Positions 1 to 64,000 of a DNA stretch of 64,000 nucleotides are shown here, piece after piece. The stretch covers positions 725,157-789,156 of the forward strand of contig JACEVL010000338.1 in NCBI GenBank assembly GCA_020284085.1. The letters are read 5' to 3'. Source of the stretch: Aporrectodea caliginosa. Its lineage: Eukaryota > Annelida > Clitellata > Crassiclitellata > Lumbricidae. A program made the position numbers and the translations under genes. The notes under the pieces were generated by a model. That model was not told the DNA's origin. It made no database searches and worked only from the letters and a program-made list of their open reading frames with translations. How positions within the stretch are numbered: position 1 is the stretch's first letter; each line of letters opens with the position of its first letter.

Positions 1-1095
1 CTTTTTTTACAGTTTTTTTTCAAAAAAATTTTTCCCTTTAACCTTTTAATTTTTAAAAAATTTTTTTTTAAAAAAAAATTCAAATTTTTCTAAAGGTCTG
101 TTTTTTAAAAAACTTGGTTTTTGGGGCCCTTGGGCTTTTTTAAAGGCCAAATTTTGGCAAAACCTTTTGGGAAAATTGTTTGGGGGGGGGTTTTTTTTTT
201 TAAAATTTTTTGGAAAACGGTTTTGGAAAAAAAGAAACAATTAAAAAATTGTTTTTTTTAAATTTTTAAAAATTTTAGAAATTTAGAATTTTTAAAATTT
301 AGAGTTTTAAAAAGAATTTTTTAATAAAGAAAAAGGGGGAAATGTAATTTTTTGAAAAAATTTACAAGGGGTTTTCCTTATTGAAAATTAATTTATCGTT
401 TTGTTTTGTCAAGGTTTTTGGCTGTGGCTCGTGGGGTTTTTTCCAAATAAAAATTGGGGCTGCCTTTCTTTAACCCATTTGCGCGAAAATTTAAGAAATT
501 TGTAATAAAAAAGGGGAAATTTTAATTCCCCCATTGGAGACATTTTTTAAAAAGGGTTTTTTTTAAAACGGTTTAAAAAAGAAAGTACAAAAAACCCTTT
601 AAATTTTTTAAAATTTTTTTTTAAATTCCCTTTAAAAGAATTTAAAAAGAAAAGGAAAGTTTAAATTGGTCCAATTTGAAAGAAAATTTTTTTGGGACGA
701 AAATTTAAAATTTCCCCTTTTTGGTTTTTCTTTTCCTGCAAGGTTTGGGGAACTCACCTGAAAAATTTTGCCTTCGGAATTGTTCGGGCGGCCCCTTTTT
801 TTAAAATTCCGGGTTGTTTAAAACCAACCTTTGCTTCAAAGGGCCCCCTTGGGCATCCCAAAGCCTTGGCGCGAAATAACGTAAGGGAAATTTCCGGGAA
901 AAACCCTTTTTTTTAATTTTTTTGGAACCCCAAAAAATTTTGAAAAGGGTTTTGCTTGATTTAAATTGAAGAAAATTATTTTGCAACAAAAAAATCCCAT
1001 TATTTACTTTCGCGAAGTTAAATTTTTTTAAAGGAGTTGTATAATTGGTTTCCTTTAATTTTGGTTTTCCAATTTAGCTTTTTCCCCGTTTTTCC
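1..1095. other. Homopolymer-expanded, probably low-quality sequence
   Basis: Nearly every base in this stretch occurs in runs of three or more, such as long T, A, G and C blocks directly abutting. The texture changes abruptly to normal sequence at about 1095. Short ORFs here are lysine/phenylalanine/proline-rich products of the runs. This looks like an unpolished contig end or trace tail with repeated base calls. By position, the body of the Mab-21-family copy whose 5' part lies at 1105-1570 should follow here on the minus strand, but I cannot recognise it. Confidence 0.75.
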
Positions 1096-1104
1096 CAATC
1101 AAAG

Positions 1105-1570
1105 AAATCCGGGGGGCATCATCATCATGCTCATCATCACAATGCAGGAACAATAATAAAGAATTGTAGCTATGACCTATATCAGAGGTTGAGAATCACC
1201 TTCATCAGAATCATCACTCATATTTTTCGACCGATCATGTTTAGTAGAAAGTCTAGTTTAGGGTATTAAAAATATCTCCATCTTTAAAACTCTGATTGCA
1301 TCTGATGGCAATCTGAATATCGTGACTCCAACCCAATGAATAACTGTCATCATCATTGATATTAATCTCTAATAAAATTTACAATTACAAACCCATGTAA
1401 TTCATTCTAAATGAATTCGTTTCTAAGAAGAAATCTCAACTGGCTAACTGTTTGCAGAATAAAATCAATTGCGTACTACGCGATCTAGACTACTGTGAAA
1501 CTGTATAAGATGCTGCACTGTGCATAATGATTGCACTTGCCTATTACTGAATCAATACATGAATTTAAAG
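1105..1570 (-). pseudogene. Orphan 5' segment of a Mab-21-family copy
   Basis: Read on the minus strand, this segment matches the region upstream of the plus-strand Mab-21 fragment at 20846. It shares the words around ATGAGTGATGA, GGTCATAGCTACAATTCT and a GAT-rich acidic stretch. The upstream part (1260-1570) matches 20331-20640. Weaker similarity reaches the 5' flanks of the larger copies (for example 9900-10000). No nucleotidyltransferase coding follows; the sequence runs into the unreadable block below 1095. It is either the remains of a copy or a real gene cut by bad sequence. Confidence 0.55.
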
Positions 1571-1574
1571 GCAT

Positions 1575-1788
1575 GCCCTTGTGTAAAAAGTACACACTTG
1601 GCCGCCACTTCATATCTCGTATATATTAACCTGAGACTCACATACATGCATATTATATGCAGACTACGCTAACATAAATGAGGACATAACATCACTGGGA
1701 CTGACACTAAGGGAAGCAATGGACTTGACAACTCACCGACGACACTGGAGATCATCTATGCTTACCCATCGCCGCCAAATGGGTCATT
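1575..1788 (+). repeat. Dispersed repeat R1, copy 1
   Basis: A block ending in the words 'aatgaggacataacatcact' and 'gcaatggacttgacaa' is repeated at 11165-11400 on the same strand and at 18895-19130 on the opposite strand. In copies 1 and 2 it is followed by LINE 3'-end sequence; in copies 1 and 3 it abuts the Mab-21-family 5' region. It therefore belongs to larger duplicated blocks as well as being dispersed. Confidence 0.6.
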
Positions 1789-1816
1789 TATGATGATGAT
1801 GATGATGATGATGATT

Positions 1817-1876
<60 letters not shown>

Positions 1877-1887
1877 ATGATGATGAT
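1789..1887. repeat. (ATG)n microsatellite
   Basis: About 33 units of ATG/GAT with two ATT interruptions. It produces a methionine-run ORF that is not a gene. R1 copy 2 at 11165 lacks this expansion at the corresponding point. Confidence 0.95.
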
Positions 1888-2142
1888 TTTGCGACTCTGG
1901 TTTCTCCAAAGGTCAATGCTTTTGCTCGCACCTCCACCAGGCAGACCCGTTCCTTCTCTGTGGTTGGCCCCTCGACCTGGAATGGCCTCCTTCTGACACT
2001 ACGCTCCCTTCATAGAACCCCTTCTCATGCATTCTTCTCTGAACTTAAAATGGTCCTATTTGGCCGCACTGGGGTTGGGAACGCCTCTGAGTAGTTTCCT
2101 TGAAGAGGCGCTATACAAATTCAAGTAATGAATGAATGAATG
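1888..2142 (+). mobile_element. Non-LTR retrotransposon 3' end
   Basis: The tail has the CR1/L2-like layout: degenerate coding for the last residues of ORF2 (words like 'WSTWNGL' and a short basic stretch), then 'ggcgctatacaaattc' and a (TGAA)n terminus. A sister copy lies at 11590-11875. The 5' parts are absent. Confidence 0.6.
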
Positions 2143-2400
2143 AAACTTGAAAAGACTATGAGACATCCTGAGAGGCATTTGTGAAGCGTTAGCGACTTCA
2201 ATTTCTTAGCCTCGGTATCCGAGGACGGGTGGCAATCTTCTTCTTCCCACGAACAGTGCATTATAGTCGGATTGATGAAAGAAATCCTAAATTTAAGAGC
2301 ACCTGGATTTATTAAAGAACGTCTTTGATGGAAATTGGTTTGATGAAAGAAATTATTTGCCTCAATAGAAGTTTGATTAATGACAATAATCATGGAAAAT
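2142..2400 (+). repeat. Duplicated flank with GGATTGATGAAA minisatellite units
   Basis: The first part ('gcgttagcgactt', 'cttcttcttcc') is repeated after the sister LINE end at 11995-12090, so LINE tail and flank were duplicated together. From 2262 the sequence holds two to three degenerate units of the 'gaagttggattgatgaaa' minisatellite that is also found at 42060-42190 and 62220-62580. Confidence 0.5.
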
Positions 2401-2603
2401 GGTAGAGTTACCTACTTACTGTTCTGTGGAATACCCGGGGGACAAATGTCCGGATTCCATTCCATATGGTTCCCGGATTCAGGCGTTAAGGAATTACCGA
2501 ACGAGTTGATGAGTTAGCGACTAACTTATCATTGCCTAACTGTTCCGTTCAGTTGGCACTTGAATTGATCGGAGGGCGCTCCGGTCTGCCTCGTTAAATG
2601 ACT

Positions 2604-2800
2604 TGATTGTAGACTACTATGCTTTAGAACCACCACCCATGCTCGTCAGGACTTCTCGATTGCGACGCCGCTGATCTGGGATAGGCCTAGACTCTTAAAG
2701 ACGCACTTTTTCAGCTATTTGATGGCCACATGTTGAGCGCTTCTGAGAGACTCTTAAGTGGCGTTTTATAAATGTTTTGTTACATTACATTATATTACAT
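2604..2800 (+). mobile_element. Second non-LTR retrotransposon 3' end
   Basis: One frame reads LKTHFFSYL, typical of the end of CR1-like ORF2. It is followed by 'agtggcgttttataaatg' and a terminal 'ttacattacat' repeat. It is a short 3' fragment of a family different from the element at 1888. Confidence 0.5.
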
Positions 2801-2919
2801 TTAGCGACTTACATGTAGTAGGCCTAGCCAACGTATTTTCAACGCTACGTTTCACTGTGAGAACTTATGCCCTTTTCGATTAAAAATTTTCTGTGACGTC
2901 ATGCACGTTGCAAACACCT

Positions 2920-3310
2920 CTCTGACTGGCAGGTAGTTAATAAAGAAGAGGAATTCCACCTGATGACATGACATCGACTGATTGTTATATTACATTAGCA
3001 ACTTAGTAGGCCTAACCGCTACGCTGTGACGAAGTCACTCGCAGTCAATAGCAGCTTGTTCTGTATCTATGATAAGGATTTCCACAAAAGATCACTTTTG
3101 ACTGGCAGGTAGTTAATAAAGTAACTGATAACATGACATCGACTGATTAATTAGAATGTTAGCCTATTGCAATGTGACTCATACCTCATAAGCAAGTGTT
3201 GCTCCTGTCCTGATGCTGATGGGAACTCCGAAACCGCGATTAAAACAATAAGCGAAATATTAAGTTAGCGAAGTCACTCGCAGTCAATAGCTTACGACTG
3301 GTTTCGAATT
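2920..3310 (+). repeat. Imperfect local duplication
   Basis: The words 'actggcaggtagttaataaag', 'acatgacatcgactgatt', 'gaagtcactcgcagtcaatag' and 'ctgtatctatgataagga' each occur twice or more between 2925 and 3470 in a similar order. This indicates an old tandem duplication of about 170-250 bp. No coding potential was recognised. Confidence 0.45.
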
Positions 3311-3669
3311 GAGGTCTTAGCGGATGACAGCGGTTCCTGCGACTAATAATTCATTTTCACAAACTGGTGGAACTTCCCCAGAACTGGCACAAAATCACTT
3401 CTCTTCCACTTGTAGTTCGTGAGAAGGAACTAAATGTGAAAGAGACGTTGTTCTGTATCTATGATAAGGAGTTCCGTGATGCAAACGTCAAAAGATCTAT
3501 TTCTAACCTTGTAAAACAATCGGACAAGCTTCATTTTCAAAGTCCGCACATTATCGATCTGAAAACTTGTTTTAAACAGTTCTCATCGTTTGTGTGGAAC
3601 AATGCAGCTGTAAATCAGTGTAAATAAAACTATAGTTCCGTAAAATTAAGAGTAGGCCTAAGAGAGGAT

Positions 3670-3990
3670 TGTCGCCATACAAGGATGTGTATAAGTAATG
3701 TATAAATGTTATTCCCAGACAAGCTATTTTTATATGAAATTACCCTCTGTAAGATCCGCATAGGCTACTATACCCACTGGCCTGGCATTAGTCGATTAAA
3801 ACTAGTTCACTAAAGTTAAGCGTAACAGACGATAATAATTAGCTATACAAGGATGGGCATTGTGCATTAGTCGTAGGGCTATATTTTTGCATAAGTATGA
3901 TATTTCCAGATAATAACCATTTCGAGGTGAAATTAACCTCTGTAAGATCCGCATAGGCTACTATAGTACTATATCCACTGGCATTGGTGC
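3670..3990 (+). repeat. Two-copy tandem duplication (~210 bp)
   Basis: 'tacaaggatg ... ctctgtaagatccgcataggctactata ... ccactgg' occurs twice in tandem, beginning near 3678 and 3847. The copies have diverged at many positions. Nothing coding was recognised. Confidence 0.55.
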
Positions 3991-4439
3991 GACCAGGATC
4001 TGCGTTTCATCAGGCCAGTGTGCGGCAAACGCAAGCAAACCGAAGGTAAATGAGACGACTTTTAATAGCCCATAATAATTATTAGGCCTATAATTATGAA
4101 AACTACATACATGTCAGGATAAAACCCAGGCAGCTTATTATAATACTGGTCCACAATTAAAGTGCGTCCAAAGAACCAAAAGAATAAGTTACTGCTTGGC
4201 TAGATGCCGTTGTACTAAGCACAATAATTGATCCCAAGGGACATTATGGATATGCGATATGCGATATAAAACTGCAAGGTCACAAATAGAGGCTGCAAAA
4301 ATAGTAAAATGTTTTTGTTAAGTACTGTCTTTATTATTTTCGTTTATTATTTCAATCTGGCACGACACAATCTCCAGGTTGCCAATCGATGCTACTACAG
4401 TACTACACGTTTCTTACAAATCTTGTTTGACACTCTAAA

Positions 4440-4930
4440 TAGCGTCATTTGAGTAAATGGGTCGGGTACGCCACCTATCGAGTAGCATGTCGCAACACCA
4501 TTTCACACATTAATTGGGAATGGTTCCTTGTGGTATTATGCTAAAAGAATTTCTGCCGACGTCAACGGTCTTTGTTGGCATAAGCTATCAAGGGATAAGA
4601 TTTCCCGGAGTTTAGTGTTTCATTTGTGAAGCAGGTATTACCCGACGAAAGAAGCAGTTATGTCAGCATTATGAATAAAAGATTGAGTTATTTAAGCTCA
4701 GTGTAAGCCATGTCTTTTTTATGCCATTTATAGCATTCGCACTACAATTCAAACCGAGGCGTCACATCTTAATGTAATGCAAACTCTTCTTAAATCTTTA
4801 AGTATTGCAGTTAAAAATTTAATGTAGTCTAATTACTGTTCTTTCTACAAATATTTCCGCTTTGTAACTAGGTCGCCACCTACCGAGTAATTGCAGTGTT
4901 ATCACAACACCATTTCATGCTGTGTGTGTC
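4440..4930 (+). repeat. Dispersed repeat with 'cgccacctatcgag' core
   Basis: The words 'gccacctatcgagtag', 'cacaacaccatttca' and 'gacgtcaacggtctttg' occur here at about 4450-4590. Part recurs at 4866-4925, and a related copy is at 12340-12720. It is probably an old non-autonomous element; no terminal structure was found. Confidence 0.4.
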
Positions 4931-4964
4931 GCTATCTGCAAATCAAAGAAACCCAAGTAACATG

Positions 4965-5270
4965 GATAGGCGACGGGCGGTGCATGACAGTCTAGTGGTT
5001 AAGTGTGCTAGACTGTCAACCAAGAGGTCGGGGTTTCAAACCCAGGAATGGAAAGAAAATCTGGTTCGACAGCACTGCTCCATCTGGCCCCTAGTCAATT
5101 CAGCTATAATGAGTACACTGACGGTACACTGTCGGTGGGAAGATTAGACGGCGAGTGTGAGGACTGACCACCCACACTCATATGCCTCATATGCCGAGGT
5201 TGAGAAAATGAGTTGACTAACACTGCGCGCACAAGGCTGCTTCTCAGCCTAAGCCTTCTATTAATGTTGA
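4965..5270 (+). mobile_element. tRNA-derived SINE
   Basis: The head has Pol III promoter-like boxes. An A-box-like 'tagtggttaag' lies near 4993 and a B-box-like 'ggggtttcaaaccc' near 5030, in tRNA-like spacing. A non-tRNA body follows ('cggtgggaagattagacgg ... gaccaccca'). The body alone recurs at 55306-55420, supporting a mobile family. It is not a functional tRNA: no acceptor stem or clear anticodon arm was found. Confidence 0.65.
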
Positions 5271-5275
5271 TACCA

Positions 5276-5420
5276 GACGCTAGACGCTACCTGTTATACG
5301 AGATTGAATACTAATGCATATAGAGAGACTTTATCTGCTATTTAAGGATACCACGGACTAGGTAGAATACTAATGCATTATCCTAGCTGTAGAAAGACAC
5401 TATTATTAAATTTTCTAGAA
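5276..5420 (+). repeat. Dispersed repeat R2, copy 1
   Basis: A block beginning 'taatgttgataccaga' and containing 'gcattatcctagctgtagaaag' recurs at 27437-27650. In that copy a (GA)n microsatellite is expanded where this one has only 'agagagac'. Confidence 0.6.
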
Positions 5421-5559
5421 TGGCACAGTAGGAGTGTCCAGAAAAATGACACATCACGGAAAACATCCATACTCAAGTTTTCCCCCATTACTCTATTCAT
5501 ATGTTGTTTATAAACATTTTTTGCAGAATTTTAAGATGTTATCTAGAGGGGGCGCTCAA

Positions 5560-6435
5560 AGCCGCTGAACATACCCTACTTAAATACCCAGAACTGAAGG
5601 CTCCCATGCTCGGATCTGGGAACTTGGGTTCGTTGTCGATTTACTCTTTTTATCACAAAAAATAATGAAGAGTCCGATTTGGATGAACTTCTAAGTTGTT
5701 TTGTTTGTCTTGACGAGAGCTACAAAACTGCTACATCTATGTAAAATGTAGATACTAAATTCAGGGTCATTCAATATCATACAAGGTCAGAATAAACGAA
5801 ATCTAGCAAAAATCAAATAAAAATGGCCAGATCTCAGCCAATGATTTTTTCATTGGCTTTAGTTCTTTCCTGAGTTTCTCGCCTGTGGTAAGAAACAGAG
5901 CTATTAAGCATAAGATAATCCAAGGTTATTTTAAGGTCAAAAAAGGTCAATTTAAGAGCAAGATCAGGGATGTGGCCATAACTCTGCCAAATATTGTTCC
6001 ATTTGGGTTATTCATTATTCATTTACCTCCTAGCTCGGGCCGATAAGGGCTACATTTGAGAAGACATAGTGCTAAAAGACTAACATAATCCAAAGTCATT
6101 TGAAGGTTAAAAGGTCTAAATCAAGAAAATTGACCATAGCTCACAACCACCCAAATAAAATAACATTTGACTGATCTATGGCTATCTTCCTTAATTTAAA
6201 CCTTTTGACCTTGAAATGACCTTGGATTATGTTAGTCTTTAAGCACTGTCTTCCTAAATTTATTGGTCCGAACAAGCAAGCAAATGAATGACCCAAATAG
6301 AACTATATTTGGCAGAGTTATGGCCATTTCTCTGACTCTCTCTCTTAAATTGCCCTTTTTGACCTTAAGATAACCTTGGATTGTCTTACTTCTACTAGCC
6401 TTGTTTCTTACCACGGGTAGTCCTTATCAAGACGA
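5560..6435 (+). mobile_element. Truncated copy of the AGGTCA-rich fold-back element
   Basis: The left part matches the terminus of the element at 23700-24809 (words 'tgctcgg', 'aacttgggt', 'tttatcacaa'). The interior is the same mix of 'ccttgaaatgacctt' and its complement in both orientations. One perfect TGACCT-N5-TGACCT direct repeat lies at 6206-6222. The right terminus is missing; the sequence breaks near 6435 at the start of Mab-21 module flank. Confidence 0.6.
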
Positions 6436-6439
6436 GAAG

Positions 6440-6852
6440 TTTGCTTGGAACAGGTAACGAGACGCCTTGGATGGTTTGATTGTCATACATATGTTGGTGC
6501 TGAAAACCCAAAATCAAACTTAGATCTAGGTCTGATTTTGGAACCGGTTACACTCAGCTCGAAGGTCAAGGCCACCTGAGATTCCAATGAAGCTTACAGT
6601 CATACGGATGTGCAGTTTAGGTCTGCATAATTATTTTGCAGCCGAGATTGGAATCCCGAAGTGACAAGGCAGAGTGCAAATTTTCCACTAGAACGGCGAA
6701 CGCACCTTCAAGACAATAGATTGGCTTTCCATTCATCACCAATCACGCGACAATGCCTTAAGTTTCATTCATCGGAATCATTATTAAGAAAAGGAAATTT
6801 CATATGAAAACACAACCTGATCACAGATGCAATGAAACTCTTGCACTATTTT
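6440..6852. repeat. Duplicated 3' flank of Mab-21 module A
   Basis: About 400 bp downstream of the minus-strand pseudogene at 6853 matches 36640-37070 and 57090-57520. Shared words include 'gattttggaaccggttaca', 'cagcc gag...ggaatcccg' and 'cattcatcggaatcatta'. The shared non-coding flank shows that the genes multiplied by DNA segmental duplication, not retroposition. Confidence 0.7.
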
Positions 6853-9800
6853 TTAAATGCGAAACTTTCGGAGAAGAAATCTGCGAATGATGTGTTCAAA
6901 CGGAAAATTAGATTTGAGGGCAGAAAATTCAGTCATTGCTTCTTTATACGAAAGATTGCAGTCGATACAACATCTGACTTTCAAATATCTTGCAAGAAAA
7001 TGTCTTCCAAGAAAATAGTGGCAGTTAACAGTGTAACGATATCGAGGAAGACAAGAAAGTACATCCATTTGGGAGGCCATACGATGGGCATCCGACTGTT
7101 CAAACGTTGAATCAGAGGTTAAAATTAATTCAGATTTTCGCAATCTGTCATTCACAAGTGATAAATAATAAAGAAGTTCGTGAAATCCAATCAAAGACTG
7201 TACGTCACTATCGAAATAAGAGTCAATTGGTGGCAGCAATAAAACATTCACCAATAAAGATTCTTTCAAATCGCTTTGGAGATCAGGCTCATGAAGAATT
7301 CGTTCACACAAATGCTGCACTTCATTGTATTGGCCACACTTGTAAAGATACAACGCACGATAGCAGTCAATTGTATTGCACTGGATGCCAAAGTCTTTTC
7401 GGATAGCATTGTAGAATAAAGTCATATTTTCTAGGGCATATTCCATTAGAGCATGAATTACTGTTTCTTTAACTATCAAAGGATTCACACTTTAATAGAC
7501 TCGGTTTCTGTAAATGAATCTGTTCTAGAGTACATGATTTGTTTGGTAACATTGCCATGAGAACCTGACATCATCGAAACAATACATTTCGGTTTAAATA
7601 AAGCCTTCAAATATTCGTCCATAGGAAATGCTGAATCTGGAAATTCATGATGCAAATCTAAACGTATGGATATTCTTTCGGCAGATAATAAAGCTAAATA
7701 ATGAGCAAACACTTCTTGCGAAAGACGCAGATCAAGATACTGCCGCTTTCCGATGTAATGAAGATTATTGTTGGTAATATTTTTTCCAAGTAAATACAAT
7801 CCAACGATTCTAGCGATATCGTCAATAAACAACAAACAACCTGCATTCAGTGTCTCCTTATCCTCTTGGTAAGTCTGATCAACAACTGCCAAACATAAGC
7901 GTATTGCTTGTTGGTATTCTGATGTGGCAAAATGCAGAGCAGCCAGGTACGACAAAGCAGCAGGAGCAATACCGTTGCATTTAGAATCTTCGTATTCTAA
8001 AGCTCTTCTAAGAAACTCTTTTGACATGAGAGATAGTAGTTGAAATTCTGGATTGCTATTTGATCCAGTTAAATATTGCATCAGATCCTGAGCACGGAGG
8101 AATTGAAACCGACTACTTTGGGTTGCGTACGTTTTCGGAAAGTTATGATACTTGGACCTTATAATTCTAGGTTGCGTTGATATTCCTTGGACAAATTCAA
8201 CAAAGAGATTGCTATCCCAGGAAATGTCTCCACATCTTAAACCATATGCAATATGCAAAATATACAGTTGGATGTCATAGTACGTGAAAGAGAAGACGTT
8301 TTGTATTGTTGGAAGATCTGCTGGTCTACCGTTTATTTGTGGGTCAATACATCTTCTATGACATCCAAATTTGAAGCTCTGGCGCAATCCAGAACTGTTC
8401 CCGTTTCTTATTATACGACGACAGCCAAAATGAGATTCTGCAAGCGTGGAAAGAAATAATAAATCGAGTGATTTTGATTCCTTGACTTTCCAAAACTCAA
8501 AGATGGGAAGCATACAGTCCACAAAATGAGGCATTGCTTTCACTGTGCTGCTATAATTGAGATTTCTCCGAATGAATGACTGTATGTAATTTTCCACAAA
8601 CCAATGACCGAGGCTGTCAGAATTTTGGAAATCATTAAGTCGTTTCTCAGTCTTATCAAGGACTGTGTGGCTCGATGGCTCATGAAATAAATTTGCTTCA
8701 GGAATAAAATAGTTCGGGCAGTGTCTCTTCTTTAGCCATTCCGAAAGCTTTTGTAACAACTCACAGCAGATCGTAATAACAGAAGAGGAATTCCACCATT
8801 CGGATGACATCTCTTCACAAGTCCATAACATCAACGTCTTTAAATGATACGTACAGAGAACCTCATCTTCCTTTGGACAATCCTTTTGTATTAATTCTCT
8901 CTTTGCAAAGAATCTCAACAAATGGTAGACGATCTGTTGAATTTGAGTCCAACTCTGAAGTAAAATTACTTCTGCGAATGAAAATGAAAATCTCCACTGC
9001 AGTTTATCGTCTCTGCAAGAACGATGCTGAACATAGACAACATGACAGCCACTGTGCACAACCTCGGAGATTGTTTGAATGGTCGGCCATCCGTTATTCC
9101 TAGGTCGCTGAAGCCAAGCATGGGCTTCTTTAGGCCATTGTGGGCACCACACGCTTCTGACCACATCAGTTCCGGTATTATGATCATCAGGCTTATCTCT
9201 TTGGTGTTTAATGGCTGGACCATTAACGATGCTCTTGCCATGCTTTCCGAATGTAAGAGGGAAATACGAATTTGCAATTTCATCCATATTTAGCGACATG
9301 TAGCCATTTGTAAACTCTGTATGGTTAAGTTCGTACTTTTTATATTTCCAATTATAGTTCATTTTCCCACAAACTCGTAATCGAACAAAACCTGGATGCC
9401 TGTCGTCTGTTTCAATCTTGCAGCACTTTATCGAATCGTCTAAGCCACTCAAATCTAGGCCACTCATATCGTTTGGCAACACTGGAAAGTCGCCACTGAA
9501 GGCCAGTTCATCAGTTTTGGCGATTAAGAGATCAGTGTCGTCAATGCACTTATTGAGCGGTCGGATGTAAAACTCCGCAAGCTGCCACACAAAATCGTGT
9601 AGTCGTTTGAATGTTTTCTTTCTGCACTACTAGGGAACCCAATTAAGTTATGCATGTGATCCGAGATAACAGAAGTGGACTTTGGAAGCAATTGACATGT
9701 GCTAACAATGAATGCAGATGCCATTTCTTCGGTTGATTTATCCGCATATTCCGTCATCCTAAATAGGAAAAACATCTCAATCATAAAACTCATCATCATT

Positions 9801-9883
9801 ATAATTATCGTCATCTGCTGTAGGAGAAGGAACAGAATTCTTGTTATCACCCATATCAGGTGCCAAGCAATCACCTTTATCAC
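6853..9883 (-). pseudogene. Mab-21/cGAS-like nucleotidyltransferase + TPR-like protein, copy A (two frameshifts)
   Basis: This is a near full-length copy of the family whose open members are at 37073-40135 and 57523-60441. It reads in three pieces. The N-terminus is 9524-9883, from a start before MTEYADKS. The nucleotidyltransferase and middle are 7485-9590, and the C-terminus is 6853-7488. The first break is just after the CGS motif near 9583, where one A is missing relative to the intact copy. The second is near 7488, where the 'ETES' coding gains two bases and reads into a stop. Motifs otherwise match the open copies: GS, DDTD, GTDVV, CPQWPKEA, SFSFAE and YHLKTLMLW. It is probably a recent pseudogene, because the remaining frames are undamaged over 600 codons. 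Sequencing error at two homopolymer-like sites cannot be excluded. Confidence 0.85.
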
Positions 9884-10114
9884 TCACAGTTCGACCAATA
9901 ATGCTTACTGGACCGTCCACTTGACCATCTATCTGATGGCGATCTAGAGCGTCACATTCATCACTTTTGATAAGTAACCTTTAATACAATATACAATAAT
10001 TACTAACTCAGGAAACTCAAACTCATTTTAACCCGATAGCTCATCTGAATTTGGCTGTTGCTTTTGCTCTAGAATTTTCCATTCAACTCTGATTTCATTT
10101 AGATAGGTATAATT
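9884..10114 (-). promoter_or_regulatory. Shared 5' flank of Mab-21 copies
   Basis: The 230 bp between copy A and its upstream hAT remnant is closely matched before copies B (33605-33932), C (40136-40374) and D (60442-60810). Shared words include 'tctgatggcgatct' and 'ttgataagtaacctttaatacaatatacaa'. It presumably contains the promoter and transcription start. No convincing TATA box was identified. Confidence 0.4.
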
Positions 10115-10510
10115 CAGGGTTGACACACATGCGGCCCGTGGACTACAATCCGGCCCTTCGAGTCGGTTCATCAGGTCCGCCGAGCCTTTCAAGAGAATAA
10201 TTAATTAATTAATTTTGTTTGTCTAAACTAGTGAATTGCATGAATAAGGCGGTCTTGAGAATTTCCCACATTTCTTTCTTTACCACGAAACGAAGTTTTA
10301 ATGTTCTGTGGTGCATTAGATTCTGGGCAATGAACGATGAAACAAAATCTTGTCTTGCAAGCAAAGGAAAAGATGTCAGCTTCTTCAACGACAATTTATC
10401 GCTAAATGACTTGGCATTTTGGTTGACATAACTAAATACCTAGCTGACTTGAATGTGAAGCTTCAAGGAAAAGATTTAAAAAATAAAAATATTGTTCATT
10501 TTTCTGTCTC
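10115..10510 (+). mobile_element. hAT transposon remnant upstream of copy A
   Basis: It starts with CAGGGTTGACA and a 'gcggcccgtgg' motif, like the ends of vertebrate and invertebrate hAT elements. A degraded transposase follows: SKGKDVSFF, LNDLAFW, then after a frameshift DITKYLADLNVKLQGKD. That resembles the GTF2IRD2/ZBED-like hAT transposases (family recollection). The same remnant sits at the same place before copies B (33933), C (40375) and D (60811), so the insertion predates the duplications. Confidence 0.65.
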
Positions 10511-10568
10511 CGGGCAATTTTTGTATCACTTGAGGGATCATAATTATAATAAATAATAACAATAAATA

Positions 10569-10576
10569 TGACGTCA
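10569..10576. promoter_or_regulatory. Perfect TGACGTCA (CRE/ATF-type) site
   Basis: The palindrome TGACGTCA, followed by 'tgagc', lies about 690 bp upstream of copy A. It recurs with the same flank upstream of copies B (34388-34395) and D (61798-61805), but the corresponding region is replaced upstream of copy C. A role in regulation is inferred only from conservation between duplicates. Confidence 0.3.
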
Positions 10577-11164
10577 TGAGCGGACGTTGCAGTTGGAAAA
10601 ATTTAAAAGTCCTGCAATAAAGGAGCATTGCTCTCAATCTCTGGCCTGGAGTGATCCAGGTGCTATGTAGCACTTAGTATGGATAACCACAGCTAATCAA
10701 ATCCTACGTTTGTATGTTGCAAGCGAATGCCCGTCAGACAATCTGAGAACATTGACGACATAAGCCGTAAGATGTGTTTTTACATCAAAATGAAACCCTC
10801 GCGCAAATATGGTTCTATGTATCTTTGACGTTCAATCTCCAGATAGCTTTACCTATCGGAAGTCTTTAAGGCTGTTATCAACCAGGTAATAATAATGAAG
10901 TAGATTACTTGGACATCTACAAAGCATCCTTCTTTGGATATCCAGAAAGCATCTTACTGGGATTGATAACCAACACTCGGAAGCATAACCGTGCTGTAGG
11001 ATATCGAGAAAACACCGCAATCGAGAAATGATTGTCAGCAGAAAAACAGAATACTTTAATTTTTTTATTCCAGAACTTAACTTTGCTGCAAATGATTACA
11101 TCGATCTGATAGATTACGTTGAGGTTCTAGAATGTTTGCTTTTTTCACTCCACCCTACTAGACA

Positions 11165-12150
11165 GTCAGGTCATGCCTCGTCTTTGCTTAACCTTAGACT
11201 CATATATATCATATACAGAGTGCGTTGGTCAGGTAAAATAAATGAGGACATAACATCACTTGGACTAACGCTAAACGGAGCAATGGACTTGACAAATAAC
11301 TGAGGACAATGGATAAAATTTATTCGTACTCATCGCCTCCAAACGGATGGCGTCAAAATGATATTATATTTTGAGACTTGGTTTCTCCAAAAGATAATAA
11401 CTTTGACTTGAAGCGACTGTCGATAGATTTCTTGTGCGTTATGATAATGGCGTTATAGAAGTAATTGGTTTAGAATATCTCGTTGATGTAACCTAGTTCT
11501 CCGTCTCTTTCTCTGTTCTGTTCCTTCTGAAAATTCCGTGGTGTCGTTTAGATAATTTCGTTTAGACAATCCAACCTCCGTGAGCTTTGCTGTTTGATTT
11601 CGGTTGTCCCAGGGCGTCGCCTCCTGCGCTCCGCTGAAAAAATTCTGGTTCCTTTTGCTCGTACTGCAACAGTGCAAAACCGAGCTTTTTCTGTGGCAGG
11701 CCCAATGATCTGTAATGGTCTTCCTCTAGAGCTGCGCCTACACCCTGGGAGTCTGCCTGAAACTTTCCTTACTTAAACTCAAAACGGTTCTTTTTGGGCC
11801 CGTTGGAGTCGAGAGCGCCTCTGAGTAGTTTCCTTGACGGGGCGCTATATAAATTCCCGAATGAATGAATGAATTGGAGAAATTTAACCTTTTTTGAATT
11901 AATTTTTTGTCAGCCTGTGCTCGTATTTTATGGGCCTTAGAGACCTAGACTTAGGAACTAGACTAGCAGAAAAAAGTGCATGCCATAAGAGACATTCCCG
12001 GATACGAAGTGTTAGCGACTTAAATTTTCCAAGAATAAGTATCCGAAGGTGGTGTAGACAATCCTCTTCTTCTGATTTTCCTACCGTGTTACTTCTACGG
12101 AACCGGTTTTCATCGCTACTGTTATGCGGAAAATACTTATGACTCAACAT
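11165..12150 (+). repeat. Duplicated block: R1 copy 2, LINE 3' end and flank
   Basis: The order R1 (11165-11400), LINE 3' end (11590-11875) and flank with 'gtgttagcgactt' (to about 12090) repeats the order at 1575-2260. It differs by lacking the long (ATG)n tract and by a longer LINE portion. It is an old segmental duplicate. Confidence 0.55.
11590..11875 (+). mobile_element. Non-LTR retrotransposon 3' end (CR1/L2-like)
   Basis: One frame reads FARTATVQNRAFSVAGPM followed by NGLPLELR, the well-known conserved end of CR1/L2/Jockey-type ORF2 proteins. 'ggcgctatataaattc' and a (TGAA)n terminus follow. The 5' end is truncated and all coding upstream is missing. Confidence 0.75.
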
Positions 12151-12339
12151 TAAAGAAGACACCAACTGGTTACAGTCACGATGACAATTATTAATAGATT
12201 TTAACCAAGAAGGTTTTCAAGCATGACAATTTGTATTAGCCCCAAAGTGTTGACGGTAGCAGCATGTCACAGGATCCTTTACATCGCCCTACCTGAACCT
12301 GATTTAAACCGACCCAAAATCTTGAGTGTTGGCTATTTG

Positions 12340-12720
12340 GGTAAATAGGCCGCCACCTATCGCCTAGTAGCCTATGGGATATTGCCTCTCACCTCTATTT
12401 ACAGGTGAAAATGCACAGTTACAGTATATGCTAGTGTAATGATTTCGTGGGGCATTCACAAATGCCATACGAATGGTCAGAACTGCTCGAAGTAATTTCT
12501 GTCGACGTTGATGACCTTCGTTGCCATAAGATGTTGTTAAACTCTAGACCCATCGTGGGTCATTCTGTTAAAATTATTTATGCCGACCTCAACGGTCTTT
12601 GCTGCCATGAGTTGTATCCATACACGAAAAGTCAGAGGATAGGATTTTGTTGAATTAGGTACCACCCTACGACAGAAGCAATTGAGGACTAAAGTTAGAG
12701 TTATTAAACCTCATTTTAGT
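12340..12720 (+). repeat. Related copy of the 'cgccacctatcg' dispersed repeat
   Basis: It shares 'gccacctatcg', 'gacctcaacggtctttgctgcca' and 'gacagaagca' with 4440-4700 and has an internal partial duplication of the 'tgccgac/gtcgac ... cgttgccataag' unit. No terminal repeats were seen. From 12720 to 13720 I see no gene or recognisable repeat. Confidence 0.4.
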
Positions 12721-13723
12721 ATTGCTGCCCGATACTTGGATTTCGGGACAGTTTTCCCAAGCTTAAAAGTGGTGATAGAATTCCCACCATTATCTCCCCG
12801 GGATTTACGGCCCTAGATCCATACAAGCTCCTATTGTTGCGGGTCTCGATCAAAAGAAAAGAGTCACCCAATCCGAGGAGAGTTTTCATTTATTAATATC
12901 AGGTAAGATTCATTCAATATATGCAGAAAAAGGAGTCTACAACCAATAATTTGTTGACCTAAGAAGGTGGCAACCATATTTAGAACGTACGCTAGGATTT
13001 CGTTCCTGAGTTTACTTAGCTACTTTCGTATTATAGTGTACAGTGTACACACTAGGCTACATAGGGCAACGTGAGGACGCATACCGAGTGTGGTTTAGCC
13101 TATTCAGAGAGCTTAATCTCGAGCAGGTACCGTACACCAAACTATAGAGTAATTGTGAAGGATATGACCCGATCAGTTCGCTATATTAAAATCGTTTACA
13201 TTTTACATTTTACATTTACTCTATCTCCTCTCTCTTGTCTCTCTGGCAATCGGATGTGGATATCCGCTGGACAAAGCGTAACTTTACACCACTGAGTGGT
13301 GATTACCAGTCTCATTCTCCCATTCTTTTCATCCTCCTCTTCCCCTATATACGAATTCTTGTACTGCCACTTTAGGGTCACTCGCAGAAAACAAAGTCCA
13401 TGTCTACATTCTGTTTCACAACGGTTAATATGTTGACAACATTGAGACGATGACAGATATAAACAACAGTAACTCGGTTAATCATTGGCATCCAACTGAA
13501 CTTGCTTGAAACAAACAAAACGTTGGCCAAAAATTAGTAAAGACTGGAAATCGCCGTCACAATATAAAATTATGCCTCTACTGACCAGAACACCAAGAAC
13601 ACCAAGAATCATAAAATTGTTGGGATTAAATCAATCAACACGCTGTGACTACATTTAGAAGCTCAACTGTTGTTGATTTTGTATTGCTTTACTTGATACA
13701 CTAAAGATCGTACTAGATCCTAA

Positions 13724-14065
13724 TCAAGCAAGTAAGTAGACTTTATTTGCATCTGACAAGTGCACATGCATTACATTGTATATAACGATTACATACACTT
13801 TAAAATAGACTATAAGTGTAGCAGATTGTAAAGTCAAACATACAGGACTAAATACAACTAAATAATTACATGCATCGGTTAACAAAACTGTTTTAAACAA
13901 TTCAGATTTAACAAAAGGTATCATGAAAGGATGTCCTCTCTTGCGAAGTAAGTACTTGTCCTCAAAAAAAGGTGACAATAGCTGATCAATCAAAGTAGAG
14001 TAAACAGGTTTTCCAGTCCTGTTCACTATAAATTCAACATGACGTAGCAACAAAGCTACCATCAT
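13724..14065 (-). mobile_element. Possible LINE ORF2 C-terminus
   Basis: The 113-codon frame holds LLRKRGHPFMIPFVKSELFK followed by TVLLTDACNYL. This resembles the end of Jockey/Crack-type ORF2 proteins (a YNLR..., IP..., R/S-ELF... pattern). There is no RT core nearby on this strand. It abuts an unrelated LINE tail at 14075, so both are truncated pieces. Confidence 0.35.
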
Positions 14066-14074
14066 CTGCCTCAG

Positions 14075-14375
14075 GCTCCGCTATCCATCACCCTTTCCAC
14101 TCGCTTTCCACTCGAAACTAAGACTTTCCACTCGAAACTAAAGTCTCTCCTCTTCAAGAACTCCTACCCCGATTCACCAGATCCTCTACCTTCCAATTCT
14201 CGACCTAAACGACACCCACCTTTACAGCTGCTCTGCCCCTCTGGAGACTGGACTAGGACCGAACTACTCTTTTGAACAACCCCTCTGACTAGACGCGGCG
14301 CTTGTGAATAAGCTGGTGCCCTGCGCTTGGCTTTCTAGTGGCGCTATAGATGTTTGGAGATTACAATTGCGATTA
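14075..14375 (+). mobile_element. Non-LTR retrotransposon 3' end
   Basis: A C-rich tail ends in 'ctttctagtggcgctatagatgtttggagattacaattgc' with terminal 'gattacaa' repeats. Part of the same tail occurs inverted at about 41866-41925 ('gcgccactcg'-like, 'gaacgcagggcaccagctta'). Coding content is too degraded to read. Confidence 0.45.
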
Positions 14376-14699
14376 CAATAATCACTTGTGGTGTAACCTT
14401 ATAGCACAGAAAACTGTACCACATCGTTAAAATCAATGATCTCAAAGTAATAGAGAGAACTAAGTCAGTTAAAACGAATGCTAACAATGAATGTTGTGAT
14501 TTTTGTCATTAGGTTCTTAATCCAGATTTGTTATGTACTGTTCAACTGATGCTTTAGATGAGGCCATTACCTGGACTTATTTACCAGTTGGTGGCTCAGC
14601 TATAGTGTGGTCATCACATTATAGTCTTATTGTTGCTAATGCACAAAAACAGTTTCATAAAACTGAGAAATCAGGATCTCATCAGGTTGGAGTACTTCC

Positions 14700-14815
14700 A
14701 ACGGGTGGCCTGACAAAATGTCATGCGACTAAATGTCACCGACAAAATGTCACCGACAAAATGTCATAACGACAAAATGTCACCTGACACAATGTCGCCG
14801 ACAAAATGTCATAAG
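14700..14815 (+). repeat. Minisatellite of palindromic GACAAAATGTC units
   Basis: Six to seven units of about 13-16 bp built on GACAAAATGTC(ACC) stand in tandem. Each unit is nearly self-complementary, so the array could fold into many small hairpins. It may be the end of a transposable element. A 78-codon ORF running into it (14533-14769) has no recognisable homology. Confidence 0.7.
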
Positions 14816-15046
14816 TATAAATCAGTAAATAAGCAATAATTTTAATAATTGATAATTTCAAAAGCAAAATCTTGTAAAAAGGCTAATAGTAGTGTCAAAT
14901 GATTGTAACAAAACCTTTTCGACGGTAAGAAAACCTCGACAAAAAATTTTATGATCAAAAGCAAAATCAGCTTACTGAATACTAATGCATCGCTGAATAA
15001 TAGTGTCTGTCAATGATTATAGTGCGTATGTAAGTTATTGAAATGT

Positions 15047-15560
15047 TCACACAACATTTATATTTATAACTTTTGCAATGTCCCCCAAATAGATAATGGA
15101 GTCTCTGTTACTGTAGTGTGTAACGAGAATGTGGAGAGCTTCACTGATTCTTACATAATATGCCTTCTTCTTCTTTCCTGGTTGAACTCCAAGTTCCAGT
15201 TGGCGACGCAGGAGTTCCATACTGCGCTGTTCTTGCAAAACCAACAACGTTGTTGAAGGCATTGTGCCAACCTTCAACGGCGTTGTTGCTTCAAGGCAAA
15301 TGTTCAAGTACACGCGCGTATTGGTTCCAACGTGCGATGCCAAACCTTGATTGTACTCGCCGACCCATTCGCTGTAGCCCAATGAAGTTGTCTTCGAGAT
15401 AGTCGATGATGCATTTGAGGTAACGATACACTGGTAGTTCAGATAGGTTTCCAATTGTGCTGATTACATCGGCCGGGGGATGAAGGCAAGTGCAAGTAAC
15501 GTAATCATTCACGGTGCAACAATGGAGTCCATTATTGTTTTCAACGAAAATTCCAAGCAT
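15047..15560 (-). pseudogene. MULE-type transposase fragment (frameshifted)
   Basis: The frame 15291-15560 gives YLEDNFIG...RFGIARWNQYARVLEHLP. After one frame change the sequence continues SNNAVEGWHNAFNNVVG and then a QLELGVQPGKKKKA stretch in the frame 15047-15454. The 'W..Y.. ... R.NNAVEGWHNAF' signature belongs to the C-terminal part of MULE transposase-like proteins in animals (family recollection). Catalytic residues upstream are absent. It is a decayed fragment of a DNA transposon, not a host gene. From 15560 to 16620 nothing was recognised. Confidence 0.6.
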
Positions 15561-16629
15561 CTGCTCAGTTAATTGTTTTCAGTAAGCAATTGATCGGTGG
15601 AATTTAAACAAATATAATATAATATAAATTTTAAATTATAATATGTAATTCATATTTCTATTATCTTTCTACTGCATATGTACTTAATGGAGTCCTTCCA
15701 ACTATTTCAGCCGTTCAACTTCTGTTCAATCATAGTTTACCGGTCAACAGACCTCAAACATTGTAGGCCCTACTATGCTGCAATATTACAAGATAGTGTT
15801 ATATTATGAAAAAATTATCAAAATATAACACTGTCTTTTATACCATTTAATGGTCATTGTTGGGAAACCACGTTTAATGAGCGCACTAACTTTCCAATAT
15901 TGCACCACTTTAAGAACCATGTTAAATGCATATTACGAGACAATAGAGATGGCAAAGGCTTAGGCCCCCTACATGTAAATCTGTTTACTTCATTTTGCAC
16001 TACTCCGAAAAAAATTTGAAACATATTTTATTACCACTTTGAAATCTGTTGCAATGAATTAGGGCTTCATTTCAATTCAGTTGGCACTCTTTGATGCCTG
16101 GCGGTAATTACACTGTACGGTGCAGCAGAACTAAACATTAGTTTGGTTTAATGTGGCGTTCATTAAAGGATTAATGCAGTGTATAAAATCATGTAAATAC
16201 ATCAACATAATTATTATTGATTAGTGCTCATCAGTTTTCAGAGTAGTAATGTTGGGATTCTGGATTGTGCTAGTATTATGTGTTATTTAATGTCAAATTT
16301 TTGTTACACATAGAGATTACGTCTTCCATTAAGAATTATTTGAATTACATGTTTTAAGGTAACATTGTTTGCTTCATTTCTCGTATACAGAATAAACCAA
16401 GTTAAACTGCAGGAGTGGAGCAATGCAATTCTCATAAAGAAATTAAACTGTAGATCATTAGATGAACCAGTTCAGCCGATGTTTGTTTTGCGACAATAAA
16501 AATGATACTTTCAAACTTTGTATAAATTCTCTGCAGTTAACTGTCTGTCGGACTCATTCAGTTATCATTGCAATTACCTAAATAGTCTCTGTTTTATATT
16601 CATCCTTTTGTAGATTCTGTCCAGTGTGC

Positions 16630-17480
16630 AGTATAATACAAATTGCTCCAACAGCACTCGTATACAATCAAGCAGTGCAGATGACCTGCAGCATCAGTTA
16701 GACGGCCAATACTTCATACTTGGCTGTGGATATGATTTTGGTCAAGGGGCAAACCAGCCACCATCGTCAACAGCCGCTCTACCTCTGCCCAGGAAGCTTT
16801 GGTCGGTACTTAACGACATCCTGGGTTGTCACGCTTCGGGTGCTGCCCAGCTACACAACCGACGCCTTTTTGGAAGCCTACACTGCCAAGGTGCGCTCGG
16901 TTCGTGATGCCACGGTCGGCTGTCCACCAGCGACCTTTCCTCCTACGAACTGCGGCCTATCCTCCTTAAGCTCGGTGACCAGTGAGGAACTGCGTCGGAT
17001 AATATTAGCGTCAGCGTCAACGACTCGCAAACTGGACCCACTCCTATCGGTCCTCCTCCACTAGAGCATCGACACCTTTCTTAACGGTACTGTGCAATCG
17101 CTCCCTTCAAGAGGGAGTACTTCCTGTGACCCAGAAGAGGTCTATTCTCGTTCCGGTGCTAAAGGCTGACGGTCTTGATAACGCTGCGTCAACCAATCAT
17201 AGGCTTGTAGCAGAAGATACATTTTTGTCTAAGATAATTGAGCAGTTTGTTGCTTCACAGCTAAAGTAATGCACTATTTTGACAAAAGTGACCTTCTTCC
17301 TACTTTTCATTCAGGTTTCCGCAAGGGCCATTCCACGGAAACTTTGTTCGTCAGCTTCCTCTCTGATATTTACCAAGCCATCGCGCTGTCTGACGTAAGC
17401 GCTGCATTTGTCATTGTCGATCACGACATTCTCTTGCAGAGATTATTTGGAGTAGGTTTTCGTGGGACTTGTGTGAGATA
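16630..17480 (+). mobile_element. LINE ORF2 fragment with partial reverse transcriptase
   Basis: The frame 16720-17064 carries the pre-RT linker FLEAYTAKVRSVRDATVG and SVTSEELRRII. The frame shifts into SKIIEQFVASQL near 17220. The frame 17269-17481 has HYFDKSDLLPTFHSGFRKGH, STETL and DVSAAFVIVDHDILLQRL, the start of the RT domain of CR1/L2-like elements. The catalytic AFD reads AFV here. Several frameshifts and a 3' truncation at 17480 show it is dead. Confidence 0.8.
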
Positions 17481-17549
17481 AAAACGTTTGAATCATCAGC
17501 AAACAACTCAAAGTGCAACAAAGAAGAAACATGGGTAGATCATTTATAT

Positions 17550-18882
17550 TTATAAAGTAAAAATAATAGTGGAACCTTGAGGAACACCAAATTCAATGAG
17601 GCGAAATGTCGATACTTTATTATTGCATTGGACCTGCTGTTGTCTATTATTCAGATAATTTTTGAACCAAAGGAGTGGTAACCCTCGAATTCCATCATTA
17701 TCTAATTTTTTCAAAAGGATTTTATGATCTACGGAATCGAATGCTTTTGAAAGGTCGAGAAATATTCCAACAGAATACTCGTTATTTTCAATAGCTTGCG
17801 AAATTTTATCTTGGATATTCAAGAGAGACATGGCAGTTGAATGTCCAGCCTGAAATTCGTGTTGGTTTAAAAATAGAATTTTCATTTTAGTAACGTAGTC
17901 GTACAGTCTATTATACATAGCTCGTTCAATCAGTTTAGAAAAATAAGGCAAAACAGATATGGACCTATAATTGCCTAGTTCAGATTTGTCACCCTGTTTG
18001 TAAATTGGTGTGACTCTGGCTATTTTCAAGGCAGGCGGGACAATTCCAGTGGCAAAATAGGAGTTTATGATTTCCGATAGAGGAGTGGCGAGAAGATTTA
18101 ATATAGCACTATTAGTATATGGGTTAATATCATCAGGGCCAGAGCTATGAGTAAGTTTGAGAGACTGATTAATGGAAATAAGCTCCTCAGGGGTTGTAGG
18201 AATTAGGGCAAAGGAATCAGGAAGAGACATCATATAAGATTGAAAGCTTTTTTGAGAGACCGGAATTTTGTCGGATAGGGTTTGAGCAATGCTCGAGAAG
18301 GTTCATAATAAGAGTTGAATCTTTCAGCCATAGTTTCTGCGTCAGTTATTTTAACACCGTTAATGCATAGTTCATCAATTTTTGTGTTGTTATTGGATGT
18401 GTTAAGAATGGACCTAATAATTTTCCAAGTATGTTTTAAGTCGCTATTATATTTTTGAAATTCTGAGGCATAGTAATTTTTTCGGTTTTAATTCTAAGCG
18501 ATTTGAATTTATTTCTGTAAATAATATACTTCTCTTTATTAGCGGCAGGCGGGTGTTTAATCATTTTAAGGTAGAGTTTTGATTTAGTTCTACATGATTT
18601 TAATAGGCCGCTGGTCATCCATGGCTGCTTATGGGAGTGACGCTTATGTCTACTGCGTGGGAGTAAAGGGAATGCTTTGTCATAAGCTGCTTTGAATAGA
18701 CCAACAAATACGCCGTAGGCAGCAGTAGGACTGTTTTGATTACATAAGTCTAGTACCAATGACCAGTCGATTTCCGCGAGAAGAAATTTTAATTGCTCCA
18801 TATTTCTATCATTTATATTGCGTGAGAGGTAAACGGTAGGTTCAGTGTTTGACAATGGACTAAGGTCAAGATGCATCATCAT
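17550..18882 (-). mobile_element. LINE ORF2 fragment, linker plus RT domain, truncated
   Basis: Two frames (18436-18882 and 17550-18233) join across about 200 bp with frame changes. The first is the linker (IDWSLVLDLCNQNSP, KQPWMTSGLLKSCR). The second is the RT core: FSKLIERAMYNRLYDYV, then FLDLSKAFDSVDHKILL with the motif-A aspartate, then EFGVPQGST before it stops. The YxDD-bearing palm is missing. It is a Jockey-like or related clade; the exact clade was not determined. It is oriented tail-to-tail with the element at 16630-17480. Confidence 0.85.
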
Positions 18883-18894
18883 AATAATATTATC

Positions 18895-19130
18895 ATCATA
18901 AGCATGAGATATTGACGCCAGCTGTTTGACGGCGATGGGTTAGCATAGACGATCTTCATTGTCGTCGGTCATTTGTCAAGTCCACTGGCACTGCTCCCCT
19001 TAGTGTCAGTCCCAGTGATGTTATGTCCTCATTTATATTAGCGTAGTCTGCATATTATATGCATCTATGTGAGTGTAAGGTTAAGCAAATTCGAGATATG
19101 AAGTGGCTAGTTAGTGTGTACTTTTTACAC
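18895..19130 (-). repeat. Dispersed repeat R1, copy 3 (inverted)
   Basis: This is the reverse complement of the R1 copy at 1575-1788, including 'tgttatgtcctcattta' and 'cgagatatgaagtgg'. Together with 20331-20840 it makes a mirror image of 1105-1788, interrupted by the insertion at 19136-20323. Confidence 0.65.
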
Positions 19131-19135
19131 TGAGA

Positions 19136-20323
19136 GAGGTGCTGGATTGTCAACCGAGATGGTCCAACCGAAGGTCCATCAACTGCGCTATTCAAGCGAT
19201 TTAAGATAGATTGGTCATCAATGAACCAAGATGATTATTTCGCAGCAACTGAAGAACTATTGCAGGATCCATTGTTGAACAAACTTCGGCAGGAAATGCT
19301 TGGTTATTTAGCAGGTGCTCTTGAAACCCAGCAGCCAAGGCACGATTACCAGGAATTTCTAGGTTATCTTTCTGGTTTCTTGGTTAACACAAAGGCAGTG
19401 GATCATTTTGAGCTCCAGGTCCAACGCATCAGGCCAGATGGACTGCAAAAGCCATTTAGACCTAAGCATTGAAAATATTCCTTATTAAGACTCAATTCAA
19501 GTTGACTGCTCGCGAATCGAAGAATATCAAAGATTTGGCTCTGTTTGTCAGCCTTGTTTATGTCAAACAGTGGAACGAAGCACCGGGTTGAATCCGAGCC
19601 CCTCTCAATTACATCAAATTTTTATCAGTTCTGAAGACCTACCCAAACCAGGCTGTTGTCAGCAAAATACACGCATTCAGCATTTTCAAGGCATTTGGTG
19701 GCCATAGTCCTTTTTCATGACAGAGTCTTATCAACACTGAAAGGAAAGATGGTACGAAATCTGCAACGGCCTGCATTATCAGACGTGTGCAGTTGACACG
19801 TGAATCTGAACAGCTGAAACTGGAGAATCTGGTGACAGAAAGAACATCTTTCTTTGATCTCCTAATGGAAAAGGGCAAATAAAAGTCTCAGTTATTTCAC
19901 AAGAAACCACCAGAACATTGGGCAGATGATCCAGTCTTCAACAGATTTTGCGAACTGGCTGCACACATGATTGACAGTGGGAATGACGTAGATGAAAGGG
20001 GAAACAGTTTCATCGAAAAGTACAATGACATGATGACAAAGAAAGAGGAAAAGAAACAGTTTATTCTTCAACTGGTTGCAAACCATCTCAGGAATTTACC
20101 AACTCCATCCAATACAGCGCTCGTGTCATAGATTAACCATTGCGGACTAATTATATATCTATTTTGTTAGATAACATAAAAACTGTCAAATGGGTTGACC
20201 TCTAAATTATATTTGTTTTCATTAAAATTTTGCATGATTGTTATAATCATGATGAAGAACAAAACTAGCCTTGTGGACAACTTAAATCTGTTACTTGATT
20301 TTTGTGGACCACCCTACTGTAGT
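19136..20323 (+). mobile_element. Inserted DNA-transposon-like element, decayed (family TX)
   Basis: This 1188-bp segment interrupts a block that is continuous at locus 1 (near 1570). It is flanked by the 7-bp direct repeat ACTGAGA (19129-19135 and 20324-20330). Removing one repeat and the insert gives a gap-free alignment to locus 1. The decayed coding, over several frames, reads ETQQPRHDYQEFLGY, ARWTAKAI, FKLTARESKN, VSLVYVKQWNEAPG, FFDLLMEKGK and DERGNSFIEKYND. These match a multi-copy invertebrate protein family (recalled motifs ARWMAKAIYSLK and SAERGVxLIQxYN) also present at 45256-47760. The N-terminal half is absent and no clear terminal inverted repeat was seen. Confidence 0.65.
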
Positions 20324-20330
20324 ACTGAGA

Positions 20331-20840
20331 CATGTCTTTAAATTCATGTTTTGATTCAGTAGGAGGCAAGTGCAATACACAGTGCAGCATCTTATACAGT
20401 TTAACAGTACATCGCATATTACATAATTGATTTTCGGTAAAAAGTGTTAGGCAGTTGATATTTCTTCGTAGAACCTTGTTCATTAAGGATGAATTACATG
20501 GGGTTGTAATTGTATATCTTATTGGAGACTACATATCAATTATGATGACTGTTCTTCATTTGGATGGAGTCAAGATATTCAGATTGCCAGCAGATAGATG
20601 GCTGACTTAATCTAGACTGTCTACTAAACATGATCGGTAGAAAAATATGAGTGATGAAGGTGATTTTCAATCTCTGATAGATCTATAGGTCATAGCTACA
20701 ATTCTGTTTCTTTTCCTGTTGCTGATGATGAACATGATGATAATGTTTTATCTATAGGTCATAGCTACAATTCTGTTTCTTTTCCTGTTGCTGATGATGA
20801 ACATGATGATAATGCTTTTAAAAACGGAGATATTTTTCAT
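20331..20840 (+). promoter_or_regulatory. 5' region of Mab-21 copy F with 67-bp tandem duplication
   Basis: This matches the 5' region at 1105-1570 in inverted orientation. A 67-bp unit containing 'ctataggtcatagctac', 'tttcttttcctgttgctg' and 'aacatgatgataatg' is present twice (about 20685-20818). In one frame the unit encodes an acidic peptide (SFPVADDEHDDN), which resembles VPSPTADDDNYND in the same place in copy A. Whether this is 5' UTR, a separate first exon or a small upstream ORF is unresolved. 'catttag' just before the ATG at 20846 looks like a splice acceptor. Confidence 0.4.
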
Positions 20841-20845
20841 TTAGG

Positions 20846-21301
20846 ATGACGGAATATGTGGGTAAATCGAATGAAGAATTGGCATCTGCGTTCATCGTTA
20901 GCACATGTCAATTACTTCCAAAGACATTTCCTGCTGTTTCTGATTATATGCATAACTTATTAGGGTCAAAGAGCACTGCACCAGAGAGTTATGCAATTTC
21001 GTGTGGCAGCTTTGCGGAGTTCTATATCCGACCGCTGAATACATGCATTGACGACTTAGATTTCCTAGTCGCCACAACTGATAAGCTGGTCTTCAGTGGG
21101 AACTTTACATTGTTACCAAGTGATAGGAGTGGCCTGGCTGAGACGATCCAGTGCTGTAAGATTGAACCATACGACAGATATCCAGGATTTTTTCGATTAC
21201 GAGTTTTGGGAGACATTAACTATAATTGGAAAAAGAAAAAGTACAAATTTACTGATACAGCTCTTACAAATAAAATAATACGCGTTGCCAAGTATTGGTA
21301 G
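20846..21301 (+). pseudogene. Mab-21/cGAS-like nucleotidyltransferase, N-terminal fragment (copy F)
   Basis: The 151-codon frame begins MTEYVGKSNEELASAF and contains CGSFAEFYIRPLN, then DDLDFLV, then the conserved PGFFRLRVLG and INYNWKKKKY strand region. Similarity to the complete copies ends abruptly after about residue 140, at TNKIIRVAKYW. Everything carrying the third catalytic aspartate, the Mab-21 C-lobe and the TPR-like half is absent. It is the only copy on the plus strand and is clearly diverged from A-D. It is most likely a truncated relic. A short product spanning only half of the nucleotidyltransferase fold would not be catalytic. Confidence 0.75.
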
Positions 21302-21552
21302 GGCCTTGATGATGGTTGTGCTGCTATCAATCAAAAACTCATGGTTTGCAACTCACCTCGTTAAGTAGATAGAAGCGCAGGTTATTCCGAATAATTAGAG
21401 GGTTGTCACAGTGAGATCCTTCTTACCATCCAGGCTTATAAGAAGCACACACAATGCGTTCTAGATTTATTTACACAGCACAAAAGCCGCGCTAAAAAAC
21501 CCACTGCGGATCGTAAGTATAATGTGCATGCATGCAGGTACCGGTACACCCA

Positions 21553-21990
21553 TATTTGTATAATGCCGTGGATACAGTCACGCCCGACGTGATTCTACAG
21601 TCTACACTCAGGACTCGAATCACGTCCACTTCGCAATTGGTCAATGCATGTCACATGATTGTGTGGACGTGAAAGGAGCCGACCGATAAGCACTCCCGAA
21701 AGCGGTGGTAGATTGTTGACCATGTTTTCTAAAGACGACTCAAATCATAACCCTGACCCTAATCGACCCTCACGGCGCCTTACCTGACCATAGCCGACCC
21801 TCACGACGCCGAATCTGACCCTAAAAAGCCTCAAGATGTCGGCAATTTGTCCGCAATTTGAAAATTCCGACGTTAGTCAACAAGTTCACGTGATATGCTT
21901 TAGTCAATAGCGTGACGGGCGTGAATGTAGTTGCTTGGATTCTGCTCAAGTCCGGGGCGTGAGCGGATCCACTACGTTGTATAATAGTGG
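21553..21990. mobile_element. Possible ~440-bp MITE with imperfect inverted ends
   Basis: Left 'gccgtggatacagtcacgccc' and the reverse complement of the right end ('gtagtggatccgctcacgccc') form imperfect inverted repeats. The interior holds degenerate telomere-like words (aaccctgaccctaatcgaccctcacg) that also occur in the TIR element at 62698-63909. No target duplication was identified. Confidence 0.4.
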
Positions 21991-22194
21991 GCATAAACAG
22001 ACTGCCGAGTGTTGTGTCAATGAGTAGTGACTGCCCTTCCCTTGTGTGCTTTATGTATTATAGGGTGGAAAGTCGTTCTACAAAAGACCAGGGTCGCTTC
22101 GATGATCATCAGCTTATATCAACGCCTTTTAATATAGGCCTATCCAGTACCCTAGTGAGGGGTATTCTGCAGCGGTGTCATGGAACAGGGCACA

Positions 22195-22445
22195 AATCAA
22201 GAGGGCGTCCATTTTTAGACGGAATGATTTAATTATTAAACTAATTACTTTATCTTGAAATATGAAATATCTATCATAAATGAAATAAATGTAATAAAAT
22301 TAAATAACAACAAATAAATTATATAAATTTAGATGACTGTTTTTATAATCTACTTAAGACGTTCCTTTTTGGCCGGGCCTGGATCGGGAGCTCTTATGAG
22401 TAGTTATCTTAAAGGGACGCTATATAAATTTCATGGATAAATAGA
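22195..22445 (+). repeat. Dispersed AT-rich repeat R3 and a LINE-tail fragment
   Basis: The part from 22195 ('ttttagacggaatgatttaattattaaact', 'ataaatgaaataaatgtaataaa') recurs at 27300-27430. At 22345-22445 a short LINE 3' end follows ('gacgctatataaatttca', then short gata-rich repeats). The following 1.2 kb (22450-23690) shows no gene, only AT-rich sequence. Confidence 0.5.
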
Positions 22446-23699
22446 TAAATAACAAATTAAATAGATAAAATTAAAATTAAATAGATATAATTAAGTAGGG
22501 CCTACCTGTGCAGGATTATTTAATATCAACTATGAGACAAGAACGCTTGACGCGCTTTAAATGAAATTCGATATAGTAAATAGGGTGGAGTGAAAAAAGT
22601 GAAAAAAGCGAAAATTAGAAATTCAAAAGTAATAGCAACCAAAAGTTGCCTTATGGTATGGGGTCAAAAAATGTCGAAAAATGTTTTAAAAATATTAATG
22701 TCTTCCGACCCCACTAGAGGACCAAAGTTACGAGAAATAGCATTTTTTCCAAAAATTGCAGGTTTTCTTGTAAAATATTTTAATTGAAAACTAATTAAAT
22801 GTCATTCAATATACCGTTGGATAGAGCTCGTAATACTGAATAAAGCGATGTATTAATTTTCAGAATATGCCGATATTTGTAGAAGTTATTAACTTTTTAC
22901 CATTTCTCCTGGTTCGCCACATGTCGCTAAGTGTGAAAACGGTTAAACACTAATAACTTTTTTATCCTTCGAGATATTTCAACCCATAGTATGTCATTCG
23001 ATTCAGCTCGGAACCACCTTTCTAATGGTATATTGTGATGCGGGATTGTTTATTAGTACCCATTTGTTTTAAAAACAATTACAGTTTTTTTGCAATTTTT
23101 CATTGATTCTGTTGTCATTTCAGCTGAATGCGTTATTCATACATTCATACATACATTCAAACATACCTATACGCATGCATGGATACATACTCCTAGTTTG
23201 AACATTTAAGACAATCCGAAATACCGGACTGGTTTGGTGGAAAGATTATGCCTCAGTGAAAAGAAGTCGACACCGGTAGAGGTATACGACAAAATAATTC
23301 GCATAAATTATGCGAAAAATAGGCTCGAAATAAGGATTTGAAGGTCGTCAAAAATTTTATGAGCACAGAAAACACGCATACAATCATATCTGTGACCGAA
23401 TCGTGCTGGGTCGAAGTTTAGCCTGGACTATAAATACACTCGTCAATCCAGCCGTTATTATTCGCCCGCCAATGAGGAAGAAGCAGAGCAATAACGTGAA
23501 CACTAAAAGGCCAGAACACCTCGTCTCGAGACTGGTATTGTACCCTGACAGTCATTTTGTAAGTCGTTTTGAATACGGGTATTACCATTTTGGCAAACAC
23601 TCTTGTTTGTTTTACTAATCTACAAGAAATATAAAAATATAATTGACTAGAACCTTTCTCCAACAATTTCTGAAGACTCTGTTGAAGGGTCCATATATA

Positions 23700-24809
23700 C
23701 TTAAATTACAGGACTGTAGGCGATCATGCTCGGTACTTAGAACTTGGGTCCATTCTCAATTTACATTTTTTTATCACAGAAAATGAACGATCAGACAAAT
23801 ATTGTTACATTTTAATTATTTTTTTACCAATTTGCTCGTGCCGATAGGGCCTACATTCGAGAAGACATTACCTAAAGGATAAAATAATCTAAGGTCATTT
23901 CAAGGTCAAAAGATCAAAATCAAATGACCATATCTGAGCCAAATGTTATTTTATTTGGGTGATTCTGGGTATTGGCCATTGTTCTTTGATTTTGACCTTT
24001 GACCTTCAAATGACCTTGAAGTAACCCAAGTTCGTTTCAAGGTCAAAAGGTAAAAATAAAAATGGAGAATTGCCATAACACAGAATCACCCAAATAAAAC
24101 AATATTCTGTGTAATGGTCATTGTTCCTTGATTTTGACCTTTGACCTTCAAATGACCTTGGGTTCACCCAAGGTCATTTAAAAGTAAAAAGGTCAACATC
24201 AAGGACCAATGACCATTACACAGAATCAATCAAATAAAACAACATTTGGTTGAGATATGGTCATTTTCTTTTGATTTTGACCTTCTGACCTTGAAATGAC
24301 CTTGGAATATTTTAACCTTTAGGCATTGTCTTCTCGAATGTAGACCATATCGGCATGAGCAAATTGGTATAAGAACAATGAAATGTAATAATATTTGTCT
24401 GAGCTATGGCTATTTCCTCTGATTATCTTCTAAAATTGACCTTTTTGACCTTAAAATAACCTTGGATCGCCTTACATTTGATAACCTTATTTATTATCCC
24501 AGGTAGCCCTTATCTAGATGAGAAACACAAGAAAGAATTAGTTGATTTCAAGAAGTATTGGCTGAGATATGGCCATTTTTCTCTAATTTTTGCTAGATTA
24601 AAATTTTTCTGACCTTGAAATGACCTTGAATTATCCAGAATTTAGCGTCAATATTTTCCCCCGATATAGCCCTCGTTGAGACAAATAGAACAAAGAAGTG
24701 TTCATGCAAATCGGACTATTCGTTCATTTTTTTTGATGAAAAGTGTAAATTGAGAATGGACCCAAGTTCGAAGTCCCGAGGCTGAGCGCCTACAGTCCTG
24801 TAATTTAAG
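23700..24809. mobile_element. Fold-back element with ~110-bp inverted ends
   Basis: The left end 'cttaaattacaggactgtagg' continues through 'aacttgggtccattctcaa' and 'aatgaacga'. The right end is its near-exact inverse ('cctacagtcctgtaatttaag', ending 24809). The arms are therefore about 110 bp and similar. The interior consists of 'ccttgaaatgacctt' and complementary words in both orientations plus 'atttgggtgattctg'-like words, giving a largely palindromic 1.1-kb unit. A truncated relative is at 5560-6435. No coding. Confidence 0.75.
23892..24626. promoter_or_regulatory. Cluster of AGGTCA direct repeats (DR5, DR1, DR2)
   Basis: Perfect half-sites AGGTCA/TGACCT stand as direct repeats spaced by 5 at 23892-23908, 24000-24016, 24142-24158, 24286-24302 and 24610-24626. 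They are spaced by 1 at 23993-24005 and 24135-24147, and by 2 at 24278-24291. DR5 and DR1 are classical binding layouts of RAR/RXR and RXR-type nuclear receptors. All lie in the fold-back element, so binding in vivo is only inferred. Confidence 0.35.
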
Positions 24810-25123
24810 GGGTCTATGATATAGGCTAAAATTAATGTGCAATTACAATAATACTTATACATAATTATACAGCTGCAAAGTCAGTAGAAATATTTGAGTA
24901 GTTATATCTTTTATATTTTGGATTTTTATATTTATACTATACTTAGAACGTGTACAGCTTTGCCAAGTCATAATGCGATGTTGTCCATGAAGATATTAAC
25001 TTAAACTCGGAATTTGACAGTTCCTCTACACAATAGGCCTACAACAGGACACTGCTCCTTTACGTGTGGTTAGGTCGGTAATATAAATTTATATGTCTAG
25101 TTTTGTTCATAAGTTAGTTAGTT

Positions 25124-25546
25124 TTACATGTCTATTTTGCTATAGCTTCTAGTATATACCTTTACAAAACATTCTCGATATAAAGTTTCGACTGTCTTTT
25201 TCCGGGAGAGTGAATACGTGCAGTCGATTTCGTAGGTTGTACTGGGTTGCCCGTTTAGTAGGACGTGATGCTCACTGATCTGGTTCGCTTTGAACAAGGT
25301 TTGATCTGCCTTGGTTACTAGTGAGTCCACAGATGGGGTTGTAGGTGGTAGGTATCCTGCTCTTTTTAGTTTGCCTATTATCTTCTCGAACCTAGCCGTT
25401 TCCCCAAGTCCGGCAGTAGGCCTCACATGCAGGAGACTAGCATTCGTGCTATCACCGTAGTTCGCGTGATCTCGTGGAGTGTCGGTATAGTTATCCCGTG
25501 TGCTGTTAGTTTTATTAGCGCGTAGGCCTACATACATGCTGAGCAT
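25124..25546 (-). mobile_element. LINE ORF2 C-terminal fragment
   Basis: The 140-codon frame reads RFEKIIGKLKRAGYLPPTTP, then VTKADQTLFKA and HHVLLNGQPSTTY. This resembles the 'aDxxLFxaixxnxxHvLhxLLP' stretch near the end of many RT-bearing ORF2 proteins. No RT core occurs near it. The preceding 24840-25120 holds nothing recognisable. Confidence 0.45.
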
Positions 25547-25819
25547 GATTACTGATGTGCTCAGTTATTGTTAGTTTTTTCCCCGATGATAATTCTTAAG
25601 GCCTTGGATGATGCTGACCTTGCGACTTCTGAGATAGACGGAAGATGCAAAATTGAGCCTTTTTCGATTGTCATTTCCCTCGTTTCTTCTTTTTTTTATT
25701 CCTGAGTTCTTATCCTTTGCACACGAATGGATGTGCTGTAGGTTTTCCTTTTTTTTCATATGGAATATAATTTTTGCATTTTAGGTAGCTGTAGCAGATT
25801 CATTGGCCCACATTTTGAG

Positions 25820-26650
25820 GTAAACATCATGGTGGTAGTCCCCGCCATTCAAAAGTTATACCTGATATACCCGAGGCACCAGAGGGGTGGATACCACCCC
25901 CCTTAGTTTTTCGCCTATAGCTTATTGACTATTCTTCCTAGAAGAGAAACAATTATACCATTCTTTAGAGGGAATGCAGGGCTTCATTTGAATACTTATA
26001 TTTTTGTCTTATGAAAACCGGAAGTGATCAAAATACATAATAATACGCGTAATATGCGTGAAAAATGGCTGAATGGAAGCACTCCCCCCTTAGTTTTTGT
26101 CTGTAGCGTATTCATTTGTCTTCCTGGAAGAGAAACAAATATACCATTCTTTAGAGGGAATGTAGGGCTTCATTTGCATACCCACATCTTTGTCTTTGAA
26201 TACCGGAAGTGATCAAAATAAATAATAATACGCGTAGTCTGTGTGAAAATGGCTGAATACAGCATTAAAACGTAAACCGATATGTGTATGGATATATATG
26301 TATTGATGTACTTTTACGCTATATAAACATGTGTAGGGATGATTGTGTGTATCTTTTATACATAGATCAGTTTCAAAACACACATAATCTTATATTTGTT
26401 TATGTTTATCCAAAAAGTACAAAATGTACGCAATAATATAAAATATCGCTCATTAAGGGGTTCCGTTGGTAAAAGTGATGTAATTTCGAGGTGCATTCAC
26501 ATAATGTACAACTAAATATATCATTCTGTGCAGAAATGAATGCTGAATCCAATGCTATATTACAAGTTATGATATGTGAAACCAAACACGAAATTCAGGG
26601 GGGTGGTAACCACCCCCTTGGTAGCCGATGTCACAAAAAGCTTGATAGCC
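25820..26650 (+). repeat. Repeat block with a ~187-bp tandem duplication
   Basis: The unit 'cccccttagtttttcgcctatag ... ataataatacgcgtaatatgcgtg' at about 25895-26080 is repeated at 26083-26265 with few differences. Palindromic 'ggtggataccaccccc' (25885) and 'ggtggtaaccaccccc' (26601) lie near the two outer ends in inverted context. This suggests a non-autonomous element. From 26660 to 27245 nothing was recognised. Confidence 0.5.
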
Positions 26651-27250
26651 CGAGGGTTAAAGGAGGTTAGGTGTTTCCGATTATCCAAGTAGTTAATACA
26701 CCGGTTACAAATACAATCCGGTAGGTCAAGTGATGTTAGTGGGATAATAATTGCAGAATGTCTGATGGAGTCAAAATTAATGCTTTTCTGTAATCGATTT
26801 TATTTCGCTGGTCATTCCAATCTTTAGCCAATGCTTTAGCCTAAGTTCTTTTAGGCGCTGTAGAATATCCCGTGTGATTTCAGTAATACAAAGTGTGATT
26901 CAAGTACTAGCGCCTAACATGGTTCTGTTCGCCGTCTTTATTTCGGAATGAATAGCAGCTCATTGACTTCTCAATATCAATCAGTACAGCTTTTAAACAA
27001 TGAAACGCAGAGTTGATGCTGAGGTCAATAGGTTAACCGAAATGGTCACATTGACCCAATGGTTCTCGGCTAGCCTATATTTCCATTGTATGCGGTGACT
27101 GCAATTTCAGTTAACCTTGTCCCGTAACCTAAGCAAAGTAGCCTACAGCCATTAACCGAAATAAATGATTTTTCACGCAGACTATTCAACAAAAATTTCA
27201 CATCTTGTAGTGAAATTGTTGGTATGCATATCACTCAAATAACTTTTAAC

Positions 27251-27436
27251 AGGGCCGTAGCGAGGCATGTGCCAACGGTGCCGCGGCACAGGGCTCAACT
27301 CAAGAGGGGCGCAAATTTTGATACGGAATGATTTAATTATTAAACTAACGACCTTATCCTGAAATATGAAATATTCATCATAAATGAAATAAATGTAATA
27401 AAATTAAAAACAACAAATAAAGTGTATAATATATAA
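27251..27436 (+). mobile_element. hAT-like element end plus R3 copy
   Basis: CAGGGCCGTAGCGAGG begins at 27251 after 'ttttaa'. It resembles common hAT terminal repeats, and 'gtgccgcggcacagggc' follows. The AT-rich R3 sequence shared with 22195-22330 then runs to about 27436. The opposite end was not found. Confidence 0.4.
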
Positions 27437-27488
27437 TATTAATGTTGATACCAGATGCTACCTGTTATAAGAGATTGAATATTAATGC

Positions 27489-27548
<60 letters not shown>

Positions 27549-27650
27549 TGTCTGCTATTTAAAGAAACCACGAACTAGGTAGAATACAAAAGCATTATCC
27601 TAGCTGTAGAAAGAGTCTGTTATTTATAGGATAGCACAGTCATGCTTGAC
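27437..27650 (+). repeat. R2 copy 2 with (GA)n microsatellite
   Basis: This copy of the repeat at 5276-5420 is interrupted by about 57 bp of (GA)n at 27488-27545. From 27660 to 28130 nothing was recognised. Confidence 0.65.
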
Positions 27651-28139
27651 GGGTGCATTATACAAGTATGACCGTATCATGGACTCACCTATATAAGCTA
27701 AAAAGTAGGAATGACGAAGAGTTTGGTATTAGTTCTTAAGGACTGTTGTTTAAGTTAGATATGCTAAATCTCACTTGTATAGTTAAGTTACATGTAGCTT
27801 CAGACTAGTTAACTATTTAAATAGCATTCGGATTCGTGTTCCTCGCAACCAAACGCGGTGCTTCTTGACGTGTTTGTCTTACGTTCTCTTCCGAAGAAAG
27901 AGACTATGTGAAGAAACTGATTTCAATCAGGCTGTATAATTATGTTTAAAGTTTTAACGTTGAGAATACATTTTATTAGACGACATTGGTTCTGTCCTCA
28001 CCTTCAGGCAGTTGCATGTAACAATGTAATTTAGCGTGTGTAAAACTTGTAAATTTGTAATAATTGTCCTCTGACGAAATGGATGTAGGGCCTACGTTAG
28101 CCAAAATGTGAATATTAGGCGCGGATAGTCAGCCACCGG

Positions 28140-28962
28140 TAATGGGCGTCCGCATATAGGGGCAAGAGGGGCACATGCCCCCTCCTGGAAAATTGACATA
28201 TTTGTTTAACTACTACTTTTTGGTGTTTTACAAATTTCTTCGCACGAAAGCACTAATGATGATACGAATGATACACAAAGTGAAACTGAGAAATATAACT
28301 TTAAGTAAGAATAAAGAGAATGTGTCTTCTAGCTTAGCCATAAAGCATAAAAAATCATTTCGAAGCCAAAGCTACATGTAAGGCTTGGTTTGATTTTTGG
28401 TCTTCATCGCCAATGCAAGACACTAACAGCCACTTTCTTGACATACTTTCACAAACTGAATTTTACCCTGCTGTTCACAAAGCAATTGTTATCCTCTTAA
28501 CATTACCTGCGACGACTACGTTTAGTCTACAATTGAGAGATCATTCAGTATAATGCATCGTGTGTACACATGGCTAAAAGCAACCGTGGCAGATGACCGT
28601 TTATCGGCAATATTGATGCTCAGTGAATACCGAGAAAAAGTCAATTCCAACAAAGCAGAATTTATTTTATGGAGAAAGTGGTAGACGAGTTCGGCAGAGA
28701 CCGCAGATGATTTCTGTTCAAATGACTTTCGTTTTTTAACTGTTCTAAAAAAACTGTTATTGGAAAACTTTCATTAAAGTACAAATTACCGATTATGTTT
28801 GGCTGATGTTTCAAATTATCAAATTTTACATTGAAAACACCTCTATGAAAAATATCCATGTTCTTAATTTCTTACGTGTTTTGCATTATTTTAGCTGTTG
28901 CTAAAAATGTAACTGTGACCATTGTATTTGCCCCTCCTGCAAAAATCTCTGCGGGAGCCCAT
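28140..28962 (+). mobile_element. Internally deleted hAT element with transposase C-terminus relic
   Basis: The 823-bp unit is bounded by inverted ends of the form ATGGGCGtCCGCA / ATGGGCtCCCGCA and 'ggggca'. It is flanked by 8-bp repeats GCCACCGG (28132-28139) and GCCACCAG (28963-28970), one mismatch. Inside, at 28430-28690, are YPAVHKAIVILLTLPATT, then in another frame IERSFSIMHRVYTWLK and DDRLSAILMLSEYREKV. This is the C-terminal dimerisation region of hAT transposases (AERSFSxLRRVKTWLR pattern). It inserted in a LINE fragment. A smaller relative is at 50685-50979. Confidence 0.75.
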
Positions 28963-29230
28963 GCCACCAGTTAAAGATGGAGTTGGATATCCAAGTGCTT
29001 GAAAGCCGTGGATAAATAGTGAGTTTTGAGTTGCTTTTTGAAGGAAGTGAATTTGAGTTACGAAGGTAGAGTGACAGTTGATTCCATTCCTTGGGAGCAG
29101 AGGCATGGAATGCAAGCGGGCCCATGACTGTTGTACATCGTAGTTCAGCTAAGAGACCCGTACATGATGATCGCAGGCAACGAGGAGGGATGTAAGGAGT
29201 TAGTGGTGATTGAAGGTATGGCACACCGCT
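28963..29230 (-). mobile_element. LINE ORF2 C-terminus fragment
   Basis: The frame reads PYIPPRCLRSSCTGLLAELR, then GPLAFHASAPKEWNQL and LPSKSNSKLTIY. This is the classical CR1-like end (RSS...LL, AF..aAP.lWN.LP, FK..L). It is cut by the hAT insertion ending at 28962. A homologous piece precedes module D at 55845-55943, so this LINE fragment is at the border of the duplicated modules. Confidence 0.7.
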
Positions 29231-30656
29231 ATTGCTGTTTATTTCGTCAACATTGAAAAGTTACAGTGATCAGTACAACATGATTAGCCTCTGCTTGGCT
29301 GCCATTGCATGCATGAAAGCGCAGATATAAAATGGCATTATGTTCAAGTTCAGACGTTCCGGTAAAAAGGTACAATAAGTAGTACGAAACGATTAGACTT
29401 GGAATGTAAGTCCTGACATTACAAATGGCTCATATCAAATGATTATAGCAATGCACTGCTAACATGTGCAAAGATATTGGGTACAAATCATCAAAAATGC
29501 ATAGATGTGGTCATTTTAAATATTATGATGACAATGATTAGCAATAGACACCTTTTTACGCAAAGTTTGTGCTAGCGAAGCACACTCTTAAGACTGTATG
29601 AAGCCAGAATATCGCGATGAAACTACACGGTTTAGGAGATGCTATAAAATATAGGCCTTAAAGTCATTGAAGGCATTATTGAAGCTAAATAGAACAATTT
29701 AATTATGCAGCAGCCAACTGTGAACCAGATGCCCTACGTTATAGCCCTGTTAGGAAAGAATCCAAATATTCTAAGGCAGTCGTAGTTTCTGTCTGCAAAC
29801 ATATTATAGCGTAATTGATATTTCAGCAAACTAAACTTAGCGTTATTATCGTCATCACAGCAATCGCCACCAAAGTCTCTATTCTGACAATATCGATAAC
29901 TGTTGGCAGAAATATTCCATTGATGAAACGGTTGTGATTCTCAAAAGGATGTTCCTAAGCGGAAGTAATTTCTGCCATGGTAGTGGTTTTCGGTTAACAA
30001 GAAGAGATCGGTGGATGGAACATTAAGAACAGCGTTTTCATCGGCGTCTTAATGCCCAGATAGCAGTGATTTAGAACAACCGCTTACATTACAATGATTA
30101 TGTCACCTTCTATTACAGATTCCTCTGCATAAAGGATACTAGGTCTACTTGAGCTATAACTGTTGTCATCGCTCATTCACAATTTATACAAAAGGCTGCC
30201 GTTATCAACATGTCAAAGTTAAAGAGGATATAACGAAGCCATTCGAGCATATTAAGTTTTCCATTTAGTTGCCTGTCTAATGTCTATCACAGACGCCAGA
30301 ATCCCACAGGGTGCGTATGATCGGAGGCGTAGATGTTAAAAGAGCAGGCCGTGAAGAGGAAGTCGAACCTGCTGTGAAATCAAAATCAAACTCAAGGCAA
30401 CCTCAGATTCTTTTGAAGCTCACAGTCATACGGAGGTACCGTTTAGGTCTGCACATTTTAGCAGAAGAGCTTGGAATCCCCGAAGTGAAAAGGCTGCGTG
30501 CACATTTTCCTTTAAGACAATAGATTGGCTTTCCATTCACTACCGAGTGACGCAACAATACCTTAGAAGTAAGTTTCCCACATCGGAATCATTATCAAGT
30601 AAAGCAAATTTCATATGAAAACAAAACCTGGTCATAGATGCAACGAATCTCTTGCA
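29231..30656. repeat. Duplicated 3' flank of Mab-21 module B
   Basis: Non-coding sequence shared with 35077-37060 and 55960-57520. Landmarks are 'ttagcctctgcttggctg', 'caaagtttgtgctagcga', 'gatgaaacggttgtgattc' and 'cgtatgatcggaggcgtaga'. It contains no recognisable gene. Confidence 0.75.
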
Positions 30657-33604
30657 CTATTTACTTAGAATACGAAACTTTCGTAGAAGAAATCTGCGAA
30701 TGATTTGTTCAAACGGAAAATTAGATTTGCGGACATAAAATTCAGTCATTGCTTCTTTATACGAAAGATTGCAGTCGATACAACATCTGACTTTCAAATA
30801 TCTTGCAAGGAAATGTCTTCCAAGAAAATAGTGGCAGATAACAGTGTAACGATATAGACGACAACGCGGAAGCACATCCGTTTTGAAGGTCATACCATGG
30901 GCATCCGAGTGTTCAAACGTTGAATCAGGGGTTAAAATTAATTCAGATTTTCGCAATCTGTCATTCACAAGTGATAAATAGTAAAGAATTTCGTTAAGTC
31001 CAATCAAAGACTGTACGTCACTATCGAAATAAGAGTCAATTGGTGGCAGCAATAACACATTCAGTAATGTAGATTCTTTCAAATCGCTTGGCAGATCAGG
31101 CCCATGAAGAATTCGCTCACAAACATCCTGCACCTCATTGTATTGGCCACACTTGTAAAGGTACAAAGCACGATAGCAATCAACTGTATTGCACTGGATA
31201 CCAAAGACTTTTCGGATATTATTGTAGAATGATGCCATATTTTCTAGGGCATATTCCATTAGAACATGAATTACTGTTTCTCTAACTATCAAAGGATTCA
31301 CACTTGTAGACTCGGTTTCTGTAAATGACTCTGTTCTAGAGTACAGGATTTGCTTGGTAGCATTGCCATAACAACCTGACATCGTCGAAACAATATATTT
31401 CGGTTTAAATAAATCCTTCAAATATCTGTCCATAGGAAACGCTGAATTTGGTAATACATGATGCAAATCTAAACGTATGGATATTCTGTCGGCAGATAAT
31501 AAAGCTAAATAATGAGCAAACACCTCTTGCGAAAGACGCAGGTCAAGATACTGCCGCTTGCCGATGTAATGAAGATTATTGATGGTAATATATTTTCCAA
31601 GTGCATACAATCCAACGATACTTGCAATATCGTCAATAAACAACAAACAGCCTGCATTCAGTGTCTCCTTATCCCCCTGGTAAGTCTGATCAACAACTGC
31701 CAAACATAAGCGTGTCGCTTGTTTGTATTCTGATGTGGCGAAATGCAGAGCAGCCAGGTAGGACAAAGCCGCAGGAGCAATACCGTTGCATTTAGAATCT
31801 TCGTATTCTAAAGCTCTTCTAAGAAACTCTTTTGACATGAGAGCCAGTAGTTGAAATTTTGGACGGCTACTTGATCCAGTTAAATTTTCCATGAGTCCCT
31901 GAGCACGTAGGAATTGAAACCGACTACTTTGGGTTGAATACGTTTTCGGAAAGTTATGATACTTAGACCTTATTAGTCTAGGTTCCGTTGATATTGCTTG
32001 GACAAATTCAATAAAGAGATTGCTATCCCATGAAATCTCTCCACATCTTAATCCATATGCAGTATGCAAAATATACAGTAGGATGTCATAGTACGTGAAA
32101 GCGAAGACGTTTGTATTGTTGGAAGATCTGCTGGTCTACCGTTTATGTTGGGATCAATACGTTTTACATGACATCCAACTTTTAAGCTCCGGCGCAATCC
32201 AGAACAGTACCCGTCTCTTATTATACGACGACAGCTATCCTGAGCTTCTGCAAACGTGGAAAGAAATAATAAATCGAGTGATTTTGATTCCCTGACTTTC
32301 CAAGACTCAAAGAGAAGAAGCATGTAATCCACAAAATGAGGCATCACTGTGCTATTGAACATGCGATTTTTCCGAATGAATGACTGTATGTAATTATCCA
32401 CAAACCAACAACAAAGAATGCCAGAATTTTGGAATTCGTTTAGTCGTTTCTCAGTCTTATCAAGGACTGTGTGGCTCGATGGCTTATGAAATAAATTTGA
32501 TTCAGGAATAAAATAGTTTGGGCAGTGCCTCTTCTTGAGCCATTCCGAAAGCCTTTGTAACAGCTCACAGCAGATCGTTATAACAGAAGAGCAATTCCAC
32601 CGTTCCGACGACATCTTTTCACAAGTCCATAACATCAGCGTCTTTAAATGATAAGTACAGAGAACCTCATCTTCCTTTGGACAATTCTTTTGTATCAATT
32701 CTCTCTTTGCAAAGAATCTCAACAAATGGTAGACGATCTGTTGAACTTGAGTCCAACTCTGAATTAATATTACTTCTGCGACTGAAAATGAAAATATCCA
32801 CTGGCGTTTATCGTCTCAGCAAGAACGATGCTGAACATAGACAACATGACAGCCACTGTGCACAACCTCGGAGATTGTACGAATGGTCGGCCATCCGTTA
32901 TTCCTAGGTCGGTGTAGCCAGGCTTGGGCTTCTTTAGGCCATTGTGGGCACCACACGCTTACGACAATATCAGTTCCGGTATTATGATCATCAGGCATAT
33001 CTATTTGGTGTATAATGGCTGGACCATTAACGATTCTCTTGCAATCCGTTTCGAGTTTAATAGGGGCATAGTCATTTGCTATAATATCCATATTTAGCGC
33101 CATGTAGCTATTTGTAAACTCTGCATGTTTAAGTTCGTACTTTTTATATTTCCAATTATAGTTCATTTTTCCCAAACCGCGTAATCGAACAAAACCTGGA
33201 GGACTGTCGTATGTTTCAATCTTCCAGCACTTTATCGAATCGTCTAAGCAACTCAAATCTAGGCCACTCAAATCGCTTGGCAACACTGAAATGTCGCCAC
33301 TGAAGGCCAGTTCATCAGCATTGGCGATTAAGAGATCAACGTCGTCAATGCATTTATTGAGCGGTCGGATATAGAACTCCGCAACGCTACCACACACAAT
33401 CAAGTAGTCGTTTGAATATTTTCTTTCTGCACTACTAGGACACCCTATTAAGTTATGCATGTGATCCGAGATAACAGAAGTAGACTTTGGAAGTAATTGA
33501 CATGTGCTAACAATGAATGCAGATGCCATTTCTTCGGTTGATTTATCCGCATATTCCGTCATCCTAAATAGGAAAAACATCTCAATCATAAAACTCATCA
33601 TCAT
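30657..33604 (-). pseudogene. Mab-21/cGAS-like nucleotidyltransferase + TPR-like protein, copy B (stop and frameshift)
   Basis: This full-length relative of the open copies is broken twice. After QHRSC near 32816 the arginine codon AGA of other copies is TGA, a stop inside the Mab-21 domain. Near 32060-32100, after LPTIQ, a single T is missing, which shifts the frame until the next piece (30657-32069). The N-terminal piece (32816-33604) keeps CGSVAEFYIRPLN, DDVDLLI, GTDIV and CPQWPKEAQAWLHRP. The C-terminal piece has both TPR-like hairpins and ends RKFRILSK. The upstream in-frame hydrophobic leader seen in copies A and C is disrupted here by a short deletion. Because the early stop would remove most of the C-lobe, I call it a pseudogene. 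High similarity to the intact copies suggests recent loss. Confidence 0.85.
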
Positions 33605-33932
33605 TATAATTAACGCTGTAGGAGGAGGAACAGAATTCTAGTTTTCATCCATTTCAGGTGCCACCAATCACCTCTATCACTCACAATAATTCGACCAATG
33701 ATGTTCACTAGACAGTCTACTATCAACTGACCATCTATCTGATGGCGACCTGAATCGTCTGACACTAACCAATCACACTCATCACTTTTGAAAAGTAACC
33801 TTTAATACAATATACAATTACTAACTCAGGAAACTCAAACTAATTTTTACTCGATAGCTCATCTCCATTTGGCTGTTGTTTTTGCTTAAGGGTTTTCCAT
33901 TCAACTCTGATTTCATTTAGACAGGTATAATT

Positions 33933-34330
33933 CAGGGTTGTCCAATAAACGGCCCGCAAACCACAATCCGGCCCGAGTCGGTTCATCAGTTCCGCCGAGC
34001 CTTTCAAGAAAATAATTAATTAATTAATTTTTTATGTCTAAACTAGTGAACTGCATAATAGGACGGTCTTCAGAATTTCACATATTGCTTTGTTTCACAC
34101 CAAACGAAGTTTTAATGTTCTTTGGTGCATTAGTTTTTGGGCACTGAAAGATGAAATAAAATCTTTTCTTGCAAGCAAAGGACAAGATGTCAGCTTCTTC
34201 CTAGACAATTTATTGCTAAATGACTTGGCATTTTGGTTTACATAACTAAATACCTAGCTGACTTGAATGTGACGCCTGAAGGAAAAGATTAAAAAAATAA
34301 TATTGCTCATTTTCTGTCTCCGGGCAATTT
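33933..34330 (+). mobile_element. hAT transposon remnant upstream of copy B
   Basis: Same remnant and position as at 10115-10510: CAGGGTTGTCCAA start, 'cggcccgcaaacc', then ASKGQDVSFF and LNDLAFW. The remains are equally decayed, consistent with insertion before module duplication. Confidence 0.6.
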
Positions 34331-34387
34331 TTGTATCACCTGAGGGAGCATGTCTGCATCGGGTAAAAATAATAATTATAATAAATA

Positions 34388-34395
34388 TGACGTCA
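34388..34395. promoter_or_regulatory. TGACGTCA site upstream of copy B
   Basis: A perfect CRE/ATF-type palindrome, in the same sequence context as 10569-10576 and 61798-61805. The following sequence to about 34750 is shared with 61830-62130 only, marking B and D as sister modules. Confidence 0.3.
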
Positions 34396-34827
34396 TGAGC
34401 TTGTAGGTGGAAAAATTGAAAAGTCCTGCTATTTAAAAAAAACTTCTTTGGTTTGCGTAAGCGTTAGAGTGAGATTTTAACACCTTCCTATCAGAGAAAC
34501 TAATTAGTTGAAGCTGATCCGCTCAGACTACGACTCGATTGGCTTGATAAACTTCTCTTCCAACATCAACGTCTTTTAAATTTTGTATAGATGTCCGCCT
34601 GCCATGTTTAAAAACCTACGACGTCACAATCGTCAGTGTCAACGTATTATCGTTTTAAATGGCGGCGCAACTAAAATTCGATAATTAATAATCATAGGTG
34701 TTAAAAAACAAAATAGGAAACGCATAATTATATTGGTATCTCCGCCTCGAATACACACAAACTGCAGTCTATTCTTAATGCAGCAAAGCTTTTTCCATAC
34801 TTCCCCCCCCCCCCCGATATTCAACAG

Positions 34828-35075
34828 CAGGTACAGTTCAAAACCCTTGCCCTCATGCGCAACTGCCTTGTTGGGGTGGCCTCTTCCTACCTGAGGTTCT
34901 TTTGCACCTTAGTCTCCTCCTTACCTGATCTTCGCCTCGTGATCTCGTGGTTGTCCCACGGTAGCTAAAGTGCCGCCTCCCTTAAGTGGCCACCCGGTCC
35001 TACCGCGCCCCTTGTACCCCCACGCGACGCCATTGCGCGCCAGAGTTTTACCATTATCCTAAACCCCCTCCCAGT
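34828..35075 (+). mobile_element. LINE ORF2 C-terminal fragment
   Basis: The open reading VQFKTLALMRNCLVGVASSY and later VPPRDAIARQSFTI...NPLP match the 'iqFKilllvyncLhgxaPxYL ... vPrarxxxxgxRaFsvxaPxlWNsLP' end of CR1-like ORF2, with decay. It is C-rich and ends where Mab-21 module C flank begins (35077). Confidence 0.55.
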
Positions 35076-35076
35076 G

Positions 35077-37072
35077 ATTAGCCTCTGCTTGGCTGTCATT
35101 CAATGCATGAAAGCGCAGAGATAAAATGGCATTATATTCAAGTCCAGACATTTATAATTCGTTCTGACAACAGTTACCATAAGTAGTACCCAATGATTAG
35201 ACTTGGAATGTCAGTCATACTTAAGTACATGGCTGATATCATAGTCGTAAAAAACGTGTTTTTTTTCGTTTTTTATTCGTCTCCAAAAAACGTCTTTTTT
35301 TCGTTTTTTTATTTCTCGTCACGTTTTTTCCGTTTTTTATATTTTGTATGTAACTTTATTTATTTATTTACTGTCTGTTACTATTTGTTTAATTAAATTT
35401 TTGTCTGATATCCCTTACGTTGTCTCAGTCCTTTTAAGTATTCATCAAATATACGTCACTATACTACTTATTGAAAAAAATAATAGGCTAATTGTTGTAG
35501 ATTAGGCCTACTGTTAGGCTACTTGGTGTTTACTAATAAAGTTATGTTATTTGCTGATTAAAATTAAATTGTGTAAACACGGCTTTTAATTTTAATTTTT
35601 AAATGCAGTAAAAGCTGTAGCAAAGTCAAAATATTTTTTTTTCCGTTTTTTTCTGTTTTTTTCTTTTATTTATTATTTTCAATAAAACGACGTTTTTCAC
35701 GTTTTTTATTTTGATTTTACCGTTTTTAACAACTATGGCTGATATCAATGCACAGCTTACAAGTGCAAAGCTATTGGAGATAAAATTAATCAAATGCATA
35801 GATGTGGCCATTTTAATATTACGATGACTAGCAATATACAGCGTTTTACGCAAAGTTTGTGCTAGCGAGACGTACTGTTCAGACTGTATGAAGCAGAATA
35901 TCACGATGAAACCACGCGGTTTAGGAGATGCTATAAAAATGTATAAGTCATTGAAGGCATTATTGAAGTTAAATAAAACAATTTAATTACCGTATGCGGC
36001 AGCCAACTGTGAACCAGATGCCCATACGTTGAGGAACTGTTAGCAAAGTTAGCAATAATTCCAACAATTCTAAGAGAGTCGTAGCTTTATCCGCAAACAA
36101 ACATAATTGACATTTTAGCTAAATAAACAGCGTTGTTATTGGCATCACAAACGGCAACAAAGTCTCTGTTCTGACTGTATCGATAACTTTTGCTGTTGGC
36201 AGAAATGTCCTCTGCGTCCTTGATGAAACGGTTGTGATTCTCAAAGGGATGTTTCTAAGCGGAAGTAATTATTTTCTGCCATGGTTGTAGTTTTCTCATA
36301 ACAAGATCTAATCGGTGGAACAGAGTTTTCGTCGGCGTCTTAATGCCCACATATCAGTGATTTAGAACAACCGCTTACATTACAATGCTTATGTCACCTT
36401 CTATTTCAGATTCCTCTGCAAAAAGGAAACTAGGTCTACTTTAGGTCTAACTGCCGGCATCGCTCATTCGCAATTTAGTCAAAAAGCTGCCGTTATCGAC
36501 TTCTCAAAATTAAAAGAGGGTATAACGAGGTCATTCGATTATTATATAGAAGGCTTTCCCTTTACCTGCCTGTCTATCACAGGGCCAGAATCCCACTGGA
36601 TGCGTATGATCGGAGGCGTAGATGTTAAAAGAAAAACCCGTGAAGAGGAAGTCGAACCTGCTGTGGAGTCAAACGCAAATTTAAGTTTGTTTTGGAACCG
36701 GCAACAGTCAGCTCAAGACGCCTTGGATGGTAGGATGGTCATGCAAACGTAGGTCTGATTTTGGAACCGGTTACACTCAGCTCAAAGGTCAGGGCCACCT
36801 CAGATTCTTTTGAAGCTCACAGTCATACGAAGATGCGGTTTAGGTCTGCACATTTTAGCAGCCGAGTTTGGAATCCCGAAATGACCAGGCAGAGTGGAAA
36901 TTTTCCTCTAGAACGGCGAACGCTCCTTCAAGACAATAGATTAGATTTTCATCTAATACTGAGTCACGCGACAATACCTTAGAAGTAAGTTTCATTCATC
37001 GGAATCATTATCAAAAAAAGAAAATTCAATATGAAAACAAAACCTGGTCATAGATGCAATGAAACTCTTGCA
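35077..37072. repeat. Duplicated 3' flank of Mab-21 module C
   Basis: Homologous to 29270-30656 and 56000-57520. It differs by carrying the 498-bp insertion at 35240-35737 and a local duplication of 'gattttggaaccggttacactcagctc'-type sequence near 36680-36790. No gene was recognised. Confidence 0.75.
35240..35737. mobile_element. hAT-type MITE with 8-bp target duplication
   Basis: The inverted ends CATAGTCGTAAAAAACG and CATAGTTGTTAAAAACG enclose a 498-bp T-rich unit of 'cgttttttt' words. It is flanked by perfect 8-bp repeats GCTGATAT (35232-35239, 35738-35745). The same flank in modules B and D has no insertion, giving empty sites. A longer relative with the same ends lies inverted at 41045-41860. 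No coding. Confidence 0.85.
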
Positions 37073-40000
37073 CTATTTACTTAGAATAGGAAATTTTCGC
37101 AGAAGATATCTGCGAATGATGTGTTCAAACAGAGAATTAGATTTGCGGGCAGCAATTTCAGTCATTACTTCTTTTAACGAAAGATTGCAGTCGATACAAC
37201 ATCTGACTTTCAAATATCTTGCAAGGAAATGTCTACCAAGAGAATAGCGGCAGCTGGTAGAGAGGCGATATTTACGAATACACCCTAGCACATCCCTTCT
37301 GAAGGTCATACTATGGGCATTCCAGTGTTCAAACGTTGAATCAGATGTTAAAATTAATCCGTTTTTTCTCAATACGTCATTCACAAGTGACAAATAATGA
37401 AGAAGTGTGTGAAATCCAATCAATGACTGTACGTCACAATCGAAAAAAGAGTCAAGTGGTGGCAGCAATAAGACATTCACCAAAAACAATTTTTTAAAAT
37501 CGCCTTGCAGATCAGGCTCGTGAAGAATTCGCTCACACAAATGCTGCACTTCATGGTATTGGCGACATTTGTAAAGATACAGCGCACGATAGCAGTCAAT
37601 TGTGTTGCACTGGATGCCAAAGTCTTTTCGGATCACATTGTAGAATGATGCCATATTTTCTAATGCATATTCCATTAGAACATGAATTACTGTTTCTTTA
37701 ACTACGAAAGGATTAACACTTTTAGACTGGTTTTCTGCAAATGCATCTGTGGTACAATACGAGATTTGCTTGTAAGCATTACCATGAGAACCTGACATCA
37801 TCGAAGGAATACATTTGGGTTTCAATAAAGACTTCAAATCTTCGTCCATAGGAAATGCTGAATCTGGTAATTCATGACGCAAATCTAAACGTTTGAATAT
37901 TCTTTCGGCAGATAATAAAGCTAAATAATGGGCTAACACCTCTTGCGAGAGACGCAGATCAAGATAAAGCCGCTTGCCGATGTAATGAAGATCATTATTT
38001 TCAGTAATCTTCTTATGAAGTACATACAATCCAACGATTCTGGCGATATCGTCAATAAACAACAAGCAGCCTGCATTCAGTATCTCCTTATCCTCTTGGT
38101 AAGTCTGATCAACAACTGCCAAACATAAGCGTATTGCTTGTTTGTATTCTGATGTGGCGAAATGCAGAGCAGCCAGGTAGGACATAGCCGCAGGAGCAAT
38201 ACCGTTGCAGTTAGAATCTTCGTATTCTAAAGCTCTTCTAGGAAAATCTTTTGACATGAGAGCCATTAGTTGAAATTCTGGACTGCTACTTGACCCAGTT
38301 AAAGTTTGCATGAGATCCTGAGCACGGAGGAATTGAAACCGACTACTTTGGGTTACGTACATTTTCGGAAAGTTGTGATACTTAGACCTTACAATTCTAG
38401 GTTGCGTTGATATTGCTTGGACAAATTCAACAAATAGACTTCCATCCCATGAAATCTCTCCACATCCTAAACCATATGCAATATGCAAAATATACAGTAG
38501 GGTGGCATAGTACTTAAAAGAGGAGACGTTTTGTATTGTTGGAAGATAAATTTCTTGTAAACCGTTTATATCGGGGCAAATATATCTTAACTGACATCCA
38601 ATTTGGAAGCTATTGCGCAATCCAGAACTGTCCCCGTTTCTCATCATACGACGGCAGCTACCATTAGATTCTCTAAACGTGGTAAGAAATAATAAAGCGA
38701 TTGAATATGATTCCCTGACTTCCCAAGACTCAAAGAGTGCAAGCATGAAGTCCAGAAAATGAGGCAATGCTTTCACTGTGCTGGTAAACTTGATATTTCT
38801 CTGAATGAATGACTCTATGTAATTTTTCATAAACCAATGACAGAGGGAACCAGAATGTAGGAATTCATTTAGTCGTTTCTCAGTCCTATCAAGGACTGTG
38901 TGTCTCCGTGGCTCATGAAATAAATTTGCTTCAGGAATAAAATAGTTTCGGCAGTGCCTCTTCTTTAGCCATTCCGTAAGGCTCTGTAACAACTCACAGC
39001 AGATCGTAATAACAGAAGAGGTATTCCACCATTCCGACGACATTTCTTCGCAAGCCCATAACATCAACGTCTTTAAATGGTACTTGCAGAGAACCTCATC
39101 TTCCTTTGGGCAATCCTTTTGTATCAATTCTCTTTTTGCAAAGAATCTCAGCAGATGATAAATAAGCTGCTGAATTACAGTCCAACTCTGAAGTAAAATT
39201 ACTTCTGCGAATGAAAATGAAAATCTCCACTGGTATTTATCGTCTCTGCAAGAACGATGCTGAACGTAGACGACATGACAGCCACTTTGCACAACCTCGG
39301 AGATTGTATTAATGGTCGGCCATCCGTTATTCCTAGGCCGCTGAAGCCAAGATTGTGCTTCTTTAGGCCATTGTGGGCACCACACGCTTCTAACGACATC
39401 AGTTCCGGTAATATGAGCAGAAGGCCTTTCTCTTTGGTGTTTAATGGCTGGACCAGTAACGATTCTCCTGCCACGCGTTTCGAACATAACATACGCATTT
39501 ACAATACTATCCATATTTAGCGACAGGTAGTCATTTGTAAGCTCTGCATGATTGAGTTCGTACGTTTTATATTTCCAATTATAGTTCATTTTCCCCAAAC
39601 CTCGTAATCGAACAAAACCTGGATACCTGTCGTCTGTTTCAATCTTCCAGCACTTTATCGAATCCTCTAAGCCACTCATATCTAGGCCACTCAAATCTAG
39701 GCCACTCATATCGTTCGGCAACACTGGAAAGTCGCCACTGAAGGCCAGTTCATCAGTTTTGGCGATTAAGAGATCAGCGTCGTCAATGCATGCATTGAGC
39801 GGTCGGATATAGAACTCCGCAAAGCTGCCACACAAAATCGAGTAATCGTTTGAATATTTTTTGTCTGCACTACTTTCGAATTTAAGTAAGTTATGCATGT
39901 GATCCGAGATAGCAGAAGTGGACTTTGGAAGAAATTGACATGTGCTAACAATGAATGCAGATGCCATTTCTTCGGTTGATTTATCCGCATAATCCGTTAT

Positions 40001-40135
40001 CCTAAATAGGAAAAACATCTCAATCATAAAACTCATCATCATTATGATTATCTTCAACTGCCGTAGGAAGAGGAACACAATTCTAGCTATCACAATTATC
40101 AGGGCTTGTTGCCAACCATCATTTTTATCACTCAC
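37073..40135 (-). CDS. Mab-21/cGAS-like nucleotidyltransferase with TPR-like C-terminal half, copy C (intact)
   Basis: The 1020-codon uninterrupted frame has a Mab-21 domain at about residues 95-405. It shows the nucleotidyltransferase motif G103-S104, acidic D119-x-D121, a third acid D246 (GTDVV), then CPQWPKEA at 253-260, SFSFAEVILLQSW near 306 and YHLKTLMLW near 352. The remaining ~600 residues look helical, with TPR-like hairpins near 648-680 (YLAALHFATSEYKQAIRLCL) and 843-872 (CYRALYLYKCRQYHEVQHLC). No zinc-ribbon insertion like that of vertebrate cGAS was seen. The family makes nucleotide second messengers on ligand sensing (cGAS, cGLRs) or is non-catalytic (MAB21L). Retention of all three acids favours an enzyme, by inference. 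The start is uncertain: residues 1-45 are hydrophobic, and the family's usual MTEYADKS start reads ITDYADKS here (codon 46). A 15-bp in-frame repeat adds an extra SGLDM unit near residue 150. Confidence 0.85.
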   Translation of the reverse strand: MSDKNDGWQQALIIVIARIVFLFLRQLKIIIMMMSFMIEMFFLFRITDYADKSTEEMASAFIVSTCQFLPKSTSAISDHMHNLLKFESSADKKYSNDYSILCGSFAEFYIRPLNACIDDADLLIAKTDELAFSGDFPVLPNDMSGLDLSGLDMSGLEDSIKCWKIETDDRYPGFVRLRGLGKMNYNWKYKTYELNHAELTNDYLSLNMDSIVNAYVMFETRGRRIVTGPAIKHQRERPSAHITGTDVVRSVWCPQWPKEAQSWLQRPRNNGWPTINTISEVVQSGCHVVYVQHRSCRDDKYQWRFSFSFAEVILLQSWTVIQQLIYHLLRFFAKRELIQKDCPKEDEVLCKYHLKTLMLWACEEMSSEWWNTSSVITICCELLQSLTEWLKKRHCRNYFIPEANLFHEPRRHTVLDRTEKRLNEFLHSGSLCHWFMKNYIESFIQRNIKFTSTVKALPHFLDFMLALFESWEVRESYSIALLFLTTFRESNGSCRRMMRNGDSSGLRNSFQIGCQLRYICPDINGLQEIYLPTIQNVSSFKYYATLLYILHIAYGLGCGEISWDGSLFVEFVQAISTQPRIVRSKYHNFPKMYVTQSSRFQFLRAQDLMQTLTGSSSSPEFQLMALMSKDFPRRALEYEDSNCNGIAPAAMSYLAALHFATSEYKQAIRLCLAVVDQTYQEDKEILNAGCLLFIDDIARIVGLYVLHKKITENNDLHYIGKRLYLDLRLSQEVLAHYLALLSAERIFKRLDLRHELPDSAFPMDEDLKSLLKPKCIPSMMSGSHGNAYKQISYCTTDAFAENQSKSVNPFVVKETVIHVLMEYALENMASFYNVIRKDFGIQCNTIDCYRALYLYKCRQYHEVQHLCERILHEPDLQGDFKKLFLVNVLLLPPLDSFFDCDVQSLIGFHTLLHYLSLVNDVLRKNGLILTSDSTFEHWNAHSMTFRRDVLGCIRKYRLSTSCRYSLGRHFLARYLKVRCCIDCNLSLKEVMTEIAARKSNSLFEHIIRRYLLRKFPILSK

Positions 40136-40374
40136 AATTCAACCAATAAATAATGCTTATTATACGGTCCACTTTTACTGACCATCTGTCTGAGCGCGAT
40201 CTAAAGCGTCACATTTATCACTTTTGATAAATAACCTTTAATATAATATACAATAACTAAGCTTAACTCAAGAAACTCAAACTCATTTTTACCCGATAAT
40301 TCATCTATCTTGGCTGTTTGTTTTTGCTTTGGAGTTTATCATTCAACTCTGATTTCATTTAGATAGTTATAATT

Positions 40375-41036
40375 CAGGGTTCTCCAACATACGGTCCGCG
40401 GACCACAATCCGGCCCGTCGCGGCTTTCAAGAAAATTTTTAATTAATTAATTTTCGATGGCTAAACTATTGAATTGCATAATAGGGCGGTCTTCAGAATT
40501 TCCCAAATTTCTTTGCTTCTCTCGAAACGAAGTTTTACTGTTCTGTAGTGCATTAGATGATCTTGATTTCAGCGTCAAATTATGATTGCGGCGTCTACAA
40601 CTGCTTTTAAGTAAAAAAGAAAAATTGACTCCGAATTTAGAGTTTTCAAAAATACGTGAACACAGGAATGTTTGTCATTGAGCATTCTGATGGTGTATTG
40701 TATCTGATTTGTCGAGAAAAGATTAGAGTCAGCAAGGAATATAATATTAAGCGACATTATTCCACAAAACATAGCGCAAAGTTGAACTGCCTGTTTGTCC
40801 AAGTTCGAATTGACAGAGCAAATTAAATGGACAACAAATGTTTTTCAAAGTTGCAAGCAGTAAACTTAATTCGGAATCAACAACCAAGGTCTACTTTTGA
40901 ACAGCTGAAGCCATAGCAAAGAGTAAAATTGTTTTCTGATGGGAAAGGCGAGTTGATGATCACTTAGATTCCAACATTCAAGATATTTGAAGTTTGCCTG
41001 ACCTCTGTCCAATGAAGGAAACCACCATTGGGGAGG
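40375..41036 (+). mobile_element. hAT transposon remnant upstream of copy C, with zinc-finger part
   Basis: It starts CAGGGTTCTCCAA and shares about 180 bp with the remnants at the other modules. Here it continues into a different part of the transposase: KKKRKIDSEFRVFKN, then after frame changes SKEYNIKRHYSTKHSAK, the end of the BED-like zinc finger of ZBED/GTF2IRD2-type hAT transposases. Further decayed words follow to about 41030. It shows that the shared remnant is an internal-deletion derivative of a longer hAT element. Confidence 0.65.
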
Positions 41037-41044
41037 ATATTTTC

Positions 41045-41860
41045 CATAGTTGTTAAAAACGATCAAATCAAAATAAAAAACGGAAAAACGTCGTTTTATT
41101 GAGAGAAAAAAAACGGAAAAAAAACGAGAAAAAACGGTCAAGAAAATAATTTGTCTTTTCTACATCTTTTACTGCATTATAAAATTAAAAACTTTGTTTA
41201 CACAATTTAATTTTAATCAGCAAATAACATAACTATATTAGTAAACACCAAGTAACAGTAATCTACAACAATTTATTTTCTTTCTCATAAGTTTGGTTTA
41301 AAAAGAATTTGAGAAATTAAAAATATTGACATCTTTTCAAATTTAAATTGTATACATGTATAAGTCCACATAAATACATGCTGACATAAGCAATTAAAAA
41401 CTAAACTTTGCAAGTATAGAGTGTAGGCCCCACTTAATTAAATTTGTAGGTCTACGTACAATTCTGACTTATAAAAGAACTTGATATGGAGTAGCCTAAT
41501 ATCCGTCAGTTTATCAGCCAATCAGAGATTACTGAGTACAAAGACAACATTTCGCATTTTGAATAACTTAGAAATTCAAATAACTTTTATACATTTTATT
41601 TCCCGTACAATGTTGTTTATTTCAACAGTTGATGAAACTAAATAGTTACGTAAATTAGATGACTCCTTGAAGGGACGGAGATCACGTTTATAGGTATATC
41701 AGACAAAATTTAAATTTAAAAAATAGTAACAAACAGTTAATAAATAAATAAAGTTACACAAAAACAAAAAAACGAAAAAAACGAGACGAGAAATAAAAAA
41801 AATTAAAAAACACGTTTTTTGGAACAAAATGAAAAACGAAAAAATGGTTTTTAAACTATG
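41045..41860. mobile_element. Longer relative of the CATAGT MITE
   Basis: It begins CATAGTTGTTAAAAACG and ends with the inverse of CATAGTTTAAAAACC. Both subterminal zones are packed with 'aaaacgg/aaaaacg' words as at 35240-35737, in inverted orientation. The interior is about 300 bp longer. No matching target duplication was found, so one border may be rearranged. It lies against the hAT remnant. Confidence 0.55.
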
Positions 41861-42059
41861 GTCCAAACTTATAAAGTGCCACTCGAAAGCCGAACGCAGG
41901 GCACCAGCTTATCCACGAGTGCTGGAAATGAAAGATGTGATGGAGAAAGTTTTTTTTACGCAGACAAGTAAGATAATAATACAGGATAAATAGATTGATC
42001 CTATCCTGTATCAGCGAATTTTATTATTTTCTTATCTGGTTGAGTAAATAGAAGTAGGA

Positions 42060-42190
42060 TTTGGAGTACAAAATCTTTGCATTAATGGCAGTTGCATTGA
42101 TGAAAATTATTCTTTGGGTAAATAGAAGTTGGATTGATGAAAATAATTCTTTGCGTCAATAGAAGTTGGATTGATGAAAATAAACTGCAC
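42060..42190 (+). repeat. GAAGTTGGATTGATGAAA minisatellite, four units
   Basis: About four units of roughly 37 bp, with core 'aatagaagttggattgatgaaaat'. They match the ten-unit array in the MITE at 62168-62667. Between 41860 and 42060 there is a LINE-tail scrap and a small 'acaggata...tatcctgt' hairpin (about 41980-42015). From 42200 to 42970 I see nothing else. Confidence 0.65.
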
Positions 42191-42976
42191 ACTAAACTTC
42201 TTTTACAATTCAACAAATTATATGTGATGCTTCATGTCTATTGTTCTGGAGGCGAATCTTCCGGGGGCGAATCTTCTCGGGAGCGAATTGTCCGAAACCC
42301 GACTTTTACACTGTTGAATGATCTTCAGATGCAGTAACTCGAGAGGCCTCTGAAGGAGCCGATGCCATTGCCGCTTCGGTACCGCATAAATAAGCCTACA
42401 AATGTGACTAACTACTGTTAGTGAAACAACAGCCGCATTTTAGATGATTCCAAGATGAATGCAGTTTGAATGTTTATCGGCAAATGTAGAAAATACCACC
42501 TCCATCACTAACCTCTGTGGTATACATGTGGTATATATTTTGGTGTCCATGTCTCTTCTAACGTCCTCTTACTGTCCTATTTAATTTGTCCGTGCTGTGC
42601 AATGTTTAAACTGCGCCTTAGCTAAGCAACTGACTCAGCATACGATTCTGATATTATATCTCCTTGAGCTTTGATTGGTCACATTTCAATTACTGGAACA
42701 TCAACGTCAGACGCACTATTAGTAACCCAGATAAGTAACTACTTGTCACGGTAGAAGCCACTAAGCTGATATAGTAGCCTAAGCTATTGTGTTTACTGGC
42801 CCACCATTAAACTATGACGAATAACGCCCGATGAACAAAAACAATCAGTTACTGTTTGACTACATGTAGAATTGTAGATGTCGTTTATGAGAACCAGCCG
42901 AAACTTTTCCAACGGAGAGGCAAAACCATATTGCACAAAAATCACTTTTTAAGGAGTCATACATGCATAGGCCTAC

Positions 42977-43210
42977 ATACACACATACATACATACATAC
43001 ATACATACATACATGCATACATACATACATACATACATACATACATACATACATACATACATACATACATACATACATACATACATACATACATACATAC
43101 ATACATACATACATACATACATACATACATACATACATACATACATACATACATACATACATACATACATACATACATACATACATACATACATACATAC
43201 ATACATACAT
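42977..43210. repeat. (ATAC)n microsatellite
   Basis: About 58 units with a single 'gcat' interruption. It is open in several frames on both strands, giving spurious tetrapeptide-repeat ORFs. A shorter (ATAC)n tract is at about 48105-48190. Confidence 0.98.
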
Positions 43211-43489
43211 TAGGGTGTGTCTTATTTTTCAACCTTATATTTCTCAAAGTCTCACCCCTAAACTTGTTCCTTTGGTCAAATTAATAGCTTGTACAAAATT
43301 TTAGTCAATAATTTGGTTAACATTTAGGGATAGCTCAACAGAGTTGAATTTCTTGGGGTAGGCCAATGCATGTTTTCGGTCTGTAACACAAACTACGCAA
43401 TACAAATAGGAGTTAAATAATAAAATTTCTTCTTGCTTCTACCTATTTATTTCTTTGTATTTTACTTACCTATTTTTATTTTGTTCAAC

Positions 43490-43527
43490 ATTAATAATAA
43501 TAATAATAATACATTATTATTAGACCC

Positions 43528-43561
<34 letters not shown>

Positions 43562-43580
43562 ATAATTATTATTTTTTTTT
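43490..43580. repeat. (AAT)n / (ATT)n microsatellite pair
   Basis: An AAT run, then an ATT run of about 13 units and a T run. The complementary runs could pair. No coding. Confidence 0.85.
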
Positions 43581-43643
43581 GCCCGAGGTATATATGATCC
43601 CTCAGTCTTTAGAAACTATATGAAGAGCGTTTTCGTTCTGGAG

Positions 43644-45030
43644 TTAGCGGTCATCCTCACCGGTCAATTGCATAAAGGTGCTTCGAAATGCAACAGCATT
43701 AAACCGCTGCGTGCAAATAGAAAGACGCTGAAACAAGCGTGCTGTCTCCTGCGGTTCCCCCGAAACAATGGTCAAACGCCGACCTAGTTCTGATAGGAAC
43801 TCCCTGCCCTGGGCATTGATGGGACCCATGGTTTCCAAAGCTACTGGAATGAAGTCATAGGTGCTGGGAATTTCTGAGTACTTGGTGATCTTCCTGTCGG
43901 CAGCCATTTCTGCAGCTGCTCCCGGCGTTATAGAAGTCAGATGTATATATGAGGTTGCACACGTGTGTATACTGGTGGCATCCCAAGTCATATATTTTCC
44001 TCTTGACCACGGGATCAACGTTGCTCCATCTGGTCTTTTGCCATCACTTCGGAGCAGACCTGTTGGTTCTTTGGTGCTCGGAACTTCAGCTCGCTGGAGA
44101 GCCCTCCAGATGATGTCATTCATTGTGAAGTGCCGGATGGTTCTCCCTCCAGACAGTCTGCAGACCAGTCCATGATGTCTTCCGTTGTCCGTTGTCACAC
44201 CGCATTGGCACTGGTGTGGTTCGCAGAGGTCAAGGCCCAATCGTAGGCCTATCGCCACCCGGACAGCTTCATCGGTGAGACACAGTCCACAGGAAGCGAT
44301 CGGAAACGCAGCCATCCAGTCTCCTGCATGGGCGGAAGTTACTGCCCCCAATCTAGCCATGTTGAGCGGATCCGTCGCCAAGGCCCACACTTCTGATATT
44401 TCCTTCTCAATCAATGGTCTGTCCCAAACCTTTTGAGCCGTGATGGTCTCTAACGCACCGCTCTGGAGCGTGGTACCACGCGCAGACAGAATTTCATCTT
44501 TGAAGGCGTCTTGCCAGTCCTCCGATTGAAGAATAGCGGATCCGAGATTTCTGGCTGATGCAGCTGATGCAAGATATGCGGAAGAAGCCAGCATCTGAAG
44601 CCTTCTGATTCCCAATCCTCCTTCTCTAATCGGTAATGTCGCCTGTGTCCATTGGATGTCGCTAAGTCTGATGTTAACGATTGCCTCCAATCCAGATCTC
44701 ATCTGTGCGTCCATTATTCTCAACAGGGGGTGTTCCCAGCACTGTGTCGTTCTCAGCAGGAAGGTTAACCTTGCCGCCCCGAAGCACGATCTTATGAGCA
44801 TCAGGGCTCCCTGTGTTGGCAGTCTCCTCATGTCTACCATTGCCTGCTCCAATTTCTCTGAATGGTCCTGCAATGCCTTATCCAGCGCTGTTCCTTTGCA
44901 GAGAGGCGCACCCAGCAAACTTATTGAGTCCTTGGTAACTCGTTTGAAGTCCTCAAATGTCTTCTCTTCAAATTCCTCTCCAGCCAAAATTTCGCACTTC
45001 TCTCTATTCAGGTGTAAGCCCAGGGTCGAC
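43644..45030 (-). mobile_element. Non-LTR retrotransposon C-terminal part with nuclease-like domain
   Basis: The 447-codon frame, extending upstream in frame as STLGLHLNREKCEIL to 45030, is the post-RT part of a retroelement polyprotein. Residues 50-130 (RRLPTQGALMLIRSC, CWEHPLL, RSGLEAIVNI, REGGLGIRR) are the usual linker. A C-x-C...HH...C zinc-like cluster lies at 260-276. DGKRPDGATLIPW at 316-327, then WDAT at 335-338 and conserved K/KY near 366-370, resemble a PD-(D/E)xK endonuclease. Then PVALETMG. The RT core is missing: the frame runs into the trinucleotide tract at 45031. The family is recalled from invertebrate genomes; clade assignment is uncertain. The frame itself has no stops, so it is young or conserved. 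Confidence 0.75.
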
Positions 45031-45107
<77 letters not shown>

Positions 45108-45170
45108 TTAATATTAATATGAATATTAATAATAAAAATAACAATAATAATTATTATAATTCTAAGACAG
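45031..45170. repeat. (ATT)n-(AAT)n palindromic microsatellite
   Basis: About 14 ATT units switch directly to about 10 AAT units and then ATATTA words, forming a long potential hairpin. The retroelement at 43644-45030 is truncated exactly at its edge. Confidence 0.9.
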
Positions 45171-45934
45171 TCGATAAATCGAAGCAACAATCCGGGAAAC
45201 AGTTTATTAGTGTTATACTTACCTCCAATCCTCCATACTTACTTACAAGGAGCTGATGGTGGACTCAGAACACCTGCAAGCTGTGAACAGAGGGCACGAG
45301 TTAACGTTATGATACCCGCTTATAGCTGCTGCAGTCCTTGATCGAACCAAAATAAGCGACAGAATGGCTACATCTGTATTAGCAACAGTTGTTCAATATC
45401 TTGGTCATGATGTCCAGGAGTTAGATATCAACGATTTGTCAATTCACAGAGCTACTAACAGGGCACAGCTGCCTAACAAGCTCAAATTGCTTCACATTGC
45501 TTCACAGCTTAAAGAACAGTTTCAAGTAAATGTCTCTCTCTCTCTCGAGGTCTACTGGGATGGTAAACTCCTGCAACACCTCACTGGGAAAGAACATGTT
45601 GATCGATTGCCAGTAATTGTTGCGGGAGCTGGAGGGAACCGGTTGCCCGGTGTTCCAAAATTGACTTCCAGTACTGGTGAAGCTCAGGGACCCGTTGCAG
45701 CCTGTTTTATAGAAAATTGGGGCCTTTTCGACCGCATTGCTTCCATATGTTTTGATACCACTTCCATTAACACAGGATTTAGAACTGACTCTTGTGTTCC
45801 GCTGGAACAGAAACTCGGGAAGAAGCTTTTGAACTTAGGCTGGCAAGTCGGCAGCATATAATGGAGTTAATTCCAGCTGCAGCCTTTCTCGATAGCTTTG
45901 CAATTACCTCAGGGCAAGACATTGCCATCTTTAA

Positions 45935-46555
45935 CCCTTTGGAGGTGAGGTGGGGTATGACACACCCCAAGGCTATTCTACGCTGCTTTTTCTACGGAAA
46001 ACGTAGAACCAGCTTGGATTATTTTTGTCTACCTTAGTGAATGTGAAATACGGACACTTTAGGACACTTTCAGGTACTTTTGGACGCCATTTTTTTTATT
46101 TCTTGCATATTAAAGTGAAATTTTAATTTTTCGTATACATATTGATTTTAAGGAATTTAAAAAGTAACGGCACAGTGCCGAAAAAATGTGCGATTATAAG
46201 ATATTACTGCATATAGTGTTGCATCGATGCAAAATTGATCCATTATTATGGGTATTATGTCACGACATTGTCACGTGTTCCCAAAATGTTACATGTTTTG
46301 AGGGCCACGAAGATGCCATTGCAAAGGGCCGCTTGATTTTGAGCGCCACCACGCTGGCCATATCAATTACGACTGAAAACTGTTATTTGTTCCTGAAAAT
46401 CACCAGTTTAGCCGACAATTGGTTACATAACTGTAGTTTAGCTCACAATTTATATTATAGTTGATATTGCGACTTGCAAGTAATATTATGTATTGGGGTA
46501 TGTCAGACCCCACCTCACCTGAAACGTTACAATGCTTCATCTCACCTCCAAAGGG
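45935..46555. mobile_element. piggyBac-type MITE with TTAA target duplication
   Basis: The 621-bp element is flanked by TTAA on both sides (45931-45934, 46556-46559). It has 15-bp perfect inverted ends CCCTTTGGAGGTGAG, matching the CCCTT start of piggyBac termini. Subterminal 'aggtgaggtggggt' with 'accccaa' is present in inverted form at both sides (45943-45972 and 46490-46520). The interior ORF 46186-46464 has no transposase similarity, so it is non-autonomous. It lies inside the TX-family gene. Confidence 0.9.
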
Positions 46556-46943
46556 TTAAACGTTTCCAGATGAACTGGACCAGACGAGATATGGCCCTGG
46601 AGCAGCTCACAAAGAGGTAGCAAGTCTGTTGAAAGATGACAAAGACAGCCTGCTGGCATTTTCTGAAAGCCAACTTCACCATTGTCAGCCCCGAGATGAC
46701 AGTCGATAATTTATTGACCTTGTGACAATTTTTCTTGGAGGTGTACCACCACGCGGTATATCACTTATGGCTTCTGGATCATACATCATGCCAGGTGGAT
46801 ATCAAAGACAATGTATTCTTTAAAAATATGGATGTTCCGGGCCAAATTAAACTTACAACTAAAGAAGAGAAGGGACTCCGGAACATGTACAGCTTCATTA
46901 TTCGCATCTATGTCAAGGCCTGGTTCACGGCTTCGAATCCAAT

Positions 46944-47732
46944 TGCATCTTCAAATCATGATTTCCACTTCCTTCAGCTCTTGAACCAGCGCGAAACAGT
47001 GATCAAATCCATTGCAAATGCCACGCGAAAGAAATTTGCTGGTTACCTTTGGCATCTTATTGAAGAGCTCATTGGCTTTGCCTGTTTTGATGCGACAGTA
47101 CCTGGTAAGGGCAATTAATGAGAAGGACGGTATAGAAGAGCCTGCAAACGCGTCAAAATTGAAATAAGGAAATGCCAAAACATGCCTTCAGGTCTTCATG
47201 ACAAAATGCATCTTCAAATCATGATTTCCACTTCCTTCAGCTCTTGAACCAGCGCGAAACAGTGATCAAATCCATTGCAAATGCCACGCGAAAGAAATTT
47301 GCTGGTTACCTTTGGCATCTTATTGAAGAGCTCATTGGCTTTGCCTGTTTTGATGCGACAGTACCTGGTAAGGGCAATTAATGAGAAGGACGGTATAGAA
47401 GAGCCTGCAAACGCGTCAAAATTGAAATAAGGAAATGCCAAAACATGCCTTCAGGTCTTCATGACAAAATGCATCTTCAAATCATGATTTCCACTTCCTT
47501 CAGCTCTTGAACCAGCGCGAAACAGTGATCAAATCCATTGCAAATGCCACGCGAAAGAAATTTGCTGGTTACCTTTGGCATCTTATTGAAGAGCTCATTG
47601 GCTTTGCCTGTTTTGATGCGACAGTACCTGGTAAGGGCAATTAATGAGAAGGACGGTATAGAAGAGCCTGCAAACGCGTCAAAATTGAAATAAAGAAATG
47701 CCAAAACATGCCTTCAGGTCTTCATGACAAAA
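46944..47732 (+). repeat. Three tandem 263-bp copies of the TX-gene tail
   Basis: Units start at 46944, 47207 and 47470 and are almost identical; I noticed one A/G difference in the third ('aaataaagaaa'). Each unit encodes SSNHDFHFLQLLNQRETV to TVPGKGN and stops, so only the first is in frame with the gene. Minus-strand 75-codon ORFs in each unit are shadows. This is either a recent local triplication or an assembly artefact. From 47760 to 49140 only AT-rich sequence and a short (ATAC)n tract are seen. Confidence 0.95.
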
Positions 47733-49150
47733 AATACGATGAATTTCTTCTGCTGGCTTGGAATTCTGGCTCGTTGCCTGGCAATTCATAGACAACTGCA
47801 CAGTAGGCACTCAGCAGTACCGGGGTAGTTATAACTGTAATCAAGCTTCTGATACTCTCTGCAGACAATGACTGTTAATTCTGACCTGCTTGAAGTTTGC
47901 ATAACTATATATCTAATTTGTGTACGAAATTCATGATTTCGCAGAAATTAATGAAAACTAAAGATCTCTTGAGCGACCTCTAAAACTTTAGATATTTACC
48001 TACAATTTGGCAGGAGTTGTTTCTATACTAATTGGAACCAATCTGGGGGTGAGACCATAAGAAATCAAACATTCATTTTTGTCTGTACTGCTAAGAAACA
48101 CCTAACATACATACACACATACACACATACATACATACATACACACATACATACATACATACAATGTCATACATGCATACATACATACATATTACATAAA
48201 TAGATGCATGCATAAACACAGACATAGAACATTATTGCATAGCTACCAGAGCGGATTATGTATGGCGTATATTAATTTTGTGCTCCTATGCATAGGATAG
48301 TGTCTGGCATAGAAATTATGTGTTCTGAAGGTATTCCGATATATCGCACTAAGCGATTATTGAGCTACCGAAATAACACCGTTGAAATTTGATTATTAAA
48401 TTTTTTTCAACTGAAGTAGTAATTATAGGAATATTGTAAGCTATAGATAGCCGAATTTTATAGCACATGTGAATTTCTTTGACAATTCTGACATTTATGA
48501 GATACAAGCAATACACCATTCCAATATAAAAGGCTACATGGAATAATAGCCTACGATAAGGTCGAAAAAAGTTGTAATCCTTAATTACGCTTATTTCACA
48601 AAACGATTACAAGCTTACAATACATTTAACTTATACTATGATTTCCAATCACTTTTTGTGGTATATTTGGACATTTGTTGCGGGATTTGAGCTGCTACAG
48701 TCCTAGAATGTAGTCTTCTCTACGTTCTTTGCCACTGTAACGAATGTCCTTGAGATCCCACACAAATCATATTACTAAACGCAGTGGATATACGCTCTTA
48801 TATGTATACATATGTAGTTAAGGTGTAAGGCTGCAGTTATTATTGTATATTCGTTTAATAGATCCTCCCGATGTCAAACCGCATCAGGTTACAATCATTG
48901 ATGATAACAGTGAATAGTTAGTCAATAAGCAAACAGCTGCCGAACCGAATAATTACTAGACTATCAGACATACTATATATAGGAGATTACCGTGAGAACA
49001 TCATTTAAAAGTATGATAGACTGTGTCCAAGTAGGCAATATCGAATGACATCAAGACTTACTTAGACACTATTAGACTTAAACAGCAGTTTATCGTTTAA
49101 ACTATATTTTAAAATATTACTGACTATCCAAGTAAATTCAAGATCATTAC

Positions 49151-50275
49151 TCAAAGGCATAGTAATCTATTTCCGAGTAAATCGAAGGAGAGTGTGTGGC
49201 CGGAGATTGGGTCACTCAGGTCCCTTGTACGAAGAGGACGTTTGAATAAGGTGATGAAGAAAGGCTGAAGAATGTTCGAGGTTCGACGAACCCGAGACAC
49301 TGGCGAAGGGAAGAAGCCAGGTGCATCATGAAGCATCCGCCGACGATACTGTTGACGTCTAGGGCGATTCGGTCTCGGCACACTGCGACAACGGCTGAAC
49401 GCTCGGGTGTAGGACTGGTCGTTTGTCTCGACCCGCCGGAGCGAGGAGGCGGTGACCATGTGGCTCCATAGATTGGCTGGGAACCGGTGACCGATGCCCC
49501 AAGGCCATCGAGTACCGAGATCGACGAGGTTGACGGTCAGGTGATCTAGCCGCCGACATCTCTCAGCGCCACTGCTCAGCCAAAGTAGCTTGGACGGTGA
49601 CTCCATGACGTCATAGACCAGGAACACCCAGTAGGCGGAGCCGGGGAAGCCCGAGTCTGGGCTACCGGCCCGCAATCGTTCATGGCCATAACGATACAGG
49701 CCAGGCATGCAGTCGAGTGAAGCAATACGCTCCGATGGAGCGTGACGCCCGCCGTAGAATTCTGAACAAAAACTATCGAAAAGTTGACGAAAAAGTAAAA
49801 ATTTGTTCCAAACGTTAGGTTTTCCTCGTACTCGACAGCTGCAAGCTGTTAGGATGTTGTAGTGCATAAGATTAATGACTTAATCAATTAATTGAACCAG
49901 CGTCGGAACCATCGATATAATTAATAATAATAAGGATTCGGGGATAACCTATGGTGTTGGGCTAATCCGTGACGATGTTGTCGAGACGTGACTGGATGAA
50001 TTAAAATACGGACGGTTGAGAAATGTCGTCTCTTCAAATGATCCGCAGTTTGGCGCCTTCACGCCGGAATGCATGAATCAAGTCAATGTTGTTTTTGACT
50101 GCGAAGGCTTCGGTGATCTAACGAGGCAGTTAAGCGAACAAATTCCTGATCGTAGGGCAAGTTTTGGTGATTTGTTGTTCGGAAGACGGGGGGCCCGGTG
50201 GCGCGTTGGATAACATCTGGCACAGAGAGCGAGAGGTACCGAGCTCGAGCCCCGTAGGGTGGACATGCTTTGTAG
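49151..50275. other. GC-rich island with an unassigned 238-codon ORF and a SINE-like tail
   Basis: This 1.1-kb stretch is clearly richer in G+C than its neighbours. It has an open minus-strand frame of 238 codons (49151-49867) rich in arginine, serine and leucine, with no motif I recognise. At 50190-50275, 'ggtggcgcgttggataac' and 'gagctcgagccccgt' resemble Pol III A and B boxes in tRNA-like spacing, suggesting a tRNA-derived SINE head. The ORF may be chance in GC-rich DNA; a foreign or recently inserted element is also possible. Confidence 0.35.
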
Positions 50276-50684
50276 GCTGCTATTAGCGCCGTTGTATTGC
50301 AGGCTGTCTGTTCTGTTAGAAGTTAAGATTTCAATTGCATAACATGTAAATGTACATCACAGTGCGTTTGTCAGGCGCTTGATTAAAGAAAAAAGAGAAG
50401 AGAAGATATAGAAAGGTGTACATAGTAACGTTAGGAGGCGTCCTTTGACACGCTTCATTGAGTGTTTGATGTTGCGAACGTTATGAATTTGGGAGAACTA
50501 TCGTAAGTCGAGTCGTTTAACTTGTGATCGACTGGGGTTGATGTTTAATGCCAGCATTAAATCTAGAGTACGATTTATAACTCCACCCCAGAACGTTTTA
50601 TTTGCGAGTTATACAAACTCTGACTCTGGTGATTGATTAATCAGGTCATCATCATCAAGATTTATCCAGAAGATAAGATAGAAG

Positions 50685-50979
50685 CATGGGCGTGCAGATA
50701 GGGGCAAGAGGAGCACTTACCTCCACCCCTGGAAAATTGATACCTTTTTACCTTCTATTTTTGGTGATTAACAGATTTCTTCGGACTGAAGCACTAATTT
50801 AACACAATATCCAAACAAATTAAATGTTTGGATACCGGTATTGTTTTCAATTTTACATTTAAAAACCTCTATAAAAAATCTACGTTCTTAATTTTCAGTT
50901 TTGCTTTTTTCAAGCTCTTGCTACCAAAATTTACCATGACCATGTTTTGCCCCCTTCTGGAAAACTGCAGGCGCCCATG
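50685..50979. mobile_element. Small hAT MITE, relative of 28140-28962
   Basis: The ends CATGGGCGTGCAG and CATGGGCGCCTGCAG are inverted. The 295-bp element is flanked by GATAGAAG (50677-50684) and GCTAGAAG (50980-50987), seven of eight matching. Its interior ('ggggcaagaggagca', 'aaaacctctataaaaaat') matches both outer parts of the element at 28140-28962 but lacks the transposase relic. Confidence 0.7.
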
Positions 50980-51023
50980 GCTAGAAGAATCGTCGAATAC
51001 TACGGAAAGAATCACTTGAAATA

Positions 51024-51899
51024 AAATGAACCTTCAATAACTTGCAAGCTTACTGAAAATGACCTTGGGAAAGCCATTAAAAGAGTTGTCGAAGAGAACT
51101 GCTTCGTCCGCCTGGAGAAATACAAGTCAGTCAAAAGGTAGCTCGACACCTCTCTACAGTAACCATCTACGACGAGCATTGGTTCAAGTGACTATAGCAT
51201 TTCATCTCAAAGAGTTATTTTGGGAGGTTGGCTTAGTGCCTTATAAAACATAATCTTAGATAGTCAATGATGTTGGTTCTGGGTAAGGATAATAGCCTAT
51301 GAATTTATGAATAACTAATCTCTATAGAGTAGATTATAGCTTTGACATTGTAATATAACTGTATTTTAATAAGACTCATGTTGAACTCATTACTATTCAA
51401 AAACTCAAGACTGATCATTGAACTCAACTACAACGATAGGATATTACATGCATTGCTCCCTTCGCTATAGAGAGTTAATAGAGTGACGTCAGATCAAACT
51501 CTAAGCTCCCTATAGAGTTAGGGATCCGTCACAGCCACACACTGACCTTGCTGCATCTGTAACATCTTTAACCAGTCTCTCTACTGCTTGCGTGTGACAA
51601 GAGTATTTTTCAAGATCTGACATACTGCCAGTTTTAATGGCTTTCCCAAGGTCATTTTCAGTAAGCTTGCAAGTTATTGAAGGTTCAAGTTTGGGAAAAT
51701 CCAACCAGTTTACTAGCTCATAGTATCCAGTGGCTTCAAATTGAGTTTGATTTGGGATTGTGAATTGTCTAATATCATAAGAACTTCTAGAGTGACAACG
51801 ATCAGTTTCCCTTGCTACTTTTATTGTTCTGGCTGCCAGTTTTCGCAGGTGTTTTCTGAATTTTTCTCTCATCATTGTCTGGTGATAGAAAATATTCAT
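51024..51899 (-). pseudogene. TX-family C-terminal fragment, with an inverted partial copy
   Basis: The minus frame 51510-51899 reads SYDIRQFTIPNQTQFEATGY, YELVNWLDFPKLEP, then LEKYSCHTQAVERLVKDVT and SVCG. It matches the end of the TX-family protein (recalled motif FPCHTQAVERxVKxVTE). A second, plus-strand piece at 51024-51130 encodes TENDLGKAIKR...LEKYKS. About 55 bp around 'aagcttactgaaaatgacc' there (51027-51085) is the perfect reverse complement of 51630-51690. The pair forms an inverted duplication about 540 bp apart. Confidence 0.6.
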
Positions 51900-52018
51900 G
51901 CTACCTCTGTTTCGCTACTCAGTGGCTTCAAAGAATTGATTGATTGATTGATCAATCATCATTATTCAGAAACACATTTTCTGGGTGACCATAATTCTGT
52001 TGAATACATTTATCAACG

Positions 52019-52116
<98 letters not shown>

Positions 52117-52118
52117 AC
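52019..52118. repeat. (CT)n microsatellite
   Basis: About 48 CT units with one G interruption. From 52200 to 53930 no gene or repeat could be supported. Short open frames near 52937-53365 have no recognised motif. Confidence 0.97.
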
Positions 52119-54027
52119 GGATGGTAAGAAACGTGAATAATTAATAGCCTTCCATAAATGAGTAGCACCATAATAACACTGGGGCTTCAATTTTGTTTGA
52201 AACCATATAGCAGGATAAAACTTTGATAATGTATTCTGCTAATGTTTAGGATGTTTGGGATGTCGATACGTAAAGGCATAATAGCCTATTAGCAGCAATA
52301 AGCCAACGACTGTGAGCCATCTTTCCATGTTCTGTGCTACTTAGACTTTCTGAAATCGATCCACTTTCAACAGACAAACACATTTTGATAGAGATATCTT
52401 TGATCTTTACTCAAACTGTGAGAGTCTGTAATTTCTGACAAATCTCCACGAATTCGTTTGAAATTTAAGACATCAAGCAACTGACAAGAAGGGCTTTCCC
52501 TAAAGCACCCGTGAAAGCATTAGGCCATGCAGTAGTAACATCCAAAAGAGTAAATAAAATTTATTGTCCATTCATTTAAATGGAATATGCAAAAGAACCA
52601 CTGGAGAGGACGCTTTACATGCAACTCCAGCGTTCTTTTTTATTCCAGTATGTTTTCCTGTATTTACCGCCGTTCCACCGCAGCCAACGGCAATTAGAGA
52701 ACTGCAAGAAATATTGTTTCCAGAACCTACGGTTAGAATTCATGTTACGATCCGGTGGAGTTGAGAGGGAGAGATAATAGGGCTGTCTTGGTATATTCTT
52801 GAACCGCATGAACTACCGAGACTCGCACCCTGAGGAGAGAGAGTCTTGAATGCGATTCTTTCCTGAATGTTGCATCGTGAATGGCCCGAACCATCTGAGA
52901 AATATCCTTAATATTTGCAATAATTATGGCTGAAGAATGCAGGATGCACTAAACCTGAAGGATCGGGAACGTCTGAAGACCCATTTTGAATTAATTCGGT
53001 TTAGACATGTGAGATTTGGTGGTGGACACCAACTTTTCAGATTTTCTACTCGAACCAGAAAAAACTGCATCAGTATGCTAGTCTGTATGGAAGCCAAGCA
53101 CATTGTTACATGCAAGGCCTTGTAGAGGATTGATACATATAGAATCTAGATGGAATTGCCTGTAACAAGTACTGTTGGACCTGCGGATGGACTCTTTAAA
53201 GGGACGAGTGCTTAGATAGTAGGTAAAGCTAATCCACCCATCGTTTGGGTTTGAATCGCAGAAGGGATCAGTAAAACAATACTCCAACTGAATATCCTTC
53301 AGAGACAATACATCCTTTCTCCAGTTCCATTGCACTGTTCGATGAAGTAGTTTCTTCATTCGCAAGAAACATTTTATAATTTCAGCTTTCTTCGTTTACA
53401 AAATGACCTTGGTTTGCTACAAGAACCTTCTCAAAAAAACCTCAGTAGGTCTGCAAAGTTTGTCTGATTCACCAATTATAGTTGCAATTACTTTGGCTTG
53501 TCATTAACAGCAGCTGTTTTCTATGGACAGCACTTCATGAAAGATACATCTAACTGGGCATTTAACATTAACAATGATAGTGTACTAAAAGCGACTGGGA
53601 GACCAATGCAGCTCGTCGTTAAAGTGTTAAGTAAAACCCTTTATTGGAAAGAGAAGACAACTTAAATTATATTTCCACCATTTTTGGCAGATATTTGCAA
53701 ACCGAATAAAATAAAGTATTATGAGTGATGGGTATTACTCATATGCAAAGAACAAAGTTACGTTTCTTCTAAATAACGATTTATGCTATTTTACAGGTTG
53801 ACACAAGAACGCATGAAGTCATACAATAACTATGAAAGTGGATTAATCTCTGGAACTGCAGGTCCTATCATCAACATTTGAATAGCCTCATACTGACACC
53901 TTCAATACCATAATATTGGATATCCATCGAGTGCAGGGTCACGCGGCAATTCCTAAGACGTAAGTTTCGTTCATCGGAATCACGTGTGAATCATGTATGA
54001 AAACAAAACATGGTCATTGGTCCACCA

Positions 54028-55305
54028 TTAACTTGTTAAAATGCAAAACTTTCGTAGAATAAATCTACGAATGATGTGTTCAAACGGAAGACTAGTTTTC
54101 TGAACAGTAAATTCAGTCAGTGCTACTTTGCATGGAATATTGCAGTCGATACAACATCTGACTTTCAAGTTATCTTGCAAGAAAATGTCTTCCAAGAAAA
54201 TAGTGACATTTAATGGAGTAATCATATTGAAGAAGAACCACAAGATCAAACTTATCATAGTACACGTGTTGGGCAAACAGGTGTTCAAACGTTGACTCGT
54301 CATTTGACTCAATTTCACCCATATCGTTATTCAGAGGTGATAAATAATAGAAAATTGTGTGAAATCCAAGCAAAGACTGTACGTCTCTATCGAAATAAGA
54401 GTCAAGCGGTGGCAACAACAAAACATTCGCAAATGAAAATTCCTTCAAATCGCTCAGCAGATCGGGCTCTTGAAGAATTCGTTCACATAAGTGCAACACA
54501 TCATCGTATTGGCGAAGCTTGTAAAGGTACAAAGCACGATAGCAATCAACTGTTTTGCACTGGATTCCAAAGTCTTTGCGAATCACATGGTAGAATGATG
54601 TCAAATTTTCTAGGGCATATTCCAATAAAACACGAATTAGTGTTTCCATGAAAGAATTCACATCTGTAGCCTCCGCCTCTGTTAATGAATCTGTTCTGCG
54701 GTAAACGATCTGTCTGGAACCATTGAAATGAGTATCTGACTTCAACGCAGCAACACTTTTTGGTTTTAATAAAACCTTCAAATAATCGTCCATAGGAAAT
54801 GCTGATACTGGTAATTCATGATAAAAATCGAAATGTTTGGTTATTCTTTCGAAAAATAATGCAGTTAAATAATAAACAAACACTTCTGGTGAAAGACGCA
54901 GATCAAGATAAATCCGCCTGCCAGTGTAATGAAGATTTTTGTCAGTAATCTTTCTGTGAAGCACACAAAATCCAACGATTCTTGCGATATCGTCAATAAA
55001 CATCAAGCAACCGGCATTCAGTGTTTCTTTATCCTGTTGAGGAGTATGACATGCGAGAACTGCCATGCAGAGACGTATTGCTTGTTGGTATTCTGATGTT
55101 GCAAAATAGAGTGCAGCTAGATAGGCCAAAGCTGCAGGACCAACTCCGTTAAATTGTGGTTCGTCATATTCTAAAGCTTTTTTCATAACCTCTTTTGACA
55201 CGAGAGACATTAGCTGAAATTCTGGACGGCTATTTGATCCGGTTAAATTTTCCATGAGATCCTGAGCACGCAGAAATTGAAACTGATTCCTGTGTGCTGT
55301 GTACA
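54028..55305 (-). pseudogene. Mab-21-family C-terminal half, copy E (truncated, frameshifted)
   Basis: Only the part corresponding to about residues 600-1020 of copy C remains. The frame 54170-55348 has QFQFLRAQDLMENLTGSNSR, the first TPR-like hairpin (YLAALYFATSEYQQAIRLC), LMFIDDIARIVGF, CYRALYLYKLRQYDDVLHLC and GRHFLAR. One extra base near 54172 ends that frame, and LKVRCCIDCNIPCKVALTEF continues in 54028-54318. The whole nucleotidyltransferase domain is missing. Homology stops at 55305, where SINE body sequence begins. This copy is more diverged from A-D than those are from each other, so it represents an older branch. Its 3' flank matches the family only to about 53938. Confidence 0.8.
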
Positions 55306-55420
55306 CTTTCGGTGGGAAGATCAGACGGAGAGGGGGAGGACTGGTCACCTACCCTTATATGCTGATTATAAGAAAATCAATTGCTTGTCACTTTATACCC
55401 ATGACTGCCTCTCAGATTGG
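55306..55420 (+). mobile_element. SINE body fragment
   Basis: 'cggtgggaagatcagacgg', 'aggactggtcacc' and following words match the non-tRNA body of the SINE at 4965-5270 (5130-5200). The tRNA-like head is absent. It forms the break point of Mab-21 copy E. Confidence 0.5.
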
Positions 55421-55844
55421 GGGACTGCGCTCTTCTATTATTGTAATTTAGCGTGTACAAGTAAGTGCATATAATACAGTTCTACGACTCATGGGTGCTC
55501 TTATGACCATAGGAAAAACTTTGTATATCCAGTCATCACCGCTGTTTGACCAGCGTTTTATTGCTTTGAAGCAAGTTCTGTTGGATGCCAGTGATTTACG
55601 ACAGTAACTGCTGCTAATTTCTGCCGTCGTCTCATTGTAGTCACCATACTTACAGTGTGAAACAGAATTAAAACATGGACTTATTTAATATCTGCGAAGG
55701 ACCGTAAGGTGGCGGTTAAAAGCATATTAAAAATTCGAATAGATAGCTATAGGGACAAAGGGGAGAAGCCGAGAAGAGGGAGGAAGGAATGGGTGAGAGA
55801 AGGGGAGGAAGAATGGGGTTCGAAATCATTCCTTTGTGGTACAT

Positions 55845-57522
55845 GACTGTTCTACATCGTAGTTCAGCTAAGAGACACGTACTTGATGATCGCAGGCAAC
55901 GAGGAGGTGCGTAAGAAGTTAGTAGTGATTGAAGGCAGGGCACACCGTTGATGCTGTTTATTTCGTCAAGATTAAAAGTTGCAGTAATCAGTAGCCTACA
56001 ACATGGTTAGCCTCTGCTTGGCTGTCATTACATGCATGAAAGCGCAGATAGAAAGTGGCATTATGTTCAAGTTCCGACGTTCCGATAAAATGGTACAATA
56101 AGTAGTACGAAACGATTAGGCTGATTAGACAAAATGGCTGATATAGAATGGCTAATATCAATGCACTGCTATCAAGTGCAAAGGTATTGGTGACAAATCA
56201 TCAAATGCATAGGTATGGCCATTTTAATATTATGATAACAATGATTAGCAATTGACACCGTTTACGCAAAGTTTGTGCTAGCGAGGTGCACTCTTAAGAC
56301 TGTATGAAGCCAGAATATTGCGATGACACCACGCAGTTTAGAAACCACACAGTTTAGGAGATGCTAAAAAAAATATATGTCATTGAAGGCATTATTGTAG
56401 TTAAACAGAACAATTTAATTATGCGGCAGTCAAATGTGAACCAGCATCTCGTACGTTATGGCACTGTTAGGAAAGAATCCAAATAATTATTATAAGAAAG
56501 TCGTAGTTTTTCCGCAAACAAATATAATTGATATTTTAGCAAAATCAACAACTTAGCCTTATAATTATCGTATCACAGCAATCGCTCTATTCTGATTGTA
56601 TCGATAACTTTCGCTGTTGGCAGAAATGTCCTCTGTGTCATTGATGAAACGGTTGTGATTCCCATAAGGATGTTCCTAAGCGAAAGTAATTTCTGCCATG
56701 GTTTTCGGTTAACAAGATCAGATCGGTGGATGGAGCATTAAGAACAGCGTTTTCATCGTCGTCTTAATGCCCAGATTTAAATGATTGAGAAAATGAACGA
56801 CAACTGCTTACATTATGATGATCATGTCACCTTCTATTACAGATTTATTTGCAAATAGGAAACTAGGTCTACTTGAGCTATAAATCCTGTCATCGCTCAT
56901 TCGCAATTCATGCATAAAGCTGCCCCTATCGACATGTCAAAGTAAAAAGAGGTTATTACTAGGCCATTCGAGTATAGAAGGTTTTTCCTTTAGTCTATCA
57001 CAGGCGCCAGAATCCCACGAGGTACGTATGATCGGAGGCGCAGATGTTAAAAGAGAAGGCCATGGAGGAAGTAGAACCTGCTGTGAAGTCAAAAACAAAC
57101 TTAAGTTTGCTTTGGAACAGGTTTGCTTTGGAACAGCTCGAGATGCGTTGTATGGTTGAATGGTCACACATATGGTGGTACTTTGAAGCCAAAATCAAAC
57201 TTACGTCTGATTTTGGAACCGGTTACAGTCAACTTGAAGGTCAGGGCCTCCTCAGATTCTTTTAAAGCTCAAAGGCACAAGTAGGTTCGGTTTAGGTCTG
57301 CCATTTTAGCAGCCGTTTTTGGAATCCCCGAAGTGACAAGGCACAGGGCACATTTTCCACTAGATCGGCGAACGCATCTTCAACACAATAGATTGGATTT
57401 CCATTCATTACCGGGTCATGCGACAATATATCAGAAGTAGATTTTCATTCATCAGAATCATTATCACGAAAAGCAAATTTCATATGAAAACAAAACCTGG
57501 TCACAAACTCTTGAATTATATT
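55845..57522. repeat. Duplicated 3' flank of Mab-21 module D with LINE scrap
   Basis: 55845-55943 on the minus strand repeats the LINE end PPRCLRSSSTCLLAELRCRT seen at 28963-29230. From 55960 the flank matches modules B and C to the end of the gene. A small local duplication ('gctttggaacag', 57108-57140) is private to this module. The stretch 55420-55840 has a purine-rich 'gaagggaggaag' patch and nothing else. Confidence 0.7.
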
Positions 57523-60441
57523 TTAAATGAGAAACTTTCGTAGAAGAAATCTGCGAATGATGTGTTCAAACGGAAAATTAGATTTGCGGGCAGAAAATTC
57601 AGTCATTGCTTCTTTATACGAAAGATTGCAGTCGATATAACATCTCACTTTCAAATATCTTGCAAGGAAATGTCTTCCAAGGAAATAGTGGCAGTTATCA
57701 GAGTAACGATATAGACGAAAACGCGAAAGTACATCCGTTTTGAAGGTCGTACGATGGTCATCCGAGTGTTCAAACGTTGAATCAGGGGTTAAAATTAATT
57801 CAGATTTTCGCAATCTGTCATTCACAAGTGACAAATAATAAAGAAGTTCGTGAAGTCCAAGCAAAGACTGTACGTCACTATCAAAATAAGAATCAAGTGG
57901 TGGCAGCAATAAGACATTCACCATAGAAGATTCTTTCGAATCGCTTTGCAGATCAGGCTCATGAAGAATTCGCTCACACAAATGCTGCACTTCATTGTAT
58001 TGGCCACACTTGAAATGGTACAAAGCACGATAGCAGTAAATTGTGTTGCATTGGATGCCAAAGTCTTTTTGGATCACATTGTAGAATAGAGTCATATTTT
58101 CTAGGCCATATTTCATTAGAGCATGAATTACTTTTTCTTTAGCTATCGAAGGATTCACACTTGTAGGCTCGGTTTCTGTAAATGAATCTGTTGTACAATA
58201 CGGCATTTGTTTGGTAACATTACCATAACAACCTGACATCATCGAAACAATACATTTCGGTTTAAATAAAGCCTTCAAATATTCGTCCATAGGAAATGCT
58301 GAATCTGAAAATTCATGATGGAAAACTAAATGTTTGGATATTCTTTCGGCAGATAATACAGTTAAATATTGAGCAAACACTTCAGGTGAGAGACGCAGAT
58401 CCAGATACTGCAGCTTGCCGATATAATGAAGATTATTGTTGGTAATATTTTTTCCAAGTACATACAATCCAACAATTCTGGCGATATCGTCAATAAACAA
58501 CAAACAACCTGCATTCAGTGTCTCCTTGTCCTCTTGGTAAGTCTGATCAACAACTGCCAAACATAATCGTATTACTTGTTGGTATTCTGATGTGGCAAAG
58601 TGCAGAGCAGCCAGATAGGACAAAGCTGCAGTAGCAATACCGTTGCATTTAGAATCTTCGTATTCTAAAGCTCTTCTAAGAAACTCTTTTGACATGAGAG
58701 CCAGTAGTTGAAATTCTGGAATGCTATTTGATCCAGTTAAATGTTGCATCAGATCCTGAGCACGGAGGAATTGAAACCGACTACTTTGGGTTGCGTACAT
58801 TTTCGGAAAGTTATGATAGTTAGACCTAATTATTCTTGGTTGCGTTGAAATTGCTTGGACAAATTCAACAAAGAGACTACCATCCCATGAAATCTCTCCA
58901 CATCCTAAACCATATGCAGTATGCAAAATATACAGTAGGATATCATAGTACGTGAAAGAGAAGATGTTTTGTATTGTTGGAAGAGCTGGTCTACCGTTTA
59001 TTTCGGAGTCAATACATCTCATATGACATCCAACTTTGAAGCGCTGGCGCAATCCACAACAGTTCCCGTTTCTTATTATACGACGACAGCCATCATGAGA
59101 TTCTGCAAACGTGCGAAGAAATAATAAATCGAGTGATCTTGATTTCTTGATTTTCCAAAACTCAAAGAGGGGAAGCATGTAGTCCATAAAATGTGGCTTT
59201 CCTTTCACTGTGCATTGGAGTTTTCTCCGAACGAATAGCAGTATGTAATTTTCCACAAACCATTGACAAAGAATGCCAGAATTTTGGAAATCATTAAGTC
59301 GTTTCTCAGTCTTATCAAGGACTGTGTGGCTTGATGGCTGATTAAATAAATTTGCTTCAGGAATAAAATAGTTCGGGCAGTGCCTCTTCTTCAGCCATTT
59401 CGAAAGCCTTTGTAACAGCTCACAGCAGATTGTTATAACAGAAGAGCAATTCCACCATTCCGACGACATCTCTTCGCAATTCCATAGCATCAGCGTCTTT
59501 AAATGATAAGTACAGAGAACCTCATCTTCCTTTGGACAATTCTTTTGTATCAATTCTTTCTTTGCAAAGAATCTCAGCAAATGATAGACAATCTGTTGAA
59601 TTTGAGTCCAACTCTGAAGTAAAATTACTTCTGCGAACGAAAATGACAATCTCCACTGTAGTTTATCGTCTCTGCAAAAGCGATGCTGAACATAGACAAT
59701 ATGACAGCCACTGTGCTCAACCTCGGAGATTTTACGAATGGTCGGCCATCCGTTATTCCTAGGGCGCTGAAGCCAAGCTCGGGCTTCTTTAGGCCATTGA
59801 GGGCACCACACGCTTCTGACCATATCAGTTCCGGTATTATGATCATCAGGCTTATCTCTTTGGTGTTTAATGGCTGGACCAGTAACGATTCTCTTGTGAT
59901 CCGTTCCGAATGAAGAAGGGAAATACGATTTTGCAACTTCATTCATATTTAGCGTCATGCAGCTATTTGTAAACTCTGCATGGTTTAGTTCGTACTTTTT
60001 ATATTTCCAATTATAGTTCATTTTCCCCAAACCTCGTAATCGAACAAAACCTGGATACCTGTCGTATGTTACTATCTTGCAGCATTTTATCGAATCGTCT
60101 AAGCCACTCAGATCTAGGCCACTCATATCGTTCGGCAACACTGGAAAGTCGCCACTGAAGGCCAGTTCATCACCGTGGGCGATTAAGAGATCAATGTCGT
60201 CAATGCATGCATTGATCGGTCGTATATAAAACTCCGCAGCGCTACCACACACAATCGAGTAGTCGTTTGAATATTTTCTTTCTGCACTACTTGGGAACCC
60301 AATTAAGTTATGCATGTGATCCGAAATAACAGAAGTGAACTTTGGAAGCAATTGACATGTGCTAACAATGAATGCAGATGCCATTTTTTCGGTTGATTTA
60401 TCCGCATATTCCGTCATCCTAGATATAAAAAAACATCTCAA
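57523..60441 (-). CDS. Mab-21/cGAS-like nucleotidyltransferase with TPR-like C-terminal half, copy D (intact)
   Basis: The 972-codon frame is open throughout. The likely start is either residue 1 or MTEYADKS at residue 9 (codon at 60415-60417), which is the conserved family start. The nucleotidyltransferase motif is G66-S67, D82-I-D84 and a third acid D206 in GTDMV. CPQWPKEARAWLQRP (213-227), SFSFAEVILLQSW and YHLKTLMLW identify the Mab-21 C-lobe. The rest is the same helical extension as copy C with YLAALHFATSEYQQVIRLCL and CYRALYHFKCGQYNEVQHLC. The hydrophobic leader of copy C is absent, so the family core does not need it. The frame ends RKFLI, three residues before copies B and C. It is predicted cytosolic, with no signal peptide. 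The role as a cGAS-like sensor is inferred from the intact triad and gene multiplication. Confidence 0.87.
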   Translation of the reverse strand: MRCFFISRMTEYADKSTEKMASAFIVSTCQLLPKFTSVISDHMHNLIGFPSSAERKYSNDYSIVCGSAAEFYIRPINACIDDIDLLIAHGDELAFSGDFPVLPNDMSGLDLSGLDDSIKCCKIVTYDRYPGFVRLRGLGKMNYNWKYKKYELNHAEFTNSCMTLNMNEVAKSYFPSSFGTDHKRIVTGPAIKHQRDKPDDHNTGTDMVRSVWCPQWPKEARAWLQRPRNNGWPTIRKISEVEHSGCHIVYVQHRFCRDDKLQWRLSFSFAEVILLQSWTQIQQIVYHLLRFFAKKELIQKNCPKEDEVLCTYHLKTLMLWNCEEMSSEWWNCSSVITICCELLQRLSKWLKKRHCPNYFIPEANLFNQPSSHTVLDKTEKRLNDFQNSGILCQWFVENYILLFVRRKLQCTVKGKPHFMDYMLPLFEFWKIKKSRSLDLLFLRTFAESHDGCRRIIRNGNCCGLRQRFKVGCHMRCIDSEINGRPALPTIQNIFSFTYYDILLYILHTAYGLGCGEISWDGSLFVEFVQAISTQPRIIRSNYHNFPKMYATQSSRFQFLRAQDLMQHLTGSNSIPEFQLLALMSKEFLRRALEYEDSKCNGIATAALSYLAALHFATSEYQQVIRLCLAVVDQTYQEDKETLNAGCLLFIDDIARIVGLYVLGKNITNNNLHYIGKLQYLDLRLSPEVFAQYLTVLSAERISKHLVFHHEFSDSAFPMDEYLKALFKPKCIVSMMSGCYGNVTKQMPYCTTDSFTETEPTSVNPSIAKEKVIHALMKYGLENMTLFYNVIQKDFGIQCNTIYCYRALYHFKCGQYNEVQHLCERILHEPDLQSDSKESSMVNVLLLPPLDSYFDSDVQSLLGLHELLYYLSLVNDRLRKSELILTPDSTFEHSDDHRTTFKTDVLSRFRLYRYSDNCHYFLGRHFLARYLKVRCYIDCNLSYKEAMTEFSARKSNFPFEHIIRRFLLRKFLI

Positions 60442-60810
60442 TCATAAAACTCATCATCATTATAATTATCGTCAACCGCCGTAGGAGAAGGAACATAATT
60501 CTAATTATCACCCATAATTATCAGGTGCCAAACATCACCTTTATCATTCACAATTCGACCAGTAATGTTTACTAGACAGTCTTCTATAAACTGACCAAGT
60601 GACCATGGCGATCTGAAGCATCTGACACTAACCCTACCAGTCACATTCATCACTTTTGATAAGTATCCTTTAATACAAAATACAATTACTAACTCAGGAA
60701 ACTCAAACTCATTTTTACCCGATAGCTCATCTCCACTTGGCTGTTGCTTTTGCTTAAGAGTTTTAACTTCAACTCTGATTTAATTTACATAGGTAGGCCC
60801 TATAATTATT

Positions 60811-61190
60811 CATGGTTGTCCAACAAACGGCCCGCGGACCACAATTCGGCCCGCCGAGTCGGTTCTTCAGGCTCGTCGGGCTTTTCAGGAAAATAATTAA
60901 TTAATTAATTTTTTATGTCTAAACTAGTGAACTGCATAATAGGACTGTCTTGAGAATTTTTTATATTGCTTTGTTTCACACGAAACGAGTTTTAATGTTC
61001 TGTGGTGCATTAGATTCTGAGAACGGAAGGATGAAATTACAACTTTTCTTGCATGCAAAGGACAAGACGTCAGCTTCTTCAAAGACAATTTATCGCTAAA
61101 AGCCTAAATGACTTCACATTTTGGTTGACATTTACTAACTTGACTTGAATGTGTAGCCTCATGAAATAGATTAAAAAATACTAGTATGGC
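60811..61190 (+). mobile_element. hAT transposon remnant upstream of copy D
   Basis: Starts CATGGTTGTCCAACAAACGG (CAGGG changed to CATGG), then 'cggcccgcggacc', and decays through the same transposase words as at 10115 and 33933. A few bases are inserted in the LNDLAFW region ('aaaagcctaaatgacttcac'). Confidence 0.6.
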
Positions 61191-61372
61191 TCATTTTTTA
61201 TCCATCTACTTTAACTTGCGGAAATCTTGCTTGTTTGAGCCACAGGCTAAAATGTCAAATCTTGCGACGACTAATGCGATCACTTACAATCATTCAATCG
61301 TCCTGAAACTTGGCAGATAGACTCGTCCTCGCAGACACTTCATTCTATCAAAATTTCAGCTCCCCCCAAAAA

Positions 61373-61550
61373 GGCTAGCTTATAGAATCGGGGACTCAAC
61401 TTTTCGAATCGGGGAATCACCTTTTCCCATCGATATCTATATTTAGAACGTTCTAAATATAGATATCGGGCGCGACGTAAAATGAACGCGGACTATATAT
61501 TTGTAGAGGTGACTGCTTCATAAGACGGATTATAGGATACTAGATGGATA
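61373..61550. mobile_element. Truncated copy of the 62698-63909 TIR element
   Basis: It begins ggctagcttatagaatcggg and contains 'acgtaaaatgaacgcggactata' and 'ctgcttcataagacg', all found in the left part of the complete element. A local palindrome 'atatctatatttagaacgttctaaatatagatat' sits in the middle (about 61432-61466). The right end is missing. Confidence 0.55.
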
Positions 61551-61639
61551 TAGTAAAAAACTTTGTTTTACTATTGGCTGTATTTTATTTCTGTCTCCGG
61601 ACAGTTTCTAGCACCTAAAGGATCATATCTACCTCAGGT

Positions 61640-61722
<83 letters not shown>

Positions 61723-61736
61723 TGATGATGATGATG

Positions 61737-61797
<61 letters not shown>
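61640..61797. repeat. (ATA)n/(ATG)n microsatellite
   Basis: About 50 trinucleotide units, mostly AAT/ATA with a short GAT block. It stands just before the TGACGTCA site at 61798-61805. Modules A and B have only a short version of it, so it is a recent expansion. Confidence 0.95.
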
Positions 61798-61805
61798 TGA
61801 CGTCA
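61798..61805. promoter_or_regulatory. TGACGTCA site upstream of copy D
   Basis: Third copy of the conserved CRE/ATF-type palindrome (see 10569 and 34388), about 1.36 kb upstream of the D reading frame. Sequence from 61810 to about 62130 matches module B (34400-34750). Confidence 0.3.
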
Positions 61806-62167
61806 TGAGCGGAAGTGGTAGGTGGACAAATTGAATATTCCTGTTATTTTTGGACCTAACAACAATTCTGTGGATCGCATAATCGTTAGAGTTGGATTTT
61901 TACATCTTCCTATCGGAGAAACTTATTAGTTGAAGCTGATCCGCCCAGAATAAGACTCGATTGGCTTGGTAAACTTATCTTCCAACATCAAAGTCTTTTA
62001 AAATTTTCATAGATATCCGCCTGCCATGTCTAAAGGCCTACGACGTCATGGCGGCGTAACTGAAACATCGATAGGCCTACATAATAATCATAGGTGTTAA
62101 AAAACAAAATAAAATACGGTAGGGGCCTAAAACGTCGTTTTTTCAAACAATATAAAAGACGGAAAAA

Positions 62168-62667
62168 GGTAAAGTCGTAGTTTACGTTGCTAAATTATTT
62201 GATATTGTCACTTTAACATGGAAGCTGGATTGTTGAAAAAATTGTTTCCCTAAATGGAAGTGGGATTGATGAAAACATTCCTGTGTTCAAAATTGAAGTT
62301 GGATTGATCAAAATATTTTTTCCCGTAAATAGAAGCTGGATGGATGAAATTAAGTTTTCGACTCAATAGCAGCTGGATTGATGAAAATAGTTGTTTCCGT
62401 AACTAGATGCTGGATCCTTGAGAATATATCTTTGCTTAAATAAAAGTTCCATTGATGAAAAATATTTATTTCGTCAAATAGAAGTTGGATAGATAAAAGT
62501 AATTTTTCCAATTAAATGGAAGTTGGATTGATGAAAATATTTCTCGATGAAATGGAAGCTGCATTGATGATAGTTAACATGCACATAGGTAGACTGTTTA
62601 CTTACCAACGTCAAGTACGGCATTGAAGACATTAGAATAATTTAGCAACGTAAACTACGACTTTACC
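62168..62667. mobile_element. 500-bp MITE carrying a minisatellite, with 8-bp target duplication
   Basis: The perfect 32-bp inverted ends begin GGTAAAGTCGTAGTTTACG (62168-62199 and 62636-62667) and are flanked by perfect direct repeats CGGAAAAA (62160-62167 and 62668-62675). The interior (62220-62580) is about ten degenerate 36-38-bp units with core 'gaagttggattgatgaaaat'. The 8-bp duplication suggests the hAT or P type. No coding. Confidence 0.88.
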
Positions 62668-62697
62668 CGGAAAAATATAATGAGTACATGACATTTG

Positions 62698-63409
62698 GGC
62701 AAGCTTATAGAATCGGGGACCCAAATTTTCCGATATACTGCAACGTTTCGTCTTATACACAGCATATCAAGGCATGTTCCATTGGCCGGACGCAGCATAT
62801 TTAGGAAAGTTGCCATTGGTGGCAAGAAAACTGGCGAGCTCGGATATTGGTTGACCTAAAATAAAGGCGGGCTATGACGTAAATTAACGAGGGCTACGAC
62901 CTAAAATGAACGCGGACTATAATTGGGTATAGGTAACTGTTTCATAAGACGAATTATGTCATAGCGTTTATCTGTCTTCTAATGACGACATTAACCCTAA
63001 CCCTGACCCTAACTGACTCTCACGACGTAAAGTTTTATTTCACGTTAAGTATGACGACACTAACCCTGACCCTAACCGACCCTCACGACGTAAAGTTTTA
63101 CTTTACCTAAAGTTTCAGAATCCATGTCGGTTAGGTTAAGGTTCTGTATGTGTCGTTGTTACGCGTCGTGAGGGTCGTTTATAGTCAGGGTTATGTTAGC
63201 CATGTTTTTAATGAAACTCAAGAAATGGAACAGTCTCCCAGCTACAATCCGTCCATGTTCATATGCTACCCAATTTAAATCAAAATTAGAAACATCTATT
63301 ATCATTACACTATGGCTACGAACACAGCGCAAAGGTTGGTCGCGGTAATGTATACTCCATATTCCATTTAAATCGGCCAATCAGATCGCAGCGCGTCCGT
63401 TTTCTTGAG

Positions 63410-63443
<34 letters not shown>

Positions 63444-63909
63444 CTCTTTATTGAAGCCAAATGAAATCACATAACATTTCAACATAAAATAACAGGATTG
63501 GCCGCAAGAGGAGTCCCAAAAGGGATCAAGATCCCGCTAACTAGGGACACCTAGAACAACATTTCAGAAATTTTAATTAGGAAAATCCTTGACAAACAGT
63601 GCAACATCAAGTTTCGTACAGCAATGCAAACAGTATAGTACATAGTACACAGTAAATGATTAATTCGATTCAAAACACTATGAACATATAAAAACGAAAA
63701 CCTTAACTAACAGTGAAAAAAGAATATCCGGCAGGGTAGGTTATAGCTAATTTCCATTAATCAGTTAGGCATGCACATTTTTTTAAAGTGCCGTAGCAGT
63801 TTTGTCTAACGGCAACATGCCTAAATATGTCGTGTATAAGACGAATCCTGGCGTAAGTTCCGTAAATATACGCAATATGTTTTTGGGTCCCCGATTCTAT
63901 AAGCTTGCC
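62698..63909. mobile_element. 1.2-kb TIR element with telomere-like interior
   Basis: 28-bp inverted ends start GGCAAGCTTATAGAATCGGG (left 62698-62725, right end 63909). The flanks are GACATTTG (62690-62697) and GACATTTT (63910-63917), seven of eight matching. The interior has 'taaccctaaccctgaccctaac' words at 62993-63090 and their inverse at 63130-63200, plus a nested LINE or SINE tail with (TCAA)n at 63411-63445. The 73-codon minus frame at 63159-63380 is not recognised. A truncated relative lies at 61373-61550. Confidence 0.8.
63411..63560 (-). mobile_element. Nested retroelement 3' tail
   Basis: Read on the minus strand, sequence ending 'ttggcttcaataaagagtttt' is followed by (TTGA)n, the usual 3' terminus of CR1/L2-type LINEs or LINE-mobilised SINEs. 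It lies inside the TIR element, so it inserted after that element. How far it extends to the right (toward 63880) is unclear. Confidence 0.4.
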
Positions 63910-64000
63910 GACATTTTTACACGTTATCGGATTACATCACTGCCTAGAGATTTGCTTCATGGTTTAAACTAGGCTATTTGCCTGAGCCTGTATTTGAACG

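What the first reader, a model, noticed from the sequence alone, without database searches (positions are those of the whole stretch)
6853..60441. Local array of Mab-21/cGAS-like genes with a ~600-residue TPR-like extension
Seven copies or fragments of one gene family lie within 60 kb, two fully open. Each open product joins a Mab-21 nucleotidyltransferase (CPQWPKEA, SFSFAE and YHLKTLMLW signatures) to a long helical half. Known cGAS/OAS/MAB21L proteins usually end after the C-lobe, at about 350-520 residues, so the fusion resembles a sensor with its own effector or scaffold domain. Multiplication, pseudogenes and divergent branches together fit birth-and-death evolution typical of immune receptors. 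The immune role is inferred.
Basis: partly seen in the sequence, partly recalled or inferred. Interest (0 to 1): 0.9.

Follow-up and report, generated by a model that had tools for sequence, protein, structure and literature searches.

The report
Expanded cGAS-like genes with TPR-like tail
This stretch of an animal genome carries a small array, partly broken, of genes for cGAS-like immune enzymes fused to a long, probably helical-repeat tail; the same genome holds scores of open copies and several loci for STING, the usual receptor of such enzymes, which suggests a very large innate immune repertoire.

Summary
Six loci of one family lie at 6856-60417; two are open over ~965 residues. Pfam Mab-21 and Mab-21_C score over their cut-offs, and the nearest solved structure by sequence is cGAS-like receptor 1. 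The window belongs to a 1.1-Gb genome. Two capped searches list 197 distinct Mab-21 loci there, a lower bound, 84 with open frames of 900-1100 aa. The catalytic pattern GS...DxD...D is kept in 41-43 of 42-43 long-class sequences. The extension is shared by the 41 long copies fetched. It seems built from a weakly TPR-like unit of about 100 aa, two in the ~960-aa class and one in a shorter class, on moderate profile evidence. Residues 366-490, at the junction, evolve fastest. Twelve or 13 STING ligand-binding-domain loci are present. Most likely these are cGAS-like receptors with a TPR-like regulatory or sensing half, multiplied by segmental duplication. cGLR-TPR fusions and >200-gene cGLR radiations are already published (PMC9980059): a new variant of a known kind. 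No usable structure model was obtained; activity, ligand and immune role are untested.

The parts
57526..60417 (-). Copy F: intact cGLR-like gene, 964 codons, single coding exon
   Evidence: Open frame; Mab-21_C E 4.6e-15, Mab-21 E 5.7e-6; full-length relatives genome-wide
59323..60417 (-). Copy F nucleotidyltransferase part, residues 1-365 (GS 58-59, D74, D76, D198)
   Evidence: Pfam; PDB profile match to cGLR1 8gjy, E 7.9e-25 over profile positions 155-368; motif conservation
60190..60246 (-). Copy F activation-loop GS and first two presumed catalytic acids D74/D76
   Evidence: S59, D74, D76 in 42 of 42 ungapped rows, G58 in 41 of 42; assignment by motif
59824..59826 (-). Copy F third presumed catalytic acid D198
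   Evidence: 43 of 43 rows; aligned with an Asp of cGLR1 8gjy by HMMER
58948..59322 (-). Copy F fast-evolving junction, residues 366-490
   Evidence: dN/dS 1.04-1.72 in all 6 pairs of A, C, D, F; pooled 0.91 over 15 disjoint pairs against 0.30-0.33 in residues 191-365
58444..58701 (-). Copy F TPR-like unit 1, about residues 573-658
   Evidence: Profile self-comparison (weak); residues 591-691 match the tail of the short class, E 8.2e-5, probability 61%
57832..58152 (-). Copy F TPR-like unit 2, about residues 756-862
   Evidence: Profile self-comparison (weak); residues 796-870 match the tail of the short class, E 7.1e-5, probability 63%
37076..40000 (-). Copy D: open frame of 975 codons from the family start position; that codon is ATA
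30660..33562 (-). Copy C: full-length pseudogene (one stop, one frameshift)
6856..9757 (-). Copy A: full-length pseudogene (two frameshifts)
54034..55312 (-). Copy E: C-terminal fragment of a divergent branch (about 60% identity), homology stops at 55312 in all four comparisons
20846..21292 (+). Copy B: inverted N-terminal fragment (about 57% identity)
60418..60437 (-). Candidate splice acceptor directly before the start of copy F (T-rich, ending TAGG)
   Evidence: Same position has (T/C)AG directly before ATG in 24 of 43 long-class rows against 44 of 1239 ATGs in the window

Best explanation
These are cGAS-like receptor genes whose cyclase domain is followed by a TPR-like half, multiplied by segmental duplication into a genome-wide repertoire. 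Shown by sequence: the Mab-21 core, kept catalytic residues, a conserved extension, a fast-evolving junction, many open copies, and multiple STING ligand-binding-domain loci in the same genome. Supported moderately: the repeated TPR-like unit. Inferred mechanism: the TPR-like half and the variable junction bind, or gate access to, an infection-derived or host ligand. Binding releases the N-terminal cyclase, which makes a cyclic dinucleotide read by one or more STING proteins. Copies gained by duplication diversify at the junction, and some decay.
For: Mab-21 and Mab-21_C in 43 of 43 aligned long-class proteins at E up to 0.1. Profile matches to cGLR1 8gjy (E 7.9e-25), MB21D2 (3e-18) and cGAS (2.5e-7). 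Catalytic positions kept in 41-43 of 42-43. All 41 fetched long-class loci align to F, 37 of them over at least 940 of its 964 residues. Extension repeat; the only PDB hit to the extension with the 43-row profile is a designed helical repeat protein at E 0.1. dN/dS 0.30-0.33 at residues 191-365 and 0.47-0.56 at 491-800, against 0.91 at 366-490; 14 of 15 disjoint pairs show a higher non-synonymous proportion there than in the core. 197 listed loci on 114 contigs, 87 of 197 within 50 kb of another. 20 STING_LBD exon matches over cut-off, 12 or 13 loci by my grouping; Li et al. report one STING in 88% of animal genomes and 3-10 in some with extreme cGLR radiation (PMC9980059, passage).
Against: No structure: the model failed. 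TPR assignment is sub-threshold, with other families hitting as weakly. The repeat has low probability in self-comparison (hhalign probability 1.3%; 80-residue windows up to 29%). The spacing between second and third acid, 102-126 residues in 42 rows, lies outside the 50-90 of the published cGLR criterion, and the residue before GS is C in the rows printed, not Q/T. The N-lobe was not aligned to canonical sequences by profile comparison. Two of the 20 STING exons hold a stop, and the control genomes rang in 0 of 14. No expression, enzymatic or infection data. dN/dS near 1 can be relaxed constraint.
Confidence: 0.57

Rival explanations
1. Nucleic acid is sensed by the cyclase domain itself, as in cGAS and insect cGLRs; the TPR-like half only localises or oligomerises the enzyme and carries no ligand specificity.
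For: Characterised cGLRs are activated by dsRNA or dsDNA (PMC9980059, passages; that the enzyme domain does the binding is recalled). Residues 191-490 carry net positive charge on average.
Against: The positive charge is modest (+4.1 for 191-380, +4.6 for 381-490) and residues 1-190 are acidic (-7.6). The fastest-changing segment lies after the cyclase, though residues 61-190 also reach 0.81.
Confidence: 0.23
2. A non-enzymatic Mab-21 scaffold that boosts an IKK/TBK1-type kinase, the extension being the protein-binding part.
For: Shrimp Mab21 proteins bind IKK-epsilon and raise antiviral signalling without making cGAMP (PMC12928593, abstract and outline).
Against: The catalytic pattern is almost invariant among sequences 32-76% identical to F, which a pure scaffold would not need.
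Confidence: 0.11
3. A passenger gene of a transposable element or virus, copied with it, without host immune role.
For: Very many dispersed copies with one coding exon; a reverse transcriptase remnant and palindromic, foldback-like repeats beside copies A and B (5882-6417 and 23791-24402).
Against: Copies A, C, D and F share 3.8-5.0 kb with different end points, and the palindromic repeats do not flank C, D or F in that output. A candidate splice acceptor is kept upstream. No relative in viral contigs, phages or prokaryote genomes by the searches run, which reach close relatives only. Coding constraint is clear. I made no dedicated search for target-site duplications.
Confidence: 0.05
4. A developmental Mab21L-type family expanded for non-immune reasons.
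For: Same Pfam domains as Mab21L1/2.
Against: The genome has separate genes that look Mab21L-like by eye (L001, L002, L005), and the extended classes branch apart from them and from a canonical cGLR pair (support 89). Scores of fast-changing copies are unlike developmental genes.
Confidence: 0.04

Closest known systems
Animal cGAS-like receptors (cGLRs), including the TPR-bearing architecture of Li et al. 2023 (PMC9980059)
   Same: Mab-21 core, GS and acid triad, multi-gene radiation, STING present and multiplied, TPR-type appended domain reported for some
   Different: Second-to-third acid spacing 102-126 instead of 50-90; C instead of Q/T before GS in the rows printed; probably two repeat units in the long class; fast-evolving junction. 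Whether the published TPR-cGLRs are this family could not be checked (supplementary tables not available here).
cGLR1 structures 8gjy and 8gjw, MB21D2 7lt1
   Same: Profile positions from about 155-198 to 357-368 align at E 7.9e-25, 1.6e-10 and 3.2e-18
   Different: Those chains are 355-464 residues long and match only in the cyclase part
Shrimp Mab21 proteins LvMab21-1 to -3 (PMC12928593, abstract and outline only)
   Same: Mab21 family with an antiviral role
   Different: Reported to act without making cGAMP; whether they keep the triad or have an extension was not checked
Mab21L1/2 (developmental)
   Same: Pfam Mab-21 domains
   Different: No such extension as I recall; genes that look of that type are separate in this genome

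Membership tests
[quoted passage not shown]
   Mab-21 and Mab-21_C in 43 of 43 at E up to 0.1; over cut-off in D, F and A. In F the Mab-21 match covers only profile positions 122-196
cGLR (criteria as printed in PMC9980059) | G[S/G] activation loop | tested here: met
   G58 41 of 42, S59 42 of 42 ungapped rows; the stricter h[QT]GS form is not met in the rows printed, where C precedes GS
cGLR (criteria as printed in PMC9980059) | [DE]h[DE] 8-20 residues after GS | tested here: met
   D74 and D76 42 of 42; 14 residues between S59 and D74 in F; the middle residue was not counted over all rows
cGLR (criteria as printed in PMC9980059) | Third acid 50-90 residues after the second | tested here: not met
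   D198 in 43 of 43 but 102-126 residues away in 42 rows. So I call this a cGLR-like variant, not a cGLR by the letter
cGLR (criteria as printed in PMC9980059) | Predicted structural homology to cGLR/CD-NTase | tested here: inconclusive
   AlphaFold2 on window rows only: pLDDT 28
cGLR (function) | Makes a nucleotide second messenger on ligand binding | not testable with these tools
   Needs protein
TPR proteins | TPR model match over curated cut-off | tested here: not met
   Best TPR_1 15.4 bits against 27.8, E 0.016 (copy E); 3 of 43 members, best E 0.044; hence 'TPR-like' only
Mab21L developmental proteins | Grouping with Mab21L-type sequences | tested here: not met
   Long class is one side of a branch (SH-aLRT 100), apart from L001, L002, L005, whose label is by eye

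The most novel reading that the evidence does not exclude
The genome runs a large receptor repertoire in which one constant cyclase is joined, through a diversifying 125-residue junction, to a TPR-like reading half. Each copy would recognise a different protein or other non-nucleic-acid ligand, and all would report through cyclic dinucleotides to a dozen or so STING proteins: a cyclic-dinucleotide counterpart of NLR or plant R-gene repertoires.
Probability: 0.25. Interest if true: 0.88.

Novelty: new variant of a known kind. Interest (0 to 1): 0.52.

Why it matters
Most known cGLRs carry no appended domain (87% in PMC9980059). Here a family with a conserved, probably partly duplicated appended half and a fast-evolving junction has scores of open copies, in a genome with multiple STING loci. 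That makes it possible to ask directly whether cGLRs can recognise ligands through an appended domain and whether copies pair with particular STINGs. The long spacing between catalytic acids also means that a published search criterion, applied to the letter, may miss such families.

Tried and rejected
Structure: AlphaFold2 on ten window rows gave pLDDT 28 and pTM 0.21, so no fold search was made on it. I did not send alignment A2 (with loci from the fetch from genomes) to structure prediction, because its stated list of allowed sources does not name them; the second job was not used.

Giant open frames of 2397 and 2427 aa looked like multi-domain fusions, but the fetched stretches L009 and L010 hold 3500 and 3785 N; set aside as runs of N. 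The ORF listing printed no ORF for L009, L010 and L012 although the script found a 922-aa frame in L012; I used scripts for those loci.

dN/dS above 1 at residues 366-490 in the window pairs looked like positive selection. Over 15 disjoint pairs the pooled value is 0.91, and the scan-corrected permutation on F against D is 27 of 500, so I claim fast evolution, not proven positive selection. The region was chosen after looking at F against D; that pair is one of the 15, and without it 13 of 14 pairs agree. The F-D Fisher test (p 0.003) is post hoc.

Four of the 41 fetched 'long' frames are not complete against F: L012 starts at residue 77, L044 at 50, L029 and L051 end at 874 and 884. L012 and L044 were kept in A2 with their odd starts.

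A zinc-binding reading of the near-invariant C238, H239, H245, C248 was set aside: it lies before the WRLSFS strand, unlike the cGAS zinc thumb as I recall it, and the last Cys is missing in printed short-class proteins such as L060.

Retrocopy origin: set aside because of upstream homology and the candidate acceptor. Transposon carriage: different end points. One search reported no inverted repeats of 150 nt or more, yet one search shows imperfect palindromes at 5882-6417 and 23791-24402; one search's ungapped search missed them. Host phylum: the haemocyanin domain PF14830 gave 0 matches, but the control rang nowhere, so no conclusion; a cox1 search did not complete. Rfam and tRNA scans of the window were empty.

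Full report
What is in the window. Six loci of one gene family lie between 6856 and 60417: two open (D, F), two full-length but broken (A, C), two partial (B, inverted; E, divergent). Pfam Mab-21_C and Mab-21 exceed their cut-offs in D, F and A. The nearest solved structures by sequence are cGAS-like receptor 1, then MB21D2 and Mab21L1. Copy D has ATA at the family start position.

How the copies arose. A, C, D and F share 3.8-5.0 kb in pairwise matches, including about 0.56-0.87 kb upstream and 0.27-1.4 kb downstream, with different end points; C and F share a further 1.3-kb block downstream. This fits segmental duplication better than a transposon. Palindromic repeats lie beside A and B only. 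A (T/C)AG directly before the ATG in 24 of 43 long-class rows, against 44 of 1239 ATGs in the window, suggests a 5' non-coding exon and one coding exon; the rows are related, so they are not independent draws, and the other 19 of 43 rows do not show it in this form (F and D have TAGG).

The whole genome. The window is G000:C337:725157-789156 of a 1.098-Gb assembly. A Mab-21 family search scored 150 of 917 candidates, all 150 over cut-off; the 14 control genomes rang in 0. A search with copy F scored 47 of 2072 candidates. Joined, 197 distinct loci on 114 contigs, 87 of 197 within 50 kb of another. 44 of 150 have open frames of 900-1100 aa, and 40 of 47 have at least 900 aa without a stop. The lists are capped, so these are lower bounds, and they include genes without the extension (L001, L002, L005, L011). 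I fetched 41 of the 44 long-frame loci; all 41 align to F with 30-60% identity, 37 over at least 940 residues.

The enzyme half. In 43 long-class sequences (F, D and 41 others) S59, D74 and D76 are kept in 42 of 42 ungapped rows, G58 in 41 of 42, D198 in 43 of 43. D198 is aligned by HMMER with an Asp of cGLR1 8gjy. That D74 and D76 are the first two catalytic acids rests on the motif; profile comparison with five canonical sequences of this genome aligned only the part from residue 207 on. The distance D76-D198 is 102-126 residues in 42 rows, longer than the 50-90 of the published criterion (PMC9980059, passages).

The extension. In D, F, A and E no Pfam domain other than the Mab-21 pair passes its cut-off, and in the 43 members no other family reaches E 0.001. 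Profile self-comparison gives a weak repeat, residues 573-658 against 756-862 (E 0.04, probability 1.3%); windows of 80 residues from the same two places give the best off-diagonal matches, probability up to 29%. A second class (21 sequences used, open frames 548-798 aa) has a shorter tail that matches residues 796-870 and 591-691 of the long class (E 7.1e-5 and 8.2e-5, probabilities 63% and 61%). This supports, moderately, one unit in the short class and two in the long class. Against PDB the extension finds only a designed helical repeat protein at E 0.1. A 19-residue hydropathy peak of 1.71 at residue 636 of F holds charged residues; a membrane segment is neither shown nor excluded. The cyclase tree puts the 43 long sequences on one side of a branch (SH-aLRT 100) and all 64 extended sequences apart from five canonical ones (support 89); it is a quick tree with 35 of 66 inner branches weak.

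Selection. Between window copies dN/dS at residues 366-490 is 1.04-1.72 in six of six pairs of A, C, D, F, which are not independent and include broken copies. Over 15 disjoint pairs it is 0.91, with 0.81 at 61-190, 0.63 at 1-60, 0.30-0.33 at 191-365 and 0.47-0.65 beyond 490; 14 of 15 pairs have a higher non-synonymous proportion there than in the core, F-D being one of them. Fast evolution at the junction is shown; positive selection is not.

Downstream partner. STING_LBD (PF15009) gives 20 exon matches over cut-off from 34 of 34 candidates. By position and strand I group them into 12 or 13 loci, five in an array on C385; two exons hold a stop. The control genomes rang in 0 of 14, so there is no positive control, but all 20 scores pass the curated cut-off. 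Li et al. report one STING in 88% of animal genomes and 3-10 in some with extreme cGLR radiation (passage).

Reading. The best account is a cGLR-like cyclase with a TPR-like regulatory or sensing half, in a duplicating immune repertoire that reports to STING. The steps ligand binding, product and STING pairing are inferred. Rivals are direct nucleic-acid sensing with a passive tail, a non-enzymatic scaffold as in shrimp (PMC12928593, abstract), mobile-element carriage and a developmental role.

What is known. TPR-bearing cGLRs and radiations above 200 genes are in print (PMC9980059, section 5 read). Full-text searches for Mab-21 or cGLR with TPR or tetratricopeptide terms (one search found no paper) listed no other paper that I could recognise as describing this architecture. 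Of the listed papers I looked into PMC9980059, PMC10732462, PMC6321704 and PMC9334734 (passages) and PMC12928593 (abstract and outline); the rest I saw only as listings, and the library lacks most subscription journals. The host species is unknown to me.

Noticed in passing
G000:C385:183381-297102, also C15, C174, C525, C1889, C1927: Twelve or 13 STING ligand-binding-domain loci by my grouping, five in one array; more than the 3-10 reported for radiated genomes if all are working genes, but two exons hold a stop.
   Followed up: partly
L011 (G000:C98:2040000-2049900): Two very similar canonical cGLR-type frames in tandem (GS...DLEFDVM pattern), without extension.
   Followed up: partly
window 17550-18302: Reverse transcriptase fragment (RVT_1, E 8.4e-18); the neighbouring frame 18436-18939 has no Pfam match but looks like part of the same remnant by eye.
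   Followed up: no
window 5882-6417 and 23791-24402: Imperfect palindromes of about 0.6 kb (75% and 80% identity to their own reverse complement), related to each other; foldback-like elements, one just downstream of copy A.
   Followed up: no
window 46944-47732: Three tandem copies of a 263-bp unit, 99% matching.
   Followed up: no
window 42974-43210: Long TACA microsatellite, 59 copies.
   Followed up: no
window 43644-45035 and 45313-45861: Open frames of 463 and 182 aa without Pfam match at E 0.01; look like transposon-derived proteins by eye.
   Followed up: no
F residues 237-248 (window 59674-59709): Near-invariant G-C-H-x5-H-x2-C in the long class, function unknown.
   Followed up: partly
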